DNA of 64,000 nt from contig NZ_CP102258.1 in assembly GCF_025146565.1 (NCBI RefSeq), positions 1,582,001 through 1,646,000 of the forward strand, given 5' to 3'. A program made the translations under genes and the position numbers. The notes under the pieces are model-generated. The model was given only the letters and a program-made list of their open reading frames with translations, had not been told where the DNA came from and searched no databases. How positions within the stretch are numbered: position 1 is the stretch's first letter; each line of letters starts with the position of its first letter. This document shows positions 1-64,000 of this stretch, piece by piece. The stretch is from Bacteroides eggerthii (GTDB taxonomy: Bacteria > Bacteroidota > Bacteroidia > Bacteroidales > Bacteroidaceae).

Positions 1-59
1 CAGGCTCTGCAAAAAATAAGTTCAAAGGTTTCGGTATATGCTAAAGGTTGGTAGGGTTT

Positions 60-169
60 GTACCATCAGATGGTACGACGTGTACCTTACTATGGTATGA
101 AGAATACCTTACTGTGGTACAAGCCGTACCACAGTAAGGTATTCTTCGTACCAAAGCATGGTCTTGATT
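60..169. repeat. 22-base tandem array of GTACC/GGTAC palindromes
   Basis: Five units start at 60, 82, 104, 126 and 148, exactly 22 bases apart. Most units have the form GTACC, seven variable bases, GGTAC, then a five-base spacer. Adjacent units also pair with each other: 99-120 and 126-147 form a perfect 22-base inverted repeat around a five-base loop. The array lies just beyond the 3' end of the LuxR-type gene. I see no ORF in it. Its function is unknown; it could be a transcript-end structure or a protein-binding array. Confidence 0.85.
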
Positions 170-214
170 TGGTATATGTATGCTGTTGATTGCGAGCTCG
201 TTGTGTGACTCCTT

Positions 215-829
215 TTATAGTGAATCTTTGATGTCCTGCAATTCCACCAGTTTGTTCACAATGGCATAAATGGTGAGACCGGCGGGAGAGTGTATTTGCA
301 ACTTGCGTGCAATGTTGCGGCGGTGAGTAATGACGGTGTGGATAGAGAGATACAGTTTGTCGGCAATCGCTTTATTGGTCATGCCCTTTACAACGCAAGT
401 AATGATTTCCTTTTCGCGTTGGCTGAGCGTTTCCTGTTCGTTGTCTTTCTCTTCTTCCTCTTCAGCGTGGAGAAGGTGGTTGATTTTACCGGTAATTGCT
501 TCAAGATCGTCACAGATAGCAATGCTTTCATCATACTCTTTCAAAGCATTGTTGTCTATGACGGAACATACCAATGCAATGTATTTGGTGCTGTTCTTAC
601 TGTGGTCTGCTTTAAAGGAAGGCAGGTCGAACCAGCCGCCGAAAGTAGGGTTTACGATTACAATGTCGGGAGTATGGAGATAAGTATAGTTCTGTAACGC
701 TTCCGGTGAAGACACCTCAATGGGATGTGCGTTCAGATTGGGAATACGTTTGAGCACTGCCGCAAGACCACTTCGTACAATGACCGAAGTTTCTGCAACA
801 ACTATTTTCAGAGAAATATTATTGTTCAT
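215..829 (-). CDS. LuxR-family response regulator-like transcription factor
   Basis: This 204-residue protein has a receiver-like N-terminal part (residues 8-110). It ends in a clear LuxR-type helix-turn-helix at about residues 133-196, starting TLSQREKEI and including NKAIADKLYLSIHTV. The usual acidic phospho-acceptor context is not obvious in the N-terminal half, so it may be an atypical receiver. An acidic run (EEEEEKDNEQE) links the domains. The start codon overlaps the end of the upstream hemerythrin gene by 11 bases, so the two are probably translationally coupled and form a small sensor/regulator unit. Confidence 0.82.
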   Translation of the reverse strand: MNNNISLKIVVAETSVIVRSGLAAVLKRIPNLNAHPIEVSSPEALQNYTYLHTPDIVIVNPTFGGWFDLPSFKADHSKNSTKYIALVCSVIDNNALKEYDESIAICDDLEAITGKINHLLHAEEEEEKDNEQETLSQREKEIITCVVKGMTNKAIADKLYLSIHTVITHRRNIARKLQIHSPAGLTIYAIVNKLVELQDIKDSL

Positions 830-1523
830 CTTTCAGCCTTTTTTCAATTTGTGCTACTGCAGGAACAAACATATAATCTTCCACCTGACAATGTGAAGCA
901 AGATCCTGTTCGCAGTTGAAGATGTCGAACAGGACGGCGTTCAGGAGATTATTGTTTTCTTTTTCGGGATAGTATTTGATAATGATATTTTTCAGCTCTT
1001 TCAGTTTGGTATCTATCTGATTGTGCTTACTGGCAAAGGTGGCAATGTCGTATTCGTCGGACAGTCTGCCTTGCAGTAACTGTTCTACGTAAGTAAAGAC
1101 GGCTTCATTTTCGTATTCCATGTGGCGGCGCACTTCTTTGGCATACTCATCAAAGAATTTGAGAATGAGGTAGGCCACATCGTTGTCTCTGGAGCAGTCT
1201 ATGGCTTCTATCAGTTTGCGGCGCATGGCAGGCAGGTTGAAGTCGAGAAAGTAGGTGTGCGCACGCTTCAGATAATCCATGAGTGCCGGAATAGAGAATG
1301 AGTCGTTGTCAATACTGTAAGAGTATTGCTCCTCGCTGATGAAATTGGCTACGGCGAGGAAAGTGCGGTAGTCTACATGCTGGCTCTCACAGACATCCTT
1401 TACGCTCTTGTCTCCGAATCCAAGCGACAAACCGAAGCGGCTCATCACCATTAATAAGGAGTAGTTATCGCAGATGAGATCGCTCATCTTGTCCGTAGCC
1501 CGATATTTATGTTGTTCATTCAT
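819..1523 (-). CDS. Hemerythrin-domain protein (RIC/ScdA-like)
   Basis: The protein has 234 residues. The C-terminal two thirds contain regularly spaced His and Glu residues of a hemerythrin-type four-helix bundle: H in the AHTYFLDFNLP segment, RRHMEYENE, ASKHNQ, and ASHCQVED near the end. The N-terminal part (residues 1-90) resembles the short helical domain preceding hemerythrin in iron-sulfur repair (RIC/YtfE) proteins. The family binds a di-iron centre and is linked to repair of oxidative or nitrosative damage. A role here, perhaps oxygen or NO sensing feeding the overlapping LuxR-type regulator, is inferred. Confidence 0.78.
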   Translation of the reverse strand: MNEQHKYRATDKMSDLICDNYSLLMVMSRFGLSLGFGDKSVKDVCESQHVDYRTFLAVANFISEEQYSYSIDNDSFSIPALMDYLKRAHTYFLDFNLPAMRRKLIEAIDCSRDNDVAYLILKFFDEYAKEVRRHMEYENEAVFTYVEQLLQGRLSDEYDIATFASKHNQIDTKLKELKNIIIKYYPEKENNNLLNAVLFDIFNCEQDLASHCQVEDYMFVPAVAQIEKRLKDEQ

Positions 1524-1639
1524 TGTAAGTTATTCCTTTTCACTATGTGTTCCGAGCGCAAAGTAACGGTTTTTCTTCGAGAATTGCAATCGCTATTTGT
1601 AGGTATTTTGAGTCTGCACACAGTCATTATTTATCATTG

Positions 1640-1700
1640 AACTAAAGTCTTTAGTTTATATTAACTAAATAAATTAGTTTTGTAACTAAATAATTTAGTT
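1640..1700 (+). promoter_or_regulatory. Triple operator and promoter of the blaI-like operon
   Basis: Three 17-base palindromes with AACTAAA/TTTAGTT-type half-sites lie at 1640-1656, 1663-1679 and 1684-1700. Their centres are 23 and 21 bases apart, about two helical turns. A Bacteroides -7 box, TAGTTTTG, sits at 1675-1682, with a TTTA at 1650-1653 in the -33 position (21-base spacing). The palindromes cover both promoter boxes, which suits repression by the BlaI-family protein encoded directly downstream. Autoregulation is inferred. Confidence 0.7.
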
Positions 1701-1725
1701 CTTTGTGAAAAAAGAAAGAATAGCT

Positions 1726-2094
1726 ATGAAAGGACTGACTGCAAAAGAAGAAGAAATTATGGGTTTTTTCTGGAGAAAAGGACCGCTGTTTGTGAAAGAG
1801 ATACTGGCGTTCTATGAAGAACCCAAACCGCATTTCAATACACTCTCCACCATAGTAAGAGGGCTTGAAGAAAAAGGTTTTCTGAATCACAACACGTTTG
1901 GCAACACGTATCAGTATTATGCAATGGTAAGTGTGGAGGACTTTAAGAAAGGAACATTGAAGAATGTCATTAGCAAATATTTCAATAATTCCTATTTGAG
2001 TGCGGTGTCATCACTGGTGAATGAGGAAGAATTTTCACTGGACGACTTGAAGCAACTGATACAGGATGTGGAAAAAGGCAAACTTTCGGAATAG
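1726..2094 (+). CDS. BlaI/MecI/CopY-family transcriptional repressor
   Basis: The protein is a 122-residue winged helix starting MKGLTAKEEEIM, with the family pattern of an N-terminal winged-helix (residues 1-75, including FNTLSTIVRGLEEKGFL) and a short dimerisation tail. I chose the ATG at 1726, which has an A/G-rich ribosome-site-like stretch before it. A GTG at 1705 would add seven residues that do not fit the family. The gene is 23 bases upstream of a BlaR1/MecR1-like membrane protease gene, the standard regulator/receptor pairing. In the known families the receptor triggers repressor cleavage; the inducer here cannot be read from sequence. Confidence 0.88.
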   Translation: MKGLTAKEEEIMGFFWRKGPLFVKEILAFYEEPKPHFNTLSTIVRGLEEKGFLNHNTFGNTYQYYAMVSVEDFKKGTLKNVISKYFNNSYLSAVSSLVNEEEFSLDDLKQLIQDVEKGKLSE

Positions 2095-2117
2095 TAACCG
2101 TCAATACGTATACTTCT

Positions 2118-3809
2118 ATGGGCATACTATTTGTTTATATACTTAAATCATCCTTTTGTCTGGCGGTATTTTATCTGTTTTACCGTTTGTTGTTGAGCCG
2201 TGAGACGTTTCATCGTTTCAATCGCATTGCTCTGTTGGGGATTCTGCTGTTATCTTGTCTGTTGCCGTTTGTAGAAGTCAGTGTGAGACGGCCGGTTGAG
2301 ATGTATCAGACTATGATGACGTGGGAGCAGTGGCTGTTGTTGGCAGATTTGGCAGGTACGGAAACTCATGCAGTGCAGGTGCAGGAGAATGTGGTTACGT
2401 GGATACAGGGATTGTTGCTGGTATATCTGTTCGGTATTCTTTTCTTCATGCTCCGCAATATATATTCGTTGTTTGGCTTATGGGTATTGTTGAAGTCGGG
2501 TAGGAGAGAGAAGGTTAGTGATTATGTTGTAACGGTTGTTAAGGCGGTTTTGATAGTGCATGAACGGGATATTTCACCATTTAGTTGGATGAGATATATC
2601 GTTATTTCACAGAAAGACTTGCATGAGAACGGTAGGGAGATCCTTACTCATGAACTGGCGCATATTCGTAACCGCCATTCATGGGATTTGTTTGCGGCGG
2701 ATATATGCATATTCTTTCAATGGTTTAATCCGGCAGCGTGGCTGTTGAAACAGGAGTTACAGAATATCCATGAATACGAAGCTGATGAAACTGTTATCAA
2801 TGAGGGTGTGGATGCGAGACAATATCAATTATTATTAATAAAAAAAGCCGTTGGCACAAGGCTCTACTCTATGGCCAACAGCTTTAATCACAGTAAACTT
2901 AAAAAACGTATCACTATGATGTTAAAAGAAAAATCAAGTCCGTGGGCACGTTTGAAGTATCTCTATGTACTTCCGGTAGCTGCTATTGCAGTAACAGCTT
3001 TTGCCCGTCCCGAAGTGTCTGAAACAGTGGAAGAAATTTCTGCCGTCAAAGTTAATGATTTAACGGCAATTGTAGAAACAAAAGTTGCGGAAAGTTCCGG
3101 ACAGTTATTGCCTGTGCAGTCAGTTCCGAAAGACTCTGTGAACCGGAAAAGCAAGGTGGCAGTGCAACAAATGGACGAACTGGTGGTAGTGGGCTATGCT
3201 TCTAAAGACAGTGTGAAAGACAGAGAACCGGTATTTAATGTTGTAGAACAGATGCCTTCATTTCCGGGAGGAATGGAAGCCTTGATGCAATATCTGGCAA
3301 AGAATATGCGCTATCCGGTGGAGGCGCAGAAGAACAAGGTGCAAGGTAGGGTGGTTGTTGGCTTTATCGTTAGTAAGGATGGTGACATTAAAAAGGCGCA
3401 TATTCTTCGTGGCGTAGATCCTGAGTTGGATGCGGAGGCTATCCGCGTGATAGAATCTATGCCTAGGTGGATGCCGGGCATGCAACGTGGAAAAGCGGTA
3501 GCAGTGAGTTATACACTACCCGTTATGTTCAGGTTGACGGAGGATGCTCTCGGCTTGAAATTGGTTGAGGCTTCCGGTTCAACTGCCGGAGAACTAGATA
3601 AAGGGGTAACTTTTTCTTACGCGGAGGGTAAGCAGCCGCTTTGTATTGTAAATGGTAAAGAAGTGGATTGGGCGGTGATGCGCGCCCTGAATCCCGATAG
3701 AATAAAAAGTATAACTGTACTGAAAGATAAGGCTATACTGGAAGAGAAGTATGGGGAAAAGGGGCAAAACGGTGTTTTGTTGATTACCTTAAAGGGATAT
3801 ACCGAATAA
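2118..3809 (+). CDS. M56 (BlaR1/MecR1-like) peptidase with TonB C-terminal domain
   Basis: This 563-residue inner-membrane protein has N-terminal membrane helices at about 3-25, 37-55 and 93-118. The M56 metalloprotease motif HELAH is at 178-182, followed by EYEADE, and a further helix lies near 285-300. The periplasmic part contains a carboxylate-like DELVVVGYA segment and a TonB C-terminal domain (about 370-475, with NMRYPVEAQ and GVDPELDAEA). It ends with a stretch resembling the plug of SusC-type receptors (PLCIVNGK, ITVLKD, GVLLIT). It follows the blaI-like repressor and probably senses an envelope signal. No penicillin-binding domain is visible, so a beta-lactam role is not implied. Confidence 0.85.
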   Translation: MGILFVYILKSSFCLAVFYLFYRLLLSRETFHRFNRIALLGILLLSCLLPFVEVSVRRPVEMYQTMMTWEQWLLLADLAGTETHAVQVQENVVTWIQGLLLVYLFGILFFMLRNIYSLFGLWVLLKSGRREKVSDYVVTVVKAVLIVHERDISPFSWMRYIVISQKDLHENGREILTHELAHIRNRHSWDLFAADICIFFQWFNPAAWLLKQELQNIHEYEADETVINEGVDARQYQLLLIKKAVGTRLYSMANSFNHSKLKKRITMMLKEKSSPWARLKYLYVLPVAAIAVTAFARPEVSETVEEISAVKVNDLTAIVETKVAESSGQLLPVQSVPKDSVNRKSKVAVQQMDELVVVGYASKDSVKDREPVFNVVEQMPSFPGGMEALMQYLAKNMRYPVEAQKNKVQGRVVVGFIVSKDGDIKKAHILRGVDPELDAEAIRVIESMPRWMPGMQRGKAVAVSYTLPVMFRLTEDALGLKLVEASGSTAGELDKGVTFSYAEGKQPLCIVNGKEVDWAVMRALNPDRIKSITVLKDKAILEEKYGEKGQNGVLLITLKGYTE

Positions 3810-3836
3810 CTGAGTCGGTTATACATCTTATCGGTT

Positions 3837-3878
3837 AGTCCTTGCAACCTACTGTGTTGTAAGGACTGATTTCTTTTA
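3837..3878. terminator. Hairpin terminator between convergent genes
   Basis: AGTCCTTGCAAC at 3837-3848 pairs with GTTGTAAGGACT at 3856-3867 (one G-U pair, 7-base loop), followed by a T-rich run. It separates the M56 gene from the convergent miaA gene and may serve both. Confidence 0.7.
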
Positions 3879-3902
3879 TGTGATACGCTTAATCCGGATT
3901 GA

Positions 3903-4817
3903 TTATTTATCTTTGTCCTGGGCCATGCAATTCTCGATATGAGCAAGTATTTCTTCCTCTTGTCCGGGATTGAACCAGCTTATTTCTTCGTCCCGTTTGA
4001 ACCATGTCATTTGTTTACGGGAGTAAATGCGGGAGTTCTGTTGAATCTTCTCAATGGCGAAAGGCAGTGTCCATTCGCCGTCAAGGTAATTGAATATTTC
4101 CTTATAACCCACTGTATTCAGGGAGTTGAGCGCCCGATAAGGATAGACGCTGCGTGCTTCTTCCACAAGTCCGTCGGCTATCATCTGTTCCACGCGTCGG
4201 TTTATGCGGTCGTACAACTCTTGACGGTCACGTGTGAGACCTATTTTTATGATACGAAAAGGGCGTTCCTTTTTTTGTTGCGTGCGGAAAGAGGTGTAGG
4301 TCTTTCCGGTCATATAACAGATTTCCAAGGCATGTATTACCCGTTTGTGGTTCTTTAAGTCTACTGTTTTGTAATACTCCGGATCAAGCAGCTTCAGTTC
4401 GGTGCAGAGGTTCTCCAACCCCTCTGTCTCGTATTTGTGAAGCATCATCCGGCGGGTATCGGCATCTACGGTGGGAATGTCGTCAATGCCTTTGCATACG
4501 GCATCTACGTACATCATGGAGCCTCCTGTCAGGAGTACGACCTCATGCTCGGTATAGAGTTTCTCAAGAAGCTGCAGCACTTCGGTTTCATATTGGGCGG
4601 CACTGTAATAGTCGGTAAGTTGCAGTGTGCCGACAAAGTAGTGCCGTACACGTTGCTGTTGTTCCGGAGTGGGGGCAGCCGTACCGATTTTCAAATCGGC
4701 GTAAAGTTGTCTTGAATCGGCAGAAACTATGCATGTTCTGAAATGCTCCGCCAGGCGGAGGCTGAGTTCCGTCTTACCCACTCCCGTAGGTCCTATAAGT
4801 ACTATCAATGTTTTCAT
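3903..4817 (-). CDS. miaA: tRNA dimethylallyltransferase
   Basis: The 304-residue protein transfers a dimethylallyl group to A37 of tRNAs reading UNN codons. The Walker A motif GPTGVGKTE is at 9-17, followed by the family motifs [30 protein letters not shown] and the C-terminal [10 protein letters not shown]. The length is normal for the family. It is cytoplasmic. It lies downstream of the lpx cluster but is separated by a structured gap, so it may have its own transcript. Confidence 0.97.
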
Positions 4818-4835
4818 GAGGCCGTAATAAAATAA

Positions 4836-4924
4836 TTCGGGCGAAGAACAGTTGCATCCTCCGAAACGGGCATATCCTCATGGGATATTCCATTATCATT
4901 GGAGCAAATTATTATTCGCCCGAA
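4836..4924 (-). terminator. Nested inverted repeats between pRiA4b-like gene and miaA
   Basis: TTCGGGCGAA (4836-4845) pairs with TTCGCCCGAA (4915-4924). Inside lies a second hairpin, ATATCC/GGATAT (4872-4877 and 4883-4888). Read on the minus strand the outer arm is followed by a T-rich stretch. It probably ends the lpx transcript or forms a structured 3' UTR. Confidence 0.45.
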
Positions 4925-4932
4925 CCGGTTTA

Positions 4933-5493
4933 TCAGAATTTGTCTTCTTCGTAAGGAATATCAGCGGCACCTTCGTCCAAACCTCCAAAGCCTTCTTTGT
5001 CGAAGTCCTCCATGTCAAAATCTTGGTCGCCGTAGAAGTTCTCGTCCAAATCAAGCGAACCGCCGGCAGCAGCCATTTCCTCAAAGTCGATGGTTTGTTT
5101 GGGTGCTTCTCCCGCTTTCTTTGTACATTTGGCTCCGGTCATACTCTTTCCGGTGATGATTTCAGAGAGCTCGATAAAGAAGCAGCGTTCTGTCATGTAG
5201 TCGAATACATACAGCAGTTTTTGCTTTTCGTCTTCTACCAATTCGCTGATTGGAGTATCTTTCATCACCCAGCTGTCTATCTCCGGATTGTCATCCATTT
5301 CTTCGAGAGTGATTTCTTTCTCCTTTTCCCAATCGTCGTCGCAGATGAAGAAAGAAGTCATTTGGTCGTTGGCGTAGCCTACTGATTTCAGGATAGCCTC
5401 GTGGAAGTCATAGAATGTAGCTTCCGGATCAATCTGTATTTCTCTGATGAAGTCGTCCGCTTCGTCGGAGATGAGAGTAAATCTATATATCAT
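4933..5493 (-). CDS. Plasmid pRiA4b ORF-3-like protein
   Basis: The 186-residue protein starts MIYRFTLISDEADDF. The pattern of a short beta-rich N-terminus (FHEAILKSVGY, SFFICDDDWEKEKEI) matches the pRiA4b ORF-3 family. The C-terminal 60 residues are strongly acidic and low in complexity. I chose the start at 5493 because an upstream in-frame ATG at 5544 would overlap the lpxA coding end, while 5493 leaves a 13-base gap. The function of the family is unknown. It sits as the last gene of the lpx cluster. Confidence 0.75.
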   Translation of the reverse strand: MIYRFTLISDEADDFIREIQIDPEATFYDFHEAILKSVGYANDQMTSFFICDDDWEKEKEITLEEMDDNPEIDSWVMKDTPISELVEDEKQKLLYVFDYMTERCFFIELSEIITGKSMTGAKCTKKAGEAPKQTIDFEEMAAAGGSLDLDENFYGDQDFDMEDFDKEGFGGLDEGAADIPYEEDKF

Positions 5494-5506
5494 AATGTTA
5501 ACTTTT

Positions 5507-6283
5507 TTATTTACTTGCAGGAATAATGCCGCGAGCTGATTCACGTATAAAGTTTACAATATAGCTGATTTCGGGTGTCATTTCCATTTCATTTTCAATC
5601 TTCTTCAAAGCGTCCGTATTGTTCATTCCGCTTTGATAGATGATGCGGTAGGCATCATGGATGGCCTCGATCGTTTCGTTGGAGAAACCGCGGCGACGCA
5701 GTCCCACAATGTTGAGACCTGCATAGCAAATAGGCTCCCGGCCGGCTATGATATACGGCGGTATATCTTTGCTGAAACGACATCCGCCTTGTATCATGCC
5801 GAAACCTCCTACGCGGCAGAACTGGTGCATCAGGACGTTGGCACTGATTATGGAGTTGTCGTCTATAACGATTTCTCCAGCCATTTTTGTTGAGTTACCG
5901 ATAATGCAACCGCTTCCTATGAGGGCGTCGTGGGCAACGTGTACGCTTTCCATTAGCAGGTTGTTATTGCCTACGATTGTTTTTCCTTTGGCGGCTGTAC
6001 CCCGGTTGATTGTTACGTTTTCGCGGATAATATTGTTATCGCCTATTTCGGCAGTAGTCTCTTCTCCTCTAAATTTCAGGTCTTGCGGAATGGCACCGAT
6101 TACGGCTCCGGGAAAGATTGAGTTTCCATTGCCGATACGTGATCCGTACAGAATGTTGACATTTGCCATAATCTTATTGTTATCGCCGATTACCACATTC
6201 TTGTCAATGAAAACAAAAGGAGCAATCTCTACGTTTTCCCCGATTTTTGCTTCGGGATGAATATACGCTAAGGGACTTATCAT
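5507..6283 (-). CDS. lpxA: UDP-N-acetylglucosamine acyltransferase
   Basis: This 258-residue protein catalyses the first step of lipid A synthesis, moving a 3-hydroxyacyl chain from ACP to UDP-GlcNAc. Left-handed beta-helix hexapeptide repeats cover residues 1-185. The catalytic-type His is H118 in VHVAHDA, and GGFGMIQGG and the helical C-terminus (NETIEAIHDAYR) are typical. It is the third lpx gene in the run lpxD, lpxC-fabZ, lpxA with gaps under 10 bases, so one transcript is likely. Confidence 0.97.
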   Translation of the reverse strand: MISPLAYIHPEAKIGENVEIAPFVFIDKNVVIGDNNKIMANVNILYGSRIGNGNSIFPGAVIGAIPQDLKFRGEETTAEIGDNNIIRENVTINRGTAAKGKTIVGNNNLLMESVHVAHDALIGSGCIIGNSTKMAGEIVIDDNSIISANVLMHQFCRVGGFGMIQGGCRFSKDIPPYIIAGREPICYAGLNIVGLRRRGFSNETIEAIHDAYRIIYQSGMNNTDALKKIENEMEMTPEISYIVNFIRESARGIIPASK

Positions 6284-6290
6284 AATTAAC

Positions 6291-7676
6291 TTACTTGTTT
6301 TTTACTATTTGAGCCATAAATTCAGCCTCGCATACTACCTTTTCGCCTACAAATACATAGCCTTTCATGGTAGAGATGCCCCGGCGGATAGGAGCCATTA
6401 GTTCCACGCGGAAAATCAAAGTGTCTCCCGGCACTACTTTCTGGCGGAACTTAACACCGTCTATTTTCATGAAGTAGGTGGAGTAGCGCTCCGGTTCGTC
6501 TACTGAGTTCAGAACAAGCAGGCCACCTGTCTGCGCCATAGCTTCTACTTGCAATACGCCGGGCATGACCGGTTCCTGCGGGAAGTGTCCCTGGAAGAAA
6601 GGTTCGTTGGCTGTTACGTTTTTGACACCTACAATATAGTTGGCGCCTATCTCGATTACCTTGTCTACCAGTTGGAACGGATAGCGGTGCGGCAACAGTT
6701 CACGAATACGGTTCACGTCCATAATAGGTTCGCGGTTGCAGTCGTATGAAGGAGCCTGTATTTCGTGCAGGCGGATTTCCTTACGCATTTGGCGGGCGAA
6801 CTTATTGTTGATGGTATGCCCCGGACGCGTGGCTATGATACGGCCTTTAATGGGTTTGCCGATTAGCGCCAAGTCGCCGATAACGTCCAGCAGTTTGTGA
6901 CGTGCACATTCATTGGGCCATACCAACGGCTTGTGGTTGATGTAACCCAACTGTTTGGCATCCATGTGGGGAACGCCCATTACGTCGGCAAGCTTGTCGT
7001 AGGCATCCTGCGGCATTTCACGCTCGTAGATAACGATGGCGTTGTCCAAGTCGCCGCCTTTGATGAGGCCGGCTTGTAACAGCGGTTCTATTTCACGTAC
7101 AAAAACGAAAGTACGGCTGGCGGCTACTTCATCCTTGAACTTCGTCATATCTTCCAATGTAGCAAACTGATTGGGGATGATAGTGGAGTCGTAAGATACC
7201 AATACATTTAAGCTGAAGTTCTCGTCGGGTAATACGATGATGGACGAACCGGTTGCCTCGTCGCGGAACTCAATCTTAGACTTGATAATATAGAAATCCT
7301 TTACAGCATTCTGCTCTACTGTGCCTACACGTTCAATTTCGTTGACGTAATATTGAGCGCTTCCGTCCAGAATAGGGAACTCCGGACCGTTTACCTGAAT
7401 CAGGCAGTTGTCTATGCCCAACGCATAAAGCGCAGCCATACCATGCTCTATGGTACTTACTTTAACTCCGTTTTTGGAGAGTACAGTACCGCGTGTTGTC
7501 TCGGTCACATTATCGGCAACAGCGTCAATAACAGGCTGACCTTCCAGGTCGATACGCTGAATCTTATATCCATGGTTGTCCGGAGCAGGGTTGAAAGTAA
7601 CGGTCAGGTCAAGTCCTGTATGAAGACCTTTCCCACTGAGTGAGAAGCTGTCTTTCAGTGTCTTTTGTTTCAACAT
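6291..7676 (-). CDS. lpxC/fabZ: Bifunctional LpxC deacetylase / FabZ dehydratase
   Basis: The 461-residue fusion carries a zinc-dependent UDP-3-O-acyl-GlcNAc deacetylase (residues 1-305) followed by a 3-hydroxyacyl-ACP dehydratase (about 315-461). Zinc ligands are in [10 protein letters not shown] and [11 protein letters not shown], with GHTINNK completing the site. The FabZ part has [12 protein letters not shown] and [17 protein letters not shown] with the catalytic His and Glu. This fusion is normal in Bacteroidetes. It lies between lpxD and lpxA, with 3- and 7-base gaps, and combines the committed lipid A step with fatty-acid elongation. Confidence 0.97.
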
Positions 7677-7679
7677 TGG

Positions 7680-8720
7680 TTACTTATTTAATTGTTTTTT
7701 TAATTCATTGAGCTCTTTACGGAGGGCGTTCATCTCAAAGTACATATCCGGCAACTTGCGGAATACGGACTGTGACTTGAAATATGATTTCACTTCCATA
7801 GGCGGTGTACCTATTAATTGGCTGCCCTCCTTGATACTGCTGGGAACACCTGATTGAGCACCAAGGTTCACTTTGTTTCCGATATGAATATGTCCGGCTA
7901 TACCCACCTGGCCACCAAACATACACCATTCACCTACTTTGGTGGAGCCGGCTATGCCCACCTGTGCGGCCATTACCGTATGTGAACCGATTTCATCATT
8001 GTGGGCTACCTGTATCAGATTGTCCAATTTCACACCACTGTGTACGATAGTCGCTCCCATTGTAGCGCGGTCTACGCAAGTGTTGGCTCCGATTTCCACG
8101 TCATCTTCCAATATGGCGATACCTATTTGGGGAATTTTCTCATAACCTTCGGGAGTAGGGGCGAATCCGAATCCGTCCGCACCGATGACGCAACCGGCAT
8201 GCAGAATGCAGCGGTTGCCTATGCGGCAGTCGTGATAGATTGTCACATTTGCGTAAATAATACAGTCGCTGCCCACTTTGGCTCCGCTTCCAATGGTGGC
8301 ATGCGGATGGATTACCGTATTGTCTCCCACTTCTGCGTACTCTCCGATGCAGGCAAAGGGAGCGATGTAAACATCCTTGCCTATTTTGGCTGTTTCGGCA
8401 ACATAGGCCCGAGAATCAATCCCGGTACGTTTGGGTTTGCTCTGTTCATAAAGATTTAACAATTTGGCAAGGCTTTCATAAGCGTTGTCTACTTTAATCA
8501 TAGTCGCTTTAACTTCCTGTTCGGGAACGAAGTCCTTGTTCACCAAAACGATACTTGATTGGGTTTCGTACAAATAGGGTATGTATTTAGGATTGGATAG
8601 GAAAGAGATTGCTCCGGGTATTCCTTCTTCGATCTTGGCGAAAGTATGTACGGTTGCATTCTCGTCTCCTACGATTTCTCCTTGGATAAATGTTGCAATT
8701 TGTTTAGCAGAGAACTCCAT
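7680..8720 (-). CDS. lpxD: UDP-3-O-acylglucosamine N-acyltransferase
   Basis: The 346-residue protein adds the second 3-hydroxyacyl chain in lipid A synthesis. An N-terminal uridine-binding domain (1-100, with [17 protein letters not shown]) precedes a hexapeptide-repeat beta-helix (about 105-300). The segment [11 protein letters not shown] holds the expected catalytic His, and a C-terminal helix completes the fold. It is the first gene of the lpx run. Confidence 0.96.
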
Positions 8721-8804
8721 GTCTTATTGTTGTTAGATGGTTTCAAAACACAAATAACGGACTTTTTTTTTATATATCCTTGTCCTGTGATGAATATTTT
8801 ATAC

Positions 8805-10031
8805 TTATCTATGCAAACGTTGATAGCATAAGTAGTATTTTTTTACTTTTTTAGAGAGCAGGGATATATTAAGCATATCCGATGCTTCGGCTATATTTTT
8901 AGTGGATCCGTCGTTGTATAGGATGTCGATGCTGTCGTCTGCAGGATCGTACATATTCTTCTCAATGCTCGGGGTGGCAACGAAATAACTTGCTTCGGGA
9001 AGAAGGATGTCCAGTTGCCCGCTGATTTGCCGGATGATTTCTCTTTTCCGTTCCTCGCTGAAAGGATCGGTGGAGATTTCCACTTTGAATATATTACGGT
9101 TAATCATGCCCATACTTAGTGTGGAAAGTACTTTGTCCGGGTGGGTGCTCCATACTTTCAGGGCTGTCCAGATGTCGTTATCATCCAGTTGGATGTAGTT
9201 CTCCAGACAATCCGGATTATTGTAGAATATTTCCCGGTTGACATCATTATACAAGAAGAATTTCAATGCAGGCGAAGCAAACAAATCCATACCTTTTCCG
9301 GCCAGTTCCTTGGCACGTAGTAATGTACTGATGAGCATCTTCTCGTATGCAACCGATGTTTTGTGCAGATATACCTGCCAGTACATCAGGCGGCGTGCAG
9401 TGAGAAAGTTCTCAATGGAATAAATTCCTTTGGACTCGACGACCAGGTGGTCGTCTTTTACATCGAGCATTTTGATGATACGTGCTGAACCTATATTCCC
9501 TTCGGTAACTCCTGTGTAAAAGCTGTCGCGGCGCAGATAGTCCAGCCGGTCCATGTCCAGTTGCCCGCTTACCAACTGATGTAGGAAACGTTTGGGATAC
9601 TCGTCTTTGAATATCTGGATGGCAAGCGTGAGCTGTCCGTTCATCTCCTTGTTGATGCGCTCCATTAGCATCAAAGAGATGTCTTCGTGCGAAACACCCT
9701 TTACGATAGTGTCCTCAAGTACATGAGAGAACGGGCCATGACCGATGTCATGCATCAGAATAGCCGCTTGTACGGCTTCCGCTTCACTGTCAAAGATGAA
9801 ATTGCCTTTGGCTGTGAGTTGCTGGATAGCTTCGCTCATGAGATAGAATGAGCCCAAGGAGTGTTGGAACCGGGTGTGCTGTGCGCCGGGGTATACGACA
9901 GACGACAATCCCAGCTGCTTGATACGGGTCAGACGTTGCAAAAGGGGATGCCGTACAATGTCGTACAGCAACCCCTTCGGTATGTTAATGAACCCGAACA
10001 CCGGGTCGTTGATGATTTTTCTTGCTTGCAC
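8805..10031 (-). CDS. HD-domain phosphohydrolase
   Basis: The 408-residue protein starts MQARKIINDPVFGFI. Metal-binding HD motifs are visible: TRFQHSLG, LMHDIGHGPFSH, and QLDMDRLDYLRRDS. These match the dGTPase-like/YdhJ HD family. The substrate is not known and nucleotide hydrolysis is only family-level knowledge. It is followed by the lpx genes after an 84-base gap and preceded by pyrF. Confidence 0.88.
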   Translation of the reverse strand: MQARKIINDPVFGFINIPKGLLYDIVRHPLLQRLTRIKQLGLSSVVYPGAQHTRFQHSLGSFYLMSEAIQQLTAKGNFIFDSEAEAVQAAILMHDIGHGPFSHVLEDTIVKGVSHEDISLMLMERINKEMNGQLTLAIQIFKDEYPKRFLHQLVSGQLDMDRLDYLRRDSFYTGVTEGNIGSARIIKMLDVKDDHLVVESKGIYSIENFLTARRLMYWQVYLHKTSVAYEKMLISTLLRAKELAGKGMDLFASPALKFFLYNDVNREIFYNNPDCLENYIQLDDNDIWTALKVWSTHPDKVLSTLSMGMINRNIFKVEISTDPFSEERKREIIRQISGQLDILLPEASYFVATPSIEKNMYDPADDSIDILYNDGSTKNIAEASDMLNISLLSKKVKKYYLCYQRLHR

Positions 10032-10115
10032 CTTTTATCGTTGTTAGTTATTAATGGTTGGTGGTTTGTTGGCGTTTTTTTAGATATGAACAGCCTGCCG
10101 GTAAATCATCGGTCA

Positions 10116-10946
10116 CTAATCATTAATCACTTTCTTCAGTTGTTCAGCCATTTGTGCCTGTACTTCCTGAGCGGCTTTACGTGAAGCAGCTGCAAAGTTT
10201 TCTGTCTTATCTACATAGATGATGCCGCGGCTGGAGTTCACAATCAGTCCACAGGTCCTGTTCATACCATATTTGCAGACTTCTTCCAATGAACCGCCTT
10301 GTGCACCCACGCCGGGTACTAAAAGGAAGTGGTTGGGAACAATCTTGCGGATATCTTCGAAAGCACGTCCCTGAGTGGCGCCCACTACGTACATCATTTG
10401 TTCATCGTTTGCCCATTCCTGTGACTTGCGCAATACTTTTTCAAAGAGGCGTTCGCCGTTCCGGTCCTCTGTCAGCTGGAAGTCGTGCGATCCTTTGTTG
10501 CTGGTCAGGGCAAGCAGGATAACCCATTTGTCTTCGTAAGTGAGGAACGGAGTAACGCTGTCTTCACCCATATAGGGCGCTACGGTCACCGAGTCGATAT
10601 CCAACTCTTCAAAGAAAGTGCGTGCATACATGGCGGAAGTATTGCCTATATCACCACGTTTGGCATCGGCTATGATGAACTGGTCGGGGTAGTTTTGTTT
10701 GATATAGTTTACAGTCTTTTCGAAAGCGATCCAGCCTTTTACACCCATACTTTCATAAAAAGCAAGGTTTGGTTTGTAGGCGATACACAGGTCGGCTGTT
10801 GCGTCGATAATTGCTTTATTAAAAGCAAAGATGGGATCTTCTTCTTTCAATAGATGCTCCGGAATCTTTTTGATGTCCGTATCCAAACCAACGCAGAGAA
10901 ATGATTTCTTGCGTTTGATATTTTCAAAGAGCTGTTGTTTATTCAT
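10116..10946 (-). CDS. pyrF: Orotidine 5'-phosphate decarboxylase
   Basis: The 276-residue protein converts OMP to UMP in pyrimidine synthesis. The catalytic segment is [14 protein letters not shown], with [10 protein letters not shown] near the N-terminus and [12 protein letters not shown] in the C-terminal half. Its length and motifs are those of the longer, type 2 form of the enzyme. It follows prfA and a membrane protein gene on the same strand. Confidence 0.95.
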
Positions 10947-10972
10947 ATAGCAATTCTGTTAGTTTGATAGTT

Positions 10973-12745
10973 CTACTTTTTAAATAAATATCCTTTTATG
11001 CTCATTCTTGCATCCTCGTTGCTTTCTTTTTCATAATAAAAGTCGAAGCCGGTCAGTATGAACAGGTTTTTGGGGGAGTTGCACTGGAAAGGAGTAGGCA
11101 GTATGTGTCCATGTTTGCTGTTCTGTTCCAACTGTTCCAATGTCTTGAGTTCGATGTATACGCTGTCGTTCAGTTTGCCTGTCCGGGTATCGAGCGGGAC
11201 AGGTAATATGCCGTTCTTGAGGTATTGCCGGGAAATGGTGAGCCGGTGGGATGACGCGCCATTATCGGGTACAGCGATAAACCGGGTGTAACCTTCGGGA
11301 ATATCAACAATTGTTTGACTGTCGGTTTCGCCACTGTAAGTAACCCGTTTATTGCCAGTCTCGACAGCCACTGTATCCGCTTCCAGATCCATTGCCACAG
11401 AATACAGATTGTAAGTTACATTCTTGTCTATCAGATGAGTGACACTTTCCGTACCGAACCAGTTGCTCAAATACTTGAATTTACTGTTTATCTGTATGGC
11501 TTTCTTTTCCGGCAGCGAATATATCCATTCCTTGTATTGTTGCAATGATAAGGGAGCTTCTGTTTGGCAACTGTGTTGCATCTCGTCCCTTATTTCGTTG
11601 AGAATAGTGTTTTTTGTGATGCTGGCATAGTTGACAGGCAATGCAGACGTCAGCAAAAAGATAATGGCAAATGAAATGGGTATCCAATTGATGCGTCGGG
11701 CCTTTATGATGAACAACCCGATGCAGACAATATAAAACCAACCGTTGAGTGTCGCTAGATAGAGCCGGTTGAGGGTGATGCCGTAATCATTGAAGCGGCG
11801 TATAATGCCTATTGTCATCAATAGCAACAATGGCAATATCAATATGGGCATCCAGCGGGCAATCCAGTTGTCGAACCGTTTGCCTTCTTTGAAGCGGGTG
11901 GGGTATAACCCGAATTGGATGGCGATACATACTGTCATTAGCGCTACAATAAGCCATGATACCCAGCCTATGGGCAATTCCCAGCTGACAAGTATGCGGG
12001 TGGCATAAATATAAAGGACTGTCAGATAGCCGGCCGTAAGAGGCAGGAACAGATAGTGCAGAATACCGTTCAGAAACTCTGAAGAATGTGGCTCCCGGTT
12101 ATGCTTGTCATCTCCTTGCGGCAGTAATCCGAGGAACAGCATTAATCCGAGCAACACGTTGCACAGATAGTAGATGTAGGCATAGCATTTTCCGCTGATG
12201 TGTATCTCAAATAATTGGTGGAGCGAAAACATCAGCAGGCTGATGCCTGCACATAGGATGAGTCCTATAACCTGCGTGACAATATATGAAGAAATGGCGT
12301 TCAGTGCAAAATTCCAGCTTGCAACGTCATTCTTTTCACGTAAGAATGAAAGGAAAAAAGTAGAAAGTCCTACGGCGAGAATAGCAGCAGCGTGGGCAAT
12401 ACCGATCTCGATCCACGAACTTTCTGTGGCAAGATAATAATAGAGAAGGAAAGCGTCGGCTATAAGCAGTGCGTGTGCGGCAAGTTGTATGCCCGTCTTC
12501 CACAAACGGCTTTTCACTTCTTCACTCCAGAGATGAAGTGTGAGTGAAAGCAGGATGCCTACCGATAGATAGTAGCCGGTTATGAACAGTAACCGGTCTT
12601 CGCCCTTCCAGCCTGTTGATGTCAGATAGATGAGATAGGCTGTGAATACAAAGATAAAGGTTACCGTAACCGGAAAACGCTTCAAGCAATTCTGAAACGC
12701 CTCGGCAGCTGTGTGAAACGCTTTCTCTACTGATAGCCTTTTCAT
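10973..12745 (-). CDS. DUF4153-type multi-pass membrane protein
   Basis: The 590-residue protein has about 11 hydrophobic helices in residues 25-375, then a soluble C-terminal region of about 200 residues. The pattern matches Bacteroidetes DUF4153 proteins. No catalytic motif is recognisable and the function is unknown. It starts only 2 bases after prfA ends, so it is probably co-transcribed with it. Its neighbour on the other side is pyrF. Confidence 0.75.
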   Translation of the reverse strand: MKRLSVEKAFHTAAEAFQNCLKRFPVTVTFIFVFTAYLIYLTSTGWKGEDRLLFITGYYLSVGILLSLTLHLWSEEVKSRLWKTGIQLAAHALLIADAFLLYYYLATESSWIEIGIAHAAAILAVGLSTFFLSFLREKNDVASWNFALNAISSYIVTQVIGLILCAGISLLMFSLHQLFEIHISGKCYAYIYYLCNVLLGLMLFLGLLPQGDDKHNREPHSSEFLNGILHYLFLPLTAGYLTVLYIYATRILVSWELPIGWVSWLIVALMTVCIAIQFGLYPTRFKEGKRFDNWIARWMPILILPLLLLMTIGIIRRFNDYGITLNRLYLATLNGWFYIVCIGLFIIKARRINWIPISFAIIFLLTSALPVNYASITKNTILNEIRDEMQHSCQTEAPLSLQQYKEWIYSLPEKKAIQINSKFKYLSNWFGTESVTHLIDKNVTYNLYSVAMDLEADTVAVETGNKRVTYSGETDSQTIVDIPEGYTRFIAVPDNGASSHRLTISRQYLKNGILPVPLDTRTGKLNDSVYIELKTLEQLEQNSKHGHILPTPFQCNSPKNLFILTGFDFYYEKESNEDARMSIKGYLFKK

Positions 12746-12747
12746 AA

Positions 12748-13860
12748 CTATAATTCGCTTTCTTTTAGCCTCTCTGCATTTTCCGCAACAATCAGGTGAT
12801 CTATGCAGTCCTGAATGTCGCCGTCCATAAAGGCGGAGAGATTGTAAATTGTATAGTTGATGCGGTGGTCCGTAATACGTCCCTGCGGATAGTTGTAGGT
12901 ACGTATTTTTGCCGAACGGTCACCGGTAGAAACCATTGTCTTTCGTTTGGAAGCGATGTCGTCGATGTATTTCTGGTGTTCCTTATCATATATAAAGGTA
13001 CGCAGGCGGGAGAGGGCGCGTTCTTTGTTCTTCGGTTGGTCGCGTGTTTCGGTACATTCAATGAGAATTTCCTCTACGACACCGGTATTCGGGTTTTTCC
13101 AGTTGTAGCGTAGGCGTACACCGGATTCCACCTTATTTACGTTCTGACCGCCGGCGCCGCCACTTCGGAAAGTGTCCCATTTGATTTCTCCTTCATTGAT
13201 CACTACATCGAATTCTTCGGCTTCGGGCAGTACGGCTACGGATGCGGCCGATGTATGTACACGTCCCTGAGTTTCGGTGGCAGGCACACGCTGCACGCGA
13301 TGTACTCCCGACTCATATTTCAGCGTACCGTATACATTATCTCCTGTCACAGAACAGATGATTTCTTTGAAACCGCCGGCTGCGCCCTCATTGGCGCTGG
13401 ATATATCCAGTTTCCAGCCTTTTGTTTCGCAGTACTTGGTGTACATGCGGAAAAGGTCTCCGGCAAAAATAGCTGCTTCGTCACCGCCTGCACCACCGCG
13501 GATTTCAAGAATAGCATTGCGGCTGTCCTGCGGGTCGGCAGGGACAAGCAGCAATTTGATCTGCTCTTCCAGTTCAGGTTGGCGCGTCTGGCAGGCGTCG
13601 AGTTCTTCGCGAGCCATTTCGCGCATTTCGGCGTCGGTTTCGTTGGCGATGATTTCTTTGGCTTCCTCAATGCCGCTTAATACCTGCATGTATTCTTTGC
13701 GGGCCTTCATCAGGTCACCCAGCTCTTTGTATTCTTTGGTGAGTTTGACGTAGCGCTTCTGGTCGGCAATCACTGCCGGGTCGGTTATCAGCGTGGATAC
13801 TTCTTCGAAGCGGGCAACGAGTCCTTCCAGCTTTTCTAATATGGTGTTGTTATCTGCCAT
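12748..13860 (-). CDS. prfA: Peptide chain release factor 1
   Basis: The 370-residue protein ends translation at UAA and UAG. The tripeptide anticodon region is in HRVQRVPATETQGR (PAT), as expected for RF1 rather than RF2. The GGQ motif that enters the peptidyl-transferase centre is in RSGGAGGQNVNKVES. The length is normal. Neighbours are purM upstream and a DUF4153 gene 2 bases downstream. Confidence 0.97.
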   Translation of the reverse strand: MADNNTILEKLEGLVARFEEVSTLITDPAVIADQKRYVKLTKEYKELGDLMKARKEYMQVLSGIEEAKEIIANETDAEMREMAREELDACQTRQPELEEQIKLLLVPADPQDSRNAILEIRGGAGGDEAAIFAGDLFRMYTKYCETKGWKLDISSANEGAAGGFKEIICSVTGDNVYGTLKYESGVHRVQRVPATETQGRVHTSAASVAVLPEAEEFDVVINEGEIKWDTFRSGGAGGQNVNKVESGVRLRYNWKNPNTGVVEEILIECTETRDQPKNKERALSRLRTFIYDKEHQKYIDDIASKRKTMVSTGDRSAKIRTYNYPQGRITDHRINYTIYNLSAFMDGDIQDCIDHLIVAENAERLKESEL

Positions 13861-13906
13861 AATCTATTTGTACACTCTTCTCTTAAAACGATATTGTTTT
13901 CAGCAA

Positions 13907-14149
13907 TTAGTTCCATGGAGCATGTTTACGATTCTGCCATATCGTGTCAACGGTGATATATTCTATACACGACCAGCCTATTATGCTTATTGAGCGTATA
14001 ATGATGCGGTCAATCCTTGTTTCAGGTTCCTGAAAAAGTCCTATCAGTTCACTGATAAGGTCGATGATAACGAATAAAATGGCGATTGCACCTATCTGAA
14101 CCACACTTTTAGGAACTTTGATGTAAGTACTATCGTTTTCTGTGCTCAT
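13907..14149 (-). CDS. Small membrane protein of unknown function
   Basis: This 80-residue protein has one clear membrane helix (about 17-38, VQIGAIAILFVIIDLISEL) and a second weakly hydrophobic stretch (50-68). It begins 6 bases after the end of purM, between purM and prfA on the same strand, and has a normal ATG start. I recognise no family. Its position in a tight operon supports it being real. Confidence 0.55.
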   Translation of the reverse strand: MSTENDSTYIKVPKSVVQIGAIAILFVIIDLISELIGLFQEPETRIDRIIIRSISIIGWSCIEYITVDTIWQNRKHAPWN

Positions 14150-14155
14150 TCTTAA

Positions 14156-15325
14156 TTAGTATCTGAATTCTCCAAACTCGCTCTTGATAATCAATTCCTT
14201 CTTGTCACTCTCTTCGATACGTCCTACAATCTGTGCATCAATATTGAAACTCTTGCTGATAGCAATCACTTCTTCCGCATGTTCGGGAGAGAGGTACACT
14301 TCAAGGCGGTGTCCCATATTGAATACCTTGTACATTTCGCTCCAGTCCGTATCACTTTGTTCTTTGATAGTCTTGAACAACGGAGGAACCGGGAAAAGGT
14401 TATCTTTGATGACGCGGCAGTTGTCACCTACAAAATGCAGAACTTTGGTCTGTGCGCCGCCGGAGCAGTGCACCATGCCATGAATTTCGGGACGGAGGGC
14501 ATCGAGCAGCTTTTTCACTACCGGCGCATACGTGCGGGTAGGAGAGAGCACCAGCTTGCCGGCATCCAAAGGACTGCCTTCGACGCTGTCAGTAAGTTTC
14601 AGTTTTCCGCTGTATACCAACTCGTCGGGTACGGCTTTGTCATAGCTTTCAGGATATTTCTCGGCGAGGTATTTGGAGAAAACATCGTGGCGGGCGCTGG
14701 TAAGTCCGTTGCTACCCATACCACCGTTATATTCTTTCTCATAAGTGGCTTGCCCGCAGGAGGACAGGCCTACAATCACATCACCCGGACGGATATTGGC
14801 ATTGTTGATGACATCCGAGCGCTTCATGCGGCAAGTTACCGTAGAGTCTACGATAATGGTGCGTACCAAGTCGCCGACATCGGCCGTTTCGCCGCCGGTG
14901 GCATATACGCCTACACCCATTTCGCGAAGTTCGGCCAGCAGTTCATCCGTTCCGTTGATAATGGCGGAGATTACTTCTCCCGGAATGAGCAACTTATTGC
15001 GTCCGATAGTGCTTGATACCAAGATGTTGTCTACTGCACCCACGCAAAGCAGGTCGTCGATGTTCATAATCAGTGCATCTTGTGCAATGCCTTTCCAAAC
15101 GGAGAGGTCACCTGTTTCCTTCCAGTACATGTAGGCCAGGCTGGATTTTGTTCCTGCGCCGTCGGCATGCATGATATTACAGTACTCGGGATCGCCGCCC
15201 AGAATGTCGGGAATGATTTTGCAGAAAGCCTGCGGGAAAATACCTTTGTCGATGTTTTTGATGGCGTTGTGTACATCTTCTTTTGATGCACTGACGCCTC
15301 TCATCATATATCGTTGGTTGCTCAT
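14156..15325 (-). CDS. purM: Phosphoribosylformylglycinamidine cyclo-ligase (AIR synthase)
   Basis: The 389-residue protein makes aminoimidazole ribotide in purine synthesis. Family features are HADGAGTKSSLAYMY, the DDLLCVGA segment, ATGGETADVGD and VHCSGGAQTK. I chose the ATG at 15325 (MSNQRYMMRG). An upstream ATG at 15355 falls inside a consensus promoter at 15353-15360, so it cannot be the main start. Transcription is probably independent, with the small membrane gene and prfA following. Confidence 0.92.
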   Translation of the reverse strand: MSNQRYMMRGVSASKEDVHNAIKNIDKGIFPQAFCKIIPDILGGDPEYCNIMHADGAGTKSSLAYMYWKETGDLSVWKGIAQDALIMNIDDLLCVGAVDNILVSSTIGRNKLLIPGEVISAIINGTDELLAELREMGVGVYATGGETADVGDLVRTIIVDSTVTCRMKRSDVINNANIRPGDVIVGLSSCGQATYEKEYNGGMGSNGLTSARHDVFSKYLAEKYPESYDKAVPDELVYSGKLKLTDSVEGSPLDAGKLVLSPTRTYAPVVKKLLDALRPEIHGMVHCSGGAQTKVLHFVGDNCRVIKDNLFPVPPLFKTIKEQSDTDWSEMYKVFNMGHRLEVYLSPEHAEEVIAISKSFNIDAQIVGRIEESDKKELIIKSEFGEFRY

Positions 15326-15352
15326 GAGATAATAAGTTAGTTCAATTGTGTG

Positions 15353-15360
15353 CAAAAGTA
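15353..15360 (-). promoter_or_regulatory. Bacteroides -7 promoter box for purM
   Basis: The minus strand reads TACTTTTG, matching TAnnTTTG, about 28 bases ahead of the chosen purM start. No good TTTG is seen at the -33 position. It helps decide the purM start. Confidence 0.6.
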
Positions 15361-15396
15361 GTGATTATTTCGCTTATAGCCTTAGCTTTGCATAAA

Positions 15397-15464
15397 AAAT
15401 ATCCCCTCATCCGGTGTCGTACTTGCAAGTCTGTGCAGGCATGACACCGGATGAGGGGATATTT
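15397..15464 (-). terminator. 22-base-stem terminator downstream of lemA
   Basis: Bases 15397-15418 and 15443-15464 form a perfect 22-base stem with a 24-base loop. On the minus strand it is followed by a run of T residues. It lies 18 bases beyond the lemA stop and ends the TPM/LemA transcript. Confidence 0.88.
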
Positions 15465-15482
15465 GATATTCAATCCGTTTCT

Positions 15483-16064
15483 TTAGAACTCCACCTTAGG
15501 TGCTTGTTCGCTGCCTTCGGCGGCTTCAAAGTAGGCGCGTTTCTCAAAGCCGAAAATACCGGCAAGAATGTTCTTGGGGAAACGGCGGATTGCCGTATTA
15601 AAGTTCTTTGCAGCATTGTTGAAATTGGTGCGTGCTACGTTGATGCGGTTCTCTGTCCCTTCCAGTTGGGCTTGCAATTCCAGAAAATTCTGATTGGCTT
15701 TCAAGTCGGGATAGTTCTCGGTAATGGCAAGCAGTTTGCCAAGGGCGGAAGTAACCGCGCCCTGTGCTTTTTGGTATTCAGCCAGTTTTTCCGGTGTCAG
15801 GTCGTTGGCGTCTATGGTCATTTGAGTGGCTTTGCTGCGGGCTTCCACCACACCTTCCAACGTTTCCTTTTCGTGAGAAGCATATCCTTTGACTGTATTT
15901 ACGAGGTTCGGAATCAGGTCGGCGCGGCGTTGATATTGTGTTTCGACGTTAGACCATTGTCCGCTGACATTTTCGTCCATAGTGACGAGCCCGTTGTAGC
16001 CGGTAACACCCCAAATGGCAAGAAGGGCTATAACAACAATGATGATAATGGTTGATTTTTTCAT
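15483..16064 (-). CDS. lemA: LemA family protein
   Basis: The 193-residue protein starts MKKSTIIIIVVIALLAIWGV, an N-terminal membrane anchor. The LemA core (NVETQYQRRADLIPNLVNTV, NLKA-type helices, INVARTNFNNA) and the terminal FPKNILAGIFGF motif follow. The start at 16064 puts the hydrophobic helix at the N-terminus; an upstream ATG at 16121 adds a basic leader that does not fit. LemA proteins are membrane-anchored helical bundles of poorly known role, usually encoded beside TPM proteins as here. Confidence 0.92.
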   Translation of the reverse strand: MKKSTIIIIVVIALLAIWGVTGYNGLVTMDENVSGQWSNVETQYQRRADLIPNLVNTVKGYASHEKETLEGVVEARSKATQMTIDANDLTPEKLAEYQKAQGAVTSALGKLLAITENYPDLKANQNFLELQAQLEGTENRINVARTNFNNAAKNFNTAIRRFPKNILAGIFGFEKRAYFEAAEGSEQAPKVEF

Positions 16065-16204
16065 ACTTCTTCTTTTTTTATAGCCTTCCTGTCTCCTTGA
16101 AGAGGCAAGCAGGCGTTTCATTAAACAATATTCTTAGGTATATATCACTGATTGATTGTCTATGCAGACAACCCATTCTTCTTCCTTCTTAGGAGAATGA
16201 GGGG

Positions 16205-17107
16205 TCAGAACCGCGAGCCGGCTCCTCCGCCACCGCCCATACCTCCTCCGAAGCTACCTCCGCTAAAGCCTCCGCCACTTCCGCCAAAGCCGCCTCCGCC
16301 GAAAATGACAGGGCCTCCTCCACCACCTCCCCGGTAGTTCTCATCGTAAGATTGCTGTCGGCGCACCACTTTGTGACCGCAGTTGCGGCACGTGTAGGTG
16401 ACATCTTCTGTCCGTACTCCGTTGCGACGTGAGACAAGCACGCTGTTGCTCCGTTGCAGTTTATGCTGGCCGCACTGCGGACATTTGCTTGCAGCGCGTG
16501 TTTTTAGTATTCCTGCCACGATAGCGATCGCAAAGAAACCGATGACAGCCAGAATCAGCCCTATCGGAGATTCACCGCTGTTTTCGTCAGAGTCGTTTGT
16601 CATGCTGCCGTCAAGGCGGACACATACGGCACGTACGCCGGCCACCATACCCGCATCCCAGTTGCCGTCTTTCAGATAAGGAATCATGTCTCGGGTCTGA
16701 ATACGTTTGCAAATGGCATCGGGCAAGTCTCCTTCCAATCCATATCCGGTATAGAACTGGATGCAACGCTGGTCGGTTACCAGCAGGATAACCAGGCCGT
16801 TATTCTTGTCTTTCTTACCCACACCCCATTCGTTGAGCAGCTGATGCGAAAACTCAAAACAGTCTTCATTGCCGATAGACGGTACGACGGCCACTACGGT
16901 TTCAATGCCGGTCTGCTGTTCCAATGCATAAAGCATCCGGTCTATTTCGCCGCATGCCGAAACGGAGAGGATGCCGGCCGGGTTGCAAACATAGCGTGTC
17001 TTGTCCTGAAGGTGTACTTTAGGAATATTCTTAGTGGTGTAAATTTCCTGTGACTGCAAGGAAACAAGTATGCACAAGAAGAGTGCTATGGATATAATTC
17101 GTTTCAT
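16205..17107 (-). CDS. TPM-domain (YgcG-like) exported membrane protein
   Basis: The 300-residue protein has a signal peptide (1-20, ending SLQSQ), then a TPM domain (about 33-165, with CNPAGILS, VAVVPSIG and VGKKDKNNGLVILL). A membrane helix (about 182-204), a four-Cys zinc ribbon (CPQCGQHK to CRNCGHK) and a Gly-rich C-terminus follow. The layout is typical of TPM proteins paired with LemA. The biochemical role is unsettled. Confidence 0.88.
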   Translation of the reverse strand: MKRIISIALFLCILVSLQSQEIYTTKNIPKVHLQDKTRYVCNPAGILSVSACGEIDRMLYALEQQTGIETVVAVVPSIGNEDCFEFSHQLLNEWGVGKKDKNNGLVILLVTDQRCIQFYTGYGLEGDLPDAICKRIQTRDMIPYLKDGNWDAGMVAGVRAVCVRLDGSMTNDSDENSGESPIGLILAVIGFFAIAIVAGILKTRAASKCPQCGQHKLQRSNSVLVSRRNGVRTEDVTYTCRNCGHKVVRRQQSYDENYRGGGGGGPVIFGGGGFGGSGGGFSGGSFGGGMGGGGGAGSRF

Positions 17108-17146
17108 ATTATTGTATTTGTAGGAGCGAAGGTAGTAAAAATCACA

Positions 17147-18097
17147 TCAACGGATGTATTTCCCTACAAATTTCTTTACGCGCTCCGTATATTCCTGCGG
17201 ATAATCTTTGTAGGACATGGCATGCGTGGCGCCGGGTACAATCCATAATTCTTTCGGTTCGCTCTTGGCTTCATACAAAGGGTAGACCATACGGGTAGGT
17301 ACGTACGTATCCGCATCTCCATGGATGAAGAACATGGGAAGGCTGCATTTCTTCACTTGTTCCAAGGAAGAAGCTTCTTGGAAATTCCAACCATACTTGG
17401 CATTGCATAGCCAGCTGGTGGTGTACATTAACGGAAATTCAGGCAGTCCGAACATATCTTTCAGTTGGAATGAAAACTCGTCCCATACACTCGTATAACC
17501 GCAATCTTCTACGAAGCATTTCACAAAAGGCTGTTGCGCTTCTCCGGATACCATCATGGTGGTTGCGGCTCCCATGGAGATGCCATGCACTACCATTTGG
17601 GTGCGTTTTCCGAAAATATCGTTGGCGATATTCATCCAATTCAGCACATCAAGCCGGTCTTTCCATCCCATTTGTATGGCAGGACCCTCGCTCAGACCGT
17701 TGTCCTGCAAGTCGGGCAATAATATATTGTAATTCAGATCGTTGTTGTAAAGATAGCCTATCATCAGCATGCGGATGGCATTGTCCGTATAACCATGCAC
17801 TATGACTGCTGTCTTATCGGTGGGCTTGGCGGCAGAGGCAAACATTGCATGCAGTTGCCGGCCTTTCCGGTTGATGATGAAAGTGTCACGCAGTGCGCCT
17901 GTGGTTTGCAGGCTGTCCAGCCAGGGCGTGATGAACGGATATTTGCTGTGCATATATTCGTACGATCCCGGAATATCCTTACCTTTATTGTCTTTCGGTG
18001 TCAGCGAGTAGCCGAGCATGTAGAAGCTCCCGCCTGTGAGGGCGACCACTGCTACCGCTAACAGTCCGAGCAGACCGTATCTGATGTTTTTTTTCAT
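17147..18097 (-). CDS. Alpha/beta hydrolase, membrane anchored
   Basis: The 316-residue protein starts MKKNIRYGLLGLLAVAVVAL, giving an N-terminal membrane anchor. The nucleophile elbow is GISMG in VVHGISMGAATTM. The acid is probably the Asp of HGDADTYVP, and the catalytic His is in VPGATHAMSY. It resembles FrsA/BAAT-like prolyl-oligopeptidase-related hydrolases. I chose the start at 18097, one base after the aroE stop; the longer ORF would overlap aroE. The substrate is unknown. Confidence 0.86.
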   Translation of the reverse strand: MKKNIRYGLLGLLAVAVVALTGGSFYMLGYSLTPKDNKGKDIPGSYEYMHSKYPFITPWLDSLQTTGALRDTFIINRKGRQLHAMFASAAKPTDKTAVIVHGYTDNAIRMLMIGYLYNNDLNYNILLPDLQDNGLSEGPAIQMGWKDRLDVLNWMNIANDIFGKRTQMVVHGISMGAATTMMVSGEAQQPFVKCFVEDCGYTSVWDEFSFQLKDMFGLPEFPLMYTTSWLCNAKYGWNFQEASSLEQVKKCSLPMFFIHGDADTYVPTRMVYPLYEAKSEPKELWIVPGATHAMSYKDYPQEYTERVKKFVGKYIR

Positions 18098-18098
18098 G

Positions 18099-18851
18099 TT
18101 ATTTGTTCCAAATTTCCCATGCAGCAAAGGCTTGTAACAGCAGCATTTCGAGTCCATTCTTGGTGACAGCCCCTTGTGCTTTGCCTTTCTTCATGAAGAG
18201 TGTTTCGTTTGGATTGTATAACAAATCGTAGAGCAAATGGTTGGGGGTAAGCTCTTCGTATGGAATGTTCGGGCAAAAGTCCACTTTGGGGAACATGCCG
18301 ACAGGCGTACAGTTGACTATGACCGTATATTCGGCCATAATCTCCGGAGACAGTTCCTCGTAGGTGAGGAAGCTGCTGTCCTTTTTGGTGCGTGACACGA
18401 AGACGCTTTCTATTCCTAAGTTCTCCAGACCGCGGTATACGGCTTTGGAAGCACCGCCTGTACCCAGAATCAGCGCTTTCTTGTGGTGGGGTTGCAGTAG
18501 CGGTTCAATGGATTGCGTAAATCCGATGATGTCCGAGTTGCAGCCTATCAGTTTGACCTTTCCTTTGGGGAGACGGATGATTTTGATGACGTTGACCGCG
18601 CCTATTTTGGCTGTATCCTTGTCCAGTTCATCAAGGTAGGGGATGACTTGTTCTTTATAAGGAATGGTTACATTGAGTCCGCAGAGGTTGGAATTCTCCT
18701 CAATCACTTCCATGAAGTCTTCGATGCGGGGAATTTCGAAGTTCACATATTCTGCGTCGATGTTCTCTGCTTTGAATTTCTCATTGAAGTATCCGATGGA
18801 GAACGAATGTTTCAGCGGGTAACCGATTAGACCATATTTCTGCATATCCAA
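18099..18851 (-). CDS. aroE: Shikimate dehydrogenase
   Basis: The 250-residue protein reduces dehydroshikimate with NADPH in aromatic amino acid synthesis. The shikimate-site segments are LKHSFSIGYFNEKF and LNVTIPYKEQV with its catalytic-type Lys. The dinucleotide motif is LILGTGGASKAV, and VNCTPVGMFP follows. It is slightly shorter than enteric AroE, as is common in Bacteroides. It lies between menG/ubiE (25-base gap) and the hydrolase gene. Confidence 0.94.
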   Translation of the reverse strand: MDMQKYGLIGYPLKHSFSIGYFNEKFKAENIDAEYVNFEIPRIEDFMEVIEENSNLCGLNVTIPYKEQVIPYLDELDKDTAKIGAVNVIKIIRLPKGKVKLIGCNSDIIGFTQSIEPLLQPHHKKALILGTGGASKAVYRGLENLGIESVFVSRTKKDSSFLTYEELSPEIMAEYTVIVNCTPVGMFPKVDFCPNIPYEELTPNHLLYDLLYNPNETLFMKKGKAQGAVTKNGLEMLLLQAFAAWEIWNK

Positions 18852-18876
18852 GTGTGTTAAAGGGGAAGATAAGTGG

Positions 18877-19614
18877 CTATTTCTTAGCGATGTATAAAGT
18901 GCATATTCCGAAAGTCAGCCGCCGGAAACGTACTTCGCTGAATCCTGCCTTGCGGATTACTCCCTGCATGATTTCGCCTTGCGGAAAGGCGCGGATGCTT
19001 TGAGGCAGGTAGGTGTAGGCGCTGTTGTCTTTCGAGATACATTTGCCGAGCAGCGGAATCACGACTTTGGAATAGACGGAGAAGAGCTGTTTCATAGGGA
19101 AGCGGTCCGGGGTGGATAGCTCCAGTATGACGAGATGTCCGCCGGGCACCAGCACGCGGCATATTTCGGACAGCCCTTTGTCCAGTCCGTCGAAGTTGCG
19201 GATGCCGAACGCTACGGTTACGGCATCAAAACTTCCGTCGGCAAACGAGAGAGAGGTGCAGTCCTCCCGGGCAAAGGAAATCTTGTCCGAGAGGTGCGCC
19301 TGTTTTACTTTTTCACGTCCCACATTCATCATGCCTTCGGAGATGTCGGTTCCTATCAGCGTATCGGGTTGCAGTTCGCGGCAGGCAAGTATGGCAAAGT
19401 CGCCGGTTCCGGTCGCTACATCCATGATACGTCGGGGGTGGAAGGGGCGGAGCGCGTTAATCGCCTTCTTGCGCCAGCTGCGGTCTATGCCCATTGACAG
19501 GGTATGGTTCAGCTTGTCGTAAGCAGGGGCGATGTTGTCGAACATTTCTTCGACCTGTTCACTCTTCTTGCCCTCGTTACCGTAAGGCTTGATGTACTCT
19601 TGGGGGTAGTTCAT
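18877..19614 (-). CDS. menG/ubiE: Demethylmenaquinone methyltransferase
   Basis: This 245-residue SAM-dependent methyltransferase completes menaquinone synthesis. The SAM motif is [13 protein letters not shown], preceded by the family signature [20 protein letters not shown], with [12 protein letters not shown] and [15 protein letters not shown]. Bacteroides make menaquinone but not ubiquinone, so menG is the more accurate name. Its start overlaps the purC stop by 4 bases, which suggests translational coupling. Confidence 0.94.
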
Positions 19615-20555
19615 TTCTTCAAGTATTCCGTTACGTTCTTTTCGATGCGTTCGGCGATATTGCTTGTATCTTCTTTCACGAACTTCTCACCGGTGATGTG
19701 TTCGTACAGTTCGATGTAGCGTTCGCTGATGGAAGTTACGATTTCGTCTGTCATTTCCGGAACCTGTTGTCCTTCTTTGCCCTGGAAGCCGTTGTCCATC
19801 AACCATTCGCGTACGAACTCCTTTGAAAGCTGCTTTTGCGGTTCGCCTTTGGCAAAGCGCTCTTCGTAACCTTCGGAGTAGAAGTAACGGCTGGAGTCCG
19901 GAGTGTGGATTTCGTCCATGAGGTAGATGGTGCCGTTGTGCTTGCCGAATTCATATTTGGTATCGACAAGGATCAAGCCGCGTTCTGCTGCGATTTCCGT
20001 ACCGCGTTTGAAGAGGGCCATTGTGTATTTCTCCAGAATTGCATATTCTTCGGGAGTAGCCAGGCCTTTGGCAAGAATCTCCTCTTTGGAGATATCGGCA
20101 TCGTGTTCGCCGATTTCGGCTTTCGTAGTCGGGGTGATGATAGGTTCGGGGAACTTTTGGTTCTCTTTCATGCCTTCGGGCAGCTTCACGCCGCAGATTT
20201 CGCGGACGCCGCTTTTGTAGGCGCGCCATGCGCTACCGCAGAGATAACCGCGTACAATCATTTCAACCGGGAAACCTTCGCACATCACGCCCACTGTTAC
20301 CATGGGGTCGGGAGTGGCCATTTTCCAGTTGGGACAGATGTCGGTGGTGGCGTCGAGGAATTTGGCTGCAATCTGGTTCAGCATTTGTCCTTTGAAGGGA
20401 ATGCCTTTCGGCAATACTACGTCGAAGGCCGAAATGCGGTCGGTAGCGACCATAACTAACTTTTCACCGTTGATGTTGTACACATCGCGTACCTTTCCAT
20501 GATAGACGCTCTTTTGTCCGGGAAAGTTGAAATCTGTTGCTGTTAATGCTTTCAT
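19611..20555 (-). CDS. purC: SAICAR synthetase
   Basis: The 314-residue protein joins CAIR and aspartate in purine synthesis. Family features are [46 protein letters not shown] and LVDTKYEFG, and all active-site segments appear intact. Its stop overlaps the menG start by 4 bases and phoH lies upstream on the same strand. Confidence 0.96.
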
Positions 20556-20580
20556 CTTTGTGATATTTATGAGTTAATAT

Positions 20581-21558
20581 TTACTGTGTGGTGAGTTTCT
20601 TTCTCTCTCGTTCCGCTTTTGCTTCTTTCTCGAACTTCTCGTAGGCCTCCACAATCTGGGTTACCAGCTTATGGCGTACGATGTCTTTCTTGTTCAGTTC
20701 GATGAAGCTGATGCCTTTCACGCCTTTCAGGATGCGGAGTGCTTGTACCAAGCCGGAAGTCTGGGAAGAAGGCAGGTCAATCTGAGTCATGTCACCGGTA
20801 ACAATCATTTTGGTGTTCGTGCCCATGCGGGTGAGGAACATCTTTATCTGTTGGGTGGTGGTGTTTTGCGCTTCGTCCAGAATCACTACGGCGTCGTTCA
20901 GCGTGCGTCCGCGCATGAAAGCGAGGGGGGCAATCTGAATGATGTTCAATTCCATGTACTCTTTCAGTTTGGCGGCAGGTATCATGTCCTGCAATGCGTC
21001 GTACAGCGGTTGCAGGTACGGGTCTATCTTGTCCTTCATGTCACCGGGCAGGAAGCCGAGCTTCTCTCCGGCTTCTACGGCGGGACGGCTGAGGATTATT
21101 TTCTTTATCTCCTTGTTCTTCAGTGCGCGTACGGCAAGGGCAATGGCTGTATATGTCTTACCCGATCCGGCAGGGCCGATGGCGAATACCATGTCGTTTT
21201 TGGCGAAAGCCTCCACCAGCTTCAACTGGTTTTCGCTGCGGGGGATGATTGGTTTTCCCGTCACGCTGAACACGATGACGTTGCCCGACTTTTCCGCCTG
21301 CGGGGCATTGCCTTTGATTATATCAATGATAACTTCCTCTTTCAGTGAATTGTATTCGGCGCAATACTTTTCGAGTTTGGTGATGTTTTCCTCGAATGCG
21401 CACATTTCTTCTTCGTCTCCCAGCACTTTGATCACATTGCCGCGGGCAACGATGCGGAGCTTAGGGTACAAGGCTTTTATCAGTTGCATATTGGCGTTGT
21501 TTACGCCGTAAAAAATAACCGGGTCAATATCCTCAAGAACAATCAGTTTTTCTATCAT
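20581..21558 (-). CDS. PhoH family ATPase
   Basis: The 325-residue protein has an N-terminal KH-like part (residues 1-105) and a PhoH ATPase domain with Walker A GPAGSGKTYTA and Walker B AVVILDEAQN, then VTGDMTQIDLP. The motif set fits PhoL/YbeZ-type proteins tied to RNA processing and ribosome quality. It is cytoplasmic. A Bacteroides -7 box lies 46 bases upstream. Confidence 0.93.
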   Translation of the reverse strand: MIEKLIVLEDIDPVIFYGVNNANMQLIKALYPKLRIVARGNVIKVLGDEEEMCAFEENITKLEKYCAEYNSLKEEVIIDIIKGNAPQAEKSGNVIVFSVTGKPIIPRSENQLKLVEAFAKNDMVFAIGPAGSGKTYTAIALAVRALKNKEIKKIILSRPAVEAGEKLGFLPGDMKDKIDPYLQPLYDALQDMIPAAKLKEYMELNIIQIAPLAFMRGRTLNDAVVILDEAQNTTTQQIKMFLTRMGTNTKMIVTGDMTQIDLPSSQTSGLVQALRILKGVKGISFIELNKKDIVRHKLVTQIVEAYEKFEKEAKAERERKKLTTQ

Positions 21559-21603
21559 TGATATGTTTTAAAGTTCAATTCTTTTTTCAGGTGAAACGTT
21601 TTG

Positions 21604-21611
21604 CAAATGTA
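21604..21611 (-). promoter_or_regulatory. Bacteroides -7 promoter box for phoH
   Basis: The minus strand reads TACATTTG, matching TAnnTTTG. It is flanked by a short direct repeat, GTGAAACGTTT, at about 21591 and 21613, which may be an operator. No clear -33 TTTG is seen. Confidence 0.5.
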
Positions 21612-21683
21612 GTGAAACGTTTGCATACTTGGGCGTTTCCGGCCGTTATTTTTTTGCACAATGGTTTGCGGTGACATCATTGC

Positions 21684-22349
21684 TTATTCAAAGTAGAGCA
21701 CTGTTCCGCCGTCGGAAGCGGCATACTTCCGCAGGAGCTCCTGTATCATTCCGGCAGCTTCCGCCAGTCCGTCGTTCCCGCTATAACCGTTCACGATGGC
21801 GAGGATATGCCGGGTTTCGAGTCCCATTTTGGTGCGTTCGTTGTCGCTGGTCGGGGTGCCTATGCCGCCTGCGGAGTCGCGGTAGACGGGAAGCCCTTCG
21901 ATATTCAGCACTCCGCGTCCGATGCCTTCGAAAGGCTCTTCCGCACGTCCTATTCCGAGTTCGAGGCTGTTGCCCTGTATCTTGTCTGCGTCAAAGCCGC
22001 CTATGGAATATCCGGTGCGGAGTGAAACAAGGTTGATCAGGTCCACCAGCGTATCAATCCGGTAAAGTTCCAATCCCCGCATGAGGCGGCGGCGCAATGC
22101 TTCGGCCGAGGGACGGTAACGGCTCGGATCTTTTCCGCAACGCTTGTAGACTTCGCGAGTGGCTGCAATGGCAGGTTGCAGTTTGATGTCATCCGCTTGT
22201 GTGGTGGCGGTCAGCTCATGTGTAAAGGCGTTTATCTCGTCCCAAAGCTCTTTGCAGAATGTGGTGTTGGTGACCTCTGCATATACGGCTGCTCCTTTAA
22301 AGACGGGGCAGGCTCTTTTGATTTCTTCTGATACGGTGATGTTGTACAT
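21684..22349 (-). CDS. B3/B4 tRNA-binding-domain protein
   Basis: The 221-residue protein is a stand-alone B3/B4 domain like that of phenylalanyl-tRNA synthetase beta chains. Visible features are YKRCGKDPSRYRPSAEALRRR, LVDLINLVSLRTGYSIGGFD and RDSAGGIGTPTSDNERT. Stand-alone versions are thought to act in tRNA quality control, possibly as editing factors; this is family-level knowledge. The next gene upstream is separated by the 22-base palindrome array. Confidence 0.85.
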   Translation of the reverse strand: MYNITVSEEIKRACPVFKGAAVYAEVTNTTFCKELWDEINAFTHELTATTQADDIKLQPAIAATREVYKRCGKDPSRYRPSAEALRRRLMRGLELYRIDTLVDLINLVSLRTGYSIGGFDADKIQGNSLELGIGRAEEPFEGIGRGVLNIEGLPVYRDSAGGIGTPTSDNERTKMGLETRHILAIVNGYSGNDGLAEAAGMIQELLRKYAASDGGTVLYFE

Positions 22350-22402
22350 GATGTTCTTCGTTGTTTATGGCTTGTTTTAGGGGAACGGCCGGTCCGGTGC
22401 CG

Positions 22403-22508
22403 TTAAACTGTCAGTTTATTACTATTAAACTTCAGGTTTATTGGTATTAAATCGGAGGTTTATTCCTAATAAACCGACAGTTTATTTTAAGTAAACTGAA
22501 ATAAACTT
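22403..22508. repeat. 22-base tandem array of TAAAC/GTTTA palindromes
   Basis: Units begin at 22403, 22425, 22447 and 22469, exactly 22 bases apart, with a partial fifth at 22491. The usual form is TAAAC, five bases, GTTTA, then a seven-base AT-rich spacer. The period equals that of the array at 60-169 although the palindrome sequence differs. It lies between two minus-strand genes and holds no ORF. Confidence 0.85.
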
Positions 22509-22559
22509 GTAACCCGCTGATTGTTAGAACTCTGATTCTTTATCCGGGGATGTGGCATG

Positions 22560-23015
22560 TCACCATTCGTATGCCTCTTCAAACCTGTCGTATACGGGCT
22601 GTATGCCGGGGCACAGTTGACGGAATACGGCGGCGATCTTTTTCTGTTCGTCGGGCGAAATGAGCCTTTCGCCTTTGCGGCCGGCGAAGTAGAAGCTGCG
22701 GCACGTAAAGCAGCGTTGTACCTTCCATCTCACTTGGCTTACCGCTTTGCTGGGCACTTCGTCATACAGTTGCGACATTCCGCAGGCGTACCGGCTGGGT
22801 GTGGAACTGCGGAAGAGTGCGCAGCCGCCTTTGCCTTCCAGTGTGGCTATGTAGCGCGGGTCTATGGAGCATATCACGAATTCCGGAGTCCGGGACGCTT
22901 TCATGGGGAGTTCCGCCACCAGTGCGTGCAGGCACTCTCTGCGTTGCGGGCATTGTTCGTTCGTGGCAAAGCAATAGGCATAGTTATGAGGCTTGGTTTT
23001 CAGGCTTGGTTTCAT
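22560..23015 (-). CDS. Cys-containing protein of unknown function (DUF6078-like)
   Basis: The 151-residue protein starts MKPSLKTKPHNYAYCFATNE. It has scattered Cys residues (CPQRREC, CSIDP, CGMSQ, CFTCRSFYF), which may bind metal. From memory it resembles the Bacteroides family DUF6078, but I cannot confirm this. I used the ATG at 23015; an ATG at 23051 would add an Asn/Lys-rich leader. It follows pgeF on the same strand after a 64-base gap. Confidence 0.65.
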   Translation of the reverse strand: MKPSLKTKPHNYAYCFATNEQCPQRRECLHALVAELPMKASRTPEFVICSIDPRYIATLEGKGGCALFRSSTPSRYACGMSQLYDEVPSKAVSQVRWKVQRCFTCRSFYFAGRKGERLISPDEQKKIAAVFRQLCPGIQPVYDRFEEAYEW

Positions 23016-23079
23016 GTTGTTTTTGTTATATTTAAGTTTATCGTTTATCATTCTATATCTCTGATACCTTCCGCTTCTC

Positions 23080-23892
23080 CTATCCGTTCAGCATTATTCC
23101 CGACAGTATGCGTCCCGACTTGATGCCCAGCCGTCGCGCCGAGAAGAAGTCCTCGTGCTGCCGGTAAGTGCAGATGCCGGCGGTCTCTATCTGCCGGGAA
23201 GGCACCCCGAAATCGGAGAGCTGCAAATGGTTGGCTTTCCATAGGTCGATGTGGTATTTGTGCGTTTCGGGTTTCCACGCGGATATCTGTTCCATCGGGA
23301 AACCTTCGGCGCGGAATGCCTCGTGTACTTCGTCTCCCACTTCAAAAGAGGCGAAGGAGATGCCCGGTCCTATGCAGGCTATGATGTCTTTCCCTTCCGT
23401 ACCGCAGGTTGCCTGCATCCGGCGGAGAGTATGCGCAAGAATGTGGCGAACCGTTCCCCGCCAGCCTGCGTGGACGGCGGCAATGGCATGGTGTTCCTTG
23501 TCATAGAGCAGTATGGGGATGCAGTCGGCGGTAGAGATGCAGATGCAACAGCGGGGTGTGCGTGTGATAAGTGCGTCGACGCCTTGCAGCATGGATTGAC
23601 GTTCGCTGTGCGTTGCGTTCAGGTAGGTTTCGTCGATGATGAGTGAGCTGATGCCATGAGTTTGGAAAGGGATAACCAGTTCCCGCGGTGTGAAGGGCAG
23701 GGCGGCGCATAGCAACTCTTGGTTCTTGCGTACGCAATCCGGATGGTCCCCGGTGTAGGGGGTGCAGTTGAAGGATGCATAGTTGCCGGTGCTGCATCCG
23801 CCGTGACGGGTGGTTACAAAACAAGAAATGTCGGGATAGGGGGCAAGCGCCTCATATCCCAACATTCTTTTATCTTTTGTCAGGGAGATCAT
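23080..23892 (-). CDS. pgeF: Peptidoglycan editing factor (multicopper laccase-fold, YfiH/PgeF)
   Basis: The 270-residue protein has the conserved metal-site residues of the DUF152/YfiH family: [19 protein letters not shown] and [12 protein letters not shown]. Its N-terminal [18 protein letters not shown] is also typical. Family members have been described as purine nucleoside phosphorylase/laccase-like enzymes and as correcting misincorporated residues in peptidoglycan precursors. Its start overlaps the end of obgE by 4 bases, so the two are coupled. Confidence 0.9.
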
Positions 23893-25070
23893 TTTCCGTC
23901 TTCCTCCCAGTCCTCTTCTTCATATTCAAAGTCTTCGAGGTCTTCGATGTCCTCGTCGTCAATGTATTCGTAGTTGAGGTCTTCGTCCTCGCCTTCCTCT
24001 TTCAGCTCTTCTTTCAGGTGGCTCATGTCTTTGGCGCGGTGAGCGATGCTTTCCACTTTGCCTTCTATCTTGTTGCTCTCCTTGTTCAGCTCTTCCCACA
24101 GCAGATCTTTCAGAACGGAGATGCCCATGCCGGAGATTGCCGAGATGAATACGTGCGGGATGTTTTCGGGCAGGGTAGGCTCTATTTCGTCCATAAGCTC
24201 TTGGTCCAGCATGTCGCATTTCGTGACGGCAAGCACGCGCTGCTTGTCCAGCATTTCGGGGTTGAAGGTGCGTAGTTCGTTCAGCAGGATTTCATACTCT
24301 TTGCGGATGTCGTCGCTGTCGGCGGGAACCATGAACAGCAGGAGCGAGTTGCGCTCGATGTGGCGCAGGAAGCGGAGTCCCAGGCCTTTGCCTGCGCTTG
24401 CACCTTCGATGATGCCGGGAATGTCCGCCATGACGAACGATTTGCCGTCGCGATAGGACACGATGCCGAGATTGGGTTCCAGCGTGGTAAAGGGATAATT
24501 GGCTATTTTCGGCTTAGCTGAAGATACCGCCGAGAGCAGCGTTGATTTTCCCGCATTCGGGAAACCTACCAGACCGACGTCTGCCAGCAGCTTCAACTCC
24601 ATGATAACCGTCATTTCCTGCATCGGTTCGCCCGGCTGGGCAAAGCGGGGGGCTTGACGGGTGGCGGTCTTGAAATGCCAGTTGCCCAGTCCGCCGCGTC
24701 CGCCTTTCAGCAGGACAACTTCCTGTCCATGCTCGGTGACGTCGCAGATGTATTCGCCGGTTTCGGCATTGTACACCACCGTACCGCAGGGCACTTCGAT
24801 CACTTTGTCTTCTCCGTCCTTGCCGAAGCTGCGGTTCTTTGAACCCGATTCTCCATGGCCTGCCATGATGTGACGGTCGTAGCGCAAGTGCAGCAATGTC
24901 CAGTAGTTGCGGTTTCCGCGAAGGATTACGTGACCTCCTCGTCCTCCGTCACCACCGTCGGGGCCGCCATTGGGTATGTATTTTTCACGCCGCATGTGCG
25001 TGGAGCCTCGGCCGCCCTTACCGGAACGGCAATAGATTTTTACGTAGTCAACGAAATTCGATTCAGCCAT
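23889..25070 (-). CDS. obgE: Obg/CgtA GTPase
   Basis: The 393-residue protein starts [20 protein letters not shown]. The Gly-rich Obg fold (1-158) is followed by the GTPase domain with G1 [10 protein letters not shown]3 DIPG and G4 TKCD. A long acidic tail (about 350-393) is typical of Bacteroidetes. Obg acts in late large-subunit ribosome assembly. The start at 25070 is chosen because an upstream ATG at 25103 lies within the promoter box at 25101-25108. Confidence 0.96.
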
Positions 25071-25100
25071 ATTCTTTTTTATTATTTGAGATAATGTGTG

Positions 25101-25108
25101 CAAAAGTA
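25101..25108 (-). promoter_or_regulatory. Bacteroides promoter for obgE-pgeF
   Basis: The minus strand reads TACTTTTG at the -7 position with a TTTC about 20 bases upstream in the -33 place. It fixes the obgE start as 25070 rather than 25103. Confidence 0.6.
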
Positions 25109-25203
25109 GTTATTCTCCGGCATAAGCGGAAATAATCGGGCTTTTTTCTCTTGTAACGGGCTGTGCAACCGGTGATTTTCGTAGGAAGCATAAAAAAGGG
25201 AAT

Positions 25204-25237
25204 GTGCCGGAATGAAATTCAGTTATCATTCCGGCAC
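25204..25237 (-). terminator. Terminator downstream of adk
   Basis: GTGCCGGAATGA (25204-25215) and TCATTCCGGCAC (25226-25237) form a perfect 12-base stem. On the minus strand it is followed by CCC and six T residues. It ends the adk transcript. Confidence 0.85.
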
Positions 25238-25272
25238 AAACCCTTTGTTTGTAAGAAGAGTCTTTTTACGAC

Positions 25273-25845
25273 TTATTTCGCTGCGTCAATTGCTTTGCAA
25301 ACATCTGCCGTAATGGTTTCCAGTTCACCGATACCTTTGATGTGTGCATAGAGTTTCTCGTTCTTGTACCAGTCTATCAGCGGAGCTGTCTGCGAATGAT
25401 ATACTGTGAGGCGCTTCTTGATAGTCTCTTCGTTGTCATCGGCGCGGCCCGACTCTTGTCCGCGTTTGATGAGGCGTTTCATCAGTTCGTCTTCGGGTAC
25501 GTCAAGGTCCAGCATTACGTTTACGCTCTGTCCGCGTTCGGCAAGCATTTTCTTCAATGCCTCAGCCTGTGCGATGGTGCGGGGAAATCCGTCGAAGATG
25601 ACGCCTTTGCTGTCTTTGAAACTGTCCAGCGTGCTTGCCAGGATGTCGATAATCAATTCGTCCGGCAGCAGTTGGCCCTGGTCGATGTAGCCTTTGGCTG
25701 TCTTACCCAGTTCTGTCCCGTTTTTGATTTCTGCACGCAACACGTCTCCGGTTGAGATATGGTTGATGCCATACTTTGCTACGATTCTCTCGCTTTGTGT
25801 TCCCTTTCCTGAACCGGGAGCACCGAAAATTACAATGTTCAACAT
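25273..25845 (-). CDS. adk: Adenylate kinase
   Basis: The 190-residue protein interconverts ATP, AMP and ADP. The P-loop is FGAPGSGKGTQ, with AMP-site segments STGDVLRAEI and FDGFPRTIAQAE. The LID is short (RGQESGRADDNEE), so this is the short form without a zinc-finger lid. It lies between hpt and obgE on the same strand with its own terminator. Confidence 0.97.
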   Translation of the reverse strand: MLNIVIFGAPGSGKGTQSERIVAKYGINHISTGDVLRAEIKNGTELGKTAKGYIDQGQLLPDELIIDILASTLDSFKDSKGVIFDGFPRTIAQAEALKKMLAERGQSVNVMLDLDVPEDELMKRLIKRGQESGRADDNEETIKKRLTVYHSQTAPLIDWYKNEKLYAHIKGIGELETITADVCKAIDAAK

Positions 25846-25911
25846 TTGTTTAGCTATTATTTAATGATTCACAATTTAATACCTTTTCTTCTTAATACCT
25901 CTTTCCTGCAT

Positions 25912-26448
25912 TCAATCCACTACGGTGTAGATGTCGGGATAGTTGCGTCCGAATCCGTCATAGTCCAGGCCGTAGCCCACGATGAAGTCGTTGGGAATGT
26001 TCATGGCTACGTATTCGATGTTTAAGTCGACCTTCAGCTTTTCGGGTTTCACCAGCAATGAGGCGATGTGGATGTCTTTAGGTCCGCGTGTGCCCAGAGT
26101 TTCCAGCAGACGCTGCATGGTGAGCCCGGTATCTACAATATCTTCGACGATAACGATTGTACGGTCGGAGATATCTTCGTTGATGCCGATTACTTCTTTG
26201 ATAACTCCCGTAGAAGATACTCCCTGATAAGAAGCAAGTTTTACGAAAGAAATTTCACAGGGAATGGTGATGCGCTTCATCAGGTCGGCGGTAAACATGA
26301 ACGAACCGTTCAATACACTAAGGAAAAGCGGATTTTTACCGGCCAAATCGCGGTTGATTTCGTTCGCTACACGAGACACTTCTTTCAATATGTCCTGTTC
26401 CTTGATGGAAACGGTGAACATTTTGTCTTTTATTTGTATGGTATCCAT
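25912..26448 (-). CDS. hpt: Hypoxanthine phosphoribosyltransferase
   Basis: The 178-residue protein salvages hypoxanthine and guanine with PRPP. The PRPP-binding loop is IVIVEDIVDTGLTM, with SVLNGSFMFTADL and the C-terminal IVGYGLDYDGFGRNYPDIY also matching. It is the last core gene before the accessory region, intact and with its own promoter. Confidence 0.96.
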   Translation of the reverse strand: MDTIQIKDKMFTVSIKEQDILKEVSRVANEINRDLAGKNPLFLSVLNGSFMFTADLMKRITIPCEISFVKLASYQGVSSTGVIKEVIGINEDISDRTIVIVEDIVDTGLTMQRLLETLGTRGPKDIHIASLLVKPEKLKVDLNIEYVAMNIPNDFIVGYGLDYDGFGRNYPDIYTVVD

Positions 26449-26473
26449 AAATGGGAGTTTTTAGAAAGTTGAC

Positions 26474-26481
26474 GCAAAAAT
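26474..26481 (-). promoter_or_regulatory. Bacteroides promoter for hpt
   Basis: The minus strand reads TATTTTTG at the -7 position with a TTTC 19 bases upstream. As the hpt promoter is intact, the outer mobile element must begin to the right of about 26,500. Confidence 0.6.
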
Positions 26482-26567
26482 AGTGAATTTGTTCGAAAGA
26501 GGAAATATTTGTTCTAGCATATTCTCAAAGAGCTGTAATTTAATTCGATTCGTCACTGTGTGCTTTA

Positions 26568-26613
26568 AAAGAACGGGATTAAAGAACGTAAAAAAAGAAC
26601 GAACTTAAAGAAC
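26568..26613. repeat. Four 13-base direct repeats upstream of the integrase
   Basis: AAAGAAC occurs at 26568, 26581, 26594 and 26607, an exact 13-base period, ending 6 bases before the integrase ATG. The repeats are placed to act as arm-type integrase sites or an autoregulatory operator. They also overlap the ribosome-binding region. Confidence 0.75.
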
Positions 26614-26619
26614 CGCTTT

Positions 26620-27810
26620 ATGAATGCACAGTTTTTCATCAACGAGATCGGATGTAAATTCAACCTGAGAAAGCCCAAGTCCGAAAAGCCGACGAACGTT
26701 TATTTTGTAGCACGCGTCAGGAATAAACAGATAAAACTTTCTACTGGAGTAAGAGTATATCCGAACCAGTGGAACGTAAAGAAACAGGAGGCTTATATCA
26801 GCTGTCGGTTGACTGAGCTGGACAACGAGAACAACACCATCGTTAACGAAAAGATCAGTAAGCTAAAACTTTATTTTTCGGAATACAAGCAGTACCTTTG
26901 CGACCACCCTGAGGAAATAGAACGCAGGGCCATCATTTTACTCAAACAATATATCTATAAGGATACTATGAAGAAAAAAACGGAGAAACCTGCCACCTTC
27001 ATCATGAAACAGATCATAGAGGAGAAGGATATTGTAGATAGTTCAAAGAGTCAATACAGATCCAATATCAACAAGTTCAAACGGTTTCTATATGAGCACT
27101 CCATACCTGATACTTGGGAAAGTATGAACCTGGATACATTCACCAAATACCAGCAATTTTTGATAGAAGAAGGCAAGAAAGATAAGGATGGTAAAAAAGC
27201 TTCTACCATAAAGAATATTATAGGAGGTACCCTTTTCCCAATTCTTAGAAAGGCTTCCAAACGGCTTGACATCCCTTTCAAGTGGGATGAGAGTAATCTT
27301 GAAAGTTTCGAGCTGACGAAAGATAAGTCCAACAAGGAGCTTGCACGTAATAAAGAGGTGGCGCTGACGGAAGAACAGATTAAGCGGCTCTATGAGTACC
27401 GACCAACTGGCACAGAAAAGCAGATCAAAAAGAAAATGGAGATAAGAGATTTGTTCGTACTACAATGCCTCGTTGGCCAACGCGTCAGTGATATGCAGAA
27501 GCTTTTTAATGGTGATAACGAAAGGGATGAGGAGAACGGTACAATATCTATCGTCCAGCAGAAGACCGGAGCCAAGGCAATCATTCCTTTGGTTCCGATG
27601 GCTGAGGAAATCATAAATAAGTATACCGGAAAGGAGATCAAATATTATAAGGAAAGACGTTCCGCATTGAATGGTGAGTTAAGGGCAATAGCTCAAGAAG
27701 CAGGCCTTAATGAAGCTATAACCTATGAAGAGAACGGCACCAAATATACCAAACCGCTCTATGAGCTGCTCCACACCCATACCGCGAAACATCATACAAT
27801 CTCTATCTAA
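26620..27810 (+). pseudogene. Tyrosine recombinase, N-terminal part (gene split by insertion)
   Basis: The reading frame gives 396 residues, of which about 388 are native. It has an N-terminal arm-binding domain, a core-binding SAM-like domain (about 110-220) and the start of the catalytic domain. Catalytic Arg I is in LVGQRVSDMQ and the beta-strand Lys in VQQKTGAKAIIP. The native sequence stops at LLHTHTA and then runs into foreign codons and a stop at 27,808-27,810. The missing continuation, beginning ARHTFSTIMC, is found at 50,138. The fragment lacks the second Arg, the second His and the Tyr nucleophile, so it cannot catalyse recombination. Confidence 0.9.
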
Positions 27811-28203
27811 TTGAAAATTAAACAGTTATTTCTGTTTAATTAATATCAGGTAACGATTTAGAAACGAGCGAATTACAATATTCTGTTTTCTTTTGCCTCT
27901 GTCAAAGAACGATTCTTTCAATGCAAATATACACTTTACTTGTGACAAAAGCAATCTTTTTCTACATTTAATCGACTTACAGTCAGCCTTAAAGAGGGTA
28001 TCTGGTCTCATTCCATCTTCTTCCTCAAAAATAACATAGCAGTCTAAATTGGTTTATGTATGGGATAGGTCTTGTTCATTCGATCCGGTAGACTACTATA
28101 CATAAAAGTATAAAGGCGAGATACGACAAGGAGATGCCATGCTTTTGTGTAAGGGGAATCTCTCTTAGCTTATCGCAGACCATGTATAGCTAAGTGTTTT
28201 GAG
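27811..28203. other. Left-end region of the inner element, no confident gene
   Basis: A perfect 10-base hairpin, AATTAAACAG/CTGTTTAATT, lies at 27,816-27,841. One copy of the end-proximal direct repeat (CAATATTCTGTTTTCTTTTG) is at 27,876. A minus-strand TATATTTG box at 27,924-27,931 could drive transcription out of the element, antisense to the split integrase. A 61-residue minus-strand ORF (27,826-28,011) has no recognisable features and I do not call it. Confidence 0.5.
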
Positions 28204-29390
28204 AATAAACAGTCTGTAAAAAACGGAAAGACACCGATTATGGGCCGTATCACCATCAATGGAACCCAAGCCGGTTTCAGTTGTAAGAAAGAAGTGTCCC
28301 TCGCTTTGTGGGACGTCAAAACCAACCGGGCCAAAGGCAAGTCCGAGGAGGCCCGTACACTCAATCAGGAGCTTGACAATATCAAGGCGCAAATCACCAG
28401 GCACTACCAGTACATCTGCGACCACGACAGTTTTGTTACAGCCAAGAAAGTCTATAACCGCTATGTCGGCTTCTCAGAGGAATGCCACACCCTTATGAAC
28501 CTTTTCAGGGAACAGCTGGAACCGTATAAAAAGAAAATCGGCATAGAGAAAGCCGAAAGCACCTACTGCGGTCTGGTTGCCGATTACAAGAGTCTCCTGC
28601 TTTTCATGAAAAGCAAGAAGAATGCAGAGGATATTGTCATCGAAGAACTTGAGAAATCATTCATCGAGGATTACTACAACTGGATGCTCGGTACATGCGC
28701 TTTGGCAAACTCCACTGTCTTCGGGCGTGTCAATACCTTGAAGTGGCTGATGTATATCGCGCAGGAAAAAGGCTGGATACGGGTTCATCCGTTCGCATCA
28801 TTCGAGTGTATGCCCGAATACAAGAGGCGTTCTTTCCTTTCCGAAGAGGAACTGCAAAGGATAATCCATATAGAACCGAGATACAAACGCCAGCGTGCCA
28901 TGCGCGACATGTTCCTGTTCATGTGCTTCACCGGTCTTTCCTATGTGGACTTGAAAGCCATAACATACGATAATATCCATACCGACTCCGACGGCGGTAC
29001 ATGGCTGATGGGCAACCGTATAAAAACGGGAGTGGCGTATGTCGTAAAATTATTGCCCATTGCTATCGAACTGATTGAAAAATATAGGGGTACGGATGAA
29101 AAGAAAGACTCCCCGAATGTGTCTTTCCGGTAGGTGAATACAATGCCATGCGGCTCAGTCTTGGAATCATAGGCAGGAAATGCAACTCCGGGGCGAGGTC
29201 ACCCCGCACATCGGACGCCACGCATTTGCCGTTCTGGCCATACTCAAGGGGATGCTGCTGGAAACTCTTCAGAAAGTGTTTGGGCATAAGTCCATCACAT
29301 ACGTCCTGCGCATCCATTCACTTGTCCGGCGCAGGCGGGGCAATCTTTTTCTGGAAGTCGCCCATCTGTACGACCAGCGTGCTGACCAGC
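28204..29390 (+). pseudogene. Decayed tyrosine recombinase
   Basis: The frame carrying KNGKTPIMGRITINGTQ and on to PNVSFR is a Bacteroides integrase related to the one at 48,616-49,845 (KAPIMGRITLNRT). The first 15 or so residues are replaced by unrelated codons. A one-base frameshift near 29,125 moves it to FPVGEYNAMRLSLGIIGRKC. A second near 29,182 moves it to GEVTPHIGRHAFAVLAIL and FGHKSITYVLRIHSL. The Tyr region is damaged. At least three lesions make it non-functional. Confidence 0.85.
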
Positions 29391-29644
29391 TTTCTCAACT
29401 CCTAATACGCGCTTGTTTCAATAATTGTCAGTTCCATACTAAAATTCTTTTTAAGATTCTGAATATGCGACAAAGTAACGCACATCCTATATCCTTTCCA
29501 AACAGATAATATCAGAGTCTTCCGTTGGCGTGCATTGGCGTATCCAACGTTAAAAGAGAAGGTCCTTCACCTGCATCCATGCGGCAACGGAACTTCCATT
29601 CCCTTACTTGTTTTCCATAAATTTATAGGATTAATTTCTGGTGC

Positions 29645-29818
29645 ATGATATTAATAGTCATTATTCTGTCTGCTTTTTTTGCTTGCATAATTGCAGCTAA
29701 CAGTTATCTATTCCAGAACGCATTGTTATGGAAAATGGCAAGCTGTTTTGTTGGTTTATGGATATTGTGTATGATAATTACCGTCTTCGTTTGTCGTAAA
29801 CTTGAATGCTCTAATTAA
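29645..29818 (+). CDS. Candidate two-helix small membrane protein (57 aa)
   Basis: An ATG-to-TAA frame of 57 codons encodes two hydrophobic helices: about 1-23 (MILIVIILSAFFACIIAANS) and 28-51 (LLWKMASCFVGLWILCMIIT). A short tail ending CRKLECSN follows. The upstream ribosome site is weak. It lies between the decayed integrase and the B12 promoter. I recognise no family. Both helices in one frame argue for a real protein, but proof is lacking. Confidence 0.35.
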   Translation: MILIVIILSAFFACIIAANSYLFQNALLWKMASCFVGLWILCMIITVFVCRKLECSN

Positions 29819-29869
29819 AACAGTACGGTTGTCATGCTTTGTGTGTTTTATTATAAATATTATGAATTA

Positions 29870-29901
29870 TTTGGAATTGATATGTAATATAGATAATTTT
29901 G
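29870..29901 (+). promoter_or_regulatory. Promoter of the cobalamin uptake operon
   Basis: TTTG at 29,870-29,873 and TAATTTTG at 29,894-29,901 are separated by exactly 20 bases, a full match to the Bacteroides sigma consensus. The riboswitch begins a few bases downstream. Confidence 0.8.
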
Positions 29902-29907
29902 CAGTCG

Positions 29908-30075
29908 GGAAATGGTTTCGGGAGGTTTACGCCTTCCGAATGAAAAGGGAACCCGGTGAAAATCCGGGACAGTACCCGCTGCTGTGAGTCCACAAAAACG
30001 GACATCGAACTTTTGCCACTGGTGTAATACCGGGAAGGCACGATGACCGGGACGAGTCAGAAGACCTGCCATGAC
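29908..30075 (+). ncRNA. Cobalamin (AdoCbl-type) riboswitch aptamer
   Basis: Conserved aptamer elements occur in order: GGAACCCGGTGAAAATCCGG and CCCGCTGCTGTGA, the B12-box segment GCCACTGG, GGGAAGGC, and the closing AGTCAGAAGACCTGCC at 30,055-30,070. Together with the promoter upstream and the terminator before the first lipoprotein gene, this indicates B12-dependent attenuation of the uptake operon. Confidence 0.95.
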
Positions 30076-30162
30076 CGGAATGAGATTTACACCTGCGGGA
30101 TATACGGGTCGTAATCAAATAAGGAATAGCTCATCGGCCATTCAATATTTGAAGACAGACAT

Positions 30163-30201
30163 ATTCCCGTTCGTGTAAGTCCGCACGAACGGGAATTTTT
30201 T
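30163..30201 (+). terminator. Riboswitch expression-platform terminator
   Basis: ATTCCCGTTCGTG (30,163-30,175) pairs perfectly with CACGAACGGGAAT (30,184-30,196) and is followed by a T run. It lies 41 bases before the first gene. When cobalamin is bound, termination here would shut off the operon; this mode is inferred from the layout. Confidence 0.85.
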
Positions 30202-30242
30202 GTGTTTGTTAATAATATGTTTTACATTAAAATGAGTGACCT

Positions 30243-31160
30243 ATGAAAAGAAAATTACGCTTTCTGGCAGGTGCCTGTCTATTTACCGCAACCGCCTTGT
30301 TCTCTGGCTGTAGCTCGGACGATGACTTTTTGATGGACCCGGTTGATTCCGGAACTTCGCAAACCCGTGCTGTGACAAATTCGGACGGTACTTTAACTAT
30401 CACTTTCGATGATTTCGATCCCGGCATGTTAGCAGGACCTACCTCGGCCGGAGAAAATCTTTATTCGTACCAAGGGTATCCTCAAGTAACCACCATTTAC
30501 GACAATACTCCGGAAGAATATCTCTTCCTTTCAATGTTTAATACTGTAGGTGGAAGCACAGAGTATTCCAGCGGCGGCATCGCACTTTCCAACTGGAACA
30601 TCCGCTCCAATCAGTCGGGAAATACCGGAGACTGGTGGTATTCTTATCTAAACCAATGTTCTGTCTATAACACTGCGGTGGAAGCGGAAGGACAGAATAA
30701 GGAAGCCGGGCACAGCGGTTCCAATTTCGGTGTCGTTTACGGATATGTGGATGCTTACAATCAGGCATGGATGGCTAAACCAGAATTTTATTTCAATGTT
30801 CCCCGGAAATTGGTCGGCCTGTGGATCTGCAACACCTCATACACTTATGGTGTCATTACTTATGGTAATCAGTTCGGTTCTACGGGGGTAGCGACTCCTC
30901 TGAAAGAGATGAAAGGGTATTTCCAAGTGAATCTGGAATGTTATGATGCGAATGGCGGTCTGATCCGCACTTACAAACGTCTTTTAGCCGATTATCGTAA
31001 CGGCCAACAACAGGTTGATCCTATCACGACATGGGATTATTGGGAAATCAATGCCGAAGGGGTGCAAAGTGTGAAATTCAACTTCGAGGGTTCGGATTCG
31101 GGAGCATACGGTTTGAATACTCCGGCTTATATCTGTATTGATGATATCACCATACAATAA
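30243..31160 (+). CDS. DUF4465-type surface lipoprotein
   Basis: The 305-residue protein has a lipoprotein signal peptide (FTATALFSGCSSDDD), with the acidic residues after Cys typical of Bacteroides surface export. The rest is a beta-rich domain of DUF4465 type (TITFDDFD, YSSGGIALSNWN, FNVPRKLVGLWICNTSYTYG, ending AYICIDDITI). It is the first gene under the B12 riboswitch, so it probably helps capture or process corrinoids at the cell surface. A hairpin downstream (31,172-31,197) may lower expression of later genes. The exact role is unknown. Confidence 0.75.
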   Translation: MKRKLRFLAGACLFTATALFSGCSSDDDFLMDPVDSGTSQTRAVTNSDGTLTITFDDFDPGMLAGPTSAGENLYSYQGYPQVTTIYDNTPEEYLFLSMFNTVGGSTEYSSGGIALSNWNIRSNQSGNTGDWWYSYLNQCSVYNTAVEAEGQNKEAGHSGSNFGVVYGYVDAYNQAWMAKPEFYFNVPRKLVGLWICNTSYTYGVITYGNQFGSTGVATPLKEMKGYFQVNLECYDANGGLIRTYKRLLADYRNGQQQVDPITTWDYWEINAEGVQSVKFNFEGSDSGAYGLNTPAYICIDDITIQ

Positions 31161-31224
31161 AAAGAATACAAGGATATCCCTTCTGTCGGGGGTATCCCTG
31201 TTATTTTTCTAAAATCCACACATC

Positions 31225-33006
31225 ATGCATCGTTTTCACTATTTTATTATTTCTGCCTGTATGCTGTTCACCTCCTGCAACAAGGATGAAGTCATTACCG
31301 AAGAAGTAGGAGGACAACCTATAATAGAACTTGACAGCGAGACCGGTATTTACACGGTCAAGGTCGATCACGAATTGACTATCGCCCCGACATACCAGAA
31401 TGTTGAAGATGCTCTTTTTGCTTGGACGATAGACGGTACGCTGGTTTCTTCGGGTCCGTCTCTTCAACGTACATGGAATGAATGCGGGGATTTTTATGTC
31501 AAACTAAGAGTAGACAATGCGGAAGGCTATGCCGAAGAGGAACTGAAAGTAGAAGTGAAAGAACTCACCCCTCCGGTCATCTCACTGGCACTACCTTCGC
31601 AGGGGCTAAAAGTCGTCCGGAATACCGATTACACATTTACTCCCGATATTCAGCATTCGGATGTCGAAGGGTTCAAAATCGAATGGGTACGGGAAGGAAA
31701 AATCGTTTCCACCGAGAATACTTATACTTTCAATGAAAAAGAACTCGGTGTTTATACGGTGACAATCAACGCTTCCAATATAGATGGGACAACAACGAAA
31801 GACGTAAGCGTAGAGGTCGTGGAAACGATGCCCTACGTTGTCAAATTCCCGACCCCGTCTTACCTGCAAACATCCACGGACAGGTACACTTTTGCCGACC
31901 GTCCTGTTTTCCTGCGTCCGTTGTTGGAGTATTTCGACAATCCCCGTTTTGAGTGGAGTGTGGACGGTCAGGTCATGGAAGGAGAAGTGGAACGCATGTT
32001 CAAGTTCACGCCGTCCGCACCCGGAGAATACACCGTCTCCTGTACTGTGTCGGAAGACACACCGACGGAAAAAATAAGCAGGAATATCGACAAAGGGAAA
32101 ACGGCTGTCACTGCCACCGTAAAAGTCGTTTGTGTGGACAAAAAGGAACAAGACGGCTTCCGGGCTTCGGGAAGTTCCAAGCTCTGGAATAAAGTCTATG
32201 AATATACCCCAGCTCCCGGCCAATTTATCAACGAGACGAGCACGATAGGCGGTATGACCGGCAACGAAACATCCCCTGAAGCGGCTGTCGCATGGGCAAC
32301 ACAGCGTTTGAAAGACAAACTGCACGTCTCTTTAGGTTCTTTCGGGGGTTATATCATCGTCGGCTTCGACCACAGTATTCCCAATTCGGGTAACCAATAT
32401 GATTTCTGTGTTCAGGGGAACGCCTTTGACGGCAGTTCCGAACCGGGTATCGTATGGGTCATGCAAGATATAAACGGAAACGGATTGCCGGATGACGAGT
32501 GGTACGAACTGAAAGGATCTGAAGCAGGCAAGGAAGAAACAATACAGAATTTTGAAGTGACCTATTACCGTCCGGAAGGCAAAAAAATGGATGTCCAATG
32601 GATCAGTTCCGACGGTAGAAACGGCTGGGTAGACTATCTGTCCGCTTATCATACACAAGACTATTATTATCCGGCTTGGATTTCGGAAAACAGTTATACC
32701 CTGACAGGCACTTGTCTGGCCGCCCGCAACACCCAAGATTCTCAAACCGGTTATTGGGATAATCAGAGTTATGACTGGGGGTACGTGGATAATTTCGGAA
32801 ACGACCAGATAGAAGGCGGCAGTACGGTGGATGGAAGCGGACAAAGGAACGGTTTCAAAATTTCCAATGCCATCCATGCCGATGGAACGGAAGCCAATCT
32901 GCAATATATTGACTTTATCAAAATACAATGCGGTGTTCTGGCCAAAAGCGGCTGGCTGGGCGAAGTTTCTACGGAGGTATTTTCTTTTGAGGATCTAACC
33001 AAATAA
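31225..33006 (+). CDS. PKD/Ig-like multidomain surface lipoprotein
   Basis: The 593-residue lipoprotein has its lipobox in CMLFTSCNKDE. Three or so Ig/PKD-like repeats follow (residues 30-310: FAWTIDGTLVSS, FKIEWVREGKIVSTE, FEWSVDGQVMEG). The C-terminal domain of about 280 residues contains GGYIIVGFDHSI, DINGNGLPDDEWYEL and DFIKIQCGV. The middle gene of three surface lipoproteins behind the B12 riboswitch, it is likely an accessory cobalamin-binding or scaffold protein. The BtuH group is one candidate family, but I cannot confirm it. Confidence 0.7.
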   Translation: MHRFHYFIISACMLFTSCNKDEVITEEVGGQPIIELDSETGIYTVKVDHELTIAPTYQNVEDALFAWTIDGTLVSSGPSLQRTWNECGDFYVKLRVDNAEGYAEEELKVEVKELTPPVISLALPSQGLKVVRNTDYTFTPDIQHSDVEGFKIEWVREGKIVSTENTYTFNEKELGVYTVTINASNIDGTTTKDVSVEVVETMPYVVKFPTPSYLQTSTDRYTFADRPVFLRPLLEYFDNPRFEWSVDGQVMEGEVERMFKFTPSAPGEYTVSCTVSEDTPTEKISRNIDKGKTAVTATVKVVCVDKKEQDGFRASGSSKLWNKVYEYTPAPGQFINETSTIGGMTGNETSPEAAVAWATQRLKDKLHVSLGSFGGYIIVGFDHSIPNSGNQYDFCVQGNAFDGSSEPGIVWVMQDINGNGLPDDEWYELKGSEAGKEETIQNFEVTYYRPEGKKMDVQWISSDGRNGWVDYLSAYHTQDYYYPAWISENSYTLTGTCLAARNTQDSQTGYWDNQSYDWGYVDNFGNDQIEGGSTVDGSGQRNGFKISNAIHADGTEANLQYIDFIKIQCGVLAKSGWLGEVSTEVFSFEDLTK

Positions 33007-33020
33007 TAAAAATTACAAGT

Positions 33021-35111
33021 ATGAAAATTTATTTTCTTCCCATGCTCCTATCCTTGTTCTTTTTGGGAGCGTGTGACAAAAACGATGAAATTATACCTGA
33101 AGATGCAGATGAAAATTTCATCACATCGGTCGTGATGACCGTGGACGGGAAATCGTACACGGCCGACATTACGGACAATACAGTAACAATAACCGTTCCC
33201 TATACGGTATCGCTGAACAACGCCGAAGTGGAATTCAAGTACACAACTTCTGCAACAATCATACCTGATCCTGAAACGGTAACGGACTGGGATAACGAAC
33301 GAACCTTCCGGGTGACATCCTATAACGGAGATGCCCGCGAATATACCTATAAGGTCGTGAAAAGCGAGATAGAATCTGACGGAGATGTGGAGTTGAAGAC
33401 CACCGAGGAGGTAGCTTCTTTTGCCGCAACCAAAACAACCGTTGTCAAAGGGAACCTGATTATCGGCTCTGATGCGGAAGAGGCAGAAAAAATCACTGAC
33501 ATATCTGCATTGGCATCTTTGAAAGAGGTTACTGGCAACATTGTCATTCGTAACAGTTACAACGGTGCAGACTTGACAGGGTTGGATAATATCGTTTCTG
33601 CCGGAGGTTTACAGGTAGGTTCGACCGATGTCGCCTCGAAAGCTACGGAACTTCACATGATTTCCATGAAAGCATTGGAAACGCTCTCCGGAGACATATC
33701 GGTATATAACGACCAAGTGACGTATGTCCTATTCGAGAAACTGGCAACTATTGAAGGAAGCGTGATGTTCAATGCGTCGTCGTTACAGAGTTTTGAGTTT
33801 CCGGTTCTGACTACTGTAGGTCAGGATCTGAATCTTCAAGGACTCAATGAAGAGAACACAGCAGCCGGTTCGATTGCGTCTTTGGAAATACCGGAACTGA
33901 CAAGTGTCGGAGGGGTCTTGTCCGTAAACAATCTTGCCAAGCTGACTTCCATGAGCTTCCTTAAGCTGAAAGAGACCGGTGGCCTTGATTTCCATACCGT
34001 CCCCGTGATGTTGGAAACCATCAACCTTCCGGAAATCGAAACAGTAAACGGAAGTATTATTATGGAAGCCAATATGGAAGCTCCTCCTACCGGTAGTTTT
34101 GTTCCCCAACGAAATGACGTGCTTCAGGCTTTCGGTGGAATGGACAAACTGACAACGATAAAGGGACAGATAAAGATAAAGAATTTCACGGCACTCAAAC
34201 AACTTCCCGACTGGAGCAAGATCACCACACTTGGAAGCATCACGCTGGATTATCTTGAAGATGTGAGCGGAACACTGCTGTTGCCGAACGCCCGATTTGA
34301 AACCTTCGGAGAAACAGCGCCCCAGATTGAAATTATAAACAAGGTGCAGCTCTCCAAAATTGAAACAGCCGAAGATTTGTCAAATGTAAATTTTGTCATC
34401 ACCAGTCTCACGAATAATAAGTTCCCTGAAATCACGTTCAAGAATATCAAAGACTTCACTTGTAAGCCAACCACCAACAATACCGATTATACCATATCGA
34501 CAATTCAACATGTATATGGAAATCTAAATGTGACAGGCCAAATGCGAAGCAATGCCAAATTTCCCGACTTGGAAATCATAGATGGATATGGATATATCCA
34601 AATACCCATGTTTGCTTCAATCACAATGCCAGTCTTGAAAGAAGTGGGAGGACAGTTCTATTTATCTGGAAATTTTACCAGTTGTAACTTGCCCTTACTA
34701 TCCAAAGTTTGTTGTTCAGCTTCTCCTGTATATTATAAAGAGGGAGAGGGTTCGTTAGCAATATCTTTACAAAGTAAATCGCTGGATATTCCGGAATTGC
34801 TTCACGTAGGAGGTGAAGGGGTGTTCGTTAATAAAGCAACAGGCATTACTTGTGATAAATTACAGACTATAGATGGTACGCTACAGATAAAAAGTGCGAC
34901 TTCTCTTTCTCAGGAAACACTTTCCATGGAGAAGTTGGAGACCTTGCATGGGGTTGTTTTTGACGGTTTGACGAAATTTACCGACTACACTTTCTTCGGC
35001 AAGTTTATAGAAAACGGAATGATTACGGGGGAAAGTTGGAGCGTGACGAAATGTGGGTATAACCCAACCTTCCAAAATATGAAGGACAAACAATATACGC
35101 AGCAGGATTAA
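33021..35111 (+). CDS. Repeat-rich (LRR/L-domain-like) surface lipoprotein
   Basis: The 696-residue lipoprotein (LLSLFFLGACDKNDE) has an N-terminal DUF5018-like beta domain (about 30-125). A long run of leucine-rich-like repeats follows, e.g. LASLKEVTGNIVI, FEKLATIEGSVMF, FPVLTTVGQDLNLQ, LKLKETGGLDF, FPDLEIIDGYGYI. The fold expected is a solenoid exposed on the cell surface. It ends 16 bases before a strong terminator that precedes btuG. The ligand is unknown; its place in the operon points to corrinoid capture. Confidence 0.7.
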   Translation: MKIYFLPMLLSLFFLGACDKNDEIIPEDADENFITSVVMTVDGKSYTADITDNTVTITVPYTVSLNNAEVEFKYTTSATIIPDPETVTDWDNERTFRVTSYNGDAREYTYKVVKSEIESDGDVELKTTEEVASFAATKTTVVKGNLIIGSDAEEAEKITDISALASLKEVTGNIVIRNSYNGADLTGLDNIVSAGGLQVGSTDVASKATELHMISMKALETLSGDISVYNDQVTYVLFEKLATIEGSVMFNASSLQSFEFPVLTTVGQDLNLQGLNEENTAAGSIASLEIPELTSVGGVLSVNNLAKLTSMSFLKLKETGGLDFHTVPVMLETINLPEIETVNGSIIMEANMEAPPTGSFVPQRNDVLQAFGGMDKLTTIKGQIKIKNFTALKQLPDWSKITTLGSITLDYLEDVSGTLLLPNARFETFGETAPQIEIINKVQLSKIETAEDLSNVNFVITSLTNNKFPEITFKNIKDFTCKPTTNNTDYTISTIQHVYGNLNVTGQMRSNAKFPDLEIIDGYGYIQIPMFASITMPVLKEVGGQFYLSGNFTSCNLPLLSKVCCSASPVYYKEGEGSLAISLQSKSLDIPELLHVGGEGVFVNKATGITCDKLQTIDGTLQIKSATSLSQETLSMEKLETLHGVVFDGLTKFTDYTFFGKFIENGMITGESWSVTKCGYNPTFQNMKDKQYTQQD

Positions 35112-35127
35112 ACCTTATACCTTAACC

Positions 35128-35160
35128 AGAGTACCCGTAATGATTCGGGTACTCTTTTTT
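35128..35160 (+). terminator. Internal terminator between lipoprotein genes and btuG
   Basis: AGAGTACCCG (35,128-35,137) and CGGGTACTCT (35,146-35,155) form a perfect 10-base stem followed by six or more T residues. It sits only a few bases before the btuG start. It may set the ratio of surface lipoproteins to transporter. Confidence 0.85.
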
Positions 35161-35166
35161 ATCCGA

Positions 35167-36240
35167 ATGACAATGAGCAGAACAATACAACGGATTTGCC
35201 TTTTTCTTTTCTGCCTGCCAGTTTTCGGCAGTTGCATGAAATGGGATTACGGAGAGATGGAAGATTTCTCTGTATCGGCCTCTGGTCTTTTCATTACCAA
35301 CGAGGGGAATTTCCAGTACAGCAATGCCACGCTTTCCTACTACGATCCCGCCACGTGCGAAGTGGAGAATGAAGTGTTTTACCGTGCCAACGGGTTCAAG
35401 TTGGGCGATGTGGCCCAGTCTATGGTTATCCGGGACGGTATAGGCTGGATCGTGGTGAACAACTCGCATGTGATTTTCGCCATCGACATCAATACTTTCA
35501 AGGAAGTGGGCCGTATCACAGGTTTCACCTCACCCCGGTATATCCATTTTCTGTCGGATGAGAAAGCCTATGTGACGCAGATATGGGACTACCGTATCTT
35601 CATCATCAACCCCAAGACATACGAGATTACCGGCTATATCGAATGTCCAGACATGGACATGGAATCGGGTTCCACCGAACAAATGGTACAATACGGCAAG
35701 TACGTCTATGTGAACTGCTGGTCGTACCAGAACCGCATCCTGAAAATCGACACGGAGACGGACAAGGTCGTGGACGAACTGACCATCGGCATACAACCTA
35801 CTTCGCTGGTCATGGACAAATACAACAAGATGTGGACCATCACGGATGGCGGTTACGAGGGCAGCCCATACGGTTACGAGGCACCGTCTCTCTATCGTAT
35901 AGACGCCGAGACTTTCACCGTAGAGAAACAGTTCAAGTTTAAGCTGGGCGACTGGCCTTCGGAAGTCCAGCTCAACGGTACACGGGATACACTTTACTGG
36001 ATCAACAACGATATTTGGCGAATGCCGGTGGAAGCCGACCGTGTTCCCGTCCGGCCTTTTCTGGAGTTTCGGGACACCAAATACTACGGCCTTACGGTCA
36101 ATCCCAACAACGGGGAGGTATATGTGGCCGACGCTATTGATTACCAGCAACAAGGTATCGTGTATCGCTATTCGCCGCAAGGCAAGCTGATCGATGAATT
36201 TTACGTGGGAATCATTCCGGGAGCTTTCTGCTGGAAATAA
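35167..36240 (+). CDS. btuG: BtuG-like surface cobalamin-binding lipoprotein
   Basis: The 357-residue protein has a lipoprotein signal ending LPVFGSCMKWD. The body is a YncE-type beta-propeller of repeated blades (FITNEGNFQYSNATLSYYD, IGWIVVNNSHVIFAID, YVTQIWDYRIFIIN, YVYVNCWSYQNRILKID, EVYVADAIDYQQ). This is the architecture of BtuG, which binds B12 tightly and forms a complex with BtuB in gut Bacteroides. I start at 35,167 (MTMSRTIQRI), because an ATG at 35,140 lies inside the terminator. btuB follows 18 bases after the stop. Confidence 0.88.
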   Translation: MTMSRTIQRICLFLFCLPVFGSCMKWDYGEMEDFSVSASGLFITNEGNFQYSNATLSYYDPATCEVENEVFYRANGFKLGDVAQSMVIRDGIGWIVVNNSHVIFAIDINTFKEVGRITGFTSPRYIHFLSDEKAYVTQIWDYRIFIINPKTYEITGYIECPDMDMESGSTEQMVQYGKYVYVNCWSYQNRILKIDTETDKVVDELTIGIQPTSLVMDKYNKMWTITDGGYEGSPYGYEAPSLYRIDAETFTVEKQFKFKLGDWPSEVQLNGTRDTLYWINNDIWRMPVEADRVPVRPFLEFRDTKYYGLTVNPNNGEVYVADAIDYQQQGIVYRYSPQGKLIDEFYVGIIPGAFCWK

Positions 36241-36258
36241 CGAGGAAGGAGGACAAAA

Positions 36259-38337
36259 ATGAAAAGACATCTTATTCTATTGTTCGTGGGGGTAAGCCTG
36301 CCCTTTCTGCTTGCCGCCCAGCAGAAAAATTCCGTCAGCATTACCAAAAGGGTACTACGTATTCCGGAGGTTACGGTGGTGGGCAAACGACCTATGAAGG
36401 ATATAGGCGTGCAACGAACCCGTTTCGATTCCATCGCCATGAAAGAGAACATCGCCTTGTCTATGGCCGATGTGCTGACATTCAACTCATCCGTTTTTGT
36501 CAAGAACTACGGACGCGCCACGTTATCCACCGTGGCTTTCCGGGGTACCTCTCCCTCGCATACCCAAGTGACGTGGAATGGTATGCGCATTAACAACCCG
36601 ATGCTGGGCATGACGGATTTTTCCACCATCCCTTCTTACTTTATCGATGATGCCTCGCTGCTGCACGGAACGTCATCGGTAAACGAAACGGGCGGCGGCT
36701 TGGGTGGTCTGGTCAGGCTCTCCACTTCTCCGGCCAACCATGAAGGGTTCGGGTTGCAGTACGTGCAGGGAGTGGGGTCGTTCAGCACGTTCGACGAGTT
36801 TCTCCGCCTGACCTACGGTGACAAACACTGGCAGTCCTCCACCCGTGTGGTGTATTCCTCTTCCCCCAACGACTACAAATACCGAAACCGAGACAAGAAG
36901 GAAAACATCTATGACGAGGACAAGAACATCATCGGTTCCTATTACCCGACGGAACGCAACCGCAGCGGGGCTTATAAGGATCTGCACGTCTTGCAGGAAA
37001 TTTATTATAACACGGGCGAAGGCGACAAGTTCGGGCTAAACGCCTGGTATATCAATTCCAACCGGGAACTGGCGATGCTCAGCACGGATTACGGGAACGA
37101 CATGGACTTCGAGAACCGCCAAAGGGAGCAGACGTTTCGCGGCGTCCTCTCGTGGGATCGCGTGCGGGAGAAATGGAAGGTCGGTGTAAAAGGCGGCTAT
37201 ATACACACATGGATGGCCTATGATTACAAGCGGGACAAGGGAAACGGCGAAATGGCTTCGATGACCCGCTCACGCAGTAAGATTAACACGTTCTACGGAA
37301 GTGCGGACGGGGATTATGCTCCTTCAGAGAAATGGCTGTTCACGGCCGGTGTTTCCGTACACCAGCATTTGGTGGAAAGCGCGGACAAAAATATCATCTC
37401 GCAGGAAGGTAACAAGGCTGTTGTCGGGTATGACAAGGGACGTGTCGAGTTTTCCGGTTCCGTTTCTGCGAAATGGCGGCCTGTCGATCATTTTGCCGCC
37501 TCGCTTGTCCTTCGCGAGGATATGTTCGGTACGGAATGGGCCCCGGTTATCCCGGCTTTCTTCATCGACGGGGTACTGTCGAAAAAAGGCAATATCGTGG
37601 CGAAAGCATCCATCTCCCGGAACTACCGTTTTCCCACGCTGAACGACCTCTATTTTCTGCCGGGCGGTAATCCCGACCTGAAAAGCGAGCACGGCTTCAC
37701 ATACGACGTGGGGTTGTCGTTCTCGGTGGGGAAAGAAAATGTATATGCTTTGAGCGGTGGTATCAACTGGTTCGATTCGCACATCGACGACTGGATCATC
37801 TGGCTACCCACAACCAAGGGATTCTTCTCCCCCAGAAACCTCAAAAAGGTACATGCTTACGGGGCAGAGACCAACGCCCACCTTGATATAATGCTCGGAA
37901 AGGACTGGAAACTGGATATGAACGGAACTTTCTCGTGGACTCCCTCGATCAACGAGAGCGAACCGATGAGTCCGGCAGACCAATCCGTCGGCAAACAGTT
38001 GCCATACGTGCCGGAGTTTTCCGCAACGGTGACCGGACGTCTGTCATGGCGGACATGGAGCCTGCTTTACAAATGGTGTTATTACAGCCAGCGTTATACC
38101 ATGTCGAGTAATGACTATACCCTGACGGGCTATCTGCCCCCTTACTTCATGAATAACGTGACACTGGAAAAACAGCTCTCTTTCCGATGGGCCGATCTGT
38201 CGCTAAAGGGCAGCATCAACAACCTGTTCGATGAAGAATACCTTTCCGTATTGTCCCGTCCCATGCCGGGCATCAATTTCGAGATATTCATCGGCATAAC
38301 ACCCAAGTTCGGAAAAAACAAAAATAGTAAACGATAA
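36259..38337 (+). CDS. btuB: BtuB-like TonB-dependent cobalamin transporter
   Basis: The 692-residue outer-membrane protein has a signal peptide (1-20). The plug domain (about 35-165) includes IPEVTVVGKRP, LSMADVLTFNSSVFVKNYG, STVAFRGTSPSHTQVTWNG and GGGLGGLVRL. The 22-strand-type barrel follows, with NYRFPTLNDLYFLPGGNPDLK, NLFDEEYLS and a C-terminal INFEIFIGI. A strong Shine-Dalgarno-like AAGGAGG precedes the ATG, unusual for Bacteroides. Position between btuG and btuF supports cobalamin as substrate. Confidence 0.88.
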   Translation: MKRHLILLFVGVSLPFLLAAQQKNSVSITKRVLRIPEVTVVGKRPMKDIGVQRTRFDSIAMKENIALSMADVLTFNSSVFVKNYGRATLSTVAFRGTSPSHTQVTWNGMRINNPMLGMTDFSTIPSYFIDDASLLHGTSSVNETGGGLGGLVRLSTSPANHEGFGLQYVQGVGSFSTFDEFLRLTYGDKHWQSSTRVVYSSSPNDYKYRNRDKKENIYDEDKNIIGSYYPTERNRSGAYKDLHVLQEIYYNTGEGDKFGLNAWYINSNRELAMLSTDYGNDMDFENRQREQTFRGVLSWDRVREKWKVGVKGGYIHTWMAYDYKRDKGNGEMASMTRSRSKINTFYGSADGDYAPSEKWLFTAGVSVHQHLVESADKNIISQEGNKAVVGYDKGRVEFSGSVSAKWRPVDHFAASLVLREDMFGTEWAPVIPAFFIDGVLSKKGNIVAKASISRNYRFPTLNDLYFLPGGNPDLKSEHGFTYDVGLSFSVGKENVYALSGGINWFDSHIDDWIIWLPTTKGFFSPRNLKKVHAYGAETNAHLDIMLGKDWKLDMNGTFSWTPSINESEPMSPADQSVGKQLPYVPEFSATVTGRLSWRTWSLLYKWCYYSQRYTMSSNDYTLTGYLPPYFMNNVTLEKQLSFRWADLSLKGSINNLFDEEYLSVLSRPMPGINFEIFIGITPKFGKNKNSKR

Positions 38338-38348
38338 TCTGCATCAAT

Positions 38349-39488
38349 ATGAACGCATTAAAGAATTTAAGCCTGATTTTGTTGCTTTCTCTGGCATTTA
38401 CAGGCTGCCACAACAAAAGCTCAAAAATCAATGATTTCAACCTGCTGCTTTATGCTCCCGAATATGCCTCCGGCTTCGACATCAAAGGGGCGGGCGGGAA
38501 GGAAAGCGTACTGATAACCGTCAGGAATCCCTGGCAGGGAGCGGACAGTGTAACCACATGGCTGTTTATCGTCCGCAACGGTGAAGAGGTTCCCGAAGGG
38601 TTTGCAGGACAGGTACTCAAAGGAGACGCCAAACGTATCGTGGCGATGTCTTCCACTCATATCGCCATGCTTGACGCAATCGGTGAAGTCCGGTGTATAA
38701 CCGGCGTTTCGGGAATCGACTACATTTCCAACCCAGACATCCAAGCCCGCCGCGACAGTATTGGCGATGTCGGCTATGAAGGGAACATCAACTACGAGTT
38801 GCTGCTCTCGCTCGATCCCGACCTCGTTCTGCTCTATGGGGTGAACGGCGCAAGCGCAATGGAAAGCAAACTCGAAGAACTCGACATACCGTTCATGTAT
38901 GTCGGCGATTATCTTGAAGAGTCGCCTCTCGGCAAGGCCGAATGGATGGTAGTGCTTTCAGAAGTCACAGGAAAACGTGAGAAGGGTGAAAAAGCCTTTG
39001 CCGCAATCCCGGTCAGATACAACGCCTTGAAAAAGAAAGTGGCCGACAGTACCCTCGGCACTCCTTCGGTTATGCTTAATGTTCCCTATGGCGACTCGTG
39101 GTTCATGCCTTCAACCCAAAGTTATGTAGCCCGCTTGATTACTGATGCGGGAGGCCGCTATATCTACCAGAAGAACACGGGAAACGCTTCTATCCCCATT
39201 GACTTAGAAGAAGCATATCTGCTCGCGTCGGATGCGGACATGTGGTTGAACGTGGGAATGGCGAACTCCCTTGACGACTTGAAGGCATCATGTCCGAAAT
39301 TCACCGATACCCGATGTTTCAAAAATGGAGAGGTGTATAACAACAACGCCCGTACCAACACAGCCGGGGGTAACGACTATTACGAGTCTGCCGTCGTGAA
39401 TCCTGACATCGTGCTCCGCGACCTCGTGAAGATATTCCATCCTGAACTGGTGCAGGAAGAGTGTGTGTATTACAAGCAACTGAAATAG
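38349..39488 (+). CDS. btuF: Cobalamin ABC transporter substrate-binding lipoprotein (BtuF-like)
   Basis: The 379-residue lipoprotein has its signal ending LAFTGCHNKS. It has the two-lobe periplasmic binding fold of the FhuD/BtuF class (residues 90-365): KRIVAMSSTHIAMLDAIG, YELLLSLDPDLVLLYG, LDIPFMYVGDYLEESPLGKAEW and ITDAGGRYIYQ. In the periplasm it would pass cobalamin from BtuB to BtuCD. It lies between btuB and btuC, which starts directly after its stop. Confidence 0.88.
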   Translation: MNALKNLSLILLLSLAFTGCHNKSSKINDFNLLLYAPEYASGFDIKGAGGKESVLITVRNPWQGADSVTTWLFIVRNGEEVPEGFAGQVLKGDAKRIVAMSSTHIAMLDAIGEVRCITGVSGIDYISNPDIQARRDSIGDVGYEGNINYELLLSLDPDLVLLYGVNGASAMESKLEELDIPFMYVGDYLEESPLGKAEWMVVLSEVTGKREKGEKAFAAIPVRYNALKKKVADSTLGTPSVMLNVPYGDSWFMPSTQSYVARLITDAGGRYIYQKNTGNASIPIDLEEAYLLASDADMWLNVGMANSLDDLKASCPKFTDTRCFKNGEVYNNNARTNTAGGNDYYESAVVNPDIVLRDLVKIFHPELVQEECVYYKQLK

Positions 39489-40469
39489 ATGCGTTCCCGT
39501 TCGACTATATTATTCTCCATATTGATTACGCTCACGGTCGGTCTTTTTTTACTGGACTTGGCCGTGGGAGTTGTCAACATTCCGATCCGCGATGTATGGG
39601 CAGCACTGACCGGGGGAAATTGTTCCCGTGCCACGGAAAAAATCGTACTCAACATACGCCTCATAAAAGCTATAGTGGCACTGTTGGCCGGGGCTGCCTT
39701 ATCGGTCAGCGGTCTTCAGATGCAGACCCTCTTCCGTAATCCTCTTGCCGGTCCCTATGTCCTTGGCATCAGTTCCGGTGCAAGTCTCGGTGTGGCACTT
39801 GTGGTACTTGCCGGGATCGGTTCATCAATAGGCATTGCCGGAGCAGCGTGGGTGGGTGCGGCTGTCGTGTTGCTCGTGATAACTGCCGTCGGACAGCGAA
39901 TAAAAGACATCATGGTAATCCTGATTCTGGGCATGATGTTCTCATCGGGCGTAGGTGCTGTCGTGCAGATATTGCAGTACCTCAGCAAAGAGGAATCGCT
40001 GAAAGCCTTTGTCATTTGGACGATGGGGGCTTTGGGTGACGTCACCTCCGGACAACTTCTGATTCTTGTTCCATCGGTGTTTGCCGGACTGCTGTTGGCT
40101 GTACTGACCATCAAACCGCTTAACCTCCTGCTGTTCGGAGAGGAATATGCCGTAACAATGGGACTGAATATTCGGCGTTCACGCAGCCTGTTGTTTCTCT
40201 CGACAACGCTGCTCGCCGGAACGATAACCGCTTTTTGCGGTCCGATAGGTTTCATAGGTCTCGCTATGCCTCATGTCACAAGAATGCTTTTCCAAAATAG
40301 CGATCATCATGTCCTTCTGCCCGGAACAATTCTTTCGGGAGCATCGATATTGCTTCTTTGCGACATCATTTCTAAAATATTCACCTTGCCGATCAACGCC
40401 ATTACAGCTCTATTGGGAATCCCAATCGTCGTATGGGTGGTTTTACGCAACAAATCCATCACCGCATGA
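39489..40469 (+). CDS. btuC: Cobalamin ABC transporter permease (BtuC/FecCD)
   Basis: The 326-residue inner-membrane protein has about ten helices. FecCD/BtuC signatures include LSVSGLQMQTLFRNPLAGPYVLGISSGA (split across residues 70-97), FCGPIGFIGLAMPHVTRM and the C-terminal LLGIPIVVWVVLR. Its stop overlaps the btuD start in an ATGA arrangement. Confidence 0.94.
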   Translation: MRSRSTILFSILITLTVGLFLLDLAVGVVNIPIRDVWAALTGGNCSRATEKIVLNIRLIKAIVALLAGAALSVSGLQMQTLFRNPLAGPYVLGISSGASLGVALVVLAGIGSSIGIAGAAWVGAAVVLLVITAVGQRIKDIMVILILGMMFSSGVGAVVQILQYLSKEESLKAFVIWTMGALGDVTSGQLLILVPSVFAGLLLAVLTIKPLNLLLFGEEYAVTMGLNIRRSRSLLFLSTTLLAGTITAFCGPIGFIGLAMPHVTRMLFQNSDHHVLLPGTILSGASILLLCDIISKIFTLPINAITALLGIPIVVWVVLRNKSITA

Positions 40470-41224
40470 TAGAATTACAGCATTTTTCCATAGGTTACAA
40501 AGAAAACTCGTTGCTCCACGAGGTAAATGCCACGATAAAAAAAGGTCAACTGACAGCCCTTATCGGAAGAAACGGGACAGGAAAATCGACGTTGCTCCGC
40601 GCCATAGCCGGTCTGAACCGGTGTTATTCCGGAAAAATCATTCTCGACGGGCACGACATCGCCTGCATGAAAACCGAAGATATGGCAAAAACGCTGGCTG
40701 TCGTCACGACCGAGCGCACGCGCATCGCCAACCTGCGGTGCAAGGATGTCGTAGCCATAGGCCGTGCTCCTTATACCAACTGGATAGGTAGGATGCAAGA
40801 AACAGATAAGGAGATAGTCATGCAATCGCTCATTTCGGTGGGAATGGAGGCTTATGCAAACCGCACGATGGATAAAATGTCGGATGGCGAATGCCAGCGT
40901 GTGATGATTGCTCGTGCATTGGCACAGGATACTCCTATCATTCTCCTTGATGAACCGACTTCCTTTCTTGACATGCCTAATCGCTACGAACTTGTGGCGT
41001 TGCTTCGTAGGCTTGTCCACGACGAGAAAAAATGTATCATGTTCTCGACACATGAACTTGACATCGCGTTGTCCATGTGCGATTCGATAGCATTGTTAGA
41101 TACCCCGAATTTAAGTTGCTTGACCGCGTCTGAAATGCAGAAAAGCGGATACATTGACAGACTTTTCCAAAATGAAAACATCCGTTTCGACTCCTTATGC
41201 GGTACAATGATTTTGAAACAATGA
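40466..41224 (+). CDS. btuD: Cobalamin ABC transporter ATPase
   Basis: The 252-residue protein starts MIELQHFSIGYKENSLL. Walker A is GRNGTGKST, the signature MSDGECQRVMIARAL, Walker B PIILLDEPTSFLD, and the switch His lies in STHELDIAL. I chose the ATG at 40,466, overlapping the btuC stop by 4 bases; the longer ORF from 40,433 overlaps btuC more. It also overlaps the next gene by 4 bases. Confidence 0.95.
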   Translation: MIELQHFSIGYKENSLLHEVNATIKKGQLTALIGRNGTGKSTLLRAIAGLNRCYSGKIILDGHDIACMKTEDMAKTLAVVTTERTRIANLRCKDVVAIGRAPYTNWIGRMQETDKEIVMQSLISVGMEAYANRTMDKMSDGECQRVMIARALAQDTPIILLDEPTSFLDMPNRYELVALLRRLVHDEKKCIMFSTHELDIALSMCDSIALLDTPNLSCLTASEMQKSGYIDRLFQNENIRFDSLCGTMILKQ

Positions 41225-41787
41225 GTATATACACTGTAGAAAATTTTACTTCAGACATCACTGTTGAAGGATACATCGCCGAATTCCGTGACGAACCACA
41301 TTTTCTTGAACTTTGCAAACAATGTACCAATTACGGTAAAAGTTGGGGGTGTCCTCCATTTGATTTTGATACGGAATCGTTTCTCCGACAATACAAGTAT
41401 GCACATCTTATGGCAACGAAGATAATCCCTGAAGACAAAGATATTCCGATTGAATATACACAAAAACTCATTTTACCGGAACGGATACGAATCGAGAGCG
41501 AATTATTGGATATGGAACGGAAATATGGAGGGCGTTCATTTGCCTATATAGGTAAATGTCTTCACTGCTCAGATAACGAGTGTACGCGTAACTGCGGCAC
41601 ACCATGCCGACACCCGGAAAAAGTGCGTCCGTCACTCGAAGCCTTCGGATTTGACATAGCCAAAACGCTTTCTGAACTTTTTAACATCGAACTTCTTTGG
41701 GGAAAGGATGGCAAATTACCTGAATATCTTGTTCTCGTAAGCGGATTTTTTCATAATGAATACGAACTTTGCAACATAGCATACTAA
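41221..41787 (+). CDS. DUF2284 Cys-rich metal-binding protein
   Basis: The 188-residue protein starts MSIYTVENF, with the ATG overlapping the btuD stop. Cys clusters CKQCTNYGKSWGCPPF (about 40-55) and CLHCSDNECTRNCGTPCRHPEKVRPS (split motif, about 122-147) match DUF2284, expected to bind metal or an iron-sulfur cluster. The family often sits near corrinoid or metal genes. It could handle reduced cobalamin or metal on import, but this is inferred from position only. Confidence 0.85.
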   Translation: MSIYTVENFTSDITVEGYIAEFRDEPHFLELCKQCTNYGKSWGCPPFDFDTESFLRQYKYAHLMATKIIPEDKDIPIEYTQKLILPERIRIESELLDMERKYGGRSFAYIGKCLHCSDNECTRNCGTPCRHPEKVRPSLEAFGFDIAKTLSELFNIELLWGKDGKLPEYLVLVSGFFHNEYELCNIAY

Positions 41788-41937
41788 TGATTCGGACATG
41801 AAATAAACAGACAAACTAACCACATTCGGTTCAATCTGTTTTGTGATTTCAAATGAATTATAGTTAGATATGTAAAAAGCGACGCTGGAGCTTGAAATAA
41901 GTAACGGTTTATCGGTGTATTCTCCGTTAAACCGTCC

Positions 41938-41958
41938 TGTTTTCGTTAAACGAAAACA
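41938..41958 (+). terminator. Candidate hairpin downstream of the B12 operon
   Basis: TGTTTTCGT and ACGAAAACA form a perfect 9-base stem with a 3-base loop. A second stem, CGGTTTA/TAAACCG, lies just upstream. No strong T run follows, so the role as terminator is uncertain. Confidence 0.35.
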
Positions 41959-42182
41959 CAACTTGCTGTCCGCAGGAGCGGACCACGTTTATCCAATAAT
42001 TATTGTGTATCAGAGTGTTGTGTGGCTATTTTCCTGTATTTTGTGTGGCTTTTCCATCAGATATTTGCCGGCTGTTCTCCCCATTAAAAGATAGATATAT
42101 CTCCATAACCATGTGACTTACGCCCATAATTCGGGGATAAGGAGGCGAATATACGGAAAATCTGCCCTTTACATACCTTATT

Positions 42183-42738
42183 CTCCATTAACGAATTACT
42201 ACTTATACACTTCTGCAAATGGAGAATGGCATGTAGCCGTATACGCCTTATTGTTTTTTCTTCATCGTCTCCATTAATAGATTGCTACTTCTACACTTCT
42301 GCAAATGGAGAAATGGACATGTAGCCGTATATGCCTTATTGTTTTTCTTCATCGTCTCCATTAACGGATTGATACTTATACACATCTGCAAATGGAGAAT
42401 GGCATGTAGCCGTATATGCCTGATTGTTTTTCTTCATCGTCTCCATTAATGGATTGCTACTTATACACATCTGCAAATGGAGAATAACATGTAGCCGTAT
42501 ATGCCTGATTGTTTTTTCATCGTCTCCATTAATGGATTGCCACTTCTACACATCTGCAAATGAAGAATGACAGGTAGCCGTATACACCTTATTGTTTTTC
42601 TTCATCGTCTCCATTAATAGATTGCTACTTATACACATCTGCAAATGGAGAATGACAGGTAGCCATGTGTGACTTATGTTTTTCTTTATAGTTCTCCATT
42701 AGTGAATTGATATTTATACACTTCTGTAAATGGAGATT
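42183..42738. repeat. 85-base tandem repeat array (6.5 copies)
   Basis: The unit begins CTCCATTAA at 42,183, 42,269, 42,356, 42,441, 42,524, 42,609 and 42,694, spacing 83-87 bases, with the last copy partial. Each copy carries CTCCATT and AATGGAG about 30 bases apart, able to form a stem, then GTAGCCGTATATGCC and a T-rich stretch. Copies differ by point changes. There are no unique spacers, so it is not CRISPR. No ORF spans it. Confidence 0.9.
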
Positions 42739-43835
42739 TTAAGATATCTGTATCTGGAAAGGTGCGTGCTCCCTTCGCTTCCGGCTATCCTTATTTTAAT
42801 ATCCAGCTATATTGCAATTCTGTGATAGCATTATCCGGCTAGCGTATTATACGGCTATATACAAATATGGCTACACTATAATTCATGGTTGTGATGGAGA
42901 TGGCTCTTCCCATCCGGTAACATGACCATAATACCACGAGAAAAAAAGACGACGCCCACAGAGAAAAAACGGATGGAAGGGACGGTTACAGAATGACAGA
43001 TTTCAACAAATAGCCGGCTGTTTTTGGAGACAAGCTCGGATCTGAAGTTCCGGTCAATCAGCCGTCAAAGGGCTGTTCAGGTATATTATGCCATCAGGTA
43101 CAAGAATGTTTGTTATGGTAGTTTTCTCCGATTGTCATTAGGGAAAAAGGATTTCAAGGTATCCTGTTTGTTGGTATTCCGGCTGTTTGGTAATCAGGTA
43201 AATAGAAAGTCCGGTACATGTGAATTTAGGAGATCATCCCAGATGGTAATCTGTTAAAGAGTTTTTTGGAACATTTGAAATACCGATAATAAAAACGAAA
43301 TCAGGTATATGGACGCTGTCATACACCCACAACCTGCCATACCTCTATTCCGATAATTATATATGGTTATCCGTGTATATCGCTATATCCTTATTCCGAT
43401 AGAAGGGCGTATCGTTATCGTCGTATCTCTATATCTAAACATATGGCTATGTGCGTATCCGGCGGTATCATCGCCTTTCCCATCCGGGTCTGTCACAGGT
43501 TGGATAAGTTTTTAATCTGAAGGTAACCAGCCTGATGGTATAGGAACATGAAGAACTCTGTAATCATGGCATTTACCCGGGCAGAGAAGCCACATCTTTT
43601 ATTACCGAATTCTCGGCGTTGTTTCGTCCATGTGTGAAGAGGAGTTTTTTTCATCGCAACGTTCCTTTCACATACCCAAGGGGGGGAGTGAATCCAGCCC
43701 TGCTTCGGCTTTCTTTTTCTTTCCCATATGACAAAAACTAACTATCCATGACTATTCCTGCCAGTGGACTGGTTCTGTTTAGCAGGTATCTTTTTTTCTT
43801 TACATTCGTATCAACGAACATTAAAAATTGAGCGT
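42739..43835. other. Gene-poor stretch with degenerate TAT/ATC-rich repeats
   Basis: No gene is supported. Between about 43,340 and 43,480 a run of short units such as TATCCG, TATATC and CGTATC recurs, like the low-complexity tracts found beside plasmid-type genes in Bacteroides elements. At 42,921 a 24-codon frame begins MTIIPREKKTTPTEK and then stops; it may be the start of a lost gene. From about 43,726 the sequence parallels 46,570 onward. Confidence 0.5.
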
Positions 43836-44015
43836 ATGGAAATATACTACATTGAAGCCGGTGTCCTTGAGAGGATGCTGACATGCTTCGAGAATCTGTC
43901 CACACATGTGACAGATTGTATGAGAGAAAACGTTGTAAGGAACTCGGAGAATGACTGGGCGGTCAGGATGTCTGCCTGCTCCTTAACATCTCACCGTATC
44001 TTGCTTTCTTTTGAT
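43836..44015 (+). pseudogene. Truncated copy of the helix-turn-helix gene at 46,684
   Basis: It starts MEIYYIEAGVLERML, nearly the same as the copy at 46,684. One G is missing near 43,909, shifting the frame. Reading on in the restored frame gives a TGA at 43,952 at the same codon as the TGA in the other copy, then LGGQDVCLLLNIS, and the similarity ends near 44,010. Upstream about 110 bases are also shared with the other copy. Confidence 0.8.
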
Positions 44016-44097
44016 AGGTAATGAATGATTCAAACCTATGAATTCCGTTTATCCCTATCCTAAAAAAAGTTTTATTCCCTTCTTTCTTCTCCTTAAC

Positions 44098-46056
44098 TTA
44101 TTCAATATCAAATTCTTTCTTTAATAACTTAAAGAATACATTGTTTCTATTCGATGCAAGTTCATAAATGTCTTCAAAGGAATATAATTCTATCCTAATA
44201 TCCATTTTATTTCTCGGATTATCATCCTTAGAAAAATTGTCCTCAAAGTAATATGAATTTGCCAGGAATGGGATAGGTTTATATCCGCCACTAAAACTAT
44301 TGGATGTCAACTCCTTGTCTATATCGGATTTTCTAGCAAGAATGATACCTGTATATTGTACTTGCTCCGTATTCACAGTCCAATTCAATGTTTTATGTGG
44401 ATGCTTATAAAAATCGTGAGCGTATCTTTTAACCTGTGCTATCATTCCTTCTTTGGTATTTCCTGCATTATGTGCGTTTGTTGTTGATTTTAACTCAAGG
44501 ATCAGAATTTGTTTTGTTTTTTCTGGGTCATCAGCCCAAATGTAAACATCTGACAAAGGTTGCCCTGACTTGGTGCTTTTAACTTTGAAATCGTTTGAGA
44601 ATGTTGTGAACTTGTCATCAAGAATCCAAAGATTATGTAAATGATTGATATTTGAAGAATCACTTAAAGTTGTTCCTCTTTTAATAAAGAGTTCATGTAC
44701 AGAGCTTTCTAATTCTGATTTATCATTTCCGTCTTCATCAAATTTTTGAATTAACATATGCAAACGTTTCAATACACTTTCTCGATGTTTGACATATATA
44801 TGCAAACTTGAGTTTAAAAGCTTATAACATTCTTCAGAATCACTAAAAAGTTTATCTTCTTCATTTTCGAACTCTCTATCTATTTGATTCCAGAACTTTT
44901 TCTCTATCCTACTCTTCTCGTCAATAGCAGATTGTACAATATCTTTCTCATTTACTATCTTTTTATCATCGATAATATTACTATCTTCAATAAATGTCTC
45001 AAGCGAGGGGTACTTCTTTTTGAAATTCTTTAAATTACGCTTTGTCTCCTTTTGGTTGTTCTCTATAATAGAGCTAAATTCAATATCCAAGATCTCATTT
45101 ATTTTCTTATTTATTTTTAATATATCATCAACTGGGATTTCTATTTTTTCGCCTTTTGTGTCGACATGTTCATCGAAATATTCCGATGTTAAATACAATA
45201 AATAACCGTCATTATTATCAATTGAATAACTTAATTTTCCATTGGATAAATCTGCTTTCAAGTTCCTTGCAAAACAGGTTACCGGATTCTCTCCATGCAT
45301 TTGTGTTCCTTTTTTTATCAACCATAGCATAAAAGATTTATTACCCTCTGCGAGATTGATTTCAAAAGGTTTTCTTTCTGTTTCAGATTCAATATTTCCT
45401 TTTTTTACAGTAACATCCTCTCCATTGAAAATAATATTTACTACAAGCTGTTCATTGGTTACAATGAATGGAAAAAAAGTTTCTATAAACCATTGTTTAA
45501 ATGCTTTTGAGTTTGGGTATTTATAAAAAAAAGTTTTTGCTCGTCCTAATGTGTTTTGTTTGTTTAAGTATGCTGTCAGCTTGGTATAGGTATCTTTTAT
45601 TTCTGGCATCTCTTCTACAAACTCATCAAAATTAAAAAGTCCATCAGATGTATTTGGATATGGAATGGTTCGCTTTTGATATGTACCATCTTTATCCTTA
45701 TACACCGTTTCATATTCAGATGAGTCGGTAAAGTATACAATAGCCAATCTCCCTTGGCCCAAAGGATGGAAATTAAACTGCTCCTTTTCCAGGTTTTTTT
45801 TATCAAGTTCTTCAAAATAGAGACGATTTTTTTCTGTAAAGCCTTCACCATTATCCCTTAATTCGATTTTACATTGATTTTCATCAAAAGTAATATTCAG
45901 GTCTAGCTGAGGGATAAAATTCGTTTCTTTATTTTGCCGAATTAAAACGGCATGTATGGAATTGGAAATTATCTCTCTTAATAAAAGAAAGAATTTTTCA
46001 CGGCTATTCTTATATTCTTTCTCTGCCCTGTATTGAACGTTTGATTTCTGTTCCAT
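44098..46056 (-). CDS. GHKL ATPase fused to PD-(D/E)XK nuclease, likely defence protein
   Basis: The 652-residue protein has an Hsp90/MutL-type ATP site: EIISNSIHAV with N32, DNGEG at 68-72, and a glycine lid LGQGRLA at 99-105. A middle domain (about 190-300) and a long helical, charged linker (about 315-470) follow. The C-terminal part has D503 in SDVYIW, E521-L-K523 in ILILELKS and a downstream QVKRY, the signature of a PD-(D/E)XK nuclease. MORC/MutL-like ATPases with nuclease domains are known from restriction-type systems. The gene is A+T-rich and flanked by duplicated sequence. The defence role is inferred. Confidence 0.7.
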   Translation of the reverse strand: MEQKSNVQYRAEKEYKNSREKFFLLLREIISNSIHAVLIRQNKETNFIPQLDLNITFDENQCKIELRDNGEGFTEKNRLYFEELDKKNLEKEQFNFHPLGQGRLAIVYFTDSSEYETVYKDKDGTYQKRTIPYPNTSDGLFNFDEFVEEMPEIKDTYTKLTAYLNKQNTLGRAKTFFYKYPNSKAFKQWFIETFFPFIVTNEQLVVNIIFNGEDVTVKKGNIESETERKPFEINLAEGNKSFMLWLIKKGTQMHGENPVTCFARNLKADLSNGKLSYSIDNNDGYLLYLTSEYFDEHVDTKGEKIEIPVDDILKINKKINEILDIEFSSIIENNQKETKRNLKNFKKKYPSLETFIEDSNIIDDKKIVNEKDIVQSAIDEKSRIEKKFWNQIDREFENEEDKLFSDSEECYKLLNSSLHIYVKHRESVLKRLHMLIQKFDEDGNDKSELESSVHELFIKRGTTLSDSSNINHLHNLWILDDKFTTFSNDFKVKSTKSGQPLSDVYIWADDPEKTKQILILELKSTTNAHNAGNTKEGMIAQVKRYAHDFYKHPHKTLNWTVNTEQVQYTGIILARKSDIDKELTSNSFSGGYKPIPFLANSYYFEDNFSKDDNPRNKMDIRIELYSFEDIYELASNRNNVFFKLLKKEFDIE

Positions 46057-46134
46057 GATGATACTACAATTTTTTGAAGGCTATTTATTTCATATAAAAT
46101 AAACTCAACATATATTCTACTTGACGATAAAAGA

Positions 46135-46312
46135 TCACTTGGCCACTTCAACCGACATCTTACGGAATTCCTTAAGCAAACTCCTTAATTCCAACGTAGC
46201 TTTACGTGCTTTCATACCTGCCACATTGTTGCCTTTGGAAACCAGCTGTTCCACATCTTTTTGAAAACGGCAAATTTTCTCTGAATGTCAACAAGAAGTT
46301 TGTTTATATCCT
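46135..46312 (-). pseudogene. Remnant of a histone H1-like (Hc1) protein gene
   Basis: The minus strand encodes DVEQLVSKGNNVAGMKARK followed by a basic helical tail ending EVAK and a stop at 46,135-46,137, as in small Bacteroides histone H1-like nucleoid proteins. The upstream part (LFKDINKLLVDIQ) is in another frame because one T is missing near 46,268, and no start codon is present. Confidence 0.65.
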
Positions 46313-46683
46313 TAAAAAGTGTTTATTGACCAGTGATTTTATAATCATAGTTACAAAAATAAGATTTAAATTCCAAATAATTAAATGTTCCAGTCTCTTT
46401 TTATTGAAAAGACTACGAAGGACACATAAGGTTCAGGAGCAATTCCTCGTTTGGAACCACTTGTTGAAATCGCAATGATAAAGTTCTTAGCCTATATGGA
46501 GCACTCCAGAGGTTTTATACTCATTTTTTTGATACTTATTTTGTACGGTGGGGATTTTTTCTTTACCTCTTTCGCATGACAATAGCCGACTATCCATGAC
46601 TATTCCTGCCAGTGTGCCGGTCGTGCTTGCCTCTCATGTTTTTTTCCCTTATATTCGCTCCGACATTTAAATGAGTTGAAAAT

Positions 46684-47007
46684 ATGGAAATATGCTACAT
46701 CGAGGCCGGTGTCCTTGAGAGGATGCTAGCACGTGTCGAGAGCCTGTCCACACATGTGGACAGATTGTATGAGAGAAACCGCTGTAAGGAACCCGGCGAG
46801 TGACTGGACGGCCAGGATGTCTGCCTGCGCCTTGACATCTCGCCGCGTACCCTGCAGACCCTCCGCGATACTGGACGGCTGGCGTTCACCCGCCTCCAGC
46901 GGAAGTTCTATTACAAACCCGAGGATGTGGAGAAGCTGATGACCTACGTTGGCATCAGACGCAAGGAGAAGGCGGTGAGGGAAAGAAGAAAGAACGGATA
47001 CCTTTAA
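46684..47007 (+). pseudogene. Helix-turn-helix protein with internal TGA
   Basis: The frame runs 107 codons from MEICYIEAGVLERML to RRKNGYL. Codon 40 is TGA (46,801-46,803), between KEPGE and LDGQDVCLRLDISPRTL. In Bacteroides homologues I remember this place as Trp (GEWL). The C-terminal part is a MerR/excisionase-type HTH (RTLQTLRDTGRLAFTR). It precedes a second HTH gene by 12 bases. It is either a nonsense pseudogene, re-initiated as a shorter protein, or recoded. Confidence 0.65.
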
Positions 47008-47019
47008 AGAACGGAAGAA

Positions 47020-47313
47020 ATGGAAGGAATTATCGATAAGGAAGACGGGCGCATCCGCAGGTTCTTCGCCCTGCTGGACAATATAGAGAAAAAAGTGGAA
47101 CGTCTTGCCTGTGACAACCGTCCTCCCTTCAACGGGGAACAGTTCCTGACCGACAGGGAGCTTTCCGAGACATTGAAGATCAGCCGCAGGTGCCTGCAGG
47201 ATTACAGGGACCAAGGACGGATTCCCTATATCCAGCTCGGTGGGAAGATCCTGTACAGGCAGTCGGACATCGAGAAGCTGCTGGAGGAGAATTATCACCC
47301 TGCATTGGTATAA
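47020..47313 (+). CDS. Helix-turn-helix (excisionase-like) protein
   Basis: The 97-residue protein has a basic HTH of the HTH_17 type: FLTDRELSETLKISRRCLQDYRD, then GRIPYIQLGGKILYRQSDIEKLL. Such proteins accompany integrases of Bacteroides elements and act as excision or control factors. It converges on the two integrase genes and shares a terminator with them. Confidence 0.85.
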   Translation: MEGIIDKEDGRIRRFFALLDNIEKKVERLACDNRPPFNGEQFLTDRELSETLKISRRCLQDYRDQGRIPYIQLGGKILYRQSDIEKLLEENYHPALV

Positions 47314-47331
47314 TATCGTATTCAAGTTTAA

Positions 47332-47373
47332 GGATTGCCGCCGGAATTGCATTTACGATTCCGGCGGCAATCC
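47332..47373. terminator. Bidirectional terminator between HTH and integrase genes
   Basis: GGATTGCCGCCGGAAT (47,332-47,347) pairs perfectly with ATTCCGGCGGCAATCC (47,358-47,373), a 16-base stem with a 10-base loop between convergent genes. Confidence 0.88.
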
Positions 47374-47377
47374 TTAT

Positions 47378-48595
47378 TTAGTCGGCGGCTTCCTTGCCGG
47401 CCGCATCCGCGGACTTTCTTCTTTCCATCAGCCGGTCCATGTCCGAGGATATCTTCCGGTCGGTGACCTGGGCGTAGACCTGCGTGCTGTCGATGTTTGT
47501 ATGGCCCATCATCCTGGCGATGCTCTCTATCGGAATACCCGCGGTCAGCGTCAGGGTCCCGAACGAATGCCGGGCCATATGGTAGGACAGGTTCTCCCTC
47601 ATCCCCAGTGCCACGCCCATCCCGTGCACCTCGTACCAGAGGACGTCGCGGACAGGCAGCGGGAATACCGGCTTGCCCTCATCCGTGGTGTTGTAAAGCT
47701 CCAGTATCTGTTCGGCCACGGGGTGCAGCGGGATGAACGCCTCCACGTCCGTCTTGGCCCGGCGGATGCGGATATACCTTCTCCCTTCCGAGGTCTTCCC
47801 GATGTGCCGGGGATGGAGAGCCCTCGTGTCCGCGTAGGCAAGCCCGGTCATACAGGAGAAGATGAATGTCCTGCGCGCCAGCTCCATCATCGGGTCGGGC
47901 ATCGGGGTCTCCATCATCCGCTTCAGTTCATTGCGGCTGATATGCCTTAGTTTAGGTGCATCTTTCTTCTCGTATGCCACATCTTCTATCGGGTTGGTCC
48001 GCAATACTTCCCGGTCCACGGCGATGTAGATGAGCCGGTTGAGCCAGCACAGGCAGTGGTTCACATGCCCGTTCCTGTGTCCCAGCTCCTTCTTGAGAAA
48101 GACCTTGAACGATTCGGCGAACTCCCCGGTGATGTCCGAAAAGGCGATGTCCTTCATCCCGCGGGATTCGACGAACTGCCTGAGATTGAGCTGTGTGGTC
48201 TTCGACTGGCGGTAGGTCGAGGTGGAGTTGATCTCCTTGGAGCGGACCCTGAGACGTTCGCGTTCCACCTCTCCGGCCTGCAGGAGATATTCCGGCACGG
48301 AATTGGCACCTGACACGGTGGTCTTGAGCAGCTCGGCCGTGACCACCCCCTGGTTCCTCAGCAGGTTCCCGTACGCCTTCTCCAGCCGGCTGCGGAAGGC
48401 GGCAAGGCGGTTGTTCTCCCTGACTGTTTTGGTTTCATACTTCTTGCTGTCCCAGTCACCGGGCCTGCAATAGATGCCGGTGGTAACGGCTGACTTCTTG
48501 CCGTCAATGCTGATGCGGCAGAGGACGGCGGTCGTACCGTCCGATTTCACCTTGTTACGGTTGATGTAGAATAAGAGTTTGAATGTACTGCGCAT
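47378..48595 (-). CDS. Tyrosine recombinase (integrase), second of tandem pair
   Basis: The 405-residue protein has an arm-binding N-terminus (FKLLFYINRNKVKSDGTTAV), a core-binding domain and a catalytic domain. Arg I is in SCMTGLAYAD context, the Lys in IRRAKTDVEAF, HxxR in YHMARHSFGT, the next His in MMGHTNI and the Tyr in STQVYAQVT. Arg I appears replaced: the usual TGLRxSD reads TGLAYAD, as in many Bacteroides integrases. It lies 20 bases after a similar integrase gene, probably in one transcript. Confidence 0.93.
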   Translation of the reverse strand: MRSTFKLLFYINRNKVKSDGTTAVLCRISIDGKKSAVTTGIYCRPGDWDSKKYETKTVRENNRLAAFRSRLEKAYGNLLRNQGVVTAELLKTTVSGANSVPEYLLQAGEVERERLRVRSKEINSTSTYRQSKTTQLNLRQFVESRGMKDIAFSDITGEFAESFKVFLKKELGHRNGHVNHCLCWLNRLIYIAVDREVLRTNPIEDVAYEKKDAPKLRHISRNELKRMMETPMPDPMMELARRTFIFSCMTGLAYADTRALHPRHIGKTSEGRRYIRIRRAKTDVEAFIPLHPVAEQILELYNTTDEGKPVFPLPVRDVLWYEVHGMGVALGMRENLSYHMARHSFGTLTLTAGIPIESIARMMGHTNIDSTQVYAQVTDRKISSDMDRLMERRKSADAAGKEAAD

Positions 48596-48615
48596 GATAA
48601 TGATATTTTTTAGGA

Positions 48616-49845
48616 TTAAAGAATGAGTTTCAAATCACGGGTCGTCTCGATGAACCTGTCCATGTCCTCGAACAGTCTCTTAGGGGTCACGCGCGCGTAG
48701 ACTTGGGTGGTCTTTATGTTGGAGTGTCCCAGCATTTTGCTGATGGTCTCGATCGGAACCCCCTCCTCGAGCGTGACCAGGGAGGCGAAAGAATGTCTTC
48801 CCATGTGGTAGACGAGGTCCTGGCTGAGCCCCGCCATCAGGCGCAGGGATTTCATGTTGGCCCTGAGCGTGTGGTAGTCCTGCGGCGGGAAGAGGGTGGC
48901 GCGGGTATCGTCACGGTACTTTTCGATCAGTGCGAGGGCCTCCGGCAGCAGCTTGACGCGTCCGAGGTAGTCGGTCTTCTTCCGCCGGTATTTCAGCCAG
49001 AGGCTGCCCTCGTCATCCCAAAAGAGGTTCTCCCGGGTGATGCTTACCGCATCGGCATAGGCGGTACCGGTGTAACAGGCGAAGAGGAAGAGATCCCGGG
49101 TGATGACATGTGACCTGCGTTTTTCTGGTATCTCCAGATCACGCAGCTTCTCGAAATTCTCACGGCTGAGTGCTTTCGGTGTTGTCTCCTTCTGCTTGGG
49201 CAGCTTGAAGTGGCAGAAATGATATTTCTCCGAGTGCCCTTCCTTGTAGGCGATGCGGCAGATCTTTTTCAAGATAGACAGGTAATGGCGCACCGTCTCC
49301 ATCGCCAGTCTCTTCTTTTCCAGGCAGAAGTCCTGGTAGTCACGGATGAACTGCTCGTTGAGCTGTCCGAAAGCAAGGTCCGAGACCTTGAATTCCGTTT
49401 TGATGAATTCGGCAAGGGTGCGCCGGGTGTACACGTAGGTCGACATTGTTGTCGGCGCACGGTCCACGCCTACACGGGCCTTCATCTCTTCATTGTGCCG
49501 GTCGAGAAGTTTGAGCAGGGTCATCTGCATGCCCGCGTTACCCTGGAACATGTCCCTGACCGCGGCGGCATCGAAATCCTTTTTCCTTTCCATGAGGGAA
49601 TTGAAGGCCGAGTGTACGGCAAGCAGCAGTCTCTCTATTTTTTCATTGGTCTCCACCGCTTCACGGCTCTTGCCGTTCAGCCGGCTCTCACGTGCGTTCC
49701 ATAGTCCGGGGGTACAGGAGAGCTTGCAGCTGAACTGCGCCATCGTGCGGTTGAGGGTGATCCGTCCCATGATCGGGGCCTTGCCGGTCTTGTCCGGCTC
49801 GCTCTTTTTCAGGTAGAGCAGCACCTTGAATTTTTCCACTTTCAT
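48616..49845 (-). CDS. Tyrosine recombinase (integrase), first of tandem pair
   Basis: The 409-residue protein starts MKVEKFKVLLYLKKSEPDK. Catalytic features are ACYTGTAYAD (Arg I position occupied by Ala), RRKKTDYLGRVKL, HMGRHSFASL, MLGHSNIKTTQVYARVT with the Tyr. It is related to the decayed integrase at 28,204. With its neighbour it is the probable integration machinery of the inner element. Tandem tyrosine recombinases can act jointly on insertion; here this is inferred. Confidence 0.93.
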   Translation of the reverse strand: MKVEKFKVLLYLKKSEPDKTGKAPIMGRITLNRTMAQFSCKLSCTPGLWNARESRLNGKSREAVETNEKIERLLLAVHSAFNSLMERKKDFDAAAVRDMFQGNAGMQMTLLKLLDRHNEEMKARVGVDRAPTTMSTYVYTRRTLAEFIKTEFKVSDLAFGQLNEQFIRDYQDFCLEKKRLAMETVRHYLSILKKICRIAYKEGHSEKYHFCHFKLPKQKETTPKALSRENFEKLRDLEIPEKRRSHVITRDLFLFACYTGTAYADAVSITRENLFWDDEGSLWLKYRRKKTDYLGRVKLLPEALALIEKYRDDTRATLFPPQDYHTLRANMKSLRLMAGLSQDLVYHMGRHSFASLVTLEEGVPIETISKMLGHSNIKTTQVYARVTPKRLFEDMDRFIETTRDLKLIL

Positions 49846-49959
49846 AACGCTCTTTTTAGGTTGTAAAAATACTCCTTTGAAAAGCGTCCTTTGGCATGCA
49901 AAACATTGATAAACAGTGAATACAAATCCGCTTTGTTCCTATCGGTAAAAACTTGGTTA

Positions 49960-50093
49960 CCTGCCGTTGTTTCCGAAACAGGCGGCTAACAGTCTGGTAA
50001 CTGAAACGCTGCAATATTTTGTTTTCTTTTGCAGGTCTGTTTATTATGCAATTTTCGCAAAATGCTTAATTATAAACGATTTACGTTTAATTC
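49960..50093. promoter_or_regulatory. Candidate recombination/control site region at the right end
   Basis: A 13-base palindrome TGTTTCCGAAACA lies at 49,968-49,980. Two GGTAAC-type repeats are near 49,954 and 49,996. The direct repeat CAATATTTTGTTTTCTTTTG starts at 50,012. An imperfect palindrome, TAAACGATTTACGTTTA, lies around 50,073-50,089 and recalls the left-end hairpin. The set is what arm-type integrase sites would look like. Confidence 0.5.
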
Positions 50094-50137
50094 TCGTCAT
50101 TCTGTTTTTTATTGCATTTCTAAATTTTACTTATTCT

Positions 50138-50833
50138 GCACGGCACACATTCTCTACCATCATGTGCCGTAGGGGTGTTCCGAGAGAGGATATAATCATT
50201 GCGACGGGCCATGAAGATACCCAGATGTTGGATAAGATATACGCCCACCTGACCGCCAAGGACAAATCCAGGAAGGTGACAACTGCATTCAAGAAGAAGC
50301 TTGGTGACGGCATTTTCGATATGGGAGGCCAGCCAGAACCGGAAGATGGCGAACAGACACCGGCTCCAACTGTTCCGGCCAACCCCAAGCAGAAGACAGA
50401 CGTATTCAACTACGTCTTTGCCGGTGACCTACTGCTGAAACTCTCCAGGCTGAAGAATAAAGGTATAGACATCACAAAACTAGCTGACACTGAGGAAGCC
50501 GTGAAAACACTCAAGGACGTCGGCAGGATAGATGAGATAGACAAGGATAAATACAAGGACAATACACGATTGCGTGATAAGGTAGCCAAGATTGCCTCCG
50601 TCGTATGGTTCATCGCATTCAAACGGAACGATGCGGTACTGATACAGATGTTCCAGAACAATATCACGGAGCTGGGCCTGAGGAACATCTTTCTCAACGG
50701 GGAGATTATGAGGGAGGCCAGGCTCGAATCCCTGATGAATGGCGATGAAAAGGTCCTGAAATTCGTGGAGGTGCTGAATATCAGAAGCATGGAGGAGCTG
50801 GAGGAGTATGAAAAGCGGGATAAGGGTAGATAA
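50138..50833 (+). pseudogene. Tyrosine recombinase, C-terminal part (of the gene at 26,620)
   Basis: The native frame resumes ARHTFSTIMCRRGVPRE with the catalytic Arg and His, then ATGHEDTQMLDKIYAHLT with the second His and Tyr. A further 170-residue helical extension ends YEKRDKGR. It begins exactly where the piece at 26,620-27,783 ends. The reading frame is open upstream to 49,967 but that stretch is inner-element DNA encoding no recognisable protein. The fragment alone cannot be active. Confidence 0.88.
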
Positions 50834-50924
50834 TATTTATAATATAATGGTAAAATATATTTTCAGATAATATAGAAAATGAAAGTACGAAGCTGATACA
50901 TATCAAGGAAAATACTACTTCCCG

Positions 50925-52110
50925 AAAGCACAGACATCGCTTTCCAAGGAGGGTAAATATCATCCGCTGGTGGGTAAACACTATATTTCAGGTGGGTAAA
51001 CGTTCAAAATACAGCTCCTTGAGAAATACAGTACAAAACGATTTTTTGAATTGAATATTAATTGGTTAAGTGATGAAAAACTATCTATCCTTAGAGTGTG
51101 TAAAACGCTACACACCTATACATGATGTAAACATAGAAAAAAAAGTGGTTTATCGTGCTTCACAGAATGTGCATAGCACTGCACGAATATGTAAAATATT
51201 TACATTGCTCCAATTCCATATTCTAATCCTTAAATAGTCATATATCCAACATTTCATCCCAAATCTGTATGGGCAATGATGAATAGGGTGGATGAGTAAC
51301 CAATACAGAGTTTTAAATTCTTTTCTGATAAATGGATCCCGATGGCTTGATTTGTTACAGAGAAAATGAGATGGCGCAGGGTATTGCCTTGAACAACATA
51401 AGTCTCATTTATTTACATTTCAAAAAAACAGTATTTGTTGTAACCATGTTGAACATCCCCACATGTGAAACATAGAAAGTAAGTGTAAAGTCCTTGTCTC
51501 TTTCCTTCCGATAGTGAACTGTAACCATGTAACGCAATTATAAGAAGCATAAGAAATATGTCTGACGGTCTAAAAACGTTTTTCCATAAAAGTAAAGTTA
51601 CAGTTACATTACGTAATAATATCTTGTAAATCAACAGAAATGCTATCAAGGTTGCATTGTAGGGTTACATAATAAGGTTACACAACAAGGTTACAGTTCC
51701 CCCTATTAGGTTACAACGGAAAATTTCGGTTACACCCGTATTGGACATAGCTGAAACCAACGGGAAAGTTGCCAACCTGTTACAATCATCCAACACTTCA
51801 TCCCAAATCCGTACGGGTAATGATGAATAGGGTGGATGAGTGGCCAATACAGAGTCCGGTTACCGGATTAGTTCCCATACTGATACTGAGATGCCCCTTC
51901 TACCAATGATGAACCGGCAGTAAACTACATCTTATATTCATCTCTTTTTTATAACTAACCGCCCGCTGTATTAAGTATTAGTCAGAGCAGCAAAAGAGTC
52001 ATAATATCCTTACCGGCTGAATGATAATATCCCTTCAGTTCCATACTTTAATACTCCACAATGCAAGGGAGATGAACGGGCAATAGATAAACGTGCCTGG
52101 AGTAATGTGG
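50925..52110. repeat. Long repeat copy A with 21-base iterons and GTTACA array
   Basis: At about 50,950-50,997 three iterons (GGAGGGTAAAT, GGTGGGTAAAC, GGTGGGTAAAC) lie 21 bases apart. The stretch to 51,310, and again 51,788-52,060, matches copy B at 56,563-57,190 with divergence. Between these two parts is an extra segment of about 480 bases bounded by direct repeats of about 65 bases (51,246-51,310 and 51,788-51,855) and holding eight GTTACA motifs at 51,597-51,784, three of them 13 bases apart. No gene is supported; 52,110-52,690 shows nothing recognisable. Confidence 0.75.
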
Positions 52111-52711
52111 AGAGAGTTTTATATTTCCTCCCGTTTATTATTCAGGCACTCTTTACTGTTGCCCATTCTCATCAGTCCATAGTCTCAATACTTTTTACCG
52201 TATTTGTTTTTATGGCTGTGAACCGATGATAAAATATGGGGATATTGCATTTTAGGGGATTCAGTCTATTTGCATAATTAAAGTTCACACTTCTCAATAT
52301 TATGTAATCAGCTATAAATCAATAAGCAAACATATAGATTAGTTCACACCTGCTTCTCATGTCACTTCACAGGTATAGGTTCCCATGTTACTTCACAGCT
52401 TCCCACCTCGGTTTCACCCAATAAATGACAAATATTATCCAGTATGTTTGATACTATCCTTCGCTGTCTTTCCCGTATCTGAGTAACAATATTAACAAGT
52501 TCTACACACCATATTGCCAACTGAAACCAACTTAACCAAAGTAAACTATAGAAAATAAGAACATCCGTTACCGCTTGTTTGTTGCATTGCCGGTCTTATG
52601 AATACTGAGCCTTGTTCTGTAATCTGAAACAAGATGGATTATGATTATTAGTAAATAAAATGGGGCCTAAAAGTTTTTTTGTGTTCCCTCTGTGTTCCCG
52701 TAGATCTTAAA

Positions 52712-52822
52712 TAAAAAAGACCGCCAAGAGTGGAAGCCTCTCAACAGTCTTAATTTCAGTGATTTATTTTGTAGCGGGACCCGGGATTGACCCGTGGACC
52801 TCATGATTATGAAACCGGGCTG
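52712..52822 (-). other. tRNA-Met-like 3' fragment with terminator
   Basis: On the minus strand TTTCATAATCATGAGGTCC resembles an anticodon arm with CAT, followed by a T-arm-like CGGGTCAATCCCG and an acceptor-like GGTCCCGCTACA. The T loop lacks one base, and the 5' half of a tRNA is absent. A terminator-type hairpin (AGACTG...CGGTCT then six T) follows. This looks like the duplicated 3' end of a tRNA gene used as an attachment site, now decayed. Confidence 0.55.
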
Positions 52823-52988
52823 TGCCGATATCTTCCTATATCTTTGCGTTTCACGCTCTTACTTAAGTAGCTCTTTTACAAGGGCAAAGATAATATTTCT
52901 TTTTCATCCGTAATCATGCCATTTCTTCTATTTTCCGGTGATTTGTGCAATTTTCGTGCAATATGGTTTATTCTTTGTTTAAATAGAG

Positions 52989-54287
52989 ATGAAATTTTGT
53001 TTGTATAAGAAAAAATGCGAATTTTGTGAAAATATAGTAATTAATAACTTTGAGATAGACATGTATAGTTTGGTGTTTTCTGGTACTGAATTACAAAAGC
53101 TTACAACTCAATATGAACGTCGTAGTTTGGGACTGAATCGTGAGGAATTAATTTCTCAGATAGAATCTTGCTGTCTTCATGATATATTGGAAGGTATATA
53201 TCAATTTCATATAAATTATGTAGGTGGTTTATATATAAATGGGAAAGAAAAGGGAACTATAGATTATTTGTGCCAGAATCTAATAATAAGAAAGTTATAT
53301 CAAAATATAAAGCGGGTATATAATGTTTCTCAGGCAAATAGAAACCAAATAATTAGGCAAGTAAAAATTATATTAGAAGATCCCTATCCATTGTGGATAA
53401 TAAGATTAGATATAAAGTCATTTTACGAAAGTATAGATCGTGATGTTGTTTTGAATAAACTTAAAAGCGATAGTAGGGTCAATTATCAGACAATAGAATT
53501 ATTAGAAAATCTTTTTTCTCATCCTTTAATTTATTCTATAAAAGGACTGCCTAGAGGATTAAGTATTAGTTCGGCTATTTCAGAATTATTTATGAAGTAT
53601 TTTGATTTGGATGTACAAAGAATTAATGGAGTATACTATTATGCGAGATTTGTTGATGATATAATTATTTTTTGTAATTGTGAAAAAGCTAGAGATGAAG
53701 TGTATAATACAATCCCTGTGTTGCTAGAAAAAATGAAATTAACTTTAAATCAGGACAAATCTTATGTTTTAGATGAAACGAAATTGACTTCAAATCAGAA
53801 GTTTAGTTATTTAGGATATTCTTTTTCTCTAAAAAAAATAGGAAAAAATAGGAAACAAAAAAATGAATTATTGGTATCAATTGCTGAAAATAAGGTAGAA
53901 GTGATAAAAACGAAATTAACAAAGGCATTTGTGAGATTTATTCACGATAAAAATTATGATATGCTTGTTAATAGAATAAAATATCTTACTGGGAATTTTA
54001 CAGTTGGTAACATTGCTGATTTAACTCCCATAAAATCAGGGGTTTATTTTAATTATAAAATGATAAGTGAATCAGAAAAAGAAAGGCAACTTCGAGAGCT
54101 AAATTTATATTATAATAAGATGTTGCACTGTAAAAAAGGCAGTTTTGGATATAAACTGTCTTCTTTATTGAGTAAAGAACAAAAAAAAAGATTGTCTAAG
54201 TATTCTTTTTATTTTGGATTTGAAAATCATGTGTCTCATTATTTTCATTCCAAATTACTTTGTGAAATAAAAAAATGTTGGCTATGA
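52989..54287 (+). CDS. drt3a: Antiviral reverse transcriptase, DRT type 3 first subunit
   Basis: The 432-residue reverse transcriptase has motif A in IIRLDIKSFYESID (D141), motif B GLPRGLSISSAISEL (186-200) and motif C ARFVDDIIIF (FVDD 221-224), then the QDKSYVLDETKL region. It has no maturase or endonuclease domain. The pairing with a second, different RT gene overlapping by 4 bases matches the two-RT layout of DRT type 3 (UG3 + UG8). Such systems defend against phages. The gene is very A+T-rich. An associated non-coding RNA is expected but not identified. Confidence 0.78.
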   Translation: MKFCLYKKKCEFCENIVINNFEIDMYSLVFSGTELQKLTTQYERRSLGLNREELISQIESCCLHDILEGIYQFHINYVGGLYINGKEKGTIDYLCQNLIIRKLYQNIKRVYNVSQANRNQIIRQVKIILEDPYPLWIIRLDIKSFYESIDRDVVLNKLKSDSRVNYQTIELLENLFSHPLIYSIKGLPRGLSISSAISELFMKYFDLDVQRINGVYYYARFVDDIIIFCNCEKARDEVYNTIPVLLEKMKLTLNQDKSYVLDETKLTSNQKFSYLGYSFSLKKIGKNRKQKNELLVSIAENKVEVIKTKLTKAFVRFIHDKNYDMLVNRIKYLTGNFTVGNIADLTPIKSGVYFNYKMISESEKERQLRELNLYYNKMLHCKKGSFGYKLSSLLSKEQKKRLSKYSFYFGFENHVSHYFHSKLLCEIKKCWL

Positions 54288-56196
54288 ATGACACTCCTAT
54301 AGTTAAAAATAAGTATAGAGCTTTATTAACAGAAATGCTTCCCTATGAAATTCCTTTATTATTGGACAATAGTGGTTTTTACTATAATATGTTGGATGAA
54401 AAGTTAAGAGCGATTTTTAATCATCAGTTTTCTTTTTCAAACACATGGACAATTCCCTTTAACTATACAATAAAGAAGAATGGTGGGATTAAAAGTCGAT
54501 TACTAAGTATTATGCATCCCAACTTGATTTTGTGGATTTATATGAACATTATGAACTGTTAATGATACATCTCTGCAATATTAGTCCATATTCATTACGA
54601 CATATACATAATGTAGCAAAGTGTACTTTTAATTTGGAAAGTGCAGAAAAGGTAATTGATAAAGAGGAAAAGATAGTGGAGTTAGAGGATGAAATTCAAG
54701 ATAAAGAAGTTCCTATATATCGTTCTTATTTCACTTATAGGACAATTGATATGATTTTTAAATTTCACCAACAAATGGATTTGTTAAGACTAGAACAAAA
54801 GTTCCATTTTATGATGAATATGGATATTGCTAGTTGTTTTTATCATATCTATACTCACTCTATAGCGTGGGCTATAAAAGGTAAAGAGTGTGCCAAAAAT
54901 AATATTGATGCCATATCTTTTGAGACAACCTTTGATAAATTAATGCAAAGAAGTAATTATAACGAAACAAATGGAATTTTAGTAGGACCAGAAGTTTCCA
55001 GAATTTTTGCAGAGATTATCTTTCAGCGTATAGATCTTAATGTTCTTAATATATTAAGGGAAAAGAATTTAAAATTGGGGTCCGATTATGAAATACGGCG
55101 CTATGTAGATGATCATTTTATATTTGCTAATAAAAAAGAAACATTGAGTTTGATTCTTGATGTTTTTAAGGAACAATTGGAAATATATAAATTGTATATT
55201 AATGAATCTAAAACAAATATTCAAGAAAAGCCATTTCCGACTAATGTAACCTGTGCTCGACAAGAATTATTATTGATGTTTACTTCATTTGTTGACAAAT
55301 ATGTCATAACCGAAGAAGGTGAGTTTAGAAGTATAAGTAAGCCATATAAAGTTGCAAATTTATTTCTACATCAATTTCGTACATTGGCTCATAAATATAG
55401 CGTATCTTATGATGCGCTGAATAGGCATCTGCTAGGGTTAATTGTTCGTTTACTAAAGGGTACGTTTATATCAAAAATTAAAGAAGGTACTTTTTTTTCT
55501 GATACTAATATTCTTTTAACAATATTGGATATAAGTTTTTATGTTTATTCTTTGGATATGTGTGCTACTGCCTCATTTAAAATATGTCGTATAATCCAAT
55601 TATCAATAGGCACAATGATTGGTATGTCAAGAGATATGAAATTAGAAGTAGAAGATAAAATTAATAGAGAAGTAAAGCGTTGTTTTGATATTTATAGATT
55701 TCAAGATCGTAAAGGAGATACAAATATTGAAGTGTTAAATATTCTTATTGCAATAAGCTGTTTGTTGGATAGGAAACTTGACCTATCAATTATCAAGGAT
55801 TTATTTGGTTTATATGTAGATAAAAGTCCTCAGTGTTATATGGAATTAAACTATTTTCAAATTTGTACAATTCTATATGTGATAAAGGATGAAGTTGTAT
55901 TTCATAAGATAAAAGAGGAAATTATTCGTGAAGTAAAAAGGAGATACGAAGAGACGCATGATAGTTTAAAAAGCGCGGAGTTAGCTATGCTTTATTTTGA
56001 TTGGATTGTATGCCCTTATATTGAAAAAAAAGATCAATTAGACATTATAGAATCTGTAAGAAAAGTAGATAGAAAAAAAGCTGGAGAAATTTGGACTGAA
56101 ATAAATAAAAGTAATTATTGGTTTTTTAATTGGAATAAAAGTGTAAATTTGGAGCGATATTTAACAAAGAAAGAATATAGACCTGCCTATGAATAA
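54284..56196 (+). pseudogene. drt3b: Antiviral reverse transcriptase, DRT type 3 second subunit (frameshifted)
   Basis: Translation starts MNDTPIVKNKYRALLTEML at 54,284, overlapping the drt3a stop (ATGA). After SRLLSIMHP the frame ends at 54,562. The protein continues in another frame as QLDFVDLYEHYELL. One missing C in the CCC run at 54,518-54,520 explains it. The rest carries motif A FMMNMDIASCFYHIY, motif B GILVGPEVSRIFAEI and motif C RRYVDDHFIF (YVDD), then a long helical C-terminus. The combined length of about 637 residues suits the second RT. Coding elsewhere is clean, so the shift may be recent, switchable or a read error. Confidence 0.75.
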
Positions 56197-56562
56197 ATAA
56201 GAAGTAGTATCTGAGTATGGCAGTAGTTTAGTTGCTGAATTGGGTAACTCACTAATACGCTGGGCATATATAAATTATAAAGTAATGAAAGGAAAATTCC
56301 TTAGTAAATGTCAAGCGAGAGGGTAATCCTCACACACATTTGTCCGGAAAGGATACTGCTTTTTTTTATTTAATATATTGAATCTGCAAGTAAATATTTG
56401 AGTATATAACTTTAGTGTGGTTGCATAACTTTATTAGGGGGGAGTGGTTGCAAACGTTGTTTGAAAATGCTTGTAAATGCCTTTTGAAAGGCCCGATTAA
56501 CTTATAATTCCAAAAATTGGGGGATATATTATCGGTGCCCTCCTTTTTCTTTTTTTCAGGGG

Positions 56563-57190
56563 GGTAAATATCATCCGCTGGTGGGTAAACACTACATTTC
56601 AGGCGGGTAAATGTTCAAAATGCGGCTCTTTGGGAAAAAACAATATAATACGACTTTCTAAATTGGATATCAATTTATTAACCGGTGAAAAACTATCTAT
56701 CCTTAGAGTGTGTAAAACGCTACCCACCTATATATAATATAAACATAAGAAAAAAGGCTGACTTATCATGCCCCACAGAACGGGCATAGTATTGTATGAT
56801 ATATAAAATATTTTACATTATTCCATTTTCCAAGTAGCCATATAACCAACACTTCATCCCAAATCCGTACGGGTAATGATGAATAGAGTGGATGAGTAGC
56901 CAATATAGAGTCCAGTTACCGGATTAGTTCCCATACTGATACTGAGATAACCCTTCTACCAATGATGAACTGACAGCAAACCATATCCTATACTCATCGC
57001 TTCTTTATAACTACCTTCCGATCTACTTAAGTATTGGTCAGGACAGCAGCAAAGAGTCGTTATACTCTTACCGGCTAAATGCCTGTCTAACATTTCACAA
57101 AGGCCGGGAGATATGAACGGGCAAAAAACTGAAGTACCTTGGTTTATCGGGAGAGCAAGTATTATATCATAATCTCCCGAATATATAGGC
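56563..57190. repeat. Long repeat copy B with 21-base iterons
   Basis: Three iterons (GGGGGGTAAAT, GGTGGGTAAAC, GGCGGGTAAAT) at about 56,563-56,615 are 21 bases apart and the following 600 bases match copy A, without the GTTACA segment. It lies between the RT genes and the helicase gene. A minus-strand ORF of 78 residues (56,956-57,192) is partly mirrored in copy A but is broken there, so it may be a decayed gene. From 56,197 to 56,562 nothing is recognised. Confidence 0.75.
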
Positions 57191-58521
57191 ACTGAACCGA
57201 ATTGCCCTTAACGATAGAGATACCCAAACCGTCACTTCTGAATCCGATTGCCCTAAACTCCACATGGCTGGTATTACAATTGGTTACTATGATGACAGAT
57301 CATAATGGAGTCCGGCATAATACTTGCAAGATTTCTGATTACCATAATTGCTATCAGACAGGTTAACGGAACGCAATCAATTTTTTTAACTGGAAATCAT
57401 TCTCTCTTTAAGGTATATTCCTCATTTTAAGAAAAAAAATTGTATAAAACATTATATATCTTTTTTTCTTCGTCAGTTGTAGGCTCACGCCGCTTGAGTG
57501 GATATTGATCTGTAGTATAACTGATATATAGTCTACCTTCGGCTGACCGCAAATGATATATAGGACCGGTCCGGTATAGTCATTTAATGGTTCCCTCTGT
57601 CAGTCGATAGTGCCGAAAGTACCGGTGGAAAGATATACATTGTAAAGGTTTGACAGAGGGATACAAATTCAAAAGGGTACAAATTCCACATGCATTATAA
57701 CATATTGCCATTCAAATGATTAAAAAACACAGAGGAGGCCTGTAATTTGTAGTCTTCAACATATAAGCCTACCGGGTGATTTCAGACTGATAGACAATAC
57801 AGAGAGTGGTTCATTTCAAACGGTCTCCGCATTGGTTACATCATTGTCATACTTTCCATTCTGGGGCTTCCTGACTGCGTTCTAAATGACAAAAAGGGAG
57901 GTCAAGTCTCATCGTGAACCTTAAACATGAAAAAGTATCGTGACGCTGGATATATTTGAGCGTTATACGATTCTATATATAAAATTCATTATGGAAACTT
58001 ATAAGACAGAAAAAGAAGAAATGAGATCTTATCGTAATTACAGTGCCACAAATGGCAGGATTGTACGGGAGAGTGATGTCAGTTCTCCCTATAAGCAAAA
58101 GTATGACATTTTTAAGTCAAGGGCTCGAACCGGTTCAGATAACTTTTTCAGGGGATTGACAATTGAAATCTCATTAGCCTAATCTTTATGAGCTTATCCC
58201 CAAAGAGCCCGCTTCCAATGATATTAAATCCGGAAATAAGGATAACATACACTGTTATTTACAGAGCATTGTGTAAAAGAAATTTTAAGAGAGAGAACGG
58301 AAAGGAAAGAACAGGCTTCCTGCGTCAGCCTAAACCCCGCAATATACATTTTCTCTCATCCTGTAGTGTTGGGGTTTTGAGCGAAGCGATGTCCCTCCTC
58401 CTTTTTTCTACCTCTTCTATTATAGTAAATTTCAAAAAAATAGAGGAATACAGACTTTCAAATCCACTGATTCTCTTAATAATAAGAAAAGTATGGTTGT
58501 ACAAAATTAAATTCAGAAAAA
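57191..58521. other. Gene-poor stretch upstream of the helicase gene
   Basis: A perfect 11-base inverted repeat, TCCCTCTGTCA/TGACAGAGGGA, lies at 57,592-57,602 and 57,651-57,661, bracketing 48 bases. A frame at 58,188-58,583 overlaps the helicase start and has no family features. Apart from the short ORF at 57,991 no gene is supported. Confidence 0.5.
57991..58182 (+). CDS. Doubtful small ORF (63 aa)
   Basis: The frame starts METYKTEKEEMRSYRNYS, is hydrophilic and highly charged, and has no recognised motif. It is included because it is the only plausible coding frame in this gap. It may well be chance. Confidence 0.22.
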   Translation: METYKTEKEEMRSYRNYSATNGRIVRESDVSSPYKQKYDIFKSRARTGSDNFFRGLTIEISLA

Positions 58522-60414
58522 ATGAAAAAAGAAAGACTATCAATTCCGAACGTACATTATCTTTCCCAGTGGCCCGGCCTTGACGTGGCACTGAGGCAGT
58601 TCGGGAAAAAGATTATTGTAAACAAGATTGTGTGTGGCTGTGGAATGACCAATTACTATCTTACAGACTGTACTATACCGGTCATTCTTGCAAGCCCCAG
58701 AAGAGAGCTGATTACCAGCAAGACAAAGGATGCATTGACCGGACACGCATATTACTTTGACCGGAGTGATCCGGCCATTGACCTGAATATTTCCAGGAAC
58801 AGACTGCAGAACTATATACGCAACGGGGTCAGGGATGTGCCGAAGATAATGTGTACGTATGATTCTTTGGGTGAAGTGGTCGATTGCCTGACCCGATGGA
58901 ACCTGATTGACCTGTTCACGATAGTCGGAGATGAAATGACCTGCATCTTCACCGACGCACCGATGAAAGGCGCCAAGTCTATGGAAATTGTCAACCTGTT
59001 TGGCAGGCTTCCAAACCGTTGCATCTTTATCACTGCAACGCCATTGAACGAAGTGTATCTTGATGAAGTGCCCGTATTCAAAGATATGACCTATGTGTCT
59101 TTCGATTGGGCACCGGAAAGGCTATTATATGTACATCCCATTATCCAGCAAATGGGCAGCACAAGGCAAACCGTCCGGGATATAATAAACGACTATCGGC
59201 AGGACGGCTATTTCCAGAAAAAGATGAATGCGCCCTACCCGTCGACAGAGGCGGTGTTCTATCTTAACAGCATGACAGACATCCTCAAAATCATTGCGGA
59301 CAACAAACTTACTCCTGATGATACCCGGGTTATTTGTGCCGATAATTACGAAAATGCAAAAAACTTAAGAAGAATCGGTTTTGAGATAGGTCACTTCCCG
59401 GGTAGGGATGAATATAAAACAGAAAACAGGACCTTTACTTTCGCCACAAGATGTTCTTTTGAAGGAGCGGACTTGCATTCTGACTGTGCATGTGTCTATA
59501 TTTTCTCCGATTCCAACAGGGATAATCTCAGCCTTGACATTTCCATTGATCTGGTTCAGATCATTGGCCGTTGCAGGACCTTTTCCAATCCTTACCGGGA
59601 TGAAATCAGGTATTATTATAAGTGTAAGGATGCTGAGGACATTGATTTGAATGAGGCAACGGATACTATCAATCACAAGACGGATGTTTCATACAAACTT
59701 TTTCAATACTATCAGAATGTGTCAGATCCGGATGTGCTTGATATTGTCGAGGACGCACAGACAGGAAAAAGGCCTTATGGAAAAAACTATCTGACTGTAT
59801 TCGAAGATGTCGGTGGAGAGCGGAAGGTAGGCATAAACCATTTGGTCAGACTTGCAGAATTGAGAGCCATAGACATCAAGAAACAATATAGAAGCAAGAA
59901 TACCCTGCTCGCATTGCTCAAAGACAACCGGATAGTTGCGCGGGACCTTTATGAGGGGCTTGACCCGATGTTTGCCCGATTCCTCAATGAGATTGACAAG
60001 GCACCAACTTATAACGACAGGATCAGGATATATACCTCAGGGTGTCTCAGCAGCCAGCAACTGCGACAATGGGCTGAAGCATGCCCGGATATTCCAAGCC
60101 GTTATAAAGAGTACTATAATGTTTTAGGACCGGAGGTTATACGGAATTTGAACTATGACAGGAAAAAATTGGATTCGGAGCTGGATTTTCTGAATGCCAA
60201 AGAGAGGATTGCCGCAGAACTTAAGAAATCAATTCTGATCGGCAAGGAATATACAAACAGACTTCCAAAAGCCATCCTGCAATCGGCCTATCAAAAAAAT
60301 GGTCTGGCCAAAACAGGATTTGCAAAACAGATAACGATGTTTTTCCCAAAATCCTATCCTACAAAAGTCGTAATTGACGGGAAAGAAAATAACGGATATA
60401 GAATATATGAGTAA
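58522..60414 (+). CDS. SF2 helicase-like protein with unusual Walker A
   Basis: The 630-residue protein has superfamily 2 helicase features in order: a Walker A-like CGCGMTN (38-44), a Walker B GDEMT (136-140), motif III TATP (171-174) and motif VI QIIGRCR (346-352). The usual Walker A Lys is Met here, though the rest is well kept. The C-terminal 250 residues are helical without a known domain. It overlaps the next gene by 8 bases. Together they look like a replication module of the outer element. Confidence 0.72.
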   Translation: MKKERLSIPNVHYLSQWPGLDVALRQFGKKIIVNKIVCGCGMTNYYLTDCTIPVILASPRRELITSKTKDALTGHAYYFDRSDPAIDLNISRNRLQNYIRNGVRDVPKIMCTYDSLGEVVDCLTRWNLIDLFTIVGDEMTCIFTDAPMKGAKSMEIVNLFGRLPNRCIFITATPLNEVYLDEVPVFKDMTYVSFDWAPERLLYVHPIIQQMGSTRQTVRDIINDYRQDGYFQKKMNAPYPSTEAVFYLNSMTDILKIIADNKLTPDDTRVICADNYENAKNLRRIGFEIGHFPGRDEYKTENRTFTFATRCSFEGADLHSDCACVYIFSDSNRDNLSLDISIDLVQIIGRCRTFSNPYRDEIRYYYKCKDAEDIDLNEATDTINHKTDVSYKLFQYYQNVSDPDVLDIVEDAQTGKRPYGKNYLTVFEDVGGERKVGINHLVRLAELRAIDIKKQYRSKNTLLALLKDNRIVARDLYEGLDPMFARFLNEIDKAPTYNDRIRIYTSGCLSSQQLRQWAEACPDIPSRYKEYYNVLGPEVIRNLNYDRKKLDSELDFLNAKERIAAELKKSILIGKEYTNRLPKAILQSAYQKNGLAKTGFAKQITMFFPKSYPTKVVIDGKENNGYRIYE

Positions 60415-61402
60415 ATTGGAACAATATGTGTCGTGGTATAACAACATTCTGGATACCACTTCAAGGCAGACGGCAACGATTGAATCCCTGTTGAGGTCGA
60501 TCAGAACTGGCGGGCAAAACCATCAACTTGCAGAAAAAATCCGGTTAATTCGGGCAGATCCCTCCCGACGCTCCGAATTAAAAAAGAGACTTCAAGTAAT
60601 CATGTGGCAAGGAATATTCTCGCAAAGGAATAAAGCCGGAATGCAACAATTATCCGGAGTTATGTGCATTGATATTGACCATAAGGCAACGGAAGAACTT
60701 CGATACCTCAGGCATATACTTTCACAAGAGCCATGGGTGTTGGCATATTTCACGAGTCCTAGCGGGGACGGTCTGAAAGTGCTTGTCCAGTCACCGGTCA
60801 CGACACCGGAAGAATATGAGAATTGCTACGCACAGGTCATTGAACATTTCAAGCTTCATTACCACTGTGAGGTAGACCAGTCCTGTCGGGAGTATTCTAA
60901 AGCCTGTTATGCCAGTTATGACCCGGATCTGTATGTGAATGACAATGCACAGGATTATCCCTTCCGCTATAATCCTGATTATGACGATAAACGGGCAAGC
61001 GACCAAAACAACCCTGTACCTTCGGGAATAAGCCGTTTTGAAGTCCATCAGCCGACAGTGACAGAATCATTTATCAATCGCTTGAATTCACAGATCAATT
61101 CACTGACTGATGAACAGATTTTGAATATATGCGACTTGAAATTTCACAGATACAAACAGAATTATCAAGTTGGAAATCGCAGAAATTCCATCTTTCAACA
61201 GGCGGCGGTCTTATGCAGGGCAGGAATTGAAAGTGTAAAAACATTGCAATATCTGGAAAGCGTATTTATTCCCGCAGGCTCTCCTTTGCATGAAATTCAA
61301 GCGGAGGTTTCCAAAGCCTACCGGACCTATGGAAATCTGTTCGGTTCCGAGCGGGGTAATTATAAAAGCTATAATGAATACAGGAAACAGAGGTCTGTTT
61401 AG
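60407..61402 (+). CDS. BT4734/VirE-N-terminal-type primase-like protein
   Basis: The 331-residue protein starts MSKLEQYVSWYNNI. Features of the BT4734/VirE N-terminal family are SGVMCIDIDHK, VLAYFTSPSGDGLKVLVQ and DQSCREYSKACYASYDPDLYVN. This fold is related to archaeal-eukaryotic primases and is common in Bacteroides elements beside helicases. The start at 60,407 overlaps the helicase stop and gives the better family N-terminus than 60,374. Confidence 0.78.
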   Translation: MSKLEQYVSWYNNILDTTSRQTATIESLLRSIRTGGQNHQLAEKIRLIRADPSRRSELKKRLQVIMWQGIFSQRNKAGMQQLSGVMCIDIDHKATEELRYLRHILSQEPWVLAYFTSPSGDGLKVLVQSPVTTPEEYENCYAQVIEHFKLHYHCEVDQSCREYSKACYASYDPDLYVNDNAQDYPFRYNPDYDDKRASDQNNPVPSGISRFEVHQPTVTESFINRLNSQINSLTDEQILNICDLKFHRYKQNYQVGNRRNSIFQQAAVLCRAGIESVKTLQYLESVFIPAGSPLHEIQAEVSKAYRTYGNLFGSERGNYKSYNEYRKQRSV

Positions 61403-62614
61403 AGGTGGTGCATTATCCTTGACAATAATATCCACGAGCCTCTAAATGTAACTCCGATAGTCCTTGTCTCCCAATTCCTTGGATGTGAATTTACCTCTGA
61501 TACTTCTGATCCGTTTTTATGGGCATTATGGGTGTTACAATCAGCTGTATCGATTGCTCGTTTGTCCTATGTAGTAAAAAGGGGCGTCACGCAAATGACG
61601 GTCTCTGTTTCTGTCGATTTGTAAATTAGTAATACAATCAAGATACGTTTGAAAAACGCGTTTTTTTATGTGTGTAAGTTGAAGGGGAAGAATATGCGGA
61701 TGATGGCTCAATGAAGATAATAGCCGGTACCGGGAAAGTGAGTGTAAGTATGGTCCGGAGATTGGGAAAGGAGTTCGGGCTGTAGATCTATTATAAATCA
61801 GAAGGGAGACGGTGATATTTATGGTTTCCCTTTCTTTTTTCTTCCCGGTAGGAATGACCCGAAGAGAAGAGAGGCACTGGAATTAGATAAGGAGGCTATG
61901 GTTGGTGTTGATGAGAGATTGAATAAGAGAGGCTACTACGTACCCTGCTAGAGTGGAGAGAAGAAGATTTGTTTTGTTATTTTTTTATCCTCACTTTAGT
62001 AGACTGCGAAGCCGGTCTACTCTTCTTTATCTTTATCTTTATCTATCTATTATTTTACCCGTATTTTTTTACTTCTCTCTATATATTAGAATGTGCATAA
62101 AAAAAACTGGGTAATTTTTTTTATTTTCTCTCTAAAATCCCAATCTCTAGAAAGCAATAAAGAAGAACTTTCTGAACTACGCCAAGACAAAAAGCCCTTC
62201 AAGTACAAAAACTCAAATTGTAGTATTAATTAAACTATTCTATTATGGAATTTCACAACTCCCTGACAAAGATATCAATAATATTAAAATAAGCCAACAA
62301 AAAAAATGCCGGTTTTATTCTCCCACATAGACAACTTGAATATCCATCATTTGGAAAACTGGAGAGATATCAGTGGGGGAAATTGACGGCGGCGGTGAAT
62401 ATATCCTGATTTCGTATTATCTTTGTGCCATCGAAACTCTCTCTACATAACAATAGCAATAGAACTACTGTCGATATGCTCTGTCCGGTGATGGATGGGG
62501 CATATTTTATCGAGTGATGTGTATTGGGAGATACAGGTCATGAGTTTTTTATATCAGAACAAGGAAGTGCCGTAACCTTTCTTCAGCGGATAAATCTTAT
62601 ATTTGCACCGAAAA
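61403..62614. other. Gene-poor stretch with two hairpins and promoter boxes
   Basis: A 24-codon frame (MKIIAGTGKVSVSMVRRLGK) ends near 61,785 and is followed by a hairpin (GAAGGGAGAC with GTTTCCCTTTC) and T run at about 61,799-61,838. A second stem, AGTAGAC/GTCTACT, lies near 61,998-62,021. Bacteroides -7 boxes TATCTTTG (62,418) and TATATTTG (62,598) precede the next gene. No longer gene is supported. Confidence 0.45.
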
Positions 62615-62626
62615 ATGGATGGCAGT

Positions 62627-62863
62627 ATGATAGGAAAAGAAAGTTGCCGGTTTGACGAGGAGTCTGTAAGGGATATTGTCCGCTGGGCATTGACGGCACA
62701 ACTTCCCCAAGAAATATATATTGATTCGGAGCATATAACGGATGTATGTGAATATGTAAAGACAAGTATCCGGGAAATAAACTTATATTATCCCAACCCT
62801 TTATACAATTCAGCCATCATCCGGTTATATAGGCTCAAGGATTTTGTGGAGGGTATCCCATAG
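62627..62863 (+). CDS. Small protein of unknown function (78 aa)
   Basis: The frame starts MIGKESCRFDEESVRDIV and ends LYRLKDFVEGIP. It is mostly helical with two Tyr/Pro-rich turns and no known motif. I prefer the ATG at 62,627, 21 bases after a TATATTTG box; the TTG at 62,603 lies within that box and the ATG at 62,615 would be almost leaderless. Composition and a good promoter support a real gene. Confidence 0.5.
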   Translation: MIGKESCRFDEESVRDIVRWALTAQLPQEIYIDSEHITDVCEYVKTSIREINLYYPNPLYNSAIIRLYRLKDFVEGIP

Positions 62864-63906
62864 CAGGCTGTTTTTATCACGCCAGCATAACCGGAAGCCT
62901 GACATATCCCTTACCTTTGTTTAGCCATGATAACATATCTCCAATAATAAATCCAATTTCTTGTCCGGTCAGTGATGATAGGATGAGAGTTTTTTGTATG
63001 ATTTCATTTGCATATTTCATCTGAATATCCTAACTTTCAGACATAGATTTAGAAGTTGTATTCAAGGGTAGTCAGAGCCGGTATTTGTTTTTTCAAGAGG
63101 ATAAATCATCATAATAAACTGTTTCATTTTTGCTGACTTCCCTTATGAATTGTGTGTATACATCCGGTTTTCATCTCAATATATGGATACAATGTGTTTG
63201 AGTAGTATTTTATGCCCGTTCTGCCAGTGATGACAGGACGGGTATTTGCTTATCTCATCCGGTTGCCTTATCTTTGAGGAAATTTGATCAATAAACGTTT
63301 TGATTTTTAGCTAATGATAAAACACAGCCCGGGAATATTATTGGTTCGTGAGGATATTCGCTAATTTCAAATCGGACTGTCTTTCTCACTCTATAAAAAA
63401 TAAAAAGCCTTCCAAAATATGATGGCACTACCGGGAAGAGATGTAACCGTAACCATTATGCACCATTATCCGGAAGGCTTGGATGGATAGAACGGAAACC
63501 ATGTGTGGAATGTTCTGAGAAGTTCTCCATTGTCAATACCAGTCCATATCTGACATAGTATTCCATGAACCAAACTTGTCTTTTTTGTATATTATAATCT
63601 TAGATAATTTTTGTAATAGCTCAATCTATTTAATATCAGGCTTTAAGCAACTATGCTACTTTTGTAAAAATAACAGATAGACAATGAATGCACGTGTCGT
63701 ATACTGGAACCACGATTAGGGAACATGACATTATTTATTTTGAAGATATGGCTGTATCTCTTTTCTGTAAGGGGTGGAAAGTTTGTTTGTCTTCCCATCT
63801 CCTACATCAAGAGAGTTCAGTAATAGGATTTTTTATTATATGATATTGCCATTGATACGGTTTATATGCATATATTTGCATTGGATTCAGACTATTTGCA
63901 TATGAT
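62864..63906. other. Gene-poor stretch with promoter boxes and inverted repeats
   Basis: TAnnTTTG boxes occur near 62,930, 63,268, 63,657 and 63,870. A hairpin CCCGTTCTG/CAGGACGGG is at about 63,213-63,240. A 9-base inverted repeat AAGCCTTCC/GGAAGGCTT at 63,406 and 63,473 encloses about 58 bases. An 11-codon frame (MNARVVYWNHD) follows the box at 63,657. No larger gene is supported. Confidence 0.45.
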
Positions 63907-64000
63907 ATGAAAAGAACAATGTACGTTGGAATGCTTTGTCTGGTACTGTCAGTAATGCAGGGGTGTCAAAGTACCAAAAATACAGTCATGACCGGGGTAG
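63907..64000 (+). CDS. Lipoprotein, N-terminal part (runs off the window)
   Basis: The frame starts MKRTMYVGMLCLVLSVMQGC, a signal peptide with a lipobox-like VMQGC, then QSTKNTVMTGV and remains open at the window edge. A TATATTTG promoter box lies about 35 bases upstream. The function cannot be told. Confidence 0.6.
   Translation, partial: MKRTMYVGMLCLVLSVMQGCQSTKNTVMTGV

Follow-up and report, generated by a model that had tools for sequence, protein, structure and literature searches.

An element inserted between active-site codons of another element's integrase in Bacteroides eggerthii belongs to a group that likely targets integrases of many kinds

Results

A split integrase gene and the element within it

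The DNA examined, hereafter the window, is a stretch of 64,000 nt from Bacteroides eggerthii (GCF_025146565.1, NZ_CP102258.1), given in its own numbering, in which a 22.3-kb insertion interrupts a tyrosine recombinase gene, separating the His codon of the catalytic H-x-x-R motif from the Arg codon (Table 1). The N-terminal half reads LLHTHT through 27783 followed by an Ala codon (GCG, 27784–27786), and an Ala codon (GCA) is also found at 50138–50140, so that this residue is common to both flanks. Hence, the original prediction that the two pieces rebuild one recombinase without loss or overlap had the positions right to within one codon. Both pieces matched Pfam Phage_integrase at scores slightly below the curated cut-off of 27.1 bits (N piece, profile 3–87, 22.9 bits; C piece, profile 133–170, 26.7 bits). 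With an intact relative (L137; open frame of 605 aa) as reference for both halves, 389 of 389 residues of the N-terminal half aligned with nt 1501–2652 (66%), and the C-terminal half picked up at nt 2650, with only the first 76 of its 231 residues aligned (57%); 63 of the 231 aligned with L138 (65%). Because they align side by side on L137, the pieces represent two halves of a single type of gene rather than of different integrase families, and the break falls within H-x-x-R, as had been proposed. The 4.2-Mb B. eggerthii genome has 31 PF00589 matches, of which three are C-terminal-only fragments (profile start at 127 or beyond), and since all three adjoin copies of the inner-element family the split is not attributable to chance. 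With the catalytic Arg and everything downstream of it separated, the outer element, likely mobile itself, would have lost its mobility upon insertion; an intact integrase elsewhere could supply it in trans.

Table 1. Features of the split integrase gene and the inner element (window coordinates).
Feature	Position	Strand	Basis
Outer tyrosine recombinase, N-terminal half; last residues LLHTHTA at catalytic motif	26620..27786	+	ORF, Pfam, alignment
Left 7-bp overlap copy TACCGCG; His codon third base and two x codons	27780..27786	+	
Inner element, 22,347 bp	27787..50133	.	Identity bounds versus Bacteroides bouchesdurhonensis copy
Left core half-site AAACATCATACAATC, similar to the Arg-His codons replaced	27787..27801	+	
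Third tyrosine recombinase, two broken frames (28240–29133, 29180–29509)	28240..29509	+	ORFs, Pfam
Likely vitamin B12 (corrinoid) uptake cargo	30243..41224	+	NCBIfam matches under curated cut-offs
DUF2284 protein, cargo	41197..41787	+	
652-aa protein	44098..46056	-	
HTH_17 DNA-binding protein	47020..47313	+	Pfam
recB, second tandem tyrosine recombinase	47378..48595	-	ORF, Pfam
recA, first tandem tyrosine recombinase, ~290 bp from right end	48616..49845	-	ORF, Pfam
Right core half-site TCTAAATTTTACTTA	50119..50133	+	
Right 7-bp overlap copy TTCTGCA; x-x = S-A	50134..50140	+	
Outer recombinase, C-terminal half; first codon catalytic Arg (CGG), begins RHTFSTIMCRRG	50141..50833	+	ORF, Pfam, alignment

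The ends of the inner element were placed where identity to a copy in B. bouchesdurhonensis begins and stops (on the left, within 3 bp). That 19.2-kb copy is near-identical (14.9 kb at 99.5% and 3.6 kb at 92.9%), and sits in yet another integrase, unlike the window's target; the 652-aa protein, which gave no Pfam, NCBIfam, PHROG or PADLOC match, was not found in it. The recombinase genes recA and recB are adjacent in the window and in nine of ten other regions compared, with no recB match in G043C6a, and a sequence search of solved structures returned generic tyrosine recombinases (eight sequences, including XerD and phage-type integrases). An HTH_17 gene adjoins the pair in many relatives, its product being a candidate directionality factor. 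The likely B12 uptake cargo comprises DUF4465, PKD-domain, Receptor L-domain and DUF5074 proteins, a TonB-dependent receptor and BtuF-, BtuC- and BtuD-like proteins; DUF4465 is given as a B12 binder in the accessible part of PMC13398666. No relaxase or mobilisation gene was found among the ORFs scanned in the element (all but those of 70 and 208 aa), and the Phocaeicola vulgatus ATCC 8482 relative has a relaxase (PF03432) and DUF3408.

Empty sites, overlap sequences and a DNA motif

Three family copies occur in the B. eggerthii genome, each in a different integrase. Genome comparison revealed intact genes for the targets of the copies own1 and own2. For own1, three ~99% identical genomes carry the intact gene with CAAGGCG exactly between the flank matches, this native sequence being retained at the right flank while the left has TTGCTCA. 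For own2, the halves are adjacent in an intact gene in 10 of the 11 relatives with loci returned, and the native codons are on the left. These empty sites define a 7-bp overlap made up of the last base of the His codon together with both x codons. In the window, three of seven bases differ between the right and left copies of the overlap, and the left one encodes H-T-A, present also in L137. The two 7-mers were unequal in all nine elements with both ends, with one to six mismatches (only one in L082, the locus of the P. vulgatus ATCC 8482 element). The core pattern of the inner-element group is CA-N7-MG inside integrase genes.

A strict motif, CAYNNNNNNMGNCAYWSNTTYGC, occurs five times genome-wide, always within PF00589 genes, whereas the reversed-pattern control gave no occurrence. 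Taken alone, it is no predictor of targets, since it marks only 5 of the 31 PF00589 matches and misses the target of own2.

Census of insertion sites in relatives

With recA as query we collected 110 loci and removed 11 duplicates, leaving 99, nearly all labelled Bacteroidota. Four with less than 55% identity (L025, L026, L027 and L036) were set aside and 95, at least 55% identical to recA, were kept; own2, for which the query gave no locus, lies outside this set, and the group of inner elements is defined by sequence identity alone. Eight of the 95 had no flank or no 20-aa candidate peptide to scan (L065, L066, L075, L084, L095, L099, L116 and L125), L075 and L125 being integrase-like by eye. 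Phage_integrase C-terminal halves beginning at the Arg codon (PF00589, E ≤ 0.01) made up 75 of the 87 scanned right-flank peptides, a count with a bias in that the peptide frame was picked by motif score, for which score a random-position control was made. A motif score of at least 9 was reached by 72 of 95 flanks and by none of the four more distant relatives, compared to 22 of 5000 random positions drawn from the same, integrase-rich loci. We used the Pfam count because a looser motif rule (82 of 95), which was dropped, let in false cases (L021, L063 and L065). Junction base counts (82 rows) were not taken as evidence for the core, as choosing the rows by H/Y-x-x-R/G-H already dictates four of the bases (A at −8, G at +1, C at +3 and A at +4).

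The 79 peptides starting with RH or GH, at least three of them non-integrase by eye, form 48 groups at an ungapped identity of 70% and 25 at one of 50%, and the same codon junction is hit in dozens of different integrases beside conserved element ends. These counts support the earlier proposal that H-x-x-R would be an attractive target: other copies are mostly in integrases rather than in unrelated sites, and the listing of host genes per insertion gave many different integrases plus a minority (12 of 87 scanned right flanks) with no Phage_integrase match, corresponding to copies elsewhere or to unrecognised flanks. Flanks that are non-integrase by eye include a TolC-like gene (L063), a putAbiC gene (L023) and an IS transposase (L134). 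In one of nine pairs (G015C1), the N- and C-terminal halves come from two different recombinases, and decayed C-terminal halves were seen in L014 (early stop) and L059 (frame-broken by eye). A virome record (L211) has no integrase half at the expected position.

Discussion

We consider it highly probable that the inner element, set in another element's integrase with the His codon before it and the Arg codon after it, represents a group with paired tyrosine recombinases that uses those conserved active-site codons, in many kinds of integrase, as its attachment site. Integrases as a class are likely the chosen landing site. In the mechanism that we propose, the recA/recB pair would bind half-sites similar to the codons for [F/Y]-H and, on the opposite side, for R-H-[T/S]-F, and would make cuts staggered by 7 bp that take in the final base of the His codon and both x codons, with the overlap exchanged even if donor and target are unlike there. 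Insertion would cut the integrase off from its Arg, second His and Tyr and so inactivate it, and the outer element could then no longer excise on its own. Since only two variable codons lie in the overlap, excision would regenerate H-x-x-R for any leftover 7-mer.

What such specificity is selected for can be read in two ways. The family may be hyperparasitic, preying on mobile elements as a class, a proposal to which we assign somewhat less than an even chance: with the DNA that encodes the catalytic motif of tyrosine recombinases as attachment site, it would enter very many kinds of integrase, including recombinases of its own kind, freeze the outer element, take along 7 bp as a trace of the integrase that it last visited and always regenerate H-x-x-R on excision. 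It is an even bet that the specificity is instead for a conserved, dispensable, multi-copy site, harm to the outer element being a by-product with no selective meaning. All five strict-motif matches are in integrases, in a genome with 31 PF00589 matches, and cargo such as the likely B12 uptake genes benefits the cell. Moreover, none of the C-terminal halves compared with the genome's XerC/XerD-like proteins is close to them (best, 67% over 36 aa), as would be expected if insertions in essential copies were purged. This second reading conflicts with no observation, and only the target of selection separates it from predation.

It is rather unlikely that the element acts as a reversible switch of the developmental type, whose excision restores the integrase and times the mobility of the outer element. 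The confinement of the overlap to variable x codons, so that excision leaves an in-frame H-x-x-R, would suit such a switch, as would L034, in which recA and recB are fused precisely at H-x-x-R and the 7-mer differs from those of own1 recA and recB, but near-identical inner elements lie in different outer integrases, there being therefore no fixed pairing, and decayed C-terminal halves exist. An SSV-type split, in which the broken integrase is the inserted element's own and attP lies within its gene, would also leave an integrase gene divided at the element's ends, but attP within the element's own integrase gene is not what is seen here: the order is N-half, element, C-half with both halves outside the ends, a recombinase pair is present in the element itself and different integrases flank near-identical copies, and the intact empty sites for own1 and own2, together with the B. 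bouchesdurhonensis copy, effectively exclude it. Nesting is common among mobile elements and integrase genes are common in mobile-DNA-rich regions, but insertion by chance or homologous recombination is as good as eliminated by the position-exact recurrence at one codon junction in dozens of integrases, with conserved element ends adjoining and scores far above those at random positions in the same loci.

Targeting of integrase active-site codons can be set against known systems. Tn916, CTnDOT and Tn4555 recombine through coupling sequences at AT-rich or short host sites; the inner-element group likewise exchanges a heterologous overlap, so that its flanks are not simple direct repeats, but differs in that both its half-sites resemble integrase codons. 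Similarity between Tn4555 and Tn916 figures in a reference title in PMC5704250. The Tyr-duo mobilizable transposons MTnPi1, 2 and 3 of Prevotella intermedia, as described in the available portions of PMC4755523 and the review PMC5704250, share with the group two tandem tyrosine recombinases, Bacteroidales hosts and, in the P. vulgatus relative, a relaxase. They differ in their att sequence (TTAC/TTGC-N5-AA versus CA-N7-MG in integrase genes) and in that no relaxase was found among the scanned ORFs of the window's element. The distant relatives L025, L026 and L027 (48–49% identity) end by eye in TTAC-N5-RR, matching the MTnPi1–3 att, and the TTAC site was seen only at these loci. In P. intermedia too, CTnPi2-a was reported within an integrase gene, a single noted case for which the accessible text of PMC4755523 describes no common site, motif or general preference, and which stands beside CTnPi2-b and CTnPi3 in tRNA genes. 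Streptococcal IMEs and Tn1806-like ICEs that lie within genes of other ICEs (PMC5357655, PMC5704250 and PMC12942858, in the parts available) similarly insert site-specifically and split a conserved gene of another element, which in our case is likely mobile. They target snf2, maff2, traG, oriT and methylase genes, many with serine integrases, whereas the inner-element group targets the catalytic motif of many kinds of tyrosine recombinase. As to cargo, BoCTn resembles the inner element in carrying a B12 transport locus on Bacteroides mobile DNA, but is a conjugative transposon, and integrase targeting is unmentioned in the available portion of its description (PMC11005914).

Integrative elements usually enter host genes such as those for tRNAs, or one gene of one element family (see the accessible part of PMC5704250), and our literature search found no account of integrases targeted class-wide. 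Here, the landing site would be a whole enzyme class, entered at those of its codons that are least free to change. Integrase targeting would offer the inner element many targets dispensable to the cell, would halt movement of the outer element and may account for integrase halves found stranded in gut genomes. A search rule can be proposed as well, by which a C-terminal integrase fragment beginning at the Arg of H-x-x-R marks such elements, and in the B. eggerthii genome all three C-terminal-only fragments found do mark the inner-element family.

The integrase gene of the outer element is split at its catalytic motif

In the source genome (4.2 Mb, a single contig, with the window at 1582001–1646000), the tyrosine recombinase gene of the outer element lies in two pieces on either side of an inner element, its N-half ending at 27786 and its C-half starting with the Arg codon at 50141. 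The two pieces match positions 3–87 and 133–170 of the Pfam Phage_integrase profile, respectively, both slightly below the curated cut-off. Against the intact relative L137, a 605-aa open frame, all 389 residues of the N-half could be aligned up to nt 2652 (66%), and the C-half restarts at nt 2650, so that an Ala codon is common to the two halves. The C-half match covers 76 of 231 residues on L137 (57%) and 63 on a second intact relative, L138 (65%). Such a gene was found at E ≤ 1e-60 in three of the 60 genus genomes examined, the source genome included. The outer element also carries a DRT type 3 pair at 52989–56196 (Drt3a, E = 1e-107; Drt3b, E = 7e-148), with Drt3b split over overlapping frames (54275–54562 and 54532–56196) and perhaps broken.

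Besides the genes tabulated below, the inner element encodes an HTH_17 protein, a third recombinase disrupted into two frames and a cluster likely to serve B12 uptake. Direct sequences that by eye are alike near both ends (27849–27898 and ~49994–50035), reading GGTAAC...CAATATTCTGTTTTCTTTTGC and GGTAACTGAAACG..CAATATTTTGTTTTCTTTTGC, are possible arm-binding sites.

Features of the inner element (window positions)
Feature	Position	Remarks
Inner element	27787–50133	22,347 bp
652-aa protein	44098–46056	unmatched in Pfam, NCBIfam, PHROGs and PADLOC
recB	47378–48595	tandem tyrosine recombinase
recA	48616–49845	tandem tyrosine recombinase

Two stretches align with a copy in Bacteroides bouchesdurhonensis (genome G292, locus L060), 14,869 bp at 99.5% identity and 3,569 bp at 92.9%; the limits of the alignment are the ends of the inner element (the left to within 3 bp), and the 652-aa protein was not found in that copy. 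It interrupts a different integrase gene, whose N-half reads ...GIKKRLSYH-LA and whose C-half reads ..RHTFATMLLSKGVPIES, and near-identical copies in two different integrases indicate that the element moved between them recently.

Relatives of the element recur at the same position in diverse integrase genes

Searches with recA gave matches at E ≤ 1e-120 in 21 of 151 family genomes, counting the source genome, and 80 of 115 loci were kept from a named genome collection. The resulting 110 loci contained 99 unique right junctions, 95 of them from relatives of at least 55% identity. Hosts include Bacteroides, Parabacteroides, Phocaeicola, Dysgonomonas, Prevotella, Segatella, Barnesiella, Odoribacter and Butyricimonas, among others, with Clostridia-type labels on three metagenome bins (L101, L108, L131); the right junction of G149, a genome of the source genus, is also present in Bacteroides ndongoniae, which makes Bacteroides the likely source genus. 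A scannable peptide (at least 20 aa from the candidate Arg codon onward, in the frame picked by motif score) was available for 87 of the 95 flanks, and 75 of these matched PF00589 at E ≤ 0.01. A motif score of at least 9 was reached by 72 of the 95 flanks, none of four more distant relatives and 22 of 5000 random positions, the latter drawn from the same, themselves integrase-rich, census loci.

The C-halves are diverse, the 79 peptides that begin RH or GH (a few of them non-integrases) forming 48 clusters at a 70% threshold of ungapped identity and 25 at 50%. No compared C-half closely matched the XerC- or XerD-like proteins of the genome (best, 67% over 36 aa), and the L079 target resembles, by eye, a recA-type gene. 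At the right junction of L030 (G149C1), GGA CAC (Gly-His) opens the C-half where Arg-His is expected, reflecting either post-insertion decay or a shifted overlap. Outside the census counts, L209 (NZ_OY725960.1, B. finegoldii 'plasmid 58', annotated as a 15.5-kb circular plasmid) holds a relative adjoining the integrase C-half YVARHSYATVLKRSG...

Among the 12 of 87 scanned flanks with no Phage_integrase match, some may be short or decayed integrases, such as L059 by eye. In the set of 87, the Pfam domains matched once include putAbiC and DUF772 (a transposase domain), assigned by eye to L023 and L134 respectively, and the L063 flank appears by eye to be the end of what we take to be a TolC-like gene. 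By eye, an RNCAY-like core is still present in several non-integrase flanks, which fits recognition of DNA rather than of gene function.

A 7-bp overlap is probably exchanged

Left ends were located in nine elements: those of the window, own1 and own2 (two further copies in the same genome), G064C6, G064C16, G149C1, P. vulgatus ATCC 8482 (L082), G015C1 and B. bouchesdurhonensis. In all nine, the N-half extends through CA and a further 7 bp, and the C-half begins 7 bp past the right end of the element, the 7 bp being the third base of the His codon and the two x codons of H-x-x-R. The own1 target is intact in three genomes (98.99–99.39% over the 494-nt N-flank), where exactly 7 bp, CAAGGCG, separates the matches to the N-flank (nt 1–494) and C-flank (99.0–100%, 200 nt); CAAGGCG is the right-flank 7-mer of own1, with TTGCTCA on its left. 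The N-flank of the own2 target was matched in 28 of 149 genus genomes, the source genome counted, and among the loci listed 10 of 11 relatives have an intact gene with adjacent halves. At the eleventh, L140 (G192:C1), another insertion at the same place is apparent from its left end, as is a further one in L161 (G183:C94), a relative of the own1 target gene; both look like the same element family.

Left and right 7-mers are unequal in all nine elements, by one base in L082 and by three to six in the others; in own2 the left one reads as the native H-C-G, the right one as a foreign H-V-A. L012 and L013 share one target downstream but have different right 7-mers. Both patterns are as predicted by heterologous overlap exchange.

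The recombinases of the family are themselves likely targets

The motif CAYNNNNNNMGNCAYWSNTTYGC is private to integrases within the source genome, all five of its matches lying within PF00589 genes (reversed control, none). Since it covers only five of the 31 PF00589 matches of the genome and intact relatives of the own2 target depart from it, the true site is broader than this motif. Among the five motif matches are two recA genes of the family, so sequence does not protect the element's own gene. In L034 (521–1804), one frame joins recA residues 1–345 (93.6% to own1 recA) to recB residues 338–416 (87.3%), the junction falling exactly on H-x-x-R and holding a 7-mer that neither own1 recA nor own1 recB has; two target sites have likely recombined here. 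Similarly, in G015C1 the N-half shares 93.7% identity with recombinase 1 of the pair at L025 and the C-half resembles recombinase 2 (by eye, 18 residues), so neighbouring targets were probably fused by deletion. This is the only one of the nine pairs whose halves were seen to have separate parent genes; one common parent is evident for the window, own1 and own2, and likely for G149C1.

Probable origin and proposed consequences of integrase targeting

Integrase flanks are absent at four loci of 48–54% identity (L025, L026, L027 and L036). By eye, the ends of L025–L027 consist of TTAC, 5 bp and two purines, the same pattern as that of the att sites tabulated in PMC5704250 for the Tyr-duo elements MTnPi1–3, which suggests that the integrase-targeting group is likely a Tyr-duo branch with an altered target. 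A relaxase and a DUF3408 protein occur in the P. vulgatus relative, so some family members are likely mobilizable; neither was found in the window's element.

IME insertion into ICE genes is already known (PMC5357655, PMC5704250, PMC12942858), and one integrase-gene insertion was noted for CTnPi2-a (PMC4755523). In the literature searched, which included few subscription papers, integrase genes were nowhere found described as a general target, and searches on heterologous overlaps yielded no paper. The position and recurrence of the insertions, the empty sites, the unequal 7-bp overlaps, the near-identical copy in a second integrase and, within the source genome, the restriction of the motif to integrases are direct observations. 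We infer that recA and recB perform the cutting. The outer elements would have been mobile until immobilised by the insertion, excision would restore the integrase gene, and the inner element may benefit from the arrangement.
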